Below are positions 1 through 64,000 of a DNA stretch of 64,000 bases, in pieces (within the stretch, counting starts at the first letter, position 1; every line of letters starts with the position of its first letter). The notes beneath the pieces were generated by a model that was not told the DNA's origin, made no database searches, and worked only from the letters and a program-made list of their open reading frames with translations. This DNA is from Patiria pectinifera (Eukaryota > Echinodermata > Asteroidea > Valvatida > Asterinidae), in NCBI GenBank assembly GCA_029964075.1, contig CM057148.1:32729916-32793915 (forward strand), in the 5' to 3' direction. Made by a program: the position numbers and the translations under genes.

Positions 1-1440
1 TGTCCAGGCCTCAGATAGAGAGGGACATCAAATAAATAGGGGTTATTTTAATACGATTTAGTATGTCTTGTTCTCTCGATTTATTTTTAAAGTAAAACGA
101 TTTCAAACACCCTAGCCCATTAAGTTTTGAACTCTCAGTTAATTCTTTTGTAGATTCCAGGGGAAATTTTAATACAAATTCTGCTTAGTTTTTCCTTATT
201 TTAAAAGGAATACAAATAAGATTATCAACAGCCCTTTGACTTCAAACTTAATTTCAAAATGTATTCCGAAATAATTATATTCTAGAGTAACATTTACAAA
301 AAAAATGTAGGCCATGCAGTTTTATCTTTTAAATAAGCGAAGAATAAAATCGTACTACAAAAAAAAGACATCGGAAGCCCTACATTTAATGAATTATTTG
401 GACTTTGAATATCATCCCCTAATCGTTTATCTATGTGCATGTACACAACACGGAGGTGAAATTTCACGTTCAATTCAGTTTCCCACATTTTTCGCAAAAA
501 GTTTCCCCTGTCTCTGAGAAAAAAAATTGCCCAAATAAAATCTCAGCTCCGAAAAGCCTTTCCAGAGAATGATTGATAGCCGCATTGTTCAAATTGATAC
601 AATGCCACTCTTGTTCGTTACAAAGCATACATGGGTTCAGCTGTAGGCCACCGAACTTTAAGGCCTTTGAGAACTTGCCGCCAGTAATTGGAAGATTCTT
701 AGATGATAAACAGCGATGATAGTATCTCAGCCAATGAAATGAGCCGGTTCCCGGCAAATAAATATGCCATTGGTTGCTTTCATCACGGACCGTCTGCTTT
801 CATGAATATGACTTCCTTCCACGCGCAACTGGAGTGATTAGCTATCTGAGCCACAGGTGCATGGCTGCATGCCCATCACATTCCAACCTGGTTGCTTAGA
901 AATACTGTTGCTAGGAGGCTCCCCTGTGACGCCTGGGACTGCCGGTTGCGTAGCCAGAAATCTTGTATGTGACTATTTTGAAACCTTGTATGTGAAAGCG
1001 GCAGCTCAGAATGCTGCCGCTTTCGGGAAATTTGTGCAGGCAAAGTTTTTCATATTTTGGAAATTGGAATTTGGATGCAGTTTGCGTTAAATATGCATTT
1101 CCGTTAAATAAAAGGTTGTTTTTTTTGTTTTCTTTTTAAGAAAATCGGAGGCCCCCCCCCAAAAAATACAAATAAACGATTTTCCTCAGGCCTTGACATT
1201 TCTTGAAGTGATTCGACAACACTTGTAGAATGCAGACAATTCATTTCGTCTTAAATTATTTTATAGCCTGCAGACTTCAAAAGAACATGGAAAAAATGGT
1301 GGTTAAACTTAAAGTGTATACAAGTGTATATACAAAGTAAGTATAGTGACCGCTGTTACCACACATTATACGGGGCAATGTGTTCTCCTCCACTGTCTTT
1401 AATTTTTTTCACAATGTCCCCGTACGGTGCATCTTTTTCC
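1..1440. other. 5' flanking DNA, no gene recognised apart from the minus-strand frame
   Basis: Mostly AT-rich single-copy-looking sequence. At 994-1024 a hairpin with a 12-bp stem (GAAAGCGGCAGC and its complement) encloses a 7-nt loop. A poly-C run lies at 1153-1161. Confidence 0.5.
470..799 (-). other. Unidentified open frame with paired CxxC motifs
   Basis: About 110 codons are open on the minus strand between stops. The reading contains CMLCNEQEWHC and, near its end, FCEKCGKLN, spaced like zinc ligands. Composition looks protein-like (GGKFSKALKFGGLQL, NNAAINHSLERLFG), but I do not recognise a family. It could be a terminal exon of a neighbouring minus-strand gene, a decayed transposon fragment or chance. 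Confidence 0.2.
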
Positions 1441-1648
1441 AGGGGGCGAGTCGGTCAGGAGGCGAGTCGGTCAGGGGGCGAGTCGGCTAGGAGGCGGGTT
1501 GACGAGGGGGCGAGTCGGCTAGGGGGCGAGTCGGCCAGGGGGCGAGCTTGTAAGGGGCGAGTCGGTCAGGGGGCGAGTCGGTCAGGGGGCGAGTCGGTCA
1601 GGGGGGGAGTCGGTAAGGGGCGAGTCGGCCCGGGAGGGAGTTGACCTG
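1441..1648. repeat. 16-bp minisatellite, unit about GGGGCGAGTCGGTCAG (13 copies)
   Basis: Tandem degenerate units; individual copies replace GTCAG with CTAGG, CCAGG or GTAAG, and two copies are 15 bp. It sits about 600 bp upstream of the CECR2 start. Confidence 0.9.
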
Positions 1649-1879
1649 CAATCTGCGATAGTACTGTACGGCCAGACGCAGTCGGGCTAACTTGACAGTA
1701 ACTCCAGGGGGATTCAACTCCAGCTGAATGACATGCTGACATATTCACTCAAGCTAAACTCAACCTAGTCCTAGCTCCCGGTCTACTACACAATCGCCGT
1801 AATTTCTGGTAAGAATTCCAAAGCCTATTCTTTATACACTTACCTCGTTACTAACAACTGAACAAAGTGACATGGAGGC

Positions 1880-2270
1880 TGACACATGGGCTCTTTTTGC
1901 CAAACTTCCTCAGCTGCTCAGCTCAGTTCAACTCAGCTCCTCCCCGCCCCGGCCGTACCGGACCGTAGTACTATAGCTAGCTCGATGCGGCGCACACGTG
2001 ACCTTACCGGTACTTTAATTTGTCGAATGAGGGCGCTATGTCCTCAGCTTCTTTGTGCAAAAGTACTTCATGTGCTTGTAAGTGCATGCAAACGGCGGAT
2101 GTACAATGTATGTAGCGCGCTAGCGCGCGGCACACAGTCACGACAGTCACAGCTAGCTGCATAGTCTCAACATTGTCTCCTCGTAGTTTTGTATATTATC
2201 AACCCTACGAATACGAGATTTGAGTTTCAACACGGCAGATGGTCAGGCGGATATTCAAACATTGTTAAAT
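1880..2270 (+). promoter_or_regulatory. Likely CECR2 promoter / 5' UTR region
   Basis: The GC- and CpG-richest stretch upstream of exon 1. It carries a GC box CCCCGCCCC (1942-1950), an E-box CACGTG followed by AC (1995-2000) and GAGGGCGCTATG (about 2029). No TATA box was identified; the transcription start cannot be placed from sequence. Confidence 0.4.
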
Positions 2271-2405
2271 ATGAAAGAAGCAGCGAAAGGGAGACAGTTA
2301 GATGTCTCCATCGAAGACATTCGATCAAGCTGGAAAGTTCCGGCTATCGCACATTTCTGCTCGTTGTTTCGAAGCACATTTTCACTTCCTGATTTTGAGA
2401 TCGAG
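2271..2405 (+). CDS. CECR2: CECR2 exon 1 (start, DDT N-terminal half)
   Basis: Residues 1-45. The ATG at 2271 is the first in-frame Met after a TAG at 2184 and has A at -3. [12 protein letters not shown] and LPDFEIE match the start of vertebrate CECR2, which has a similarly short N-terminal lead. The exon ends on a whole codon before GTAGGT (phase 0). An additional upstream exon cannot be excluded. Confidence 0.9.
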
Positions 2406-5400
2406 GTAGGTCACGGGTTAGCCCTCAGTAGTGTGGCCGCGGTATGGTTCCTACTAAAGCGCGTCAACAAGCGTCAACAAGCGTCAACAAGCGTCAACAA
2501 GACTCAACGGTCGTCAATGAGCATCAACAAATTTTGTACATGCTTTTGAACATTAAAAGTAGCTTTATATGGTAGAAAAAGCAACAAAGAACATTTTCTG
2601 CATATCAATTAAACTAAAGATAAAATTTTTAAAAACTTTTTTTTTTTTACGCGAAATGTACGACGAATTTGTCGATTAAAGTTGGCCGCCATCTTGTTTA
2701 CATGAAGCTTAGCCACTGATTTCTATATATAGACTCGATAGCGGATAAAGAGCCGCACAATGAATGAATTTGACGCCATATTGGTGAGACCGGTTGGTGA
2801 TCTACAAAGGACAAGTTGCCGTCTTTATAGACAGCATGATTTCTTTTGTAACATCGGCGATCGCGGTTCACTTAACTTATATTTTGACCACCACAAGTGA
2901 CCAAGATTTACAATTTTTCTAACGTCGTGCCGGTTTACTTTTTTAATGCCGCAGTTCACTTTTTCACCATTTTGGAAATAATAATCACTACGGAAATGTG
3001 TCCTGTTTAGAACATCATAATATGTGTAAATGACCAAAATGCGCATCAACTGTTGATACAACGCGCGCGTATATACGCGTAGAACATTCGTATTATACGC
3101 GGCCATCTTTGTGAGACCGGGGGCGAATTGGTCAATATGCAAAGTCTACTGTGAGACTGGTGTATGGATATCCGCTATCCAGTCTTTATATAGAGATCAG
3201 TGAGCTTAGCCCTATTACGCATGCGTGAAGTGTACAGAGCCATACTACGCATGCGCGAAGCGTACAGCGCCATCCAAACAAGATGGTGGCCGACACTAAT
3301 CGACAAATTCATCGTACATTTTGCGTTAAAAAAAACAAGTTTTTGAATAATTTTAACTTTAATTGATATGCAGAAGATGTTCTTTATTGCTTTTCTACCA
3401 TATAAAGCTACTTTTAATGTTCAAAAGCATGTACAAAATTTATTGATGCTCATTGACGACCGTTGAAGCTTGTTGACGTGCTTTAGTAGGACCGCACGGT
3501 ATTGCTGCACTGTATCTCTGGCCACACGCCAGGTTCTCACCCTCTACTGAGGAGTTTCTCAAAAAATTCGCAAAGTTTCTTACATAAAAAGTTACAATAC
3601 ATTTGGTTGTCGCACTATTAACTGGGGCGCTAGTAGCTCTACTGAGTGAAGCCTTGAACTACGGTACCCTCCGTACAAACGCTCCACCGATTTGGCATAC
3701 TTGGGTGACGGGTACACGGTCGACATGACGGTATGCAATTTGTGCATGCCCTCACGAGGACAAAAGGCCACAAAAAACTGATAAAGAGAATACAAATGAG
3801 AAAGACAGTTACCCTGGATAGATCCACACATTCATGACATTCCATAAGACCCCTTAAATTGTTCCAAACAACCGGTAATTTTGAAAAAAAGAACAAAATA
3901 GTCTGAACTTACCGCTCACAATTAAATGTGTCTGCCGAGTTGCACAGTCCATCACTGACATGACTGATGCATAATTCATCGCGCGCGTATGTGACGTCAC
4001 CATTGAAGAAAAACAAGTTGCGCTTTTACTCAACGACTGTTTTATGTAGACATATGTGCCCCGCGCCGTCTGACTGTGTGAGCTTTTAGCGCGGGACACA
4101 TATGACTACATGAAACAGTCGTTGATTAAGCGCAACTTGTTTTTCCTTCGATCGAGCGGTGACGTCACGTCAGACGCCCTCATTCGGCAAGTCGAAGCAA
4201 GGTCTGAGCTTCACGGCAGACACATTGAGCTGTAAGTTTTCTGACTATTTTGTTAGTTTTTTTTTCAAAATGTCCGCTGTTTGGGAACAATATAAGGGGT
4301 CTTATGGAATGTCATGAATGTGTGGATCTATCCAGGGTTACTGTCTTTCTCATTTGTATTCTTTTTACCGTTTTTTGGGGGTCTTTTTGTCCTCGCGTGG
4401 GTATGTACACTATCATGCTACTGTGAAGCCGTCACCAAAGTATGCCAAATCGGTGGAGCGTTTGGTTTGTACGGAGGGTACCGTAGTTCAACGCTCCACT
4501 CACTAGAGTTAGGGTGCTAGTAGCCCCATAAATGTGGCCAATTTATACTCCTAGTCCTAGAACTATGCTCCGCAGAGCGGAGCCTCATAGACAGCTTACC
4601 CTGCAACCAAGTACAAAAACGTCCATGACAACCAAGCCATTTCCCATAGAACGTATTTAGTCACCAAGCCACGTACGGCCTGTGCGCGGAGCGTCCCGTT
4701 GCTAGGGGGAGCCAAAAATTAATTAAAGATCGAAATTATTTTGTGAGCAAAAAATCAACCCAGCTATAGTATGACTGCTAAATAGCACAAAATTGTTAAA
4801 TTCGGTACCTTCAGAGGACTAGTTATCCAAAAATCATGGTAAATCGTCAAAGAATGCAGACGGTTTTTGACAAGCATGGCGTCTCCAGACTGATTCCCGG
4901 CCACCCTAATAATAGTCAAGAGGCTAAAGGGGTCGAGGAACCAGACGAAAGCTTTAATCATCCACTGAGCGTGCGTCAATTTTGGCAAAGCGCACTGTGG
5001 CTGTTACCTGTCATTCCAAAATCTTTAAAGCACTCTGCAGTGAAGCGCGCCATCTTGTGTGCGCTCTTCATTTGCGGTCGCGTATTGCATCCGGGCACTT
5101 TACAGAGCGCCAAAGATTTTGGAATAGCCGCGGTGCGCTTTGCCAAAATTGACACACGCACAGGCTGTACGTGGCTTTGTGACTTATATAAGTTATAATA
5201 CGGAGGTAGTCCAGCGAACCAAAAATCATCGATCGATCATTCTGCGTGCATGTTACAAGTGTCAGGTTGGCTCAGTGCGAAAAGGGCATATTTTTCATCA
5301 TTTTGGCCTAAAAACCGACAGAATCCACCGATGTTTGTTGGGTGCACATAACGTGAGAATGTCAAGAGTTATAGTACGCAGTTTAGGGGCAAACTGTGCC

Positions 5401-8400
5401 GCGGTTCTGTGGGAAATGGCTTGGTTGTGATAGACATTTTTGTACTTATTTGGTGTTTTGTAGAAGCAAACAATTTTGCGGGGTAAGCTGTCTATGAGGC
5501 TCCGCTCCGCAGAGCATCATAGTTCTAGAAGAAGCCAATTTACTGGGCTACCTCCGTAAATAAAGGCCACACTTCCACCATGTACAAAAACATGTCAAAC
5601 TTTATCAAATTTTTATTTTCACATTTAGGCTTAGTTTGTAGGGTTTTTTTTGCTTTAGAAGCATACTCACCCTCTTTAAAGGCTAATCAGAAAGCGCTGC
5701 CTTTTTCAGATGTCTATTTTGCGTGAAATGTCCAGATTCGTTTGCACACGTTTGCTCATTAAAATTTCAACATGAAATTTCACAAAAATTAGACATCTGA
5801 AAAAGGCAGCACTTTCTGATTAGCCTTTAAAGAGGGTTAGTATGGTTCTAAAGCAAAAAAAACTACAAAAAGCCTAAATGTGAAAATCAAAATTTGACAA
5901 AGTTCGACATGTTTTTGTACATGGTGGAAGTGTGGCCTTTATTTACAGAGGTAGTCCAGTAAATTGGCCACATTTATGGGGCTAGGGCGCTAGAACTCCT
6001 TTTTTGACGACAGACCACATGTCCCAAATGTCAAAAAAGGAGTTCTAGCGCCCCAGTTAGTAGGTCTAATGCACCTTTCAATTGTTTCCCCGCCGGGCTG
6101 CCCCACCCAAGACGTGGGGATTGTCACTTTTGAAGTGACAAAATCCCCACCCCTCGGGCAAAATTTAAGTGACAATCCCCGACCATACCCCGACATACAT
6201 ACATTGGGTGCACTAGTACATGCATTTCCATGTAGCCCGGCAATGGTAACAATGTAATTTGAGTGACCAAAATCCCCACCCTGGGGCCTGAAAAACGTGA
6301 CCAAATCCCGACATCGGACCTGGGGCTGCGCAGGGGGGGGGGACCTTTGATAGGTGCTTATAGAATGATGTCTCAGCTATTCACTTCTGGGATGCTTACG
6401 GTAGGTGTGATCCAATTTTTCGAGAAATTTTTTGAAAGATTTCCATATACGATGTTCACTCAACACCCTGTGTACAAACCCTATGAGATTGGACTGAAAA
6501 ATTCTAAGTGTTTTCTAAGAAAATGCTTGTATTTTCTCACTGCTCAAATTGACTTTGATGACATGAAATTGCTATCTGGGGGCTTGTTAGTCAATACCGA
6601 GGAAAATTAGTGAACTTCGTATATATGGAAATCTTTCCAAATTTTTAAATCTTTCTGGAGCCCATATGCGCACGTAAATCGTCTGTTGATGGCAGCCATT
6701 TTGAATGTAAGAAGCGATGACCACAAAGCTGTGACGTCGCACTTATATAAATCGATCTTGTCGCTCAGGCGCACGAGTTGCGATGCGACGGCTGTTTCTT
6801 GTACAACATCTCAACCGATAGTATTATAGCACGCAGCCATACAGTATGGGCGAATCAATTGTACAAGAAACAGCCATCGCATCGCAACTTGCGGCGCGCT
6901 TGAGTGACATCGATTTGCATAAGCGCAACGTCATGCTCGGTCTTCGCTTCTTACATTTTAAATGGCTGCCATCAACAGATGATTTTTGTGTGCATATGGG
7001 CTCCAGATAGTCTGAGTAACTAGGACTCTACGAATCACCTTTTTTAACATTTGGACATGGTCGGGCGATAGTAGAGTCCTAGGTACATAGCTGTATTGCT
7101 GCCTTATGCGCCCCTGTAGGCTTCAGTGGGAATTTAAATACAAATGTTGGTGGTTAGGTTTACATACCTTTGGGAAAAAAATAGGGATTTCACCTTCAAT
7201 TTGGGAAACATCCTTGTCACAAACACCTTGTTTGCGGCTGCCATTTTAAATTCAGAAAATGTAGAGTTGTGCATGGCTCTGGCTAGACTGTTTCCTGGTA
7301 AGCATCAGACAGACCAATCACAGGGCACTTTGATTGGTCACCTGACCAATCACAGGGCACTTTGAAGTGAGAACAGTTAGATTGTGTGCAATTTTTATAA
7401 CAAAACAAAATTGTTACACAGATTCAGTGTCCATCTTTTTATTTTTTAGTATGCACACTCAAAATCAAATCACGCAACCCAAGGTTTATGTCGAGTTGTA
7501 CATACATGTATAACAGACGAGTTGGCCGACGGTCGAGTTGGCAAACAGTCAAGTTGACTTGAAAGTGAAGTCGAGTTGGTCAACGGACGAGTTGGGTCAA
7601 CGGTCGAGTTGGTACGACGGTCGAGTTGGCTCGAAAGTGAAGTCGAGTTGGTCAACGGACGAGTTGGGTCAACGGTCGAGTTGGTACGACGGTCGAGTTG
7701 GCTCGAAAGTGAAGTCGAGTTGGTCAACGGACGAGTTGGGTCAACAGTCGAGTTGGTACGACGGTCGAGATGGCAAACGGTCGAGTTGCCTGTAATCCCT
7801 TCTTGACGTACTCAAGTATTATGCACCAAAAAATCATGGGTGGATTCAGTCCTGATCTTTGCAAAAAATAATGAAAAAAATCCGCGTTCCGTACTGAGCA
7901 ACATGGAAAAGTTATACGTTCATTAAGATCATTTGCGATTGACTTGTGCGTGTGCGCGAATGGCTAGCATCAGATGGGCCAATCACAGTGCTCCCTGATT
8001 GGGTGCCTCGATGGTGCCCAATCAGAGCGCACTGTGATTTAGACTGTTTCCCCATATTTGAAGTCCAAAGGACAATGGAGTCAGGGAACAAGACTAACTG
8101 TGATTGGCCCATCTGATGCTACCCGTGTGCGCACGCGCGCAAGTAAATCGCAAGCGATCTTCATGAAAGTGTAACTTCTCCATGTTGCTCAGTACGAAAT
8201 GCGGATTTATCATTTTTTGCAAAAATCAGGACCAAATCCACCAGTGATTTTTTGGTGCATAATACGTGAGTGCATGTATGTCCTCAGCACGAGCATGTCC
8301 TGTGAAGACTACAAGTACAAATGCATAAGAACGCACGTGCATGCACAGCCTGCATACACGTAGCATAGAAGGCCTAAACTGCATTGCACATGCTCGTAAG

Positions 8401-11400
8401 TCTTCAAACGGGGAGTTCGTACTGAGAATGTTTTAAACGAAAGCGTGATCTGCAGTTAATTTTTGGTAAACACATCGCCCATTGATATATATACGTTTTC
8501 TAAACCAAGTGTTTGCATTATTCTGGAGACAAAAAGATGTAAACGAAATCTCAGCTTTCTGCATCAGGTAAAAATATGACAAAAATGTGTTTTAATTTAA
8601 AAATTAATGTGGCCTGACGTTGCGAACTTAGCAAGTTCTTCTTCAGAGGCTAAAACAGAAATGACAGAGGTACAAACATTAACATGGGGGTGCACACAAA
8701 CATGCAGGGCTGAAAGAAGAAACACAAAAGGAGGATTAGGTGGGAAAGGTGTGGAAAGATGCAGGGGAGGGTGGATGAGAGAACAAAGGAACAAAGGGAG
8801 ATGGCAAACCACAAGGGGTCTAGCGTGAACAGGGGAGGGATCAAAGGTCACAGGGAGTGGGAACGGACAAGAGTGTGAGAGTGATGATGATGGGGGGGGG
8901 GGGGAAACAGGAGGGGGGTGGAAAGGGATGAAAGATGGGGGAAGATGGGTGAACACAAACAAGGAAGACCAGGTGGATTATCTGTAACAGAAGACAATGG
9001 AGGAAGAAAAGGATTAATCATTCCCTAGTTGGATGTTGAGACCATGTGGTTGAATAGTTCGAAGACGATTCATCCACACTTTCTCTCTGCTGAGGCGAAC
9101 TGAGTCCTTGCGATGGCCAAGAGATTCAATGCCCTGCAAAATCATATCAGAAATGGAGTGGTTAGGCAGGTTGAAGTGATGACCAACAGGGGTGTCTAGT
9201 TTCTTGGTGTTGACCGTTGACCGGTGGGCATAGAAGCGCTTCTTGAGCGTAAGTCTCACCTACATACTGCACTCCACAGACCCTGCAAGAAATGAGATAT
9301 ATGACATTAGAGGTGTTACAAGTGATGTTACCAATGGTTCTGTGGGTAGTGACAGAAGAGTGGCCAGAAAAGGAGTCAGACTCCTGGATATGAATCTGGC
9401 AGACAACACATCTGGAACTGCACTTGAAAGTACCATGCTGGGTGAGAGGATGCATCTAAGGATGGGACTTCAGCTCGAACAATCAGGTCCCGTAGATTTC
9501 GAGGACGCCTGTAAGCCAATGTGGGGCCGTTGGGGATGGCGCGGGCAAGGCGATCTGAAGTATGGAGGATATGATGATTGTCATTTGTGATTTTGCGAAG
9601 GGGAGGGAGATTGGGGTGAAACGTGGTAACCAAGGGAATCATGGGTTTGGCCATGGCAACAGGGGCCTTTCCCGTGAGGGCTAGATTTCTGGGGATAGCT
9701 TTAGCTCTGGCAATGGCACGATGAACTTGGCGAGAGCTGTGACCCCTGGCCACCAAGTTGTTCCTCAGTATCTGTGTATGGCGGGAGAAATCGGAGTCAT
9801 TAGAACAAATTCTTCTGAGTCTGAGTGCCTGGCTGAACGCTATGCCAGTTTTGCAGTGCCTGGGGTGACAGCTGGAGGAGTGGAGGTACTGGTGGGTGTC
9901 TGTGGGTTTGGAATACAGGTCAGTGGTTAGTGAGTTGCCTTGCTTGCGGACGGTGACATCCAGAAAGTGGGTTTGGTGAGCCGAGAACTCCGACGTGAAT
10001 TTGATGGTTCTGTGGAAGGAATTGATGTGGTTAGTGAAGGTCAAGAGACTGTCCTCATCACTGGTCCAGATGAAAAACACATCATCAATATATCTCCACC
10101 AGATCCAAGGGCGACATGGGGCCGAGGCAAGCATGCGTTCTTCGAGGTCACCCATGAAGAGGCAAGCCATGGAAGGGGCCATGCGAGTGCCCATTGCGGT
10201 GCCGTGTACCTGTAGATAGTGTTCACCAAGGAAGGAAAAATTGTTCTTCGTTAGTATAAGTCTCATGAGGGTGCCAACATCACTGATGGGAGGAGTCGTG
10301 TGTCCTGCCTTGGCCAGAGCCAAGGAGCAAGCACGAACACCCTCCTCATGTGGGATGTTGGTGTACAGAGATGCCCAATGATGGCTGTGCTGGGAATCTG
10401 GTCCTTGATTCCTTCAAGCTTGCGAGGAAGTCTGGGGTGTCGTGAATGTATGACGAAATCTGTGGGACAAGGGGTTTGAGAAAACTGTCAATGAACAGGA
10501 GATGCGTTCCGTGGTGAGCCATTACCGGAGATGATGGGTCTACCGTTGCCAGCCTTGTGAATCTTGGGTAGAAGGTAAAATCTGGCAGTCCTACAATCAC
10601 AGGGAGAAAGGAATTTGTGAGCTTTCTTGGACAACTGGTCACGTGATCGCATATCGTCAAGTACCTGTTGTATATCTCGACAGAAAGTGCCTGTGGGGTC
10701 AGAGTCAAGGCGGGTATAGTTAGTGCGATTATCCAACTGGCGGTGGGCCTCATCAATGTACTGCTGACGATCCATGATGACCACAGCTGAACCTTTATCT
10801 GCTGGCTTGATGATGATGTCGTTGAGAGCCAGGCGCTCCTCTCTGGGGAGATTATCATGAGTCCTGTGGGGAAGTTGTCCGGGTTAGTGACTTGGGAATT
10901 GATAACTTGAACGTATGTCTCTATGGCTGGCACACGATTCTTGGGGGGTACCCATGAACTCTTGACTCGAAAAGGCTCAGGTTCACACGGTTCACTGTCC
11001 AGGAAAAATTCACGCAGACGGATTCTACGTAGTATTCCGTGAGGTCTTGGCTGAGCTGAACCTGGTTCACAGAAAATTGAGACCCTTGGAGAGAAGTTTG
11101 TGCTCTGTCAGATATAGATGAGGAAGAAAGATTAACTACAGTGTTGACAGGGGGTTCTGGCGGTGGCGTGGTAGATGGGGACCTAGGACGTCTGAAACGT
11201 CTGTGTCTGCGTTGCTGTTGCTTGGCAAGCAAGCCACCAATCTTCTTGTTTCTCCTGTTGAGTAGGACAGAGTCAAGGTTAGACAAACCCCTTTCAATCT
11301 CATCATGGAAATTCCTGTACGTGGAATCAGAACAACTGGATTTGAGTTGGGAGTCAAGGTGGGAAATATTCTGATGGAGGTCCTCACGTGTAAATTGACA

Positions 11401-14400
11401 CTGCTGAGAGAGAATATTGATGAGTTTAATAGAGGCACCATGTAAAACTTGATTCCATCTCCTTTGAAGGTGTGGTGGGAGGTTTCCTAAGCAGGGAGTG
11501 TGAGACAGTTGCAAACCTTTGGGGATAAATCGAGAGAGGGAGTAAAAACTGTAGTTATCCTGATGGTAGGAAAAGCGTAAGGCCTTTTCCTTTGCCTTTC
11601 TGAGCTGTTGGAAAGTGCAAATGGTGTCACTCATATCTGTTGAAAGGGAGAGAACAAATGGTTAATACAAGAAATCAGTGGAGGAACAAGAAGACAAAAA
11701 GTGCAATGCCTTTTGAAGGGACAGAGCAAAACAAAATTGTAGGTACCTGTAGTGTGGAGAGAACAGTTTGATTAGTACATGGTAAAAGAAGGAACAAAAC
11801 AAAACACAATGAAACTTACATGTCAGCAAGGAGGATCACCACGAAGGGATACTGCAACAGAGAATGTGTTTTAATTTTTTTTGCTTTGGTAGTAGAATTA
11901 ATACCCTGGACGACAGTTGTAATGCAATGAAGACGTCGTCCAACCTGGGGTAACGAGTAAACCTACATTCAAGTATTCAGTAACCACCATCGTTTGTGCA
12001 AGACCTGTAGCCGCGTGAATAGCGTGTACACCTACCGGTACATGTACATTGTACATGTATCTCATGAGTTAGCCCCATAAATGTGGCTGAAATACTGGAC
12101 TACCTCCATATTATCAGCCACAAAACCTACATACTCCAGTGCGTGGAAGGTCCCTTTGCCAGGGGAGCAGAAAATCACTCGGGAGGTAACACACTGAGTA
12201 TACAGTGTTTAAACGTTGGTGAAAGGCAAAACCTAATTTGATTTCCAGTTTTGTTAGAAAATACTTTGAAAATGCAATCAACTCTCCATAGACTTTGTAT
12301 ACAACCACGGAAGTGGCGTCAGGATACTACATTCTTTCCAATTCCAGTCTCCTAGCCCCTTTTTTTCTTTGGAAAAACTTTACTTTAGAAGCACCCACAA
12401 TTAGAGGGTCAGATTTCTCAGAAACGGAAGGCAACCAGTGTATATGTGACTATAAACAGATTCTCTGTTGTGTTCCTTCTCTTTCTAACTTCTCTGGGCG
12501 GTTTCAGCGGATGATTGAGCACTTAACAGCATGTAGAGCAATGGTTACAGTCACATGCTCATGTATCCGCTGTGCTTACTTTTCCTCAGGCTGGGTTCTG
12601 AGGAATACAGCTGACACTGAGCACAGTGTTTCACTGAAATGTATGGGTTTTGAGCAGCTGTGTTTAATATTTACATTCTCCATTTTCTCCTATTTTGCCG
12701 ACAGCACCACGATTTGGCTGACAAAACTGACTAGTGAAGGGGTATGACACCCCACCTCCCCTCTAGCAACACCCGTGCTAACCACATACCGCCGTGTTTT
12801 GGGCCCACTTTAAAAAAAAAAATGACATTGAAAATTTGCCAATTGGAGTTTGGGTGAATTATACCTGAGCTACATCAGCTTACATGTAGATGCAGGTTTA
12901 AATTTTAACGGCCAAAATTTACCATTTTCATCACCATATAGGCCTATATAGGAAACATCTATACTACAATCACGAAAATGATGGAGGGCGCTGCCATTTT
13001 CCCGACCGGTCTCCCATCCCGCCCGCGCCCGTTGGCCGCGGGGGATGCGGAACGGGGCCCGGCTATTTCCACCCTATTTCCCATAATTCCCTTCCCCATT
13101 GGGCCGCGGCGGCCATCTTGCGTATGGGCTGGATAATTGACGTGCCACGTTGTATACGTTCGTTATGAGCATGCAGCGTATGGGCCGGAAAATTGACGTG
13201 CCACGTATATGTTCGTTATGAGCATGCACCGCATGCAACTTGCTCCACATTTCTTAAGCTTCAGCACAGCGTTGTTGACATGGTTGCTCCAGTTTTCTCT
13301 TTGAACGGTAAGTCTCATTTATGATATGTATTGTTGTTTGTGAAAAGTGGTATTCTTTCGAACGCCACTGGCAATCAGAAGCATTGTTGTTTGTGAAAAG
13401 TGTGAGTTTGTGAGTGTCCAATGATGGCGTAGTCTGGTGGTAGTGGAGGGTTGTACGGGGAGGGTTAACGGGGGAGGCCTCGGACATCGAGAGTTTGGCC
13501 GCGGCTGTGGGTTTACTTAGCTAGGCTTAATGTGGCCAATTTACTGCATGACCTTCGTAACTACAGGCCTCACTTGGAACATGTACCCTAACATGTTTGT
13601 AGAACTAAAAAAAAAACTCAAATCAAAATTAAAGACGTGATCAAATTCAAACCTCAGGCCAAAAACCAAAAAAAAAAGGCAAAGACTAAAACCTGAAACC
13701 AACACAGTTAGAATAGTGGATCTTAGAGAATACACTCTGGCAGAAAATCAAATGACTCGACAACAGACATGAACCCAAGCAGGATAAAGAGGAAACTAAT
13801 ACATTGATGACTGTTCAGTGTCTCTGCTGTTCTGCTGAGATAAAATCACATGCGAGGGGAGGGGGTTCACAAAAATACAACATATAAGACATGTTTCGTT
13901 GTTTGGCATGTTTGGTTAGTACTTCAGTAGTGCATTCCGCATCAATGGGGTATTTCAACACCTGTCTAATTTATTTGTAGCTATTGTTAGCCGATGTATT
14001 TTTTTACAAGTATTCTTCACCTTAGTCGTTATTCTTTTCTTTCTAACTCCTTTACAAAGGACTCCCGATGGCACCCACATCACATGACCAGCTCCAACCA
14101 TGCTCCAAGCATGCTCCAGTGCATGCTTCAACCAGTTCCCAAAGCAAGAATCTCAACTCAGTCTCAAGACGAAGACGTGACACACCTATTCTTTCCAGTT
14201 CAACTGCAAGATTCCTGCTTTTTCTCTTTACCCATTCAAAACACATTTTCCTTCTATCCATAATTTTATTTTTAGAAGTCATGAAATAGTGCAAAAAAAA
14301 TATCACTCTTTTCTGCTGTTTTATGTCCATCCTTTTTTAAAATTATATCCTTGACTTAGTTGTACCCAAGAATAATGATGGAATGATTACCCGATAATTA

Positions 14401-17400
14401 CTGGCCAAGCAGACTGTGTCGATCCTGGCAAACTTATTTGATAACAAAACAATGTCTTTGATTACCAAATTACATAATCGTCTTGCTTGAAAGTCTTTCA
14501 TGGAATGTTTGTGCCTATGGTAAACAAGCCTGGACCGACATTCCTTGCGAAAATTGCTCCGAAAACTGACTACAATTATATCCCCTGAGTTTTGTCGAAG
14601 TACTACCCTGTACAGTAATGAATGCAAATACATTATTACTAAAAAAAAATCGTGTATACCTGATTTCATTTTCACAGTTTTGTAATAAATACATTTAACA
14701 TGTGGTGATTGACATAATTATGAAGTGCTCAAATATGTCCTTTTTTTTAGTTTTACTCTCTTCTGCAAATAAACGTGTTACAATACTTTGCTGTACAACC
14801 CCATCACCATAATAAAAACACCAACTGCTATAATGACATTAACTTCTACTTAATACATAAGAAACATCCCCTTCACCATAACAAATTTAAATTGTTGCCC
14901 ACTTCCCCGGAAATATAAGTGACCATTCACAGGTGTAACATAAATAGGCATGGGCGTCGCAAGGTGGGGGTCCCCCGAAAAGCCAAAAAAAAAAAAAAGA
15001 GGCGCGAAGTCATGGTGGTGTGAATTTAATGGGTTGGGGGGCAAAATGTCCCTGCCCCCCTCTAAAACTGATAAATCGAGAATGTGTTGAGAAAAACAGG
15101 CATTTTTGGGCCAAAAATATGTTTTGCCCCCCTCTAGAAAAAATCCTGGCGACGCCCACACAATATCCAACCCCCACCCCCACTGGCTGCCCCCTCTGCT
15201 CCTCTGTAGTGAGAATGATGGATACAACGTTGTATAGGCCAAGATCAAAACCGCGTTTCATCTAAATTACCTAATTGTACAGTTGGTGTTTACGTCCTTA
15301 ATGGTTTGGCACCATGAAAAATCAATGTTCAAATTGACTGGACAATATTCTACCACAACATTATTTATGAGCTTTATATAATGAGACATCGCATGAGACA
15401 ATCGGTGGGCAATAAATACTTAATTTCATTCAACTGTTGACAGCAAGACCTTCCTAATCGGCGCGCAATTTAAAACAACATTTAAACGATATGAATCCCA
15501 GCACAAACATAAACCTCCACAATATCAGCGATTTCAATATCACCATCTTCCCTCTATAACAAAAACCATTTCCCCCCATCCCTGGAAATATATTTCTACC
15601 CATCCCCGGAAATATTGGTGACATGGTTGACGGGTTTTCCAACTTGATGGGCGTTCCAACTAGCACCCTTCACCCTAGCTAGCCCCTTCCCCTATATTGA
15701 AAATATGTCCTGGACCCTCGCACAATCTCCGCAGGAAACATTATGTGCGCGCACGTTGCTAAACGCAAATACAACTTAGGCGAGACTGATGGCGAGTCCA
15801 AATAGGCTCGCATGCAGCAGAGGGTCTGATTCTTTATTTGACTTAACAGTTGTTTGGAGTTATTAGAGTTTAAATTATCGAGATTTCACTGTATACAGTA
15901 ATTATTACGAAACAGTCAACTCCACCCATCTAGCGGGTGCCGCGCGAAGCGCGGCATCCCGCTAGTCAAAAATCATTTAGCCTTTATTAGCAGTCAATCA
16001 TGAAGCACTGGATCCACTCAAAATGTGAACGCGAACAAGTTGAACAAGCGAGGTTTGCAATTCAAACAAGTAGGCCTACCACGCCGACGCGTGATTGGCC
16101 CGTGCCTTGCATGTATACATTTCACAGGGACGGGCATACGCGTAGTGTGCCTGCTATTTGGATTTGTGCACAAATGGCACCGTTTGTTTACATTCAGTGT
16201 ATGTATTAAATAGCTTCGTACGTGCTTCCTTCGGGGTTTTCTCTCTAAAGTCTTCCACAGTGGTATTCTCCTTTAATTAGTCTTTCCAATGGTACATGTA
16301 CCGGTACTTCACTTGATTCGGAGTAAACTTTCCAAGATGATGAAAAATCCCAAGAAACGTGAACGTTATTTTCATTTCGATTGTCACACTGATAAACGTT
16401 GAATCAAAGGTATTTTTTTCGGAGGTGTTTTCTCATCAAGTGTCTTGCCGAAAAATTCACAGCCCTACCGGTATGTGATAAAAAAAGTGTACATGTAGTC
16501 CTATTTCTGTCGATTTATTGTTGTATCTCGCATATCAAAAACTTATTTGTAATATAAAAAAGTGATTGAAAAGACGTCCTCCTGTGAGCTGTTTTTACGC
16601 AAAGCGAGACTGGATACAATTCGGCCACAAGAGGGGGTTTTATACGAGCTAAAGCACAGACATGCGCACAAACCTTATGTCGCCCTGAAAACAGAGGTGA
16701 CTTTCAAGCAGTAGTGTGCGGTAATCAGCTTGACGCACTGATATCATTGACAAGGATCGCTCCGATATTGCGTGGAGAGTCCCTTGCCCTGTCATGCCTG
16801 TGGTCCCATTGTCAGTGAGTTTGATTACTTTTTACCCCTCAGCCGAGAGGCTCGAGGGGTATTGTCATCGCCTAGGGCGTCCGTCCGTCCGGGCAGCTTA
16901 GTTTCCGGATGATAACTTGAGTTACAAATGTTGTTTGGGGTTGTAACTTCGGTAGGGGGTTGCCCTTGGGAGTAGGCAAATCAGGATTGGTTTTGGGGTC
17001 AAAAGGTCAAAGGTCAAGGTCACCGTGGTGAGTTAAAGGTAAATGGTTTCCGGATGATACACGTAACTTGAGTTAGAAATGAGATTTTGCTGTCTAACTT
17101 TGGTAGGGGGCTGCCCTTGGGAGAAGGCAAGTTGGGATTGGTTTGGGGGTCAAAAGGTCAAAGGTCAAGGTCACCGTGGTGAGTTAAAGGTAAATGGTTT
17201 CCGGATGATAACTTTAGTTGGAAATGAGATTTTGGTGCTTGACTTAGGTAGGGGGTTGCCCCTGGGTACAGGCAAGTTGGGATTGGTTTTGGGGTCAAAA
17301 AGTCAAAGGTCAAGGTCACCGTGGTCAATTTAAGGTATGGTTTCTGGATGATAACTTGAGTTAGAAATGAAATTTTGGTGTCTAAGTTTGGTAGGGGGTT

Positions 17401-20400
17401 TCCCATTGGTACAGGCATGTTGGGACTGGTTCTGGGGTCAAAGGTCAAGGTCACCATGTTGAATTAAAGGTTAATGGTTTCCGAATGATAACTTGACTCT
17501 GGCTGAGGAGTTTCAACAGCAACGCTGTTATTTCTTTTTTATTACGGTACAAGTTTTATTATCACATTTGCATGTTTATTTATTAATCCTGAATAGTCCT
17601 GAATCCTCCAATGTTCATGCATGTTAGTGTTACATGTACATATCTCACATACATATGGCACACGTAAGAATATTTTAGAAAGCAATACACACTGTACCAT
17701 TTCAAGGAAAATACAATGTACATGTACCTTGTGTACATTGTACAATATTTGTACGGACGCTTCATGATTGGTGAGGCAAAAAATGTTGCCTACCAAAACC
17801 ATCAGATTTCACACCCAAACTCTCAGATATCAGTAGAGATGTAATGCCCCAACAATCCCAACTAAAGTGTTGCAGTTGGACAGGCCCAACTATAGTTAGG
17901 GCATTACAACTATGTGGATGGGCATGGCACAATAGAGGTCAAAACATGCTGAACAAATACATTATACAGACGAAAACCTTTGTAAACTGGTGGTTTAAAA
18001 CAGACGCAAGTAAAAACCTAATGGAGAAGCAACTATTTTAACCTTAGCTTAAAAGGCAGTTTACCTCGGGCCATGGTGACTTTACAGTAAAAATAAAAAA
18101 TATGTTGCTGAAAGCCAGGAAAAGAGGTCTACGTGTATGTATGTACAGTATGTACATTGTATGTTATTGAAGTGAAACATGTCTTCATTTTGTATTATAA
18201 ACCCTTTGGGCCTTTTGTTTCTTAGGAATTAGAGGAAGCCCTTTTTCTGGATGCAGGGGTGGAGGAAAGTGACTTTATCGTCAATCTGGTCTTACAACTT
18301 CTTCGCGGCATACATGGAATTAAAAGTATGAGGTAAGTGAAAAGGGACTGTTTGGACTAAGTCAGTTGACTATCTTCCTTGTACATGTACATTCATGTTA
18401 GTTGCAGCATTCATACTTGACACTCTGAGACTTGGTACATCATATTCATGTTGAAAAAAACAATGGAAAATCCAAGCCGAATGTTCAGTGAAAACAGTGG
18501 ATGGGTAGGGGAATTTTTTGGAAACCTAACAATGACACTTGTACCCAAAACTTGTGCAAATATTTTTAGGCCTTAAAATAAAAAGTTACATGCCTGCCGA
18601 TGGGTTTGACTGTGATTTAGTGGTAGTCAACAGGGCCAGTAGGAAAATGATTCTGATCCTCCAAGTTCAGTAGCTCATTGAAAAATGATGGTGTGTAAGT
18701 ATTATTCAAAAAGTGTAATTAAAAAAGAAAACAAACCCATCACATCACTGCTTACAATCAGGATTTTACTCTCATTTTATGAGGTAATATTGTTTTCAGT
18801 TTTAAAACTTGTTTTGCTGGCATTTAATCTAAATTGAGACACATTGAAAAACTTAAAACTTCTTTGGTTATAATTTACTTTCCTCTTTTCCTTTTGCATA
18901 TTTTGTACATGATATGAGTAAATGGAATGATCTAAAAACATGACTTATAAATTGATAACTGGTATACTTTTATTTTTGATATTACCAAACAACTAAACCC
19001 TAAAACAATAGCCACACATACACCTTGCTCTTTATGGTATGACAGTGATTTCCTGCCAGACAGGAGATTGAGAGGTTACAGTTCTGTCGTGAGGCACGTG
19101 GGCCCTACACCATGTATACATGCACCCTACGCTCACAGAATGCAGTGTACCAGTACATGTATATGATATTATGGAATGAAAAGCTTATTGCAAGTGCATA
19201 CATACCGTAGACTTGATAAACACAACATTGTACATATGCACACAATGTGTTGTAGTACCACTAGTCAGCAAACGCTTCATACATTTGCACAGTGTTTTGT
19301 GCTGAAGCTAAACAGTATCCCAAGATAGTTTGTAAGTGTGCAGCACAATGTTGTAGGCGATACCTCCATTTCCCGAGACCGAGACCAAGACTGAGGCATT
19401 CCAGACCAAGATCAAGACCAGCTCTTTCGAAACGGAGACCAGGACTTCCGAGACCGAGACTTTTGAAGACCGAGACAGAGACCAAGACTTCTGAGACCGA
19501 GACCAAGCATAAATAAACATACATGGTGTTGAAACTGATTTCCCTTGTGCTTTGTTGTACCCTGCTTTAAATCAAAATATGTTCAAAAGATAACTTCCCA
19601 CTGATAATACTTTTTTGCCAATAGTGTTGTGCATAAATTTTTAAAAATCTCAAATTTCCAAATATAGTATTGGCATGGACTTATGAACGGAGTCAGAACT
19701 CTTGGGTGACTTACATTTTGACCATTAACATTCCAATCCCTCGGGAATGTCCATAGCTATAGGGCGATTCCATGGTTACTCGCTTTACAATTTTTGCATC
19801 CTTTCGTGTTCCGATTGCTGTGGTTTTAGCAGTAGTCGGACTATCTATCTCTTATGCTGCATTTATATACCCTATTTATATTCAAGGCTTCACCCTGATG
19901 GTAAAAAGAATATGTTTGTACCATGACAAGATCGTGGCACTCTTCGAAAAAAACGGTTAGTCACATTACACAAAAAGGACATGCCAAAAATTGGCTCTGT
20001 TTTGATTCCCCTGTCTGCTTAAACTGAAAGTGTAAAGACCAAATTAATATATTTACAGGACATAGTACCTACCATAGTACTTAACTGAAATGGTTAATAA
20101 AAAATGAAGACCCAAATCAGATATAAATTGTACGGCGAGAAAGGTTGGTTACTCACATTACGGTTACTCGCATTACAGTTTGTCCGACACTTTGGCTGGG
20201 GTTAAATTTAAATTTTACCCGCACAATTTTGATCAGATTTTAACTGCATGGAGTTGCACAACCCTAAACGTATGGACTGAAACCAAAATAAAGCCAACAA
20301 AATGTAAAGGAATAAAAGATAACCAAAGAAGGATTTTGGTTACTCGCATTACGGTTACTCGCATTACAATTTGGTTCATTTGGTTGGAAACAAAATCAAA

Positions 20401-23400
20401 TCTTAATCAGGAAAGGTCTAATTCAACCTAAATCATTTTATCAAAGAAACAAATAGTTAGACTATACAATTAAATCAATTAATACATTCTTTAAGTATCA
20501 GTATAATTAAAAGATTACCACTCGGTCTTAATGTTAGTTTTTTAGAAAAGTTTGATGGTGCCCAGCACAGGCCTATTGAACATGCTGAAGGATACTGTAC
20601 ATGTACATGACAATATAATAACTCTTAAAATGTCATTTATGCATATATTTACTGATAACATTCCCTCATCAACTCTCAAATTTGCTCTAACTGTTTTTAC
20701 ATCAACATTAGATTGATTGTACACAATGTGATTTTATGCAAATTATGAGAAACTTCTGATGTAGGCCTTATGAATTCTAATACTGTTCAGATATGTGTAC
20801 CACAAATCCTAGTCTGCATCAATTTACATTTTCAAGGGCTTACATTATTTCTTCTTATCAAAAAAACAGTAAATCAGTAATCAAAAGTCATAGTTTTTAT
20901 TCATTATCATCATGGAAAGTTACGTATATGGTTACTCGCATTACAATGGTTACTCATATTACCGGTTACTCACATTTCAATTTTTGACACCTGATAACAT
21001 CATGCTTGGTATCATTTTCATTTCTTTTATCAATGCAATAGTTGTTGCTAAAGGAAGAAGCAAAATATGAAATGGCAAAGACAGAATCAATTTCATTCAG
21101 CAGCAATATCAGAAACGTGATCTTTTGGTTACTCGCATTACAACAAACTTGCATCCACACTGCTATACAAGGAGCCATGGTCCAAAATTTGTTAATGTTT
21201 TGAGAAGATCTAAAGTCAAAGTATCAAAGGAAAATATAGTTAGGCTAGTATTGTGTGAAAATAACCAACCATTTGTAATTGACTATTGAAAGGCTGATTT
21301 TTTTCCAACCAAAGAACACCTTTAGTAATCTGAATTATTTTCACAGAAAATGATGAAGAATGGCGAAAAAAGATTATATACTGATCCTTACATGTGTTAG
21401 CAATAACTTAAAAGTAAAACACAAGCACAGGAATGAATTTCATTTTTTTGGGGTCGTGTCTCTGTTTGCTTGGAATCGCCGTATAGCACTAAGACATCTG
21501 CACTAGAAAGCAGGAGGTCGTGGGTTCGAGTCCCACCCGAGTGATTTTTTCCAACTTTCACTCGGGAGGTAACACACTGAGTATACAGTGTTTAAAAAAC
21601 GTCGGTGAAGGGCAAAACCTAATTTGATTTACATCACCCCGGCGCAAAAATTCCATCTTATAATGATCCTATAACACTTTGAATTACTGGAGTTCTGACT
21701 CCTTCCATTCATATCTCCATGGTATTGGAAGGTCAAAAAAAATCAAAAATATTTTTGATGAGTTTTCTACCCTGTTGATTTTTCAAAACCTACAACACTG
21801 GTGCAGCAGTTATTTGCTTGAACTGTAGTAATAGAAAGCAGCTTCATCTGAGACTTGATGTCATCTCTGAGATATTCAAAATAATCATTACTGAGTATTA
21901 ACCCCAGTGTATCAGGAGGGAAATGTCTGGTGCACTTTGATGCATTCAGCGACCAACACCAGTCATAAACGGCCGCTTCTGAGCCAATGAAAGCTATGAA
22001 GACAGCAAAAGTCCGGGTTTTTTTTCACAGCCAATTGGCATGTCTGAAAACCAGGCTGCTGTCAGCAAATAGCGGCTGTGAAAACTTGGTTATGGGCAAT
22101 TCCACACTAATGGGCCAATTTATAGATAACATTATTGAAGTTGCATACATGGCATAAGAAGGGTGAAAGATGAGCTATAATATACGTTGTATATTCTTCC
22201 TTTTTGGCGAGCTGCGAAGCAGATGCGAGCCTATGTAATACCAATTTCCGTCCATCTGTCCGGGCGTCCGGCCATCCGCGTTCAGATAAAAATGTTGAAG
22301 TTTTTGGTTCTAGTTAACTTGGGGAAAAAAATTAAATGCAGTTGTCATGTATCATCTCTATAACTTCAGTTAGGTTCATATCATTGCAGTAAATTTTATG
22401 ATTTTATTGAGGAACTTTAATTCAAGGAAGTGTAAAAGTTTTTAATTGTTACATGTACATGTATACTGGTATAGCATGTACATGTGTGTATACCGGAATA
22501 ACATGTACACCTTGCATTTTGGGGATGTGCATGAGCTTCTGGTTTGATCTTTTAGTTAATGGGATTGGAGTAGGGATGGGTGGGGTGGGTTGGGGGATAG
22601 GGTTGGAGTTAGGGTTTGTGTGAGTAGGATGAGTAGGGGAGCTAGGATGGGTGGGGCGGGGTGGGTTGGGGTGGGGTGGGGATAGGGGTTGGAATACTTG
22701 GTTTGGGTGGGGTGGTGATTTGTAGGGGTGGGGACAGGTAGGGAGAGACAGGTAGGGAGAGGATGGGCATTGATGTAGGGGTTGGGTTGGGGGCGGGATA
22801 TAGGATCGGAGTAGGGGTTGGGTTGGGGATGTGTAGGGATGGGTAGGGATGGGTTGTTGTAGGGGTCGGATAAGGGGAGGGGGCAGTATATAGGGATCAG
22901 AGTAGGGGTTGCATGGGGTCAGGGGGGATGTATGGGTGGGGGAATGGGGTGGGCGGGATATTGGGATTCGAGTAGGGGTTAGGGTGTGGGGATGGTAAGG
23001 ACAGATAGGGGAAGATAGGGTAGGTGGGTGTAGGGGGTTGCGGTAGGGGAGGGCACGGGTCAGGGGAGGGGGAAGGAGATGGGGATTGGAGTTTGGGTGG
23101 GGTTGGGATGTGTAGGTGATAGGGTGGGGATGGTTAGGGGAGGATGGGATGGGTGTGGGTAGGGGGTTGGGTGGGGGAGGGGGAGGGGGCGGGTTGGGGA
23201 TAGGGTAAGGTTTTGGGATGGGGTAAGGTTTGGGGCATGTGGTGATGGTGCTGTGTTTTCATGTACATGTACATGTATACCCATTCTTGTTCTGCATTTG
23301 TGGGGACTACACAAGAGTTTTCCCATGGTAATACAGGTATGGGGAGCAGAAGACACTGTTGGGGCTGCAAAAATCCACAACTGGGTCCTAATTACCCTAA

Positions 23401-26400
23401 CAATGGAAAACTCCCCCATAATACAGTGACGGCTAACCTATATACACATGTACCGGTATTTATTAGGTCATCTGTTGACTTTTTATGTTGCCATTTAAAA
23501 CTTACCCCTACACCCTGGCACATCAACGAGAATCCTGATCCCTTTCCATCATGCCCATCCAGAGATGCCACTTTTCCGGTTTTAACCGGAATTCCGGTTT
23601 TTACAAAAAATCTCACAAAATTCCGGTTTTTCCGGCCGTCAAATTAACCAGAAAAAGAGAAGAAAAACTGTGGAAATGCGTTGATTTTTACCTCATTTAG
23701 TACATTTAGGCGCACACATGGCACAACGTTGTTCGTTGAAGTAGTCTTAATTAAAAACAGTCTTTGTGTATGTCGTTGCCGAGCCTGCATGCGATACAAG
23801 CGTGCTTCACCGCGTGCGGGCATGTTGTGTGCTAAGCACACAAAGCATTCAGCCTGGATATCAAGTCTATCATTTCAGCTATCGGTGGTTTCCGATCGCA
23901 GTGATATATGTGAATACAAAAAATGCAGGTACCAACCATGTTTTCGTTGAGCGCATCGCGTAGTGCATGCAAGGATCATGTACACCGACAGCAGTGTTGT
24001 GGAATCATGCATGTTTCGTGTCGAATATTACGTTGGAAATTCGGGTAGGCAGAATAAATATTAGGAATATGGAAAAAGTCTAAGTGATTGAACGAACCGA
24101 CAGTTTTAAAGGCCATAGAAGCAAAATTAAAAAATTAACAGAACTTGGCTTGGCTACAAGATAAAGATGACAACGGGGACTTTGTGTCGGACACGGAGTG
24201 GCTTTTTCACACACACAAAAGTCCGTTTTTTTCAAGCAGCCGTTCCTTTTTTTTCAAGCACACCCAGTTTCGTTTTTTTTTTCAAGCAGACCCTGTGGCA
24301 TCTCTGCCATCCCAACCATACCTTCAGCCTCCCTTCCTGCCTTGGACAGCGAGCCATGGCGGCTTCGCCGTTCTAGTTTTCCTATACCTTGCTAAGTTCA
24401 AAGTGACTAGGACAAGCAAGATAAGACAAAAGATGATATCTTTTTTATTTGAGAAAATAACAGGCATCTTTTCTGTGTATGTAACTTGGACAGACACACT
24501 GCAAGGAAAAGTATGCTTAGGACAAATTCAGTTTCTAAAAAGGCATTTTCAGTGACATTATTAAGCCATTTTTCATTGTTATCAAGCAAAATTATAACAG
24601 TTTTCACACTGGCTTCAAATTGATGATGTGATTAGGGTTACATACGAGCAGGGACAGACATTTTGTGACAAATGTCCAGTCTGTTCGTACATATAAATCC
24701 TGAATATAAAATATCAAGTAATTCTTCACATTGACTCTGAGTTTTCCAGGTTTTGACTGATAGCATTCCTCCAGGGTACATCTTCTTAAATAAGTCAACA
24801 TTAGGGGATCATTAAATTTTATGCTTACTTTGTGACTTAATCTAAAATGTCTGTCCTTCGTTACGGACATAACACTTTTAAAAACAATATCCAGTTCCAC
24901 TATATTTCTAAAATACAAAACCAGTTACATGTATATCCTTTGCAGGTGAGGATATTTGTTCAAAGCTTGCAATGTTTACATGTAGCCTACATTGTACATG
25001 TACAGCAAAAATTGAGAGACCAAGGTCGTAGTTTTATCATCAAAACTTTAGTCTTCTCAAGTGTCACACTTTTGGGCCCATTAGTATGGAATTGCCCTTC
25101 TATTAAACTAATTTTTAATAAGGGGGTCTTGAACACCTCTGATAATATAAGTGTGAATGGATATTTTGTTTAAATATATGCATAAAATACTGTACATTAC
25201 TGTGTATTGATGGTACAGCCCCTGTATGTTGTTATCTATATGTACAAGGTCCGAGGATTACCTAGAATATCTACGATCTGTCATGAAAGAACAGTGGGAA
25301 CTGGGAGAGAAGCGGGTCAACCCACTCAACAGTCAAGATGTGACTTTCAAGATGCTTCCTACTCTAACTAAAGTAGAAATCCTACATGCGCTGTGTGACT
25401 ATCGACTTGATGCTGCAGATGTTACTGTTCTTAAGGTATATTTTTACATTATAATTTACATCAAATACAATTTGCTGTGATTAAGATTTCTTTTGACGGA
25501 AAGGGGCTTCTGTAGATACATTTTCCTGATTTGTAATTAAGCCCTTTTGTTTGGGTTGTATCATTAAAAAGAAGAAGAAGCAGCTGACATGGACAACAAT
25601 ATCTACAGACACACTGCTGCATGGTATCCATCAGTAGGCATACTAGCCCTGTAAGTAGCAGGACAGGTTGTCACAGCAGAAAATCACAGACGTTAAGCAC
25701 AACGGCTCTTTTTCGTAGCCAACACCAGTAAAAACAAAACAAAACAAAACACCAAAAACCCCAGAGATTGACGCATGAGCAAAGAAAAAGAAAGAATAAA
25801 AAGACATTTTAAAACCTGAATTACAATTCAAGCCCCCCTCCCCCAATATCAACAATTTCTCACCAGATCAACAACCGTTATTACCCCCTCTAAATTAACA
25901 ATTCCCCGCACCATGAAAAAAAACTTAAAGTTGCACTCACGGCACCGCTCTTAAACGTACAAAAAAAAAATTGAATCCTAAGCTTGAATCCTTAGCTTGA
26001 ATTTTTGATGTTTTTTGTGGGTAAAATCCTGAAAAATGTCCACTTGTTCATTTGAAATTCAAAAGGTGCGTTTATACTGTCTAATCCACTCCTGGCACCC
26101 ATCTCAACGTCCTTCCCCTCCCTCCATTACCAATGTCACTTCTCATCCACCCATGCACTCCAGAAACCCACCACAACTCCCTAAAAGTGCAGTCATCTAG
26201 GTACACATAATTCCACACATCTATTACTCTATCCACCCTATTCCATCCCACCCTTTGAAAAATACTGTTCTTGTTTTTTTAAATTGAGGTTGTATATTTT
26301 GTACTTTTTGTAGGACTATGATGGTGACAATCTGCGTGTAGAGCCACTAGGAACTGACCGCGCAGGTGCTACCTATTGGTACTTCTATGGTACTCGTCTT

Positions 26401-29400
26401 TATAAAGAGGACAGACAACTGACACAAGAGGAAAGAAATGCAAAGCACAAACAAAAGTAATCCTACTACTTAGGTTTATCCAAACATTGTCTGCAGTGAT
26501 ACATGTACATACATTAGCTCTACCTGTCTACTGTATTCATAGAAAATGTAGATATCACCTGTGTGATTTTCATAACCATTTGTTCGTTTTTATTTCTCTC
26601 TGGAGGCTAAAAGAGAAGCGCAGGCAAAAAAAGGACCGTTTGAAAGCCATAAAAAGTATGAAAGAAGCAAGGAGAAAACACAAACAGAAGATAAAGAAGG
26701 GAAAGAGCAAGGGAAGTGGCAGAGATAAGAAAAAGAAGAAGAAATCTTCCAAATTAAGGTAATTCCTTGTTTGAAAGTGAATAATAATTCATTACACAGA
26801 TTGACATAACAGAACGTTGCCCACATACTTTGTCCTTTTCACCTATTTCAGACTGGCATTTGAGAGTCACACTGAAGCAAACTATTCTAAGAATTTGAAT
26901 TACGTACATGATAGTTGAAATTTGGAACAGTGTTGGAGCTACATGAAATATCGGTGGTAGTCGTTGTTTGGAACTACTCCAGAGCTTGGTCAATGGGACA
27001 ATTAATATATAGCACTAGATGACTCTAATCAATTGAACAGTAAGGTTTGCCTTTCTGTAAGCAAATGTCTTTTGGTTGACCCAAGTAGCTGTAGTTGTAC
27101 AGTGTATTAGGGTGTGACTCTGGAATGCTAGTCCACTGAATAACTGTTGAAGCTATGCACTGACGCTAAGCTGCTGATTTTCTCTGCAGAGAACAAAGTG
27201 ATTCCAAAAAAAAAAAGACCATTACAAAATTGTAATCACAGAACCATACGTGAATTTCAAGTTGACCTCCAAATTATGTAACCAACTGAAGACCAAATCA
27301 AGTTGGTTGGATAATCATTTGCAATTGGATAATCATTATGGTAGTAAACAAGAACACATACATGTATGGGCTCCGTGCGCCAAGAAAGAGGGCGCCCTTT
27401 ACCTAGAAACGACATCCCATGGGCGGGACATTTTGCTGGTTGACGCGCACCGTTCCTTGTGTGCGACGCACGTACACCAGGGGATTCAGTTGTACTATGT
27501 TCACGCAGTGCTAGTGGTGGCTGCGCGTCGCGGCAAAATTGCAGTCAGGCAAAATGGCGTCGGTCAGTCACCCCCACCTGTACTTTCTTTGCCGGTGAGG
27601 GGGTGCTTGTGAACGAGCGGATAGCCATGGTGTGACTACCTACGCATGTGGCAATATCACATTGGAGAAATCAGTAACGAAACTTAGACACCAAGAACCA
27701 TTACAAAAAACACCTTCAATCCTTCCCTAACATATACCAATTGTATCAAGGATTTCTGCCCAGGCAGCATGAATTGATTGCTGTCCTGGATGTGGAATAT
27801 GAAACCTTGCATGAAGTCCACTCTTGTAGTCTGCATCAAACATATACCACAGACTCCAATGAAGAGGTTTGTTCGAAGGCTTAGTGTGACAATTTGTAGC
27901 AATTCTCAAGGGTGACGCAGCAAAGAGTGGCGTAGGGGCAGTAGGGCAACACTAAGGGTAAGACTACATCAAGATGAACGAAAGGTGTTTAATGTTAGCA
28001 CAAAGTCTTGGAGAAAGGTCCTTATTCAAGAGCAGCACATTCTGTTTGAGCCAGTTGATCAACAATAAGTAACAAAGACTGTACAGTATTCCTGATAAAT
28101 AACTTGATTTGTTCCAAACAGATGTACAGGGTGAGTAAAAAAAACCGGAACCCAAACCCCCCAATATATATTTCATATTTAAAAAAAATAGGTAGCACCA
28201 AACATAATAATGACTGGAAAGCCAATTGCATACGCTACTTTTAGATGAAAAAATTACTGCAATTGCCCATCCGTTCAAAGAATATCACAATTTAAACGCA
28301 ATGACCCTAAAATCTGTTCCCTCAAAAAAAAGGGAGCAGTTTTTGTGTGTTCTGACTGTTTGAAACAACAAAGAAAATGACACAGAATACTTGTATCAAC
28401 ACTGTAGTACACAATATCTTTATTAACAACCCTGGTTAGGCAATCAATGGGGTTCATAAAACCCTCTTTTTTTAAGACCCTCTTTTTTTTAAGACAGGCC
28501 TTCAAAAGAACTCTAAAACTGAGGTTTTATCCCTGTTGATGTTTTGTTTGAAGACAAATGTGACAACGATTCTTGAAATCGCAGTTTTGGACAAAAGAGG
28601 TCTTAGGGTCATTGTGTTTAAATTGTGATATTCTTTGAACGGATTGAGCAATTTCTGTAATTTTTTTCACCTAAAAGTAGCTTATGAAATTGGCTTTTCA
28701 GTTATTATTATGTTTGGTGCTACATATTTTCTTAAATATGATATATATTTTTGGGGGTTTGGGTTCCGCTTTTTTTGACTCACCCTGTATACAGATGTCT
28801 TCGTATACATGCATGCCTAAATATGTGTACGGTACATGTATGTCAGTTTCAATTTTCATTCATTTTAAGAGATGTGCAGCAGCCGTGCATATTTATGTGA
28901 ACACAATTGAATGCCATTTTAGTGTGTTATTGAATGGATCAAGTTTTCATTTTAGTGATTGTTGGTTTGGCTTTGTTATTTGTTGACAGTGACGATGAAG
29001 GCCGTCATGAACTGGTAACTGTGCAACGTCTCCAGAACCTGACAGATAGTAGCAATGTCAAGAAAGGACAGAGGAGGAAGACCAGTAACAGTGAGATCGC
29101 ATCAGCACCCTCAAGCAAACTACAAAAAAACACAAAGAGTAAACAAAGACTCAACAATAACAACACGCCTAATCAAAATGGGATGAAAAATGCAGACAAA
29201 TCCAAGAAATCTGGAGCAAAGAAACAAAGCCTGAAGAAAGCAGAAAATGAAAAGAAACACAAAATAACAACTTCTAAAAAGAGTAGTACAAATAAACGTG
29301 AGAGAGCCATTCCTTCAAAATGTAAATCCTCAAAAACAGAAATACAGCAGAGTGCCAAGAGAGCAGCCAAAAGCCACAATGATACAAAAGCATCTACCTC

Positions 29401-32400
29401 TACAAAAGGACGGAATAAAGCCAACGAAACAAGGTCTCCACAGGCTGGTCCTGGTAAATCAAGAAAGCGCAAAGTTATCAAGTCAAAAGCAATAATCAGT
29501 GAAAGTGAAGAGGATAGTGATGATGAACAGCCATTGACAAAAATTGCAAAAGTTCAAAGATCTCAAATGGATGTTCAAAAGTTCAAAGCAAATCAAAAGA
29601 AATCAGGCAAAAGTCGTTCAGCATGTAAATATCAGACAGTGATGAAGACAAAGCCAAAAAAAGCAGCTAGCTCTAAGTCAAAAGATCACATCAAACAGGA
29701 TCAAATTCATGCACAAACCAACAAAACAGTCCCCAAAACAAACAGGCTTCCCACAACTTGCAATAAGGTGTGTGAGATGACTACATGGAGTAGTGAAGAG
29801 GACGTGTCATTTAGTGCGAGTGTTCCACAGTCAAGTGACACAGATACTGACAGTGAAGATGATATGGAACCACCACGATGGCATTTGGTCTGCCATTCTC
29901 AAGAAGATTGGCAGCAACTTACAGATTTCTTCAAGAAGAGCAAAGTGCAATGTGAGAAAGAATTGTACAAGACTCTTGCCAATGATTTCCTTCCAGAAAT
30001 ACACAGCCTGTTTGCTGCTAAGGTAAAGAATTAAAATATCATATGCATTGTATGACCACAAGTTTATGTATCTTTTCTAAGTGAATTAAACTTGATAGAA
30101 TGAGTATCCTAAATTTAAAAAAATAAAGACGCATTAAAAATTTGATGTGGTGTAAAATTGTATGTGGTGAAAAATTAGGAAGGTTAAGGTTTGTGATTGC
30201 TCCATGTGAATTCCTCTTTTACTTAAAATGTATTCTCTAAAGAAAATAGTTAAACCCCACAATTCATGTGGTTTGCTGAACTTGGCATGAGGAGAGTGTC
30301 CAATTCAAAGTAAATACATATATGTCAATAGGAGAGCAGCATTAACCCCTTCACGCCGGCTGACGGCTATGCCTTGTTAATGCCGTCTGTGGGCAGCTAC
30401 TGCGCAGAGGCTACTGTGCAGTGATGCTTGTAAGACTGTGCAGTGAGGGGTAAAAACCCGGTGGCAAGGGGTTAAAGAAAGCACAATTTTTAACTTGACC
30501 ATTATTAAGAAATTCAAGTGAACTCCAAATGAAATAGACTGACGTTTGTCACCACAGTTTGCCTGAATAGCAAGTGTATTGAGCAATTTTCTCGATACAG
30601 AACAGGACAAAATACATGAAGAAGACACTATGTTTACAATGTAGAACTGAGTTGAAACCAAGACATGAGGTTTAACAATTGGCGTGCATAAAATGCATAC
30701 ATTTAGTTGGTGAATATTACCCTACGAATAGTCCAGGTTGTAAGCAATGTGTTAACTATATGGAGTACCAAAGTGAATACGTCACGCGCACAAAATGTGT
30801 GTGAAAGACATAAAGTGCGTGATTCAGCCTGTGAACCAACACGCGCGCGTACTCCATTCGTTTGTACTACACTTTCTGGTTCTAAAAGACGTCACACTTC
30901 GGTACTCCATTGTCAAAAGTGCCTTAAGTGCTCCAATGCCTTTCACACACACTTTTACTTGGCCTGCACTATTTTGGTCTGAGATGATTTCCCCAAAACT
31001 TTTATAATTATTTTTCGACTGCATCTTGCCCCCCTAACTAATAATTTTAAATTTCTGAATCCATTAGAGATATAAGGAAACATTTATATTTGTACATTTA
31101 CAATAATGCCAATGCTCAGTAAACTGATGCATAACATTTGGAAGTTACTCAGTGTTTGTTATAGCCAAATGTTTGATGTTCATGTGTAGTGATGTCCATT
31201 ATAACAGTACTCTATTGTAAACATCTATATTCAATGAGAACATAGTTTTGGCAGTACTCTATTTTTTCCATTGCTTATAATTTTACCCAAATTTAGGAAA
31301 AAGCACTGCGTAAGAAACTTCAAGAATTAGCTCCAAGAAGAGCATCATCACGAGTTGTCATCATGCAGCTCAAACGGGAAGAGGAGGTAATTTGCCTTGT
31401 TTGACATATCAGCATCACTTTTGTGTTGCCCCTGATAAGAACCTAGTGAGATACGTTGATATACAAATGCAGAATCAGGTGCAAAGTACAGGGTGAGTAA
31501 AAAAAAAAAATGAAACCCAAATGTTGGGACTATTGTTTTAGTTAAGTTCTGCATGTAGCACTTTCAAAATCTAGGATATAAAATCCCAATTCCTAAGCTT
31601 TCTTTTAGTACAAGAATCATTCAAATCACTCATGTACTTTTCAAGTAACGGAATTTTAAACACAACCACCATTTTAAGGTTCTGTTCATGGATCACAAAA
31701 AAAAGACACTGTTCTTTCAGCGAAATAAAAACAATCACATTGTGTGTGAATTGTTTTCATTTTGCTGAAAGAACGCAAAGCTATTTTGTGATCCATGGAC
31801 AGAACTTTAAAACGGTGGTTGTGTTTAAAATTCCGTGACTTGAAAAGTACATGAGTAATTTGAATGATTCTTGTACAAAAAAAAGCTTTTAAATTGGGCT
31901 TTAATGTCCTAGATTTTGAAAGTGCTACATGCAGAACTTTAATAAAACAATAGTCCTGACATTTGGGTTTCGGTTTTTGGGTTTTTTTACTTTTACTCAC
32001 CCTGTATGTGTGTACCAGAGACTTGAAAGGTTCAACACTGATGTACTATGTAGTACATATGTTGTTGATGTGATTCTCGCATTTTAATTTTATTTTGAAA
32101 GGAACGATTGAAATCCATTGAGGAGGCAGAGCAGTCCAGTAGAAGACAGCAGATTGAAGAAGAGAAGCGGGAGAAGATGAAACTACGCAACAAGTTACAG
32201 CAACAGCCAAATCAACTTGGTAATTATCTGTTTGATTACCAATGTGAAATACAGGAAGATATTCATAGTCCATTGTATAAAGTAAAAACACCAGTTACAG
32301 AAAGGTTTTGCACCCGGGCATGTATATCTCTTGTGCTGAAAAAAATTCTGTGAAATATTCTCATGCAGTTACTTTCCATGTACTACCTCAATTTGGAATT

Positions 32401-35400
32401 TCTGAAGTGCAATATACTTGAACATTTACATAGCTACCTTTCCACTTTGTTGATTTGATTTCTGAACTTTGTTTTTCTTTCCCTTCTCTATGTGTAGTAA
32501 TCGAGTACTTGCGAGTAGTTTATGTTACTCGTTCTACTCGTAGTTTTTCATCGACTCGAGTACTTGTCCTGGCGCGAGTAGAAGCAGGTACTCGCGAGTA
32601 GCAATTGAGGGTTTAGGGTTCACAGCTTAATACGTCCCCTGCAAACAGGGAATCACTCCCTCCACCCCTCTCGCTAGAATTTCATTCGTCCAAAAAACCC
32701 AAAATTCAAGTACATGACCCGAAACGTCGTACAGTAAGGATAGCTCGGTGCTGAAGAATGTGGTGTGACTTGCATGCTATTTGCTTGTAGTTACTTCCTG
32801 TCACACTAACGTATATGTCATTTTTCTGCTTTCGTGGAAATTTGGTTAACTACTTGCAAGTACTGGACTACATGTACTCGCAAGTAATTTTTTTGCGAGA
32901 ACTCAAGTAGAAAAATCCACTACTTGCTCAGGCCTACTGTGTAGCCCTCGTGGGCATTGTGATGGGCAACTTTCATTAAAACAATTTTAAAAGACAATAA
33001 ATAAAACTAATTTCCGATATAATTCAGTTCACAAGTGATAAGAATATGTAATCACTGAGCATGTGAATATGGCCCCTGGTGTGTTTTTGTGAGTTTGAAT
33101 ACATTGTCCACGCACTGTACATTTCAGTGATCAATCTTTCATTTTCAATCTCCTCTAGTGTACAGCTATGTTCCAGGCACTGTAACACACATGTGATTGC
33201 ACTCTTAGAGATCATGTTTAGTAGTAACAATACTTATTTGATTTTGCTGAAATGCTTTTGATTCATTTAGAGCACGTACCGGTAGATGGTGACAAATCGT
33301 TAAAAACATCACAGAGCTCTGTCCACAAAAAGCAAACAGACTCCAAGAAAGTAAAGAAAGTAAATGCCTCGAGTGAAAGCATCCATGCACCATTGCAGCA
33401 AGGTAAGTGTATTTAAATAATTGGATAAGAAGTTGTCAATTCAGATTCTTGATTTGTGCACTTTTAAAATTAGAAAGATTCTTAGTTCAAGAAGAAATAT
33501 TCTTGTCTCACTCCCTAGATATTTTGTCTTGCAACATATATAAACATGTATTAACTTATATTAGGCCCCCAAAAAAGTCTCAGTTTCTGGTATGCCATGC
33601 CATGCGCATCGGCAAAATGAAATTTGTTCAATGTAAGATGATGTCTCAAAACCGCCAAACTCACAGGTTTGACTGGAATCCTGCTGCTGCACAATTTTAG
33701 CGTGTTTTTAGATGGGGTTACGATCGAGTATAAGCTTTATGTGGCCTCTCTGGGCTCCAATACCAGAGATGCCAACCGTTACTCTTTTGGAGTAATCATT
33801 AGGATTTTGAGGCATGTTACTACTCTTGAAAATTCCAGCTGTCCTATACGCCAACATTGTGGTTACTCTGAAAAGTACTGTGGTTACTCTTAAACTTGAC
33901 TGTTGTCCTATGTATTTACATTAACATTACTCTTTGCAGGAAGAATCATTCCTATTTTGTAGTCTGTAAAGTTGGCATCTCTGCAATACATTTTGCACTA
34001 AATTGAGTCGGGCACCATTTGCAGTCATCAGCCAACATTTGAAGGGGAAAAAAAAGGGGGGAAAAAAGAAGAAAAGCCACGTCGCAGCACCACTTTTGGG
34101 GCAAGCTCCATACCAGAAACCAGAGACCTTTTTTGGCCTTAAGAAATGTAAGAAAATAATGTTTGTGGCACCTAGACGAAGTTTTGGTAGACACTACCCA
34201 GTCCAAAATTCTGTATGACCATAGGCCTTAGACAGGTATGACCGTAGCCATGTGAAGGTTTTTGAAATTGCTCTCATTTTCTAAATTTTAGCCCAAATTC
34301 CATAATACTTGGACACGAGGGTTATTCAGTAGCAAAGATATGTGGGATATATTTCAGGTCAAAGGTCAACTGAGGTTAATAATGATGTAATGTTTTGGGG
34401 GAAACATGATGTACCGGTACATGATTTCATGGATTTTGATGAAACTTAGATGCAGTGACCCTTGGGTGGAAAGACACAATTCTTCATCGGATTACTGAGG
34501 TCACATCAGATTACTGAAGTCAAAGGTCATGTAGGGGTCATTAGAGGTCATTGTTCAAATATGCTTTAAATGTTTCTTTGTCTACAATTGTAATGTTAGT
34601 TGGATGGAATGATCTTTTTTGGGGGGGGGAGTTCATCACAAATCTTCTGAAGTTCCGAAATTGGAGGTCGAAAGTCATCTGGGGGTCATTTGAGGTCGTT
34701 ATACAAAAATGCACGAAATTTGACTTTTCTACAAGAACACAATTTAACATAGGGATCGACCACAGAAAAAGGCGACACATGCGGTCCGCGGATCACTTGT
34801 TAGTGTGCTCTCTCTCGTCACATCATGTGATGCTTTTAATTACTTGAAGGTGTGTTGGCAAGCATTAGAAACATGTCCCCTATATCTCAGCAGGTATATT
34901 AGGGCACTAGTGGGATCCTTTTGTTATACAGTTGAGTAAACTAATTGTGTTCATAGTCTTTCCTTTGTTTCATTTAATTTTGGGGGCCTGGGGGCTGGTG
35001 CAGTCTTTAAACTGTTGAGCTGTGAAATGGTTCCAATAAATATGGTTTCATGTAGGATACATTTTGGTTTTATGTAGGATACATTATGGTTTTATGTGGG
35101 ATACATTATGGTTGTATCATAAACTAGGGGCAGTTAGCTTTCCATAAACTAGGGGCAGTTAGCTTTCCATTGAGCATAGGGGCAGTTAGCTTTCCATTTT
35201 GAGCATGACAATAAAGAAATCTAATCTAATCTAATCTATGAAAAAAAGTAAGACTGCTGCAAACTGCTTACTGACTGGATGGACCTGAAATATATAAATC
35301 TAAAAATTAATGTGGCCTGACGTTGCGAACTTAGCAAGTTCTTCTTCAGAGGCTAAAACAGAAATGACAGAGGTACAAACATTAACATGGGGGTGCACAC

Positions 35401-38400
35401 AAACATGCAGGGCTGAAAGAAGAAACACAAAAGGAGGATTAGGTGGGAAAGGTGTGGAAAGATGCAGGGAAAGGGGGATGAGAGAACAAAGGGAGATGGC
35501 AAACCACAAGGGGTCTAGTGTAAACAGGGGAGGGATCAGAAAGGGGAAGGATCAAAGGTCACAGGGAGTGGGAACGGACAAAAGAGTGTGAGAGTGATGA
35601 TGATGGGGGGGGGAACAGTATGGGGGTGGAAAGGGATGAAAGATGGGGGAAGATGGGTAAACACAAACAAGGAAGACCAGGTGGATTATCTGTAACAGAA
35701 GACAATGGAGGAAGAAAAGGATTAATCATTCCCTAGTTGGATGTTGAGACCATGTGGTTGAATAGTTCGAAGACGATTCATCCACACTTTCTCTCTGCTG
35801 AGGCGAACTGAGTCCTTGCGATGGCCAAGAGATTCAATGCCCTGCAAAATCATATCAGAAATGGAGTGGTTAGGCAGGTTGAAGTGATGACCAACAGGGG
35901 TGTCTAGTTTCTTGGTGTTGACCGTTGACCGGTGGGCATAGAAACGCTTCTTGAGCGTATTCTTAGTCTCACCTACATACTGCACTCCACAGACCCTGCA
36001 AGAAATGAGATATATGACATTAGAGGTGTTACAAGTGATGTTACCAATGGTTCTGTGGGTGGTGACAGAAGAGTGGCCAGAAAAGGAGTCAGACTCCTGG
36101 ATATGAATCTGGCAGACAACACATCTGGAACTGCACTTGAAAGTACCATGCTGGGTGGGAGAGGATGCATCTAAGGATGGGACTTCAGCTCGAACAATCA
36201 GGTCCCGTAGATTTCGAGGACGCCTGTAAGCCAATGTGGGGCCGTTGGGGATGGCGCGGGCAAGGCGATCTGAAGTATGGAGGATATGATGATTGTCATT
36301 TGTGATTTTGCGAAGGGGAGGGAGATTGGGGTGAAACGTGGTAACCAAGGGAATCATGGGTTTGGCCATGGCATCAGGGACCTTTCCCGTGAGGGCTAGA
36401 TTTCTGGGGATAGCTTTAGCTCTGGCAATGGCACGATGAACTTGGCGAGAGCTGTGACCCCTGACCACCAAGTTGTTCCTCAGTATCTGTGTATGGCGGG
36501 AGAAATCTGAATCATTAGAACAAATTCTTCTGAGTCTGAGTGCCTGGCTGAATGCTATGCCAGTTTTGCAGTGCCTGGGGTGACAGCTGGAGGAGTGGAG
36601 GTACTGGTGGTGTCTGTGGGTTTGGAATACAGGTCAGTGGTTAGTGAGTTGCCTTGCTTGCGGACGGTGACATCCAGAAAGTGGGTTTGGTGAGCCGAGA
36701 ACTCCGACGTGAATTTGATGGGGTTAGTGAAGGTCAAGAGACTGTCCTCATCACTGGTCCAGATGAAAAAAACATCATCAATATATCTCCACCAGATCCA
36801 AGGGTGACATGGGGCCGAGGCAAGCATGCGTTCTTCGAGGTCACCCATGAAGAGGCAAGCCATGGAAGGGGCTATGCGAGTGCCCATTGCGGTGCCGTGT
36901 ACCTGTAGATAGTGTTCACCAAGGAAGGAAAAATTGTTTTTCGTTAGTATAAGTCTCATGAGGGTGCCAACATCACTGATGGGAGGAGTCGTGTGTCCTG
37001 CCTTGGCCAGAGCCAAGGAGCAAGCACGAGCACCCTCCTCATGTGGGATGTTAGTGTACAGAGATGAGACGTCGAAAGTCCCAATGATGGCTGTGCTGGG
37101 AATCTGGTCCTTGATTCCTTCAAGCTTGCGTAGGAAGTCTGGGGTGTCGTGAATGTATGACGAAATCTGTGGGACAAGGGGTTTGAGAAAACTGTCAATG
37201 AACAGGGAGATGCGTTCCGTGGGTGAGCCATTACCGGAGATGATCTAATCTAATCTAATCGTTGATATCTTGGATGCATTTTTCTGGTCATGAAAATATA
37301 TCTTGGATGCATTTTTCTGGATTAAGGTTCGTTGCCTTGAAAATAATATGTGAAAACCTTCTCAGGAAGTTTGGGGTAAAACAGTATGAGCACATCCATC
37401 CATTAGACAAGTAGGTTCAAGACACATTCAACTTCATGAAAACATGAACAAAACAGAATTACTATCAGTTGACAATCATAGTCATTCAGGATTCCATACC
37501 TTACATTTATGACCCTCCACATGTCCACCTACCTTTTTAACATAGAGTTCTTTATCGGTGGCACAAATCTTCCATGGCCTATCTCACCATTGCACATTGA
37601 TCATGCAAATTGTCCACCTTGTGGTAAATGCAGCAGGTTGTGAGATGGACTGCTGAAAACATTTTACTGTAAATACCACCACCCCCCCAAAAAAAAACTT
37701 AACAACAAAATCCACAACAGCAAAAATCACAAGGTCAAATCCAGTGGCCTTGGAGGTCATTGCACAGCATGATTCAGTGCGATTACTCTGTCCAATGAGT
37801 CAGCGGGCTGGGGCACCATCTTGTGACCGCCAATGATTTGGAAGAAAAATGTATCATTTTCTTTGTGGTCGAAAGTGCAACTAGCACTGCGGCACAAGAT
37901 CATCAATTGATGGAAATCTTGCTTTCATGTTTTCTTGAATATCCCTTGAACCTATTTATTTTTATGTCTGTGTGTGTTCACGATGTTTTACCCAAAATTT
38001 CCAAAGAAGGTTTTCACAGAAAAATGCCTCCAAGATATCAATGGAAAGCTCACTTACTGCCCCTGGGTTTTATGTATCTTGACATTAAGAAAAAGCTCGT
38101 GTGGAAATTGCATCCACATACTCTCTGTTCATTAATAAGAAGAACAACATTAGATTAGGCCAAGAAAAAAATATTTCTGCTTCCGATTACATACCTTTCA
38201 AAAATAGGGTCGGTAGGTCAGACATTTTTTTTTAGGGGGGCCAATTGTTTTTGGTGCAGATTGAATGGGTATTCAATTATATGCGAATTTCAGCCTGAAC
38301 TATTTCCATTGCGCTATAAAAGCTATTAAAAAAATGGCCACAAAATTAAAACTTACCTTAATTGCGGTCCATAATTCTTAAAAATAATGGAAAATTCAGG

Positions 38401-41400
38401 TCGTGCACACCTTATGCACAACGCTAGTCAAGACGCGACGGGAAACTGGCCAACACTGGCCGTACATCGCGCAGTATAAGCGTGTGTGATACACCGTGTG
38501 TGGCGGATGACAAACCTTTTTTTTATGGTAGGAAATTTTGGGGAAACACGCTGCATCGTATCACTCCAAATACCATACGTGTAGTACGACCTTAAAACAA
38601 ATTCATGAACACGGAAAATACATACACAGACAACAGAGATCAGGTTCTATGAATTAACTTGCAAAAGTGTTCCTTCTCCATCGGTGTTTTCTTGGCATTT
38701 TTACGATGTCTAATCCGACCTGCAACTGCAGTGCACTGCAGCAATGCATAAACTGGTTACCACATTTTCCACCATGCCTTTTTTTGGCCCTTTTAGTGCG
38801 CGGCCGGAACCAGTCATTGCTGCATTGAGCAATGAGCATTACACACATGTTTTTATATCGTCACCGCGACATCGAATTGCGAACTAGTTATCGCAAAGCA
38901 TCGGAGGTTTCTTCTAAAAAAATAGTGAATGTAAGTAGGCAGACAAATAAATACAAGCATTTTTTATGCAAAAGGGTTGTTGAGAGGTGTTTTGTGAAGA
39001 CAGAAAAGACAACGGGATGTTTTTATTTATTGATTGATTGATTGTTTTTTTGTTTTTTGTACTTGCCGATAAATTTTTTAGGGTCACTGCCTAAAAATAG
39101 GGTTGGTCGGGTAACCGGAAGCAGACGTATTTTATGGGCCTTATGGAGGAGCTTTCCATGTTTTTATTCATTATACATGAAGTTGCCCTCTTCTCCATGA
39201 TTAACCAGTGACCAGTGGTATATCCAGAGGTGGGACAGAGGGGGCACTCTGCCCCCCCCCCCCCCCCCGGCAGATTTTTTTCACAATTTTTTGTGTTCAG
39301 GAATTATTTTAATAAATGGTTAGACAGTTCTGATATCAATTCCAAAAATAACAACCCGCTAAAAAGCTGTTACAATGCACTGTGAAAATGGGTATAATTT
39401 GCAGTATGCATAATAATGGTCAGTTTTGAAGAGCGCCCCCATTTTGAAGGTGGGTACCAGTTCCCCCCCCCCCCCCAACCAACGCTTGTTCATTTTACGG
39501 AGGTCAAGTGTCCGGAGGAAAAAAATTTTTCTACATTTGGGCGTAGATGTGCGGTTGCCCCCGACATCCAAAGTTGGATACGCTCCTGCCAGTGACATGT
39601 TTATTTTTTTTCCATTTTGGACTTACATGTACTACTACGGATTTTAGCATGTGATCTTTCTTTTAGTACATTTTGTAATGCCTTTTGTTTTACCCTCAAT
39701 AGTGTATGATGCAGTCAGTAAACATGAAGATTCCTGGCCGTTTCTAGACCCTGTAGATGAAGAATATGCACCTGCATACTATCAAATTGTCATCAAACCA
39801 ATGTGTCTCGGCTTCATACAAGAGAAGCTCAAGAAAGGGGACTACAAGACTAAAGATGAGGTACATGTAGTCATGTTTTATTTTAGTTTCAATCAGTTGA
39901 CCAATAAATATTGTTATACCACGGTAATAGATTGTGAATTTGTATTGGTCGAGAGTGGATCACGTGACATGCCCCAAAAAAACGCATGAGCGTTGTACTC
40001 TGTGATACATGAGTAGATTTACCCCACGGGGTTCATTACCTTGATCTTTCCCGCACTGTTAAAAGTGTCGTTTCTACCACGTTGTATTAAATTTGTGTGA
40101 CCTCGGGTACAAGGTTGTAGCTACACTGGTACAACGTACATTAATGTATGTTTCTGTGAGATGTGCCACCGGGGACAGTGAAGCACTATTTGTGCTAGCT
40201 ACAACTGCCATTGTTATCATTCATCACTGTTCGTCTGCTTTTTTTAACTGTGCCAATTTCACCATAATTTCACGGTAATAATGTCGGCAGATGACAACAG
40301 GTTGCTTCCAATAAGAGGTTTCTCTCTTGTTTCAAAGGTTGAGATCAGAAATTTGATTTTCGATCAGGACAGCATCAGCATGAAGAAAAAATATATTTTA
40401 CAGAAAATTTTGTGCGAAAAGTTTGCCAATTCTGCATGGCAACAGGAAGAGACCCACAGTTTCACATGTTATCAGTGACAGAATTGGACAGCTGTAATCT
40501 ATTACTGTGGTATAACAAAACAATTGTTGCCTGCTGTGACGGTGTCCATGGCTTTTGAACACCCGAGGGGGCAAATGGTACCCTCGGCTTCACCTCGGGT
40601 GCCATTTGCCCCCTCGGGTGTACAAAACACAATGGACCCTGCCACAGCAGGCAACAATTGTATAGTGTCCACTTATATCTTAGCATTTACATGCGTATAT
40701 AAAATGATTGAAAGTAACAATTGTGTATGTAGAACATAAACCCGTGCTAGGTATGGGAAGTGAATTATAAGCATTCTGAAATGGCACTGGAATAATAACT
40801 ATATAAGGTTTTGAATTAGAGCTTGGCAGTAGATCTGGTCATTAAATTCTCATTTTTGATTGCAGTCTACTCTCTGAGCAGTGAATACTGAGTATGAAAG
40901 GATGCTTTTTGTAGTTATGACTGTGTTTAGACTGTTTCCTAATCTACGTGTGTTTCGAAGTTTGCTTGGGAGGACAGTCTGCATTATCTTAGATACCATG
41001 ACTACGGTACAGGTTACATAGACAAGCTGTTGGCCGTAATAGCACATCTGTAACAGTTATATTTCATGTTTATTTAATTCTTTATTTACTTTCACATGGC
41101 CCTTTCTATAGTTTGAAAGAGACATGAACCAACTATTTACGAACTGTCTGGAATACAACGGTCCTGGAAATGGTAAGTATTGGTGATTTGAGAAAAATAC
41201 ATCAGGCTGCCAATTAGTAATGTTATTCATCAACCCCCCCTTCCTTTCTGAATAAAAAACCCTAACCTTGAACATTTCTACAAACTTAAAGAAGTAGTAA
41301 CTCTGAATTCTTGGAATCATTCGGCTGGCTTTCAGTCATCATGACAAGACTTCAGTTTAATGCTCGAGGGCAAATAATTCCAATCCCCAACCACATTCAG

Positions 41401-44400
41401 CCCTTTTTGCATAACACAGTACTGGAATTGATTAAGGCAAGGAACTTGGGAACAGTGTTCACACATGTTGTTGTGATCAATTGACCATTGTGCACTGAGG
41501 CGTGATGGAAATTGAATAACACTCAGTGGGGTTTAGGCCAAGGATAAGCGGTATCTGCACAATCAAAAAGTTTCAAAATTGACTTCATGGTTTTGTAGTT
41601 ATACCCTAACTCCCTATGCCTTTTTGCTAGAATGTAGCCTCAATCTTGCAAAATTCTCCAATTGGCCTCATGGAAATATAGCATATAGCCTCAATCCTGC
41701 AAATTCCTCCATTATTTCTTGAATATGGTATGTGGAGGGGTGACCACTGCCTGAATCCTGCAAAATCCTGCGGCAGTGACTGTCAATATGTTGAGGTTTG
41801 GCCAGTGACATCCTGGAGCAGTACGGAGGATTTCAAGCATAATCCATGCCTATAATTATGCATGGCTGAGAAAAAAAAACAACACAATGTCCGGCCTAAG
41901 ACCTTGACAAAGTACATCCTATGAAATCAGTAACGCACTTTTGCCACGTAACCTCAATCCTCCAAATTCCTCCATTTTGTCAAAGAGGATTTTGAAGGAT
42001 TCAGGGCGGTTAGGGTTTTAAAAAAAAGGCAGACGGTCACTTTTTTGGGGACATACTGTATGGAGCAACATAATATGCAATCTCTATCACTTGGGTTAAT
42101 GTAAAGTAAACATTTGGTTCAGGTAGAAAGTCTTCCAAACATTTATATATCTATCTCTTACTTTGTTGTATTCATTATTATTTAAAAACAGAATACACCT
42201 TGATGGCTGAGAATCTTAAATCTTGTTTGGAGTACAACATGGAAAAGATATTCCCAAAAGAGGAAGTTGACAGTGATGGGATTGACAGTGATGGTAGCTC
42301 AAGTGTTCTGGACCACTATGTACATCAAAGACCTCCACAGCGTCAATCTGCAAGAAATGCCAATACACGACTGGAAAAAATGGATGATAAGGTGTATGCT
42401 AGACTAAGGGGTCTAAGCAGTAGTGAGTCTAGCATTGTTGAAAGCCAGGATAGTTCAAGAGTTGCTAGTGATGAGGAGGATGATACAGATGTGAATAAAA
42501 TAAAGGAAGAAACTGTCAAGAGTGAACACCAAGTTAAATTGAAGCAGCATGAAGATGGGCAAGATCATGGCAATGATGAAGGCAACCAGAATGATATCAA
42601 GGTCTCCTCACTCACTGACACTGATGACGTGCCCACTATAAACAGTCACATGAAACAAGAAACATCCATATTGTCTACATGTACAATAAACTACTCAGAG
42701 AATGATGATCAAACGAATGAACTGAATGCTGATACATCCCCCACCTGTACTACTTCCAGAAAAGATTACCAAAACGATGCCAGTGCTTTCAAACCAAGAG
42801 GTGTTATTGCATTTGCACCTTGTTTATTATCCAAAGAGCAAGCTGTTGACGATATTCCTGTTAAAGATATACATCAGCAACAGACACAACCATGCAATGA
42901 TGATAAAAAAGAAGTTTCAGAACAATGTGGGAAAGATGTTCTGGGTGCTGTTACAACTGAATTAGGTTGTAAAGAGAATCAGGGTCAGATGTCAAATGCT
43001 CCCTTGCAGGCTTCCAGTACCTCAAAGGCAAACCGTGTCAAGCCTGTCCAAAATGTACGTCCATATGTACCCGACAGTCATTCTGAAGATGGTAATGCAA
43101 TGCAATCTTTACCACGTGATCAGCACAGAGCAACACTAACATCTCAGGGTCCACCAGCAATGATAGATTTGAATTCCAGACATCTTGATGTTTTGAATCC
43201 AATGACATCATCATCAAGTGAAAGAGACATACCTTTTCACAGTGAAAATTCCTTTGGCTTGAATCAAGCTGTACCTCGGGGAAATTTGTTTGTACCTTCC
43301 AGTCAGAATCAAGGTTTTCAGCATTCCAAGCAATCTGCACACTCAGGGACCAAAAGTCATCCTCAAATTACAAACATTAAGTCAGAAAATCTACCTGACC
43401 TGCCAGCACCATTGACGGTGTTACCAATCCAAGAACCTGCAGTGCATCATGTTCCAGCCGTGCAGCCTTTGTTGCCTTCATCCAACTCCTTTCAAGCATC
43501 ACACTGGAACGAACAACAGTCGACAAATATAACAAGCAATCCCTTCCAATATTCTGGACATTTTCCACCCCCATCATCCCAGAGCTCTAGAGGAACTAAT
43601 GTAAGTGAGCTGACACAGAAATTATGGCATCCACTGGGTTTTGAAGATAAAAGTGCATCTGGCTATCCTGCGGCTGATAAGTCAGCTTTGTATATGCACA
43701 CAATGGCAAATCATAATGAGATGCATCCAGATCACAAGAAATTATCCCAAGAAGGTACCACAAAGGCAGCCCAAAGCAATTCACAAAGTCGCAATATACT
43801 TGAGTCACTACTTCATGGAAAGTCTAATATATGTACATCAGAAAACCAGCAATCAAATTATGCCTCCAAAAATCTGTATATGTTGTCCATGTCATCCAAA
43901 AAGAACGCCAGACAGGATAACCCTGACTTCATTGCTAAAGATGATAGCATTGCTTCTATTAATATGAGGCAGTTTAACTTGTCATCAAGTGGAAATGTCC
44001 ATTATCGAGATGCTCCTGGACATTGTCATACAGATAAAAAGGAACAACCCAACAGATCAAGGCAACCAATGTCTAATAATTCACCAGCTCATCTGGGATT
44101 GAGATATGTACCCCCAGTGTACTGCTCTTCTCTTCAGGGAAGTGTCCAACTACCTAATCAAACAGTTGAAGCTGCTGCTTCCAATTCTAGTCAGTCAGTA
44201 ATAAGACAACCAGAGAATGTCATGCAAGGTGCAGAGACATCTATTGCCAGACAACAGAAAGTGGCATCTATTCCACAGTACCCACATTCCTCTTCAGACC
44301 AGAGTAATGTAGCCGGTCGCGCAGATCATGGAAAGGATAACATGTCTCAGGTGCAAATGAGACATGCAGACAAAGATGGAGGTATTGGAACAATGATGCC

Positions 44401-45566
44401 AGTTGGAAAATCTGAGAGTTTTCTTTCTATGCTGACAACTGACTCTAGAAGCATGAAAGGATACAAAGATCATTTTGCTGCGAGGGGATATGCTGGGCCT
44501 AGACCTGCATATAACCAAGCACATTCGTCACTGTATACTGACCACCCGGTGCATGCAGGTCAAGCCAGTGTAGTCTCTCATGGGTATCCATCAGGGTCAC
44601 ATTTAAATCATCTTCTTCCAACTAGACAGAAATCAGACGGCCAAACAAGTTCTGCATTCACACCACATCCATATTCCAGCCACTCGGTTTTTAGGATGCA
44701 GAGACCAAGTCATACTCTGTTCCCACAGTATATTGGTCAGCAAGAGGCTGAACAATTTGCAAGACAACAGTATCAACAGCACATGCATCACAGAGCTGGT
44801 GTGGGTACAGGGCTTACAGCTTACAGACCCCAGCCTTCCCACACGTATCCAGACATGGCCTACTACACACAGGTATGGGATGTGAGATACAGTGTTTTGA
44901 ACATCTGAAAAGCGCTATGCACCCTGAGGGGGTTAAACAACGGCATATCTCACATCACAGCAGTCAACAATTGTTGTGTTATATCGTGCCATAAGTCAAA
45001 ATGATAAAGACTTGTAACTTACTATATATGCAAAACATAAATTAAATCACTGCAGTGTAATCTTTGATAACTGCGAGTTTTCCTACCAGACATGAGACTG
45101 AGCGCTTGCAGTTCTCCGTCATGAGGCGCGTGGACAGGCCCTAAAAGCGCAGGCAACACTGAGGTAGTGTGCGCAACGTAGTTAATTTGAGTTAAATTAG
45201 GTGCAACGTGGTGTACATGAAGTTATTTACATGTACATGTATATGCAAAGCAGTGTATATGAAGTAAACGGTTATTTTTATGGACTAGAAACGTGGCTGT
45301 TCTAGACCAATGAAACTACAAAAAAAGTATCAAAGACAGGATATAACGATTACCTATTCTAATATGCTTGTACATTTACTCAATTACTTGTTTTTGTAAT
45401 CCTGTTGTGTAAATTGTATGTATTGATTTGTTTAAATCCCTTTCTTTTCTAGCATGGTGTTGGCAGTCCATTACTAGGTAACCAGCCTGTTGGGGGAGTA
45501 GGAGCGCCTGTTCCTTTTGATCCTACCTTGTTATCACATCCATCTCACATGCAAGGATACAAGTGA
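2271..45566 (+). CDS. CECR2: CECR2 homologue, bromodomain chromatin-remodelling subunit (13 exons, joined)
   Basis: Coding exons: 2271-2405, 18226-18332, 25249-25435, 26314-26456, 26606-26758, 28990-30022, 31297-31386, 32102-32219, 33271-33402, 39703-39860, 41112-41172, 42192-44872, 45453-45566. They sum to 5,112 nt, giving 1,703 residues and a TGA; every junction keeps frame and every intron is GT-AG. Order of parts: DDT-like N terminus (about 20-80), WHIM1-like (82-143), WHIM2-like (144-190), Lys/Ser-rich linker (190-538), WHIM3-like (539-586), charged helix (587-655), bromodomain (about 700-795), Ser/Gln/His-rich disordered tail. [27 protein letters not shown] and DSWPFL are near-identical to vertebrate CECR2. 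The known family binds SNF2L in the CERF remodeller and reads acetyl-lysine in the nucleus. Human CECR2 is about 1,480 residues; the excess here is in the linker and tail. Confidence 0.95.
2440..3505. mobile_element. Inverted-repeat element at the start of intron 1 (hosts a nested MITE)
   Basis: The left arm (about 2440-2700) and right arm (about 3280-3505) are reverse complements: CCTACTAAAGC(G/A)CGTCAAC at the outer ends and matching AATTTTGTACATGC and TACCATATAAAGC words inside. The left arm alone has a 10-bp tandem GCGTCAACAA x4 (2461-2500). It starts within 40 bp of the exon 1 donor. Confidence 0.7.
2714..3202. mobile_element. hAT-like MITE, family CACTGATCTC, copy A (489 bp)
   Basis: Ends CACTGATTTCTATATA and TATATAGAGATCAGTG, flanked on both sides by the 8-bp repeat AGCTTAGC (2706-2713, 3203-3210). 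The interior matches copies B and C. No transposase frame. Confidence 0.85.
3615..6063. mobile_element. Nest of four inverted-repeat elements
   Basis: The outer ends CTATTAACTGGGGCGCTAG (3615-3633) and its complement (6045-6063) bracket further palindromes: W (about 3634-4512), X (about 4521-5985), Y inside X (about 4547-5531), and the rest of the outer element (5986-6063). The word GG(C/T)GCTAG recurs at 3626, 4513 and 5986, as expected from 8-bp target duplications at one site. Confidence 0.7.
4547..5531. mobile_element. Element Y, inverted-repeat element inserted in X
   Basis: The TIR carries CTAGAACTATG followed by CTCCGCAGAGCGGAGCC. Flanking GCCAATTTA on both sides (about 4538-4546 and 5532-5540) is the apparent target duplication. 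A second, near-palindromic core centred at about 5060 spans 4965-5160. Short ORFs here are mirror shadows of the repeat. Confidence 0.65.
6090..6315. repeat. Dispersed GTGAC(A/C)AAAATCCCC repeat cluster
   Basis: GTGACAAAATCCCCACCC, GTGACAATCCCCGACC, GTGACCAAAATCCCCACCC and GTGACCAAATCCCGAC recur in one orientation, with an inverted GTGGGGATTGTCAC at about 6115. Confidence 0.6.
6654..7007. mobile_element. Palindromic MITE-like element
   Basis: Arms of about 150 bp (6654-6806 and 6857-7007) start with TCTGGAGCCCATATGCGCAC and are imperfect reverse complements, with a 50-bp spacer. No clear target duplication. Confidence 0.7.
7275..7365. repeat. Short tandem repeat GACCAATCACAGGGCACTTT x2
   Basis: Two direct copies of a ~32-bp unit within a stretch related to the CCAATCACAG words of the next element. 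Confidence 0.6.
7516..7791. repeat. Minisatellite, CGAGTTGG core, 72-bp higher-order unit
   Basis: Basic 15-17 bp units (ACGGTCGAGTTGGTAC-like) are organised into a 72-bp higher-order repeat present about three times. Because 72 is a multiple of 3 it makes repetitive open frames on both strands, which are not genes. Confidence 0.9.
7806..8271. mobile_element. Palindromic MITE-like element
   Basis: The arms carry GTATTATGCACCAAAAAATC and its complement at the two ends, then matching TCCTGAT..TTTGC and CAACATGG..AAGTTA blocks and GATGGGCCAATCACAG. The spacer is about 100 bp. Confidence 0.7.
8599..11862 (-). mobile_element. Penelope-like element, copy 1 (3.26 kb, antisense in CECR2 intron 1)
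   Basis: Flanked by a 15-bp direct repeat AATGTGTTTTAATTT (8584-8598, 11863-11877), so both ends are visible. On the minus strand it encodes an N-terminal region, a reverse transcriptase and a GIY-YIG endonuclease, the arrangement of Neptune/Poseidon-type Penelope-like elements. A short hairpin GAACTTAGCAAGTTC lies near the 3' end (8627-8641). Confidence 0.88.
9014..11634 (-). pseudogene. Penelope-like RT/GIY-YIG polyprotein, copy 1, frameshifted
   Basis: Pieces read on the minus strand: basic N-terminal region (from 11634), [14 protein letters not shown] and FYLLPKIHK blocks (about 10790-10560), RT core with [12 protein letters not shown] near 10080, then [18 protein letters not shown] near 9255-9308 and the endonuclease tail ending at 9014. 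Compared with copy 2, 14 bp are missing at 10374, removing the FDVS motif A with its catalytic Asp; 5 bp are missing at 9252 and 2 bp near 9450. A further frame change lies near 11020. It is dead as a coding unit. Confidence 0.85.
12178..12246. repeat. SINE body fragment (second copy at about 21560)
   Basis: CACTCGGGAGGTAACACACT through AAAACCTAATTTGATTT matches 21560-21630 almost base for base. The preceding ~110 bp (12066-12130) match a different repeat, the element X terminus ATAAATGTGGC. Confidence 0.65.
12250..14940. other. Intron 1 stretch, no gene recognised
   Basis: Contains a CpG-rich patch (12990-13110), a 64-bp tandem duplication at 13119-13228 (AATTGACGTGCCACGT ... TTCGTTATGAGCATGCA, x2), and a fragment near 13530 related to element X. 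The open frame at 12295-12747 has no recognisable features. Confidence 0.5.
14950..15160. mobile_element. Short inverted-repeat element, GGGCGTCGC ends
   Basis: GGGCGTCGCAAGG at the left and CCTGGCGACGCCC at the right are inverted; between them GGGGGCAAAAT and ATGTTTTGCCCCCC also mirror each other. Confidence 0.55.
15930..15965. repeat. 36-bp perfect hairpin CTAGCGGG(T/A)..CCGCGC
   Basis: CTAGCGGGTGCCGCGC, loop GAAG, then the complementary arm with one G-T type mismatch. GC-rich in AT-rich surroundings. No target duplication seen. Confidence 0.7.
16835..17515. repeat. Four ~145-bp tandem units each with AGGTCA clusters
   Basis: Units begin GTTTCCGGATGATAACTT at 16901, 17046, 17197 and 17340, with a fifth start at 17477. 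Each carries AGGTCAAAGGTCAAGGTCA or a near copy (17004, 17155, 17297, 17435). A leading GTCCGTCCGTCCGG and trailing CTGAGGAGTTTCAACAGC are typical of a widespread invertebrate repeat. Confidence 0.85.
17520..19300. other. Intron 1 end, exon 2 and intron 2 start: otherwise unremarkable
   Basis: Apart from exon 2 this is AT-rich sequence with short tacatgtac microsatellites. At 19060-19100 a short repeat (CCAGACAGGAGATTGAG) recurs near 45088. Confidence 0.45.
18226..18332 (+). CDS. CECR2: CECR2 exon 2 (DDT C-terminal half)
   Basis: Residues 46-80 plus two bases of codon 81. It follows a TTTTGTTTCTTAG acceptor and ends before GTAAGT. It encodes [17 protein letters not shown] and then a hydrophobic helix (NLVLQLLRG), matching the vertebrate stretch that follows LPDFEIE. 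Too short for a simple ORF scan; found by splice signals and frame. Confidence 0.9.
19360..19510. repeat. GAGACCGAGACCAAGAC degenerate minisatellite
   Basis: Six- to twelve-bp units of GAGACC/GAGACCAAGAC recur about 12 times on the + strand, producing repetitive shadow frames on both strands. Confidence 0.8.
19757..21487. mobile_element. 1.7-kb TIR element with nine GGTTACTCGCATTAC words
   Basis: Ends are TATAGGGCGATTCCA at left and TGGAATCGCCGTATA at right. Direct-orientation copies of the 15-mer lie at 19774, 20147, 20162, 20338, 20353, 20930, 20948, 20964 and 21127, three of the groups being head-to-tail. No transposase frame; a non-autonomous element is likely. TA is a possible target duplication. 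Confidence 0.7.
21480..21640 (+). repeat. tRNA-derived SINE, Ser(AGA)-like head plus shared body
   Basis: CTGCACTAGAAAGCAGG forms an anticodon arm with CTAGAAA as loop (AGA anticodon), followed by GTGGGTTCGAGTCCCACC, a good B box and T arm. The 5' half of the tRNA is cut by the right end of the preceding TIR element. The body matches 12178-12246. It is not a functional tRNA gene. Confidence 0.6.
21660..22555. other. Intron 2 stretch, no gene
   Basis: Unique-looking AT-rich DNA. At about 22207-22275 there is a GCGAGCTGCGAAGCAGATGC ... GTCCATCTGTCCGGGCGTCC segment, a common invertebrate repeat head related to the one at 16835. Confidence 0.4.
22556..23240 (+). repeat. 680-bp strand-asymmetric G-rich tract
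   Basis: GGGG(T/A)TGGG, TAGGG and GGGGTGGGG words occur throughout, with very few C. Many four-run G clusters could form G-quadruplexes in the CECR2 sense strand and transcript. Confidence 0.85.
23240..25248. other. Intron 2 end, no gene
   Basis: Holds an AATTCCGGTTTT/AACCGG self-complementary cluster (23570-23640) and three copies of a TTTTTTTTCAAGCA unit (24215-24295). The rest shows nothing recognisable. Confidence 0.4.
25249..25435 (+). CDS. CECR2: CECR2 exon 3 (WHIM1-like)
   Basis: Residues 81-143. The first base completes codon 81 (Arg). [18 protein letters not shown], then [15 protein letters not shown], match the vertebrate WHIM1 region ([17 protein letters not shown]). The acceptor is TGTACAAG; the donor GTATAT follows a whole codon (phase 0). 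Confidence 0.93.
26314..26456 (+). CDS. CECR2: CECR2 exon 4 (WHIM2-like)
   Basis: Residues 144-190 plus two bases. [16 protein letters not shown] and [13 protein letters not shown] are diagnostic of CECR2. In DDT proteins this block helps form the nucleosome-linker ruler together with ISWI. Acceptor TTTTTGTAG, donor GTAATC. The next intron is only 149 bp, the shortest in the gene. Confidence 0.95.
26606..26758 (+). CDS. CECR2: CECR2 exon 5 (Lys/Arg-rich basic stretch)
   Basis: Residues 191-241 plus two bases. It is almost continuously basic (for example [17 protein letters not shown]) and is a likely nuclear localisation and DNA-contacting segment. Vertebrate CECR2 has a basic, AT-hook-like stretch at the equivalent place, but no GRP core is seen here. 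Frame agrees with exon 4 (AA|G = Lys) and exon 6 (AG|T = Ser). Confidence 0.85.
26759..28126. other. Intron 5 first part, no gene
   Basis: AT-rich. The open frame at 27250-27612 has no recognisable feature. Confidence 0.4.
28127..28787. mobile_element. TA-flanked palindromic element, CAGGGTGAGT ends (661 bp, intron 5)
   Basis: TA|CAGGGTGAGT...ACTCACCCTG|TA. Long imperfect inverted arms (about 200 bp) carry matching blocks such as GGAACCC, GGTAGCACCAAACATAATAA and CAAAGAATATCACAATTTAAAC. TA duplication suggests a Tc1/mariner-type origin. Confidence 0.8.
28990..30022 (+). CDS. CECR2: CECR2 exon 6 (long Lys/Ser linker plus WHIM3-like end)
   Basis: Residues 242-586. The first ~295 residues are low-complexity Lys/Ser/Gln with acidic Ser clusters ([23 protein letters not shown]) typical of CK2-type sites. 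Residues 539-586 open with [18 protein letters not shown] and end [15 protein letters not shown], matching the vertebrate WWLLCQTEEEW...LSEDFLPEI block. The open frame runs upstream past the true acceptor TTGTTGACAG; coding begins at 28990. The 1,033-nt exon is far longer than the vertebrate equivalent. Confidence 0.9.
30346..30471. mobile_element. piggyBac-like MITE (126 bp, intron 6)
   Basis: TTAA (30342-30345) followed by CCCCTTCACGCCGG, and CCGGTGGCAAGGGG followed by TTAA (30472-30475). TTAA target duplications and CCC-starting ends are the piggyBac signature. Confidence 0.8.
31297..31386 (+). CDS. CECR2: CECR2 exon 7 (basic/charged linker)
   Basis: Residues 587-616, phase 0 at both ends (90 nt). 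It encodes [20 protein letters not shown], then MQLKREEE. Vertebrate CECR2 also runs into an Arg/Lys/Glu-rich helix after the FLPEI block. Acceptor ATTTAG, donor GTAATT. Supported by frame continuity, not by strong homology. Confidence 0.82.
31489..32004. mobile_element. TA-flanked palindromic element, CAGGGTGAGT ends (516 bp, intron 7)
   Basis: TA|CAGGGTGAGT...ACTCACCCTG|TA, same ends as the intron 5 element but a different interior, with arms of about 240 bp (for example GTGCTACATGCAGAACTT mirrored at about 31542). Confidence 0.85.
32102..32219 (+). CDS. CECR2: CECR2 exon 8 (charged helix)
   Basis: Residues 617-655 plus one base. [11 protein letters not shown], then [19 protein letters not shown], a Glu/Lys/Gln-rich helix probably forming a coiled coil, matching the charged vertebrate region before the bromodomain. 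Acceptor TTTTGAAAG has a weak pyrimidine tract; donor GTAATT, phase 1. Confidence 0.82.
32498..32937. mobile_element. hAT-like element with subterminal ACTCG/CGAGTA words (440 bp, intron 8)
   Basis: Many CGAGTAC and ACTTGCGAGTAG words lie near each end. Flanking ATGTGTAG and CTGTGTAG agree at 7 of 8 positions. The termini themselves are poorly matched. Confidence 0.5.
33271..33402 (+). CDS. CECR2: CECR2 exon 9 (pre-bromodomain linker)
   Basis: Residues 656-699 plus one base. Polar and basic ([17 protein letters not shown], then [12 protein letters not shown]). There is no recognisable domain; it is placed by GATTCATTTAG acceptor, GTAAGT donor and the frame fit to exon 10 (G|TG = Val). The vertebrate segment here is longer, so a cassette exon could be missing. 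Confidence 0.78.
33563..34140. mobile_element. AGGCC-ended TIR element, copy 1 (intron 9)
   Basis: Ends AGGCCCCCAAAAAAGTCTC and its near complement (CAGAGACCTTTTTTGGCCTT), each followed by TTTCTGGTATG. It is an inverted homologue of 58014-58386 and is interrupted by the hAT-like insertion at 33764. Confidence 0.75.
33764..33983. mobile_element. hAT-like MITE, CAGAGATGCCAAC ends (220 bp)
   Basis: CAGAGATGCCAAC at left and GTTGGCATCTCTG at right, flanked by CAATAC (33758-33763, 33984-33989). The paralogous element at 58014-58386 lacks it, giving an empty site. Confidence 0.8.
34141..35218. repeat. AGGTCA-containing repeat and short tandem repeats (intron 9)
   Basis: AGGTCAAAGGTCA-like words lie at 34358, 34508 and onward, with GGGGTCAT repeats. 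From 35050 there are tandem GGATACATTATGGTT(T/G) units and three copies of AGGGGCAGTTAGCTTTCC (about 35127-35200). Confidence 0.65.
35216..35237. repeat. (ATCTA)n tail of a retroposon
   Basis: AATAAAGAAATCTAATCTAA-type end, as seen at the 3' tails of many invertebrate LINE/SINE copies; the same pentamer array recurs at 37242-37259. Confidence 0.6.
35301..37243 (-). mobile_element. Penelope-like element, copy 2 (5'-truncated, intron 9)
   Basis: Nearly identical to the 3' two-thirds of copy 1, beginning TAAAAATTAATGTGG. The 5' end stops within the RT and is joined to a TAATC pentamer array. Two main minus-strand frames remain: 36555-37016 (RT with YIDDVFFIW) and 35722-36471 (complete GIY-YIG region). 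Confidence 0.9.
35722..37241 (-). pseudogene. Penelope-like RT/GIY-YIG, copy 2 fragment
   Basis: The 249-codon C-terminal frame (35722-36471) is intact and contains VIYLISC...[17 protein letters not shown], the GIY-YIG core with the C-x2-C insert of Penelope-like elements. The RT frame (36555-37016) is separated from it by a 1-nt loss near 36608 and lacks 7 codons present in copy 1 after SLLTFTN. Motif A bases missing in copy 1 are present here (near 37060-37075). Confidence 0.85.
37244..38155. other. Intron 9 stretch, no gene
   Basis: A 23-bp unit starting ATATCTTGGATGC is duplicated (37265 and 37297). The open frame at 37823-38158 is unrecognised. Confidence 0.4.
38158..39140. mobile_element. 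TIR element, CTGCTTCCG(G/A)TTAC subterminal
   Basis: The left end carries CTGCTTCCGATTAC and AAAAATAGGGTCGGT; the right end carries the complements of CTGCTTCCGGTTAC and ACCAACCCTATTTTTAGG. About 980 bp, no transposase frame. Confidence 0.6.
39141..39702. other. Intron 9 end, poly-C repeat debris
   Basis: Two long C runs (about 39251-39269 and 39464-39476) in sequence related to 50100-50340. Confidence 0.5.
39703..39860 (+). CDS. CECR2: CECR2 exon 10 (bromodomain, helix Z and ZA loop)
   Basis: Residues 700-752. [20 protein letters not shown] matches vertebrate [20 protein letters not shown], with the WPF shelf present. The next stretch reads [12 protein letters not shown] where most bromodomains, CECR2 included, have PMD-I/L. 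The Asp to Cys change is directly visible and unusual. Acceptor CCTCAATAG, donor GTACAT, phase 0. Confidence 0.95.
39911..40518. mobile_element. TIR element in intron 10, TTGTTATACCACGGTAATAG ends
   Basis: The left terminus TTGTTATACCACGGTAATAG is mirrored by CTATTACTGTGGTATAACAA at right. The start lies 50 bp after the exon 10 donor. Confidence 0.7.
40521..40660. mobile_element. 140-bp palindrome, CAATTGTTGCCTGCTGTG ends
   Basis: Arms CAATTGTTGCCTGCTGTG and CACCCGAGGGGGCAAATGG mirror each other around 40590. It directly abuts the preceding element. A degenerate relative lies at 44911-44990. Confidence 0.7.
40661..42191. other. Introns 10 (end) and 11 around exon 11, no other gene
   Basis: Intron 11 has four scattered copies of CCTCAATCCTGCAAATTCCT-like words (41636-41970). 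Confidence 0.45.
41112..41172 (+). CDS. CECR2: CECR2 exon 11 (bromodomain helix B, acetyl-lysine Asn)
   Basis: Residues 753-772 plus one base (61 nt). [20 protein letters not shown] carries the conserved YN pair; Asn768 is the expected acetyl-lysine-binding residue. Vertebrate CECR2 has the corresponding MKTMFRNCRKYNGESS. Acceptor TTTCTATAG, donor GTAAGT, phase 1. Confidence 0.95.
42192..44872 (+). CDS. CECR2: CECR2 exon 12 (bromodomain helix C plus long disordered tail)
   Basis: Residues 773-1666. It begins [20 protein letters not shown], completing the bromodomain (vertebrate EYTKMSDNL). The remaining ~870 residues are rich in Ser, Gln, His and Pro with no recognised domain, like the vertebrate tail. 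Early acidic/Ser repeats ([20 protein letters not shown]) suggest phosphorylation. The open frame continues into the intron to 44908, but the donor AG|GTATGG at 44872 gives an in-frame join to exon 13. Confidence 0.92.
44873..45452. other. Intron 12
   Basis: Contains short repeat pieces related to 40521-40660 and to 19060. No coding signal beyond a 36-nt readthrough of exon 12. Confidence 0.5.
45453..45566 (+). CDS. CECR2: CECR2 exon 13 (C terminus and stop)
   Basis: Residues 1667-1703 and TGA at 45564-45566. Acceptor TTTCTTTTCTAG is strong. The peptide is Gly/Pro-rich and ends HPSHMQGYK. It is placed by phase 0 continuity with exon 12 and similar composition. Reading through the exon 12 donor instead would give a short isoform ending at 44908. 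Confidence 0.8.
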   Translation, partial: HGVGSPLLGNQPVGGVGAPVPFDPTLLSHPSHMQGYK

Positions 45567-45947
45567 CATCACACGTTTACCTCTGGCAGCCTTACTGAGT
45601 AGGTGTACAGGTACACACAAACACATAGTTTGAAGTTGGTGGGGTGGTTTATTTTTTGGGGGGGGGATGTTGGCGGGTATCTTTTTTTCACAAATCTTTG
45701 TTTAATATTTCATTTTGATAATTTTTCTTTGGGATCAACTGAAGTTTTAAATCCCAAGTTGCTCATCAAATAACCAGTGAATATCTGCCTAGGGAACAAG
45801 TCAGCCAATCATAATTTGTGTAGTTTATATTGCACACATGTATGCATGTGTGTAGGCATGTATATGCCATACTTAAGATGATACAGAAAGGTGATTTTAG
45901 GTGATGTAGACAAGGAAACATACCTCTTTGCATGATAGAAAGATCCT
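45567..45947 (+). other. CECR2 3' UTR, start
   Basis: Follows the stop codon. No AATAAA lies before the hAT-like element at 45948, so the UTR either includes that element or ends at a non-canonical signal. ATTAAA at about 48710 and AATAAA at about 48796 are candidates for a distal end. Confidence 0.4.
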
Positions 45948-46910
45948 CAGAGTTGTAACGAGTCACTGATTTTTGTGACTCGAGTCGAGTCGAGTCATTT
46001 TAAAGAAGTGACTCGAGTCGAGTCGAGTCATTAGGTCAACAAGGTCGAGTCGAGTCGAGTCACAGAGTGTGGTCGAGTCAGTCACAAATATTTGAACACT
46101 AAATTACAATAAAAAGCAACAAACACAAGAGAGAAATAATACAAGGCACCAGTCTATTACGGAAATCCAAAGACATAAAGTATGCTGTATGGTACCCAAC
46201 CAACAGTTTCCATTGCTAGCTCACGTCACAGATAAGAAGATGTGAAACTTCGGTCTTGTAACTGGTTTGGCTTCGGGTCTAGATTTTGTTGTTCGCTGAT
46301 CGCTGACAACGTTAAAACCTAATTGCATTATACAAAACTGTTTCTGATTATTTAAAGGTGGGCCCGTCCGTATCCATTTTTTTTTTGTGAAATCGGGACA
46401 TGAATTTAGCCAGCGTTCCAACAAGAACTTCAAAATCGCCCGAAACCAATGATGAAACCACGGATTGAGAAATGCGTTTTAAGTCTGGTTCCGGGTTTAG
46501 CATTACATGCTATAGAACCACAAGGTGGGAGTCCGCGACACGTGTATGTTTGTTGTTTCATTATGGAGGAAGGAAACAGACCGCCGCTGTATATAAACGT
46601 ACATTATTCGCGAACATTAACGTGACGTGAACAAAAACTGGCAACGCGAACGGCGCAGCGTAAGTCATTGCAAATATTTTTCGCAAGTAAGTTTTGCTTT
46701 TATTTTGGGACTCGAGTCTTATTAGCCTTCCTCGAGTCGAGTCGAGTCATTCTGATGAGGGACTCGAGTCGAGTCGAGTCATTTATTCATGAGTGACTCG
46801 TCGTCGAGGGAGTCATTTACCCGTCGGGACTCGAGTCGAGTCGAGTCGCCAAAAAATGTGACTCGAGTCGGACTCGAGTCGAGTCATTGACTCGAGTCAT
46901 TACAACTCTG
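45948..46910. mobile_element. hAT-like non-autonomous element with GACTCGAGTC arrays (963 bp)
   Basis: Ends CAGAGTTGTAACGAGTC and its near complement, flanked by a perfect 8-bp duplication AAGATCCT (45940-45947, 46911-46918). Arrays of GACTCGAGTCGAGTC lie at 45968-46085 and 46718-46905. No transposase frame in between. Confidence 0.9.
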
Positions 46911-46918
46911 AAGATCCT

Positions 46919-47528
46919 ACAACATAAATGTGCTCCTTATATTTTGAAGTACTGATGTTTCTTTAATGTGAATAAGATGGTGGCAATAATACAAATGGTT
47001 TTAAATGTGTTTGTCACAATCGTATTAATAGAATGCACCTTTCATGTAGCTAACTTTTAATCTTAAATTGTGTATATGGTTTGTATTAGTTCAATATTCT
47101 CAATACAAACATTGCTGGCAATTTTGTGAAAACATGATACCAGTTTTGTACTGTGAATATTTAAAACTTGATCATACTTTTTCTTCTGTACACTGTTAAT
47201 TTTTAAAGAGAAATTTAAACCAGAGAGATCATTTTTTTTAATCAAGTAATGATTATTTCAGTTTGCTATTTCCCTTGCAATGTTAATATTGATGTTTGAA
47301 AAAAAGGAATATATTTCCCCCAAGTTATGCCAGCAGGCACTCAATCCTGTAATAACAAGTGTATGGTCATTACTTATGTCACAGAAATGAATATTCACTT
47401 TGTTATATGAAATAGAGTACAGTGTCTATAGCAACATGTCACTGTAACCACCAATGGCCAAAGTGCACAGAAGTGTTTTTTTAATATTTCTTTATTCGAA
47501 AATCAGAGCAAATTTCCATGTACTTGCT
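46919..47528. other. AT-rich DNA, possible CECR2 3' UTR continuation
   Basis: No repeat or gene recognised. Confidence 0.35.
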
Positions 47529-48024
47529 AAAGTCCATCATTTGCAGCCATCCAAAAAGTAACTGGCCTAATTATTGTTGAAAAACAAACTTGGTTGAAAG
47601 ATAGTAAGGGAACTAAACTCTCTGTGAAATGATTCTTTCTGGGAAGCTGTCATTTTGAAGTAATCAACGAAAGAAGGCATTTCCAACGGTGCCAACGGTG
47701 CGTCTTAAGACGCACCGAAGGAAAATTTAAATTCGTAGTTCGTTTTGTTATTCGGCGAAGCGCGCGCGGTTGCTATAAATCGTCGGATCAGTGCGCGTCG
47801 TCGCGTATAGCTGCAATTCAAAACAATTCAAAACATGATTCAGTAACTTTTGATTTGAAATTGAGATCCTAGAATGCTGTTTTTCTCGGAATATACAGCT
47901 GAAGCTTAGCTGAAACTTCATCAGGTTAGTTGTTCAGTATCTTTCATTAGATTTTGAACACTTTTGTTGCTTCAAACGAACAAAATATTTATGCACAAAT
48001 TACAAATGATGAACTATATCTTTA
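47529..48024. mobile_element. TIR element, TCCATCATTTG ends, uninterrupted copy
   Basis: The left end AAAGTCCATCATTTGCAGCC is mirrored at right by CAAATGATGAACTATATCTTT. Carries the hairpin GGTGCGTCTTAAGACGCACC (about 47696-47715). Homologous, inverted, to 62015-63575. Confidence 0.7.
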
Positions 48025-48907
48025 AATACTACTTTAAAAAAAAATGGAACTTCCTTGATTTCTCTCATATTTTTTTATGTGTTATGGTTGTAAATGTGAA
48101 GTGCAGTATTCTTTTTCATTTCCATTTTTTGCTTTTTGACAGTTGTTTGATGATAAAGCACGTTAGATAGGTAATGATATAGCCTTGGTCAAGGCGTTCG
48201 TCGTTCGTCGATAGGTTCTTTATGCATAAGAAATCACATAGACTCATAATGTGACCATTGTGCATCACTACATGTATATCAATGTTATGATTCTTGTTTG
48301 AGTACATGTAGTTGTGTTTATTACAGAAATAGTCTGATATAGTAATTGGGAAGGGTACCTTCCCCATTCAATGCTTTTGCCAAGTATCCCAACCCCCGAC
48401 ACAGATTAAAACTAAAACAAAGATGGATTAAAATGAACGAGGCTGGAAATGGATCAGGAATAGGAAAGTTGTTTCTTAGACCCAATTGTAGCTTCTTTAT
48501 ACTGTTTATATAACAATTACTGTTTGAATGCAAGGATTAAGCAATTTTTTTCAAAATATTTACAACTTTTATATCCACTTAACCTGCAATTTCCAACCTT
48601 CTTGGACTGCAATACTTGATCAATTCCATTGACGTTTTACATAACCACGTGATTAGGCCATGTTAATTCTACATTTTGTATTTGTGTTCTCTCATGAAAT
48701 GTACTGTGTAAATCAATATTAAACTGAAGTAATAAGTGCCACTCCCAGTCCAAAAATGACAATCTATTTCTTGTAGTAGTTGCGATCATTGCTGAAATAA
48801 ATTGGTTTCAGTTGTGACACAGAATCAAATGACATGCAAAATGAACCCTTATTTACTCTGATTTTTAGGGATACAGGTAGAGCTTGTGTTTTGTACACAA
48901 TTGTTAA
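48025..48907. other. AT-rich DNA, no gene
   Basis: Includes the candidate polyadenylation signals ATTAAA (about 48710) and AATAAA (about 48796). Confidence 0.35.
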
Positions 48908-48909
48908 TA

Positions 48910-49057
48910 CAGTCAAACCTCGTTAATAAGTGGTCCTTCCGACTTTGCAGATCACCTTGTTATAGCAAGAATCTTGTATTATCCGGAATGAAAACAATGA
49001 AGAGGGTGATCAGCAGAATGTTGTATTAACAGTGCTCTTATTAACTAGGTTCGACTG
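48910..49057. mobile_element. pogo/Tigger-like MITE (148 bp)
   Basis: TA|CAGTCAAACCTCGTTAATAAG and CTTATTAACTAGGTTCGACTG|TA. The CAGTCAAACCTCG-type end with TA duplication is typical of pogo-group MITEs. Confidence 0.75.
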
Positions 49058-49194
49058 TACATTGTATTTGGAATGTACTTGAGAAGTTTACCATCTATGC
49101 AGATTTAATGTGACATTTCTTTTATACCGGTACTTCAAGTACATGTAGTTCTCACATTGATTGCCACAGCCTGCCATCTCCCATTTCGCCCATA

Positions 49195-49600
49195 TCTATT
49201 GAATATTATACAAATATCGAGTGGATCAGCGTGGAATGGGAGGAATATTATCGCAAGGTGAAATCTGGACTTTTCCATTTCAAGAGGCGAAGCCGAGTGA
49301 ACTGGAAAAGTCCAGATTTTACCGACCGATAATATTCCTCCCATTTCACAATTTAAAGCCACTCAATATTTGTTTTATATAACTGACGTATAGATGCTTG
49401 TCATTTGATATTTTTGAACTTCTATTTGAATACAAAATTGGTGAAAAATGTATTTCTCTCTTCCAAACCACCCCTTCATGAAATGTTTGAACCCAACGCT
49501 GTAGCGCTGGCTCTTTGGAACAATACGCGCAACGCTGAACGCCTCAGCGTGGAACGGGAGGAATATTATCGCAAGCATATAGCGGCGGGGGGGGGGGGGG
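49195..49600. repeat. Dispersed repeat with internal palindrome, copy 1
   Basis: A palindrome around 49285 (GGAATGGGAGGAATATTATC mirrored) leads into a ~260-bp block (ATGTATTTCTCTCTTCCAAA to AATACGCGCAACGCTGAACG) shared with 52459-52735 and 59400-59640. Confidence 0.7.
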
Positions 49601-49604
49601 GGAT

Positions 49605-50083
49605 CACTGATCTCTATATAAAGACTGGATAGCGGATATGCATACAACATTCACACAGAAGACTTTGCATATTGACCAATTCGCCCCCGGTCTCACGAAG
49701 ATGGCCGCTTATAATACGAACGTTCTACGCGTAAATACGCGCGCGTTGTATCAACAGTTGACGCGCATTTTGGTCACGTACACATATTATGATGTTCTAA
49801 AAGGGACACATTTCCGTAGTGATTATCATTGCGAAAAGCCGAAAAAGTGATATTTGCGGTATTTTAGTAACCACGACGTTAAACAAAATTGTAGTTAACC
49901 TTGGTCAGTGGTGGTTGACAAAATATAAGTCAAGTGAACCGCGACGTTACAAAAGAAATCATGCTGTCTATAAAAACGGCAATTGTCCTTTGTAGATCAC
50001 CAGCCGGTCTCACCAATATGGAGTCAAATTCGTACATTGTGCGGCTCTTTATTAGCTATCCAGTCTTTATATAGAGATCAGTG
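49605..50083. mobile_element. hAT-like MITE, family CACTGATCTC, copy B (479 bp, inverted to A)
   Basis: Ends CACTGATCTCTATATAAAG and complement; perfect 8-bp flank GGGGGGAT (49597-49604, 50084-50091). Inserted in the repeat ending near 49600. Confidence 0.9.
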
Positions 50084-50091
50084 GGGGGGAT

Positions 50092-51283
50092 TATAAAGAC
50101 TGCCTTTTTCCATTCAAATGCCCTTTTTGCAACGGGTTTACCCCCCCCCCCACCCCAATAATTTGTAAAGAGTGCCCTGGGAAGTGGTGCCCTTTTTTGT
50201 GGCATCTGCCGTTTTTGGGTGCTTTTTTTTTCAGAATTTCGCACATGTACATGTACATGTATTGGACATTGCACATTGCGTGCATAATTGTCAGTTTTGA
50301 ACAGCGCCTCCATCGACAGGGTACCCCCCCCCCCTTTTTGATTTAGCTTTTTGATTTAGCGGAGGACCAACCTCGTCCCCAGTGCTTACTTTATTTCCAA
50401 CCGCGAGAGCAGGTAGTGGTGGGCGCGTACTGCTCGACACCCTGGGGACGAGGTTGGCGGAGGACAAACCTGGGGTGCGTTTTGGCGGTCATAACCAAGA
50501 ATTGGTTCGGTGGTTTCTTGTCTGTGAATCGAATTTCTTCGGCAATTTTAATAGGATTAGAATTACGCATGATCATGTAGTACTCAAATTCCCAAAACAA
50601 TTAACCAAAGAGAAACCATCGAACCAATTCTTGGTTATGACCGCCAAAACGCACCCCTGTCTACAGTTGACAATAGATTTCGCTCGTACCCCCCGCCCTG
50701 CAAACAGGACGCTGGGATACTCTGATGAATTCGCGCTCTGATTGGTTGGATTTTGCGTGACCAGTGACCTGCGAGTCATCAAGGTCGTGACTCTGCAAGG
50801 TTTGAAACGGCTGATAAGACTGATAAGGTTGTTTTACTCTTTTATTCCAGTTTAGAGATGTTTTTTCTCGTTAAAAAGCGTAATGATGTAGGAAATTCTG
50901 TAAAACTTATCTGTGTTGTAAATTTACAATTCCCGTCACTCGCTCAGGCTCCGTTTCGAATCACGAACGGTCGGATTCAGTGGCGTCACCAGACTTTTCA
51001 GTCTGGGGGCACAGGGGGCACCAGCATTTGATGGGGGCACTTAGGTGGATACGGATCGCCGTCCTGGGGGAGGGGTCTAAGGGGAAAATTTTCGCATACG
51101 GAGGATGGGCTAGATGCAAAATGGTGCCACATTTGATGCTAAATTCGATCTGAAGATATCTCCAGAAATTGCTATTTTTGAGGTAATGATTTTAACAACG
51201 CGCAGAATTTTTTTTTACCAACCCAAATCTCAGATGGGGGGGGGGCACTCGGGGGGCACTAGGTTTTCCAGGGGGGCCACCAG
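50092..51283. repeat. Repeat mosaic with poly-C runs and a palindrome
   Basis: A palindrome at about 50465-50655 (GGGTGCGTTTTGGCGGTCAT mirrored) lies between segments that recur inverted at 52336-52388 and 52993-53048. 51000-51290 is G-rich. No gene. Confidence 0.6.
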
Positions 51284-51610
51284 GATTTCTTATTAAGCAC
51301 AGAATTTAATTCTTTGAGAAGTGATTTTATGGCTGAGAAAATAGCAAGGCCAAGGAAAACCGGTCAGTGCAAGCAACGTTCAGGAAATAAATCGTCGATA
51401 TTAATTTGTTGTAAAGATAATTCCAAGATTATTCCAAGAGAGTTGCTGCCGTGAAACAGAGTTTATAATCTTGGAATTATCCCACAACAAATTAATATCG
51501 ACGAATTATTCCATGAACGTTGCTTGCACTGACCGGTTTTCCTTGCTATTTTCTCAGCCATAAAATCACTTCTCAAAGAACTAAAGTCTGTGATTAATAA
51601 GAATTCCTGG
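51284..51610. mobile_element. Palindromic MITE-like element (about 327 bp)
   Basis: Arms of about 155 bp (ATTTCTTATTAA at the left end, TTAATAAGAATT at the right) with mirrored blocks such as AAAACCGGTCAGTGCAAGCA. The spacer is about 20 bp. Confidence 0.8.
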
Positions 51611-51687
51611 TGGCGGCCATCCTCCTTCCCATTTTATTTTTTGATGTAGTAGCGGCATGTATGATTTCGCCCCTTCCCATAACCATT

Positions 51688-51750
51688 GGCGCTTTTGCTT
51701 TCGCCGTGGCGCTTTTGCGCTTGCCGTGGCGCTTTTGCTTTTGCCGCGAC
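51688..51750. repeat. 21-bp tandem repeat TGGCGCTTTTGC(T/G)(T/C)T(C/T)GCCG x3
   Basis: Three direct copies in a short run. Confidence 0.8.
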
Positions 51751-52458
51751 AATAATTGTGGGCTACCGTAAACTGCGGTCTTGAACTAGTTAACAGCTGC
51801 AGCAAGATGCTTTATACATAGGTCATAGGCCATTTCCTTCACTAGATTCTGTGAAGCTCATCAGGTAGCAGACCAGTAAATAAACTTCCATAGACCCCAA
51901 TGGTAAATGCTCCCACTTAAAAAAATCGGGGGAAATACTCACAACTCTCCAAGGTGTTCGAGACACACATCAAATTAAAGCTTATTTCATAATCTTTCAT
52001 TTTCTTTTCAATTTTCGGGGGGTCAACTAATGACTTTTAGGAGAAATTTCCATCTGAAGATGATCACCCCTGAAAATAGTCCTGAAGCCCATCGCCATTT
52101 TGAAAAACGATGCCTACACTCCATTGCAAAATAGAGCGCTTTTAGGGTCCAAATTACATCAAAATTACACAGAACTGCAAGCTCCCAGTCCTATGCACGG
52201 CTTCCACCCATATTTTTTACAAACCCTCAAGTTCATGGCCCACAGCATGCTCAAATACCGAAGATTTTGAGGGCATGCAAATCGTGATTTGGCCGGCGCA
52301 GGCAATTTCGGACCGATTTACTGGTCTGCACCCATATCAGAGTATCCCAGCGTCCTGTTTGCAGGGCGGGGAGTACGAGCGAAACAATGGATGTGCAAGT
52401 GCCCTTTTCAAAAAAAATTTACCCCCCCAATAAAAATGACCGTGCTACGCCCCCGGCA
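51751..52458. other. No gene recognised
   Basis: Ends with a fragment (52336-52388) inverted relative to 50683-50735. Confidence 0.4.
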
Positions 52459-52735
52459 AGGTGAAATCTGGACTTTTCCATTTCACGAGGCGGAAGTCCA
52501 GATTTTACAGAGCGATAATATTCCTCCCATTTCACAATTTAAAGCCACTCAATATTTGTTTTATATAACCGACACAATAGATCCCTGTCATTTGATATAT
52601 TTGAACTTTTATTTCAAAACAAAACTGGAGGAAAATGTATTTCTCTCTTCCAAACCACCCCTTCACGAAAAATGTTTGAACCCAACGCTGTAGCGCTGGC
52701 TCTTTGGAACAATACGCGCAACGCTGAACGCGCAC
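52459..52735. repeat. Dispersed repeat, copy 2 of the 49195 family
   Basis: GCAAGGTGAAATCTGGACTT to AATACGCGCAACGCTGAACG, strongly similar to copy 1. Confidence 0.75.
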
Positions 52736-52829
52736 AACAGCGCAGCATGCATTTCACGTATTTTTTTGCGTGCATTTAGTGATCTTCTCGCGCATACGCA
52801 ACTTTCTCCGCGTCGTCGGCATTCAAAAC

Positions 52830-52872
52830 CATTGATCTCCATATACACAGTCTGTGTATATGGAGATCAATG
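52830..52872. mobile_element. Micro-element, 43 bp, TIRs only (CATTGATCTCCATATA)
   Basis: Two perfect 21-bp arms (52830-52850, 52852-52872) around a single T, flanked by the 8-bp repeat TTCAAAAC (52822-52829, 52873-52880). Ends match the CACTGATCTC family except C/T at positions 3 and 11. Confidence 0.85.
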
Positions 52873-54284
52873 TTCAAAACACAACCTCGTGCCCCGTGGG
52901 TACGATCTTGCAGCGCCATGTTGTTTCCCATCATGCCTTGCGCCATCATAACCCCTGGAATTGTGTAATTTAAATATACCGAAATACGGTATATTATCAA
53001 CCTCGACCCCAGGGTGTCGAGCAGTACGCGCCCATCACTACTTGCTCTCTCACCCTGGTATTGGATCATTTGCATGTGCAAGATTTTTGAACACGTATGC
53101 AAATGAGGAATAGTCTGGTGCCTGCTTGTGCGTTACATTTGCGTTTGTTTTTGTATGCGGTGTCTGGGGTAAAAGCAGAGTCAATTCGTCGCAGCGCGAG
53201 CATGGCTTGAGTTACGAAAAACACGATTTATTTATTTAAATTGCTACAATCTTACCGAGACAACATGTAGTATCACAGTTCATATTAATATGAACAAATT
53301 GGGAAGGAAATGAGTATTTTCGAGAAGGCGTGGATGAATAATCGCGAAAACGCGTACTGCACGTTGTGAATAACAACACCAAGTAAACGACAAAAATCCA
53401 TTACTAGCCAATTGCCGTATCGAATCAGGATGCAGGAAGAAAGTTTCCTATCCGAGGTTTACTATTCGAAACTAGGTTGGAAATAAAAACGCGGCAGACA
53501 TAATCCATATCGTACAGGAATCGCGACTTTTGAATCATAATTTTTTTTTTTCGTACGTGACATTACGTGCAAAGCTAAGCACGCGAGCGCATTATGGGCG
53601 CGCACTGCGTGCAATCTTCGAAATGCCCGCGCAGTAGGCTGTGAATAGCCATTCAGCGTCATTTACGTCATCATCACAGCCAGGGGTTAGTGTAAGGAAC
53701 GAGCACGCGCCCCTGGAGTCGAGGCTGTGCAAAACAGCGGTAGTAGACGACGCACTGAACGATTGTCTGGTTTTCATGTCTTAAAATGTATCCTTCTCGA
53801 ACGTACTTAAAAGATGATTCAAACCAACAATTATCAGTAGACAAAGTGAACAAAGATATAAATTGCAACAGTTTGGTAACGGCGCTAAAAAAAAAATCAA
53901 ATATATATATATAAAAAACATTAGGGACAAAAACCATACAAAATGAAACGGAAAAACATCGTTCGCTTTTGAGTTCGGTTTACACATTTGGTAAATTTGC
54001 CGGGTTTACCTTAGATCAGCCGTAGTACCATCGAAAAGGATGATAGATTATCTTCATTTCACAGGTGATTTGATGAAATAAGCAAACCTGTAGCTTATAA
54101 AACCCGTCATTTTCGAGTAAACCCATTTTGAAAGCTTCGTGCACAAATAAAATGGTCTCTAGTGCCCTCTATGATCGTACTTAACTGCATTTCAGGGGCG
54201 GGAACCAGTCAGTTGTAAATCGTTTCAGTTAAATGTATACATTTCCAACGCGTCGAAAGATTACAAACGGAGCGCGCGTGGCGT
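52873..54284. repeat. Repeat mosaic, no gene
   Basis: Segments 52882-52945 and 53683-53725 recur inverted in 54693-54842 (for example CCTCGTGCCCCGTGGGTACG and GAACGAGCACGCGCCCCTGG). The remainder shows nothing recognisable. Confidence 0.5.
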
Positions 54285-54292
54285 GGCTAGCC

Positions 54293-54680
54293 CACTGATC
54301 TCTATATAAAGACTGGATAGCTAATAAAGAGCCGCACAATGAATACATTTGACGCCATATTGGTGAGACCGGCAGGTGATCTACAAAGGACAAGTTGCCG
54401 TTTTTAAAGACAGCATGATTTCTTTTGTAACGTCGCGGTTCACCTGACTTATATTTTGACCACCACCACTGACCAAGGTTAACTACAATTACTTTTAACG
54501 TCGTGGTTACTAAAATACCGCAAATATCACTTTTTCGGCGTTTTGCAATGATAATCACTACGGAAATGTGTCCCGTTTAGAACATCATAATATGTGTACG
54601 TGACCAAAATGCGCGTCAACTGTTGATACAATTACAACGCGCGCGTACATTTACGCGTAGTCTTTATATAGAGATCAGTG
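54293..54680. mobile_element. hAT-like MITE, family CACTGATCTC, copy C (388 bp, internally deleted)
   Basis: Same orientation as copy A; lacks about 90 bp near the right end. Flanked by perfect 8-bp GGCTAGCC (54285-54292, 54681-54688). Confidence 0.9.
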
Positions 54681-54739
54681 GGCTAGCCCAGCCCAGCCTC
54701 GACTCCAGGGGCGCGTGCTCGTTCCTTACATGTACTAAC

Positions 54740-54765
54740 CACTGATCTCTGTATAGAGATCAGTG
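54740..54765. mobile_element. Micro-element, 26 bp, TIRs only (CACTGATCTCT)
   Basis: Two 11-bp arms around GTAT, flanked by perfect 8-bp GTACTAAC (54732-54739, 54766-54773). Same ends as copies A-C. Confidence 0.85.
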
Positions 54766-54842
54766 GTACTAACGATCGCGCAAGGCATGATGGGAAACAA
54801 CATGGCGCTGCAAGATCGTACCCACGGGGCACGAGGTTGAGC

Positions 54843-55329
54843 CCAGCCATGTTTACGGGTCAGATCCAGGGTCCGTGTACAGTGTATATGTACGTGCACA
54901 ATAACGTTACATTCAACGAAAAAACGTATATAAACGCGAACGTGAGACCTTACTTTTCTCATTGAAACGGTTTCCGACTTGAATGATATCTATACATCGC
55001 ACTTTCCGTGGCATCCTTTACCATTTGTCAGTGAAGACAATTTTATACTACACGACACGGAAAAACAAAAAAATGCATCAAATACTCTGTTTTTTTTACG
55101 CTAAGGTTTGCAAAAGTGACTTTGATTGCCTTAAATTCCTGTCCACGTGGAAAGAAAAAATGTATCAAAGTACTTTGAGTTTGAGCGTGTATACGTGTTG
55201 ACCGATACTTCAGTGGGTCAAACTGCGACTGCAGACATCTATGTTTGCTGATTATCAGTTAGTCTGGTGTAGTACAGGCAAAATACTTCATTTTTGGAGT
55301 GAACCTCAAACAAATTGCAACAGATTTTT
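54843..55329. other. No gene recognised
   Basis: AT-rich; short frames only. Confidence 0.4.
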
Positions 55330-55819
55330 TTTTTCACCACAGTGCATTTCTATAAGGTCCCTTAAAATGACATACTAAAAGTCTTTAAAAATCCAGGTGG
55401 TGGAAATATGCCTACTTTGCATAAATCCAAAATGGCCGCATATTTTAGGACTTTCGCACTGATTTGGTCATATTTCATATACTAGGTAGCTTTTTGAGGT
55501 ATTTTAAACAACCATTTTAGTCACAATGTCACAGTTAAATTTTCCCTGATAATCCAAGTTCAGTCATGTACATAAATACATGTTACACCATGGTGCATTG
55601 CAATAAGGTTATGCCTAATTTGCATAAATACAAAATAGCCACTAATTATATAATTTTTGATTTGGCCATAACTCTCGTCCTGCATTGCTTTTTGGGGTAC
55701 TTTGAACAACAATTTGTCCTTTGACATTGATTTCATCATCATTCTAGTCCTGGGTACCTTTTGAGATCCTATGTTTCCTATAGGGTATAATATTTTTTGT
55801 TAGGTTTCTACCTCTTGTC

Positions 55820-56320
55820 AAAGTTGGTATAAGTGTTGGAAAATGTGATATCCCCGTGTCGCAGAGCGAACCCTTGCGCCGCTCTACTCAAACTAAAAAT
55901 CCAGGAATAACTCAAGAAAACAGAGGATTCAACACAGGATTTATCAATCACAAAAAAATCAAATTATATATTACGGGAAAGAAATAAACCAAAAACCGCA
56001 AAACTCAATCCGAAAATACGTGGGCGAGGGTTTTATACCCTTCCCACATGGGCCCAAGCCCGGAATTGGTATGCAATAAAGGGAAAAGGAATTACGATTT
56101 GCATAACTCACCTAGCATCCACCTCCGAAGTTACATAACACTTTACGGCCGTACAAATTTAGTGATTAATAAATCAACTCAGAAAATAAAAGGAATAATT
56201 TTAACAGTCTTGTGACACCCTGTACATGAACACAATTCAGGGACAAAAAAAATCCCTACTTTAAATCCACTAGTACACTGCATAGGGATATCACATTTTG
56301 CAACACGTATGCCAACTTTA
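55820..56320. mobile_element. TIR element, AAAATGTGATATCCC ends, interrupted by an LTR-like unit
   Basis: The left AAAGTTGGTATAAGTGTTGG is mirrored by CCAACTTTA-type sequence at right, each leading into TGTGATATCCC. Confidence 0.6.
55857..56217 (+). mobile_element. Solo-LTR-like unit (361 bp)
   Basis: Begins TGTCGCA and ends TGTGACA (inverted TG..CA ends), with TTTTATACCC (about 56028) as TATA-like box and AATAAA (about 56085). Flanks CCCCG and CCCTG agree at 4 of 5 bases. No internal retroelement domain is present. Confidence 0.45.
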
Positions 56321-56959
56321 AGATGAGCCAGAAACCAAACAAAAAATATTGTACCCAATTTGTTTACATTTTGTAGAAAAATGTTGGGGTTTAATTTTCA
56401 TCCAAGTTTGTCTCAATGTCGGGTGATCCACTAGGTCAAATTCAAGGTCAAAGTAAATGTCGAAATGTCATTATACTTCAAATAACCCCGACATGAGGGG
56501 AAAAAATGGTAAATTTGGATTTCTGATGATGTAACCTTTTAAAAGAAATCAAGATTAACAAATTTGGCTCACAGATTATAGAGATATGGTCATTTAAACA
56601 AAAATGGCAGCAATGTCCATTTTGACCAAAATTGCCTGGGCGGTAGCGCGAAAACCGTTTGTCCGATGGCGCTAAAACTTAAAATTTCGGCTTTTCAGCC
56701 GAAATTACCCATAAACTAAATATGAACCAATTTGAAGAGGTTGGGGTTTAAAATTTAAAAGTTTTGGGGAGTGATTTGACCCTGACCCCAATGTCAAATG
56801 ACAAAATGTTGTTTAAAGTACCCCGAAAAGCAACTTGGAACGAGAGTTATTACTAGATAATTATGTCGTATTTTTGGCCATTGCATTTTTCTTTGCTAAA
56901 GAAGGAATCGTTCTCATATTTGGATAGAGTTTACCTTCCTCAGCTGGAAATCCATTGGT

Positions 56960-57975
56960 AACATTTTTTCAATCTACCATGTGGCGGCCATCTTGGAATT
57001 CAAAATGGCCGCCATTTCGGGCCTTATTTGTATCTAACTTCGGACCTGATTGTCGTATGAAGTTCATTTTGGTGGCAAACCCCATGTTTTTGATACCAAG
57101 GAACCCGAGAAAATCATTGTTGATGGGGTATACTCCCAGTGGAGTACTGGACCCCATCAACAATGATTAACTTGGGTTCCTTGGTATCAAGAACATGCAG
57201 TTTGCCACCAAAATGGACTTCATACGACATTCAGGTGCCTCCTTATTATTTAAATGAAATCCAAGATGGCCGCTGTTTTGGAATATCCAATATGGCTGCC
57301 ATCCTTTTGGGATGCCATAATGTGTTAATTGGATTCCTTGGTATCAAATTTATGGGGTTTGCCACCAATAGTGACTTCATACGACATTCAAGTCCAAATT
57401 TAATATGCAAATTAGTTCAAAATAGCGGCAATTGTGAAATATCCAAGATGGCTGCCATCAATTGCGAGTACCCCGTCCACAGTGATTTACTTGAGTGCAT
57501 TCAAAAACATGGATTTCATAGGACATTCAGGTGCAGTGTTATTATAAATGAAATCCAAGATGACAGCTATTTTGAAAAATCCAAGATGGCTGCTATCCAT
57601 CTGGGATACATCATCAGCAATGGGCCATTAAGATTACTTGGTATGTATGGGGTTTGCCACCGAAATTGACTTCGTACGACATTCGAGTCCAAATGTATTA
57701 TGCAAATAAGCCGAAAATGGCGGTCATTTTTAAATATCCAAGATGGCTGCCATCCATTTCAAATGGATGGCAGCCATCTTGGATATTTAAAAATGACCGC
57801 CATTTTCGGCTTATTTGCATAATACAATGATTTGGAGTACACCATAAACAACAATGTACTCGGGTTCCTTGGTATCAAAAACATGGGGTTTGCCTTCAAA
57901 ATGAACTTCAAGTCCGAAGTTATACAAATTAGGCTCGAAATGGCGGCCATTTTGAAATCCAAGATGGCCGCCACA
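56960..57975. repeat. Array of ~150-200 bp units with AAGATGGC(T/C)GCCAT words
   Basis: Units share CCTTGGTATCAA, GGGGTTTGCCACC and CATACGACATTC blocks; about a dozen AAGATGGC or AATGGCGGCC words occur in both orientations. Direction flips near 57140 and at 57760. Confidence 0.85.
57695..57825. repeat. Perfect palindrome, 65-bp arms, 1-nt centre
   Basis: 57695-57759 and 57761-57825 are exact reverse complements around C57760, within the AAGATGGC array. Confidence 0.93.
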
Positions 57976-58013
57976 TGTTAGCTAGGACAAATTTCTCCAA
58001 TGCATTTCCGGCT

Positions 58014-58386
58014 TAGGCCCAAAAAAAAAAAAGTCTCCGGTTTCTGGTATGGAGCTTGTCCAAAAAGTGGTGCGGCGACGCGGCTTTTTTTTTTTTTTTA
58101 CCTGACTTTTTTTGCTTCAAATGTCGGCTGATGACTGCAAATGGTGCCCGACTAAACTTAGTGCAAATATATGGGAGTCCAGAGAGGCCACATACAGCTT
58201 ATTCTCGATCATAACCCCATCTAAAAACACGTTAAAATTGTGCAGCAGCAGGATTCCAGTCAAACCAGTGAGTTTGGCGGTTTTGAGACATCATCTTTCA
58301 TTGAAAAAAAAACTTTTTTATTTTTCCGACGCGCATGGCTACGGCGACGCGCGCGCATACCATTTTTTTTTGGGGGGGGGGCCTTA
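58014..58386. mobile_element. AGGCC-ended TIR element, copy 2 (uninterrupted)
   Basis: Inverted homologue of 33563-34140 without the hAT-like insertion. Ends AGGCCCAAAAAAAAAA and a G-run followed by GCCTTA. Confidence 0.75.
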
Positions 58387-58595
58387 GGGAGGTAAACTCT
58401 TTCCAATTATGGTAAAAATTCCTTCTTTAACAAACAAAAATGCAAAAGTACATAACGGCCTATATTATATGGCCAAATCATATGAAAATCATGTAATTAT
58501 ATATGCAAATATATCAAAATTAGGTATATTTCCATAATTAAATTGGGTATACTTTTTAGGGACCTTATAGCAAGGCACTGTGGTGTGAAATTTGA

Positions 58596-59229
58596 CTCTG
58601 ATTATCAGGGAAAAATCAATAGGTACATGTACATGGCAGCCTCCGTGGCTAAACATAAACATGACGACATTGATGGCCCTTTTTCAAAGCTCGGCGTCGT
58701 TTCCGATTGAAGACCGAGTTTTGGAAAATCTCAGTAACGGTCATCAAATTCAAAATTGTACATGACGCAGCAAAAAGTTCGCCCATACGATCCGAGTATA
58801 TTTGATGCCCAAAATCGTCGTTGAATTTCAAGTTTTCTAAATGAAATCAATGAATATTAATAATCAACTCATTTAAAAAAAATAATAATAAGCAATAAGC
58901 AGTTAATTAAACCAATATTATATTCGGAAATACTCGGGCGCTATCCGATTGTCGACGAAACGAATTCGGCAAACTTCGGAAATTTTCGGAAAAAGGAGGA
59001 ATTCCTCCCGTTTTAGTCACATGACGTAAATTGTAATGCAATGTATTACCGGAGGCTACCGGACCTAAGATTCATCAGGAATAGTCGGAACCTTTTGGTC
59101 TGGGAACCAGACTAGGGTACAGTCCATTACGCATGCGTATTTACCCTGTGCGTGAATCCTCGCGCGCACGCTTGGTAAACAGCAAAAATAACATCTGGCA
59201 CGTGATGGTGAATTGACCAGTGAGAGTTC
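58596..59229. other. No gene recognised
   Basis: AT-rich with a short CGG-rich stretch; nothing supported. Confidence 0.4.
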
Positions 59230-59640
59230 TGCTCTCGATCATGAATATGTATGAGGTATAGTAATATTTCCCATTCCCCATGGGTGGATAGTATACAAAT
59301 ATTGAATGCTTCGAGTGGTGTAGTAAAACTAGCCTCCCGAGGTGATCCATGTATAGAATGCTCCATGGATCACCGAGGGAGGCTAGTTTTACTTCACCAC
59401 GAGATAAAGCATTCAATATTTGTTTTATAACACTTCACCCACAGATTCTGCTTGGTTTTAATATTTTCAATTATTTAAATCTGAACAAAGTTGAAATAAA
59501 CTTCAATTTCAATACAAACTTTGTGGAAAATGTATTTCTCTCTTCCAAACTACCTTTTCGCGAAATGTTTGAACCCAACTCTGCGGCACACTCTCTTTAG
59601 AACAAAATGCGCTACTTGCAACGCGCACACCAGCATGCAT
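59230..59640. repeat. Palindrome plus copy 3 of the 49195 repeat family
   Basis: Palindrome centred near 59355 (GCCTCCCGAGGTGATCCATG mirrored, with CAAATATTGAATGC outside), then the ATGTATTTCTCTCTTCCAAA block, more diverged than copies 1 and 2. Confidence 0.7.
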
Positions 59641-59865
59641 TTACACAATACCGCGCCGTGGAAATAGTACTTTGGTTGCTAATGGTACAGTACTTTGGTT
59701 GCTACGGGTATAGTTCTTTTGGCCGTGCACAGAAAGATAGCAAAAATAGAAAGCATCATGTGTCTTGCTCTCGGCCAATCAAGACAAAGCGTGAAGACTC
59801 ATGATGACTATCGCCCGTTTTGGCCCGAGACGCCGCGCTTCTGGTTGCTGACGTCACACGAACGT

Positions 59866-60446
59866 TTTAAGGTCGCATCAAGCGCGTGATAAGGACTCGA
59901 CGAACGTCGTACGAACTTATTGGACGCATATGAGGACGCAGCGAGGACACAGAGGACGCCGCGCAGACTTCTAATTGGTCTTCAATGGAACTCGTACAGA
60001 ACGCCGCAGGGACGCTATAGAACGTAACGTCACACGGACGTCTAAGACTTCCGGTGGACTTCACAGAGACGCATTGCAAGCCCTGGTGCCATGAATTATG
60101 CGTCTTCATGGCGTTTTGTGAAGGCCGTGTCACACTGTCACGTCCATGGCGTTCATAATGCGTTGTAGAAATTCTACAAAACGCCATGAAGACGCATGAT
60201 TCATGGTACCAGTGGCTTGTAATGCGTCTACTAAGTCCACCGAAACTTTCGGCATAAGACGTCCCTGTGGCGTTCTATAGCGTCTTTGTGGCGTTCTCTA
60301 TAAGTTTCGTTAAAGACCAATGAGACGTCTTCGGGGCGTCCTAGCCCCTCTGCGTCCTCGCTGTGTGTATGCTCATGGCGTCCAATAAGTTTGTACGACG
60401 TTCGTGGAGTCCTTATCGCGCGCTCGATGCGACCTTAAAATGTGCG
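59866..60446. mobile_element. Long palindromic element, AAGGTCGCATC ends (about 580 bp)
   Basis: Both arms carry GACGCATT, GGACGC, ACTCGACGAACGTCGTACGA-like blocks in mirror order, centred near 60150. ACGTC/GACGT words are dense. Confidence 0.75.
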
Positions 60447-60449
60447 TGT

Positions 60450-61605
60450 AAAGCCCGGTTCATACTCGGCGCGAAAAGGGCCTGTCACATTATATGCGCT
60501 CTCATAGGAGACCTTACGGCGACCAAATTGTTTTCATAAATTGAACAATCGCAGGACGCAACAAAACGACAACTTTCTGTCTCAAAGAAGCTCAAGCTAC
60601 GCTCATACTGTGCTCTTCCTGCGCTTACGATGCGTTCAACTCGCTCTCTATGCGTCCCTGTCAAGCCCAATTACTCGATCTATAGTCGCTGCCGCTGCGC
60701 TGTCACTGCGCTCACACTACGCTCTGCTCGCTGTTGATACGTCCTATAGTAGCTCGCGTCACCATCTCTATTCGACCAATATACGCTCATGTGACGTCAC
60801 TTGCGCTGTATTGAATACCACGACAAAACGGTCAATACACAGTCTAGTTTCAAAAATTATTATACAAGTTCATCGCAGTCAAGTTACTTTCTCATAGAGA
60901 TATACATCGACTGCCTTGCGCCTATAAGTTGCCTCAATGCCACTTCAATGACGCACGATTCACGCTCGCACAGCGCCCGAGTTGCGTCATTGCGGCGCCC
61001 TGGCCAGAGTGCAGAGGTGTTGCGATTGTTTTGAGCATGTTCCAAGACCTTTGCGCTCATCGGAGACCATGTAGTTGTCGTTGCGATCTAGTAGTTGTTG
61101 TTGCGCCCCAGCTATTTTTCAAGGACGCAGTGAGAGCGCATATGATCGCAGACATTTCACGCGAAAGCATGTGCGAAGCGAAATTCATGTCGTCAACAAT
61201 GGTGGACGCGCTTCGAATGTATTGTTGACGTCACGAATTTCGCTTCGCTTTCGCTTTCGCGTGAAGTATGAACCGGGCTTAAAGCGAAAGCGAATTTGTG
61301 ACGTCGTGTCAAGTATTCGCGCTGCGAATTCGTAAAAGTTGAGCACATTTCAACTCGGGCGAATTTCGCAGAGTCCTTACCGCGTTCTGGTCAAAATGCT
61401 GAGGCGCGGCGTTTGTTTTATGCATGTCCAAAACGAACGTGGCAGGTTGGCGTTCAGCGAAGTCCTTGGAGTCCCTCTGAAGTCCTCACCTAGTATCAAT
61501 GAGTCCCCCACGCCGTCATCAGCGTTCCCACCGCGTTTTAGTAAATTTTCTTGGTCGCGGTACGAGCTCCGTGCCAGAACGTGATGACAGTGTGACAGGC
61601 CCTTT
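60450..61605. mobile_element. Nested TIR elements, GCCCGGTTCATACT and GGGCCTGTCACA ends
   Basis: GCCCGGTTCATACT (60453) is mirrored at 61265-61280; AAAGGGCCTGTCACA (60474) is mirrored at 61588-61603. The two pairs overlap, so one element is inside or has cut the other. No coding function. Confidence 0.6.
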
Positions 61606-62014
61606 AGCAGTGACAGTATTGTAGCATGGATGTACATGTACATGTACATGTGGCCCAATTGTAGTGAAGTATTTTATTCTTAGGAAATTTAGGACCGAAT
61701 TGTGGGAATCTACTCTCCCAATCCCACAGTGTCTTTGGTCCCCAAATAAAGTATCGCTCATCGGGTGTCTGGGGTGTGTGCTTTGGTGCAGGTTGTTTCC
61801 AATTATCTGTTTGCAATTTAGCTGGGCTCCATGATTGAATGTTCTCGTCAATGGAGGGGGAAAAGGTTATTAAAGTTGATGGTGACAGTACTCTTTCCTC
61901 ACAGTTGCCCAAAAGTACAAGAATTTAGATAAAGAAATGCGCTTAATCAAGATGCCTTTATCATTACAATGATACATGTATATATACAATGGAAATGTCT
62001 TTTCGTGGTATTTT
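61606..62014. other. No gene recognised
   Basis: Starts with a TACATGTACATG microsatellite (61629-61650); otherwise plain. Confidence 0.4.
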
Positions 62015-62204
62015 AAAGATAATTATAGTCCATCATTTGGACGTTTGAAGCAACAAAAGTGTTCAAAATCTAATGAAAGATACTAAACAACTAACCTGAT
62101 GAAGTTTCAGCTCAGCTTCAGCTGTATATTCCGAGAAAAACAGCATTCTGGGGTCTCAATTTCAAATCAAAAGTTGCTGAATCGTGTTTTGAATTGCAGG
62201 TTAA

Positions 62205-62852
62205 AGCCCGGTTCATACTTCACGCGAAAGAGCGAAAGCGAAGCGAAATTCGTGACGTCAACAATACATTCGAAGCGCGCCCCCCATTGTTGACGACATG
62301 AATTTCGCTTCACACATGCTTTCGCGTGAAGTATGAACCGGCCTGCGATATTTTTTTACACAAATATCTGGGGTACTTTGTGTGCTTTCCTATGGGGCAT
62401 GGTTTTTATAACCAGGCTTGAGTGGAGGCTACTATTTTGTCAACTTGGTACAGATTTCGGACTTTATTTCCCTTAAAAAAAAATCCTTCAGAGCCTCGGA
62501 TATGAAAAGAAAAAGAAAATTGCTGCTATACAAGTAGAATCCGACTGAAAAAAAAAAAACGTTTCTAAGATAAAACTTGAAATTGTTGGAAAAAAGAGCA
62601 AAATCTGTAGGAGCAGAGCAAGGAATCGAACACGGGGATCTCTGACCAATAGCCAGCGTGCCTAACCTCTAGGCAACGGCGGTGCTCGACCAAACCCTGC
62701 ATGCAATTCATGAATTATATACTTTCACACATGTGGAGAGAGTACGTACGCGCGCGCGCGTAGGCGCTCTACAATCCTATAACCGTGATTCAAGTCCCCT
62801 GAAAAATGGGTACCCTGTACTATTGTGAAAATAAAATATTCGCAACCGGGCT
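62205..62852. mobile_element. Inserted unit with GCCCGGTT...AACCGGGC ends
   Basis: Its first 137 bp form a palindrome (GCCCGGTTCATACTTCACGC mirrored at 62323-62342). The interrupted host sequence resumes at CTATACGC near 62851. Confidence 0.5.
62610..62695 (-). other. tRNA-like sequence, probably SINE or pseudogene
   Basis: On the minus strand TTGCCTAGAGGTTAGGCA resembles an A box/D arm and GTTCGATTCC a B box; an anticodon-like loop CTATTGG sits between. The T stem pairs poorly, so a working tRNA is unlikely. Confidence 0.3.
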
Positions 62853-62884
62853 ATACGCAATGTCGCGCACTGATCGACGAATTA

Positions 62885-63296
62885 CATAGATATAGAATAA
62901 AAAGATTAGATCGGCAGCGCGTCCACACGCGCCCATTCACTGTGCGATAAATCTCCGCCATTTTTGTTGTCTCTCATGGACGCGCAACAAATTAACGTAA
63001 AGTAATGGAGCCAAATGTATCTTTCCTCCAGCACGTGACCTAGCGCAACGCGCGCGAAGCTAGAAATGCGCAACGAGTATTTACGCGATGCGCACACGCG
63101 TTAGCGGAGCATGGTCATTGATCTCCATATATGTACTATGGAGATCAATGAGCATGGTGCACTCGTGCGCGTAAACAGTGTTGCGTTCGTCACGTTTTCG
63201 CGCAGTGTTTGTATCTTTCCTCCAGCACGTGACCCTCCATGCAAGTCTGCGCGCGTGGACGCGCTGCCGATCTTGTCTTTTTATTCTATATCTATG
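62885..63296. mobile_element. hAT-like MITE, CATAGATATAGAATAAAAAG ends (412 bp)
   Basis: Perfect terminal repeats, continuing through GATCGGCAGCGCGTCC, and a perfect 8-bp flank ACGAATTA (62877-62884, 63297-63304). A direct repeat TATCTTTCCTCCAGCACGTG lies at 63017 and 63210. Carries a nested micro-element. Confidence 0.88.
63116..63150. mobile_element. Micro-element, 35 bp, TIRs only (CATTGATCTCCATA)
   Basis: Two 14-bp arms around TATGTAC, flanked by perfect 8-bp AGCATGGT (63108-63115, 63151-63158). Inserted inside the 412-bp MITE, so it is younger than that insertion. Confidence 0.88.
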
Positions 63297-63575
63297 ACGA
63301 ATTATAGCAACCGCGCGCGCGTGTGCGTCGTGTCACTGCTTGCGCGCTTCGCCGAATAACAAAACGAACTTATTTACATTTCCTGCGGTGCGTCTTCAGC
63401 TCGACGCACCGTTGGAAAGGCCTTCTTTCGTTGATTACTTCAAAATGACAGCTTGCCAAAAAAAAATAATTTTACAGGGAGTTTAGTCCACTACTATCTT
63501 TCAACCAAATATGTTTTTCAACAATAATTACGCCAGTTACTTTTCGGATGGCTGCAAATGATGGACTATAACTTT

Positions 63576-64000
63576 AATATATTATTACCCCAGATACATA
63601 TATAACTAGAGGTTGTAGGAGCAACCACACAGTGTTGGGCCATGGATTACCGCAAACTTTGCCACACATCAACTAAAAATTTGCATGTTTAAATCCATGT
63701 TTGACTTTTTAACGTGCCGCCAGAGGGCGCTCTAACATTTGATGACGTCACCTGTAAAATGTTTGTACAGTACTGCATAGGCAGACACTCGAATCGTTAA
63801 AAACAAGTTCGCATCTCCTGCCAATTTAAATTAATAAAGCACTTCCGGTTTTGACCGGAAGGAAGGGTCATGTGATTCTGCATTTAATACCAAAAATGAA
63901 GACCCTGCAATATTTTATCGATTGCCATAAAAAAACAAAATCAAATCTGTAGCAGTTGATTTTATATTGATTTTCAAAGATTAAATATGGAATCTTTATT
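63576..64000. other. No gene recognised
   Basis: AT-rich; AGAGGTTGTAGGAGCAACC and GCCAGAGGGCGCTCT are short words seen, with no further support. Confidence 0.4.

Follow-up and report, generated by a model that had tools for sequence, protein, structure and literature searches.

Short palindromes of the CAYTGATCTC transposon family in Patiria pectinifera as probable excision scars

Introduction

Transposases of the hAT superfamily cleave at the edge of the element, which would leave no terminal-repeat stub of about 20 nt behind. The target motif of the P element is GTCCGGAC; it is not used as evidence here. The P element makes an 8-bp target duplication, and the second-strand cut of its transposase falls 17 bp into the 31-bp terminal repeat (PMC7776569). 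At the junctions left by P{wa} excision in flies, two copies of the duplication enclose no more than 17 nt from either element end, with microhomology or inserted bases; end joining after partial gap repair is described as well (PMC2895639). P-like elements are active in zebrafish (PMC10983969), the hAT element Hermes has a target motif biased to T2 and A7 (PMC10368747), and in rice the footprints of other superfamilies have been compared between two genomes (PMC4423477). A narrow search of the open-access literature found no natural genome-wide record of P-type scars.

Here, we report the analysis of a transposon family with ends CAYTGATCTC whose shortest units hold little more than two stubs of the terminal repeat, and compare these units with the systems above.

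Results

Family members in the window

The window is a stretch of 64 kb (C20:32729916-32793915) from the Patiria pectinifera assembly (613.5 Mb, 1020 contigs). An earlier note on this DNA had described six units with related ends and perfect 8-bp flanking repeats, different each time, and had judged the six matches to be far beyond chance. A scan allowing up to two mismatches per 10-bp end, pairs 20–15,000 bp apart, and at most one mismatch in the 8-bp flanks found 46 left-type and 66 right-type ends, from which it returned exactly the same six pairs and nothing else (Table 1). All six flanking repeats are perfect and mutually different; the left end of the copy at 2714 has one mismatch.

Table 1. 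Units of the CAYTGATCTC family in the window, with positions counted from its first letter
Feature	Element	With flanks	Strand	Duplication	Remarks
489-bp F2-type copy	2714-3202	2706..3210	.	AGCTTAGC (both sides)	
479-bp F2 MITE-like copy	49605-50083	49597..50091	.	GGGGGGAT	
388-bp F2 copy, internally deleted	54293-54680	54285..54688	.	GGCTAGCC	
43-bp F1 unit, putative scar	52830-52872	52822..52880	.	TTCAAAAC	modal product predicted for tip annealing
26-bp F2 unit, putative scar	54740-54765	54732..54773	.	GTACTAAC	arms 11 + 14, 1 extra base
35-bp F1 unit, putative scar	63116-63150	63108..63158	.	AGCATGGT	arms 16 + 14, 5 extra bases

Aligned to the 479-bp copy, the 388-bp copy consists of about 366 bp of one side and a bare tail of 20–22 nt (54659-54680), with a 2-bp overlap, AG, at the join. 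We read it as a probable product of one-sided gap repair followed by end joining, and it fits the P{wa} class of partial gap repair with end joining (PMC2895639).

The window contains several further features. A repeat with CAACCTCGTGCCCCGTGGGTACGATCTTGCAGCGCCATGTTG, at 52873-52930 and near 54790-54850 and also in loci L018, L064, L066, and L075, is frequent in the sequence examined and has been repeatedly targeted by the CAYTGATCTC family. Open frames at 9376-11661 and 35722-37244 (- strand) have weak reverse-transcriptase matches (below Pfam's cut-off) and GIY-YIG matches; presumably, they are pieces of Penelope-like elements. Two stop-to-stop frames, 42110-44908 (+) and 28934-30034 (+), of 932 and 366 aa, are without a Pfam match, and tandem arrays lie at 1439-1641 (units of 16/63 bp), 7512-7788 (17/72), and 16901-17496 (151).

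Short units and target duplications genome-wide

The pattern CAYTGATCTC-N10-40-GAGATCARTG occurs at 209 places in the genome, nearly all of the matches listed being on contigs C1–C22, while its reversed control gave none. The sample of short units comprises 181 occurrences (174 fetched loci and the window), grouped by their flanks into 146 non-redundant sites; this grouping also fused some differing units at the same or a similar host site. Loci were drawn from the matches by the ninth flank base (100 of 259 with C, 100 of 104 each with G and T, A left out), leaving aside many copies of one 26-bp unit whose recurrent GTCCCGT flank marks an amplified host repeat, as well as some two dozen other places. 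The counts take in exact 10-bp ends only, and hence decayed units are missed.

Two stubs of the terminal repeat between 8-bp duplications with at most one mismatch were observed at 114 of the 146 sites (91 exact, 23 with a single mismatch); two, three, four, five, six, and seven mismatches were found for 11, 7, 7, 2, 3, and 2 units, respectively, so that 21 units have three or more. Shuffled pairing of left and right flanks yields 0.055% exact matches and 0.31% at one mismatch or fewer. Chance as the origin of the units is rejected on the strength of this value, the empty reversed control, and the window scan, which gave no further pairs. Thus, the earlier reading of the window as holding one transposon family, with 8-bp target duplications and short forms of little beyond two ends, is borne out at the scale of the genome, where the short palindromes mostly have flanks matching at 7–8 of 8 positions.

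The target consensus, GTTRYAAC, is palindromic, and there are weaker preferences for T at position −3, G at −2, C at +2, and A at +3; T2 and A7 reach 58% each (91 exact duplications, both strands). No remnants shorter than 20 bp were found in 341 kb of sequence examined (control also 0). One 26-bp unit, flanked by GTCCCGTC and GTCCCGTA, has the same flanks genome-wide (L009, L021, L022, L027, L032) and is a single event that was amplified along with the host repeat.

Empty sites and shared host sites

Host-repeat copies without the unit were compared in 18 alignments covering 11 units: four units gave clean alignments and three nearly clean ones (L019, L103, L104), L092 and L083 gave none, and the alignments for two units of the window were imperfect. 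A single 8-bp target is present in the empty host copies for units of 38 bp (L049 vs. L080 and L034), 36 bp (L080 vs. L034 and L019), 31 bp (L088 vs. L080, L034, and L085), and 26 bp (L100 vs. L018). For the 35-bp unit of the window, host copies without the unit occur in L066 and L103, with few further bases differing; for its 26-bp unit the closest host copy without an insertion is L075, in which about eight further bases are missing; and the host-repeat comparison found no empty copy for its 43-bp unit. Such empty sites prove insertion, but fit a short or a long inserted piece alike.

Units of 28, 30, 31, 38, and 42 bp occupy one host-repeat site, TTTACATC, which also has a broken unit in L019; four further copies of the repeat have nothing inserted there. 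Occupied and empty copies are interspersed in the tree of this repeat, from which L019 and L176 were omitted as too diverged. Either the target may be a preferred one, or a single old insertion may have been excised independently from each host copy. A search of this host site for a long F1 copy gave no exact match. Another host site, common to L119 and L156, carries units of 43 and 28 bp, respectively. At the site shared by L014 and L152, the duplications of the two host copies differ in parallel, indicating separate insertions.

More complex arrangements also occur. In L002 (1493-2032), an F1 unit of 36 bp shares its target with a 480-bp F2 copy, ATTGTGGG being present three times. In L085 (1001-1385), a host stretch is repeated four times in tandem, every repeat carrying a 50-bp unit at GGTACGAT, and the same site in related host copies has 26- or 32-bp units, or none.

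End subfamilies, long copies, and the size gap

The ends fall into four subfamilies. The F1 end is CATTGATCTCCATATACACAGAC followed by TGGATAG, and the F2 end is CACTGATCTCTATATAAAGAC followed by TGGATAG, with GAC ending at position 23 and 21, respectively; in F3 (CATTGATCTCCATTAGTAAGAC) and F4 (CACTGATCTCTATTATACTGAC) GAC ends at position 22. Beyond GAC the terminal repeat continues; it reaches about 29 bp in the F2 copy of the window, and for F1 the long copy L036 and the unit of L063 give about 39 bp.

There are 106 exact long F1 ends genome-wide; among the 100 listed, 27 convergent pairs, chosen by eye, span 1.0–3.0 kb, 22 of them 1.76–2.36 kb. Long F2 ends number 812 exact matches genome-wide, many of those listed pairing about 480 bp apart, and long ends of the F3/F4 type have 104 matches. 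Units of 61–91 bp occur at only seven places, five of which are composites (tandem, nested, or neighbouring units read as one), vs. 209 places at 30–60 bp. One continuous size series is rejected in view of this gap, and with it the graded shrinking from 489 to 26 bp that had been described for the window, where the 479-, 489-, and 388-bp copies belong to F2 and the 43-bp unit to F1.

The 114 duplication-backed units (at most one mismatch) include 73 of F1 and 18 of F2. Thus, F2 has about eight times more long ends and four times fewer short units than F1, the odds ratio of short to long between F1 and F2 being 31 (p = 4e-44, with short units sampled and long ends counted genome-wide).

Junction anatomy

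The short units keep about 10–23 nt of each end. Seventy-two of the 114 duplication-backed units consist of two arms from a single terminal repeat, neither of them passing the GAC limit, without any extra base, and 42 have extra bases. An arm extending beyond the conserved GAC/TGG step (position 21–23) is needed in one unit of the 114, the 58-bp unit of L063 with an arm of 39; the unit of L046 matches 4 nt past the limit, and arms of 23 + 12 also explain it. Since the terminal repeats run on past GAC, the arms do not merely stop at the end of homology. At blunt junctions the longer arm ends exactly at GAC in 11 of 15 cases (p = 2.7e-7 against uniform breakpoints, the limit having been chosen on the same data). 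From the arm limit, we infer a staggered cut.

Microhomology of at least 3 bp was observed at 34 of the 72 two-arm junctions, vs. 8% (F1) and 15% (F2) of random joins. In the 32 units with 4–30 extra bases, the longest match to a tail covers on average 0.72 of the insert, compared with 0.48 after shuffling; a number of the inserts amount to no more than point changes in an arm. The values are suggestive of inserts copied from the tails.

Two 3′ tails ending in GAC can form G-C and C-G pairs around an A-A mismatch, and fill-in then gives twice the tail minus 3, with A/T at the centre, i.e., a predicted product of 43 bp in F1, 39 bp in F2, and 41 bp in F3 and F4. The exact product is the commonest class in F1 (17/73) and in F2 (5/18); it was found at one of 7 F4 sites and at none of 16 F3 sites.

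Transposase genes and the superfamily

Profile searches of the genome gave 94 matches to PF05699 (hAT dimer domain) and 56 to PF21788 (P/THAP9-type). None of the 53 PF21788 and 93 PF05699 matches checked lies inside the 27 paired long F1 copies; this check did not extend to 3/56 and 1/94, respectively, which are on small contigs where no F1 pair was listed. On C1, about 3 kb separate a P-type gene from an F1 end, and on C10 about 6 kb separate a second such gene from a 43-bp unit; neither gene is inside an element, and two guessed stretches near P-type genes contain no CAYTGATCTC end. A comparison by eye of the 104 F3/F4-type long ends with the transposase matches tied no transposase to these ends.

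A hAT origin is disfavoured because cleavage at the element edge would leave no terminal-repeat stubs of about 20 nt, and a P-like one is favoured because the putative scars resemble those of P elements. Nor does the 8-bp duplication, formerly taken as a hAT signature, establish membership, because the P-element length is also 8 bp (PMC7776569). The T2/A7 target bias does fit hAT (PMC10368747). Weighing these points, we consider it rather more likely that the family is P-like than that it belongs to hAT.

Discussion

We propose, with a probability of roughly 0.78, that the 26-, 35-, and 43-bp units of the window and most of the 146 short units are excision scars of longer transposons. The grounds are the duplications at 114 of 146 sites, the GAC arm limit, the microhomology, and the tip products, and also the size gap, the F1/F2 odds ratio of 31, and the likeness to fly P-excision junctions. 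The transposase would put longer elements into 8-bp targets, insertion at the short sites being shown by the duplications and the single-target empty copies. On excision, its cut in one strand would fall at the tip of the element and that in the other 21–23 nt farther in, directly after the conserved GAC, so that each side of the gap would retain a 3′ tail of the terminal repeat. End joining of these tails would follow, GAC/GAC tip annealing giving the modal products of 43 bp (F1) and 39 bp (F2), and trimming, inner microhomology, and copied inserts giving the remaining junctions. If one side were first lengthened by gap repair, the outcome may be a copy with an internal deletion, as in the 388-bp member. 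We observed the duplications, the empty sites, the arm limit, the junction classes, the size gap, and the subfamily ratios; we infer the superfamily, the repair pathway, and the earlier occupancy of the short sites by long copies. Several observations count against the reading: the transposase matches checked lie outside the 27 F1 pairs, no long F1 copy was found at TTTACATC, the F3 tip product is absent from 16 sites, and 21 of 146 units have flanks with three or more mismatches.

The 479- and 489-bp F2 copies are ordinary MITE-like elements; the units of 26–46 bp differ from MITEs in being without interior sequence and in having many junctions found once. Edge cleavage sets hAT apart from the CAYTGATCTC units with their stubs of 10–23 nt, if those are scars. 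The family shares with Hermes the 8-bp duplications, the T2 and A7 target bias, and ends starting with CA (PMC10368747). With Drosophila P footprints it shares 8-bp duplications, capped stubs of the terminal repeat, microhomology, blunt or inserted junctions, and tip annealing among the commonest junction classes (PMC2895639). It differs in the tail limit (21–23 vs. 17), which lies at a conserved GAC with a tip distance differing by subfamily, and in that its putative scars are natural and found in an assembly, whereas the P{wa} junctions come from a laboratory assay (PMC2895639).

The earlier note had left two origins side by side, mobile hairpins and residues of longer copies, and it is the residues that the present data favour. 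If the short palindromes were mobile minimal transposons, i.e., two bare ends moved by the transposase of the same family, this would agree with the 43-bp unit, identical at 18 of the 146 non-redundant sites with differing duplications, with the blunt F2 junctions of 34 and 36 bp, each of which was found at two sites, and with the clean single-target empty copies. It gives no reason for a size ceiling near 46 bp or for arms that are limited at GAC; the parallel F1 and F2 tip products would need two inventions, one mobile 43-bp unit predicting no F2 product; and many junctions were found only once in the 146-site sample. Moreover, well-studied hAT elements need ends far longer than the short units, e.g., 200 and 150 bp in Tol2 (PMC10368747). 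Direct mobility is improbable and is not needed, the arm limit, microhomology, and some end-derived inserts being signatures of repair; that of the 43-bp unit is set aside because repair would explain its prevalence. Amplification could be an alternative for the 43-bp form at 17–18 sites.

Loss of the interior of long copies in place, via cruciform or slippage deletion and without a transposase, would suit the common microhomology joins and the host sites with differing unit lengths (TTTACATC; 43 vs. 28 bp in L119/L156). It is very improbable given the near-empty range of 61–91 bp, the arms that halt at GAC while the repeat continues, and the parallel duplication differences of L014/L152, which mark separate insertions. 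The subfamily counts (812 long and 18 sampled short in F2 vs. 106 and 73 in F1) also argue against deletion at a constant rate, which predicts the opposite; a rate varying by subfamily could fit these ratios. The same anatomy, size limit, and junctions would be expected if transposase-bound broken end stubs integrated pairwise into a new 8-bp target and were then joined, the short units being new insertions rather than relics, and this would fit F1 short units as numerous as long F1 copies. We know of no precedent for such paired integration, and the 388-bp copy is easier to explain by one-sided gap repair. Excision junctions of this form are documented (PMC2895639), and we regard paired integration as very improbable. 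A long-stagger excision sealed by end joining accounts for the data better than a hAT mechanism, mobile hairpins, or deletion in place.

It is possible, though unlikely, that the transposase stands outside the known P lineage and makes a sequence-addressed staggered cut at GAC/TGG (21, 22, or 23 nt inside, by subfamily), the motif rather than the tip distance setting the cut; the scars, at least as numerous as the remaining long F1 copies, would then amount to a naturally occurring collection of germline end-joining products from this animal.

Repeat annotation would label such scars as MITEs or overlook them. If the excision-scar explanation is true, very short palindromes with matching 8-bp flanks can be taken for transposon departures rather than for the smallest mobile DNA, and the likely position of the transposase cut can be read from sequence alone. 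Excisions hidden by copy number would become countable, and end-joining outcomes at many natural breaks would be recorded in one species.
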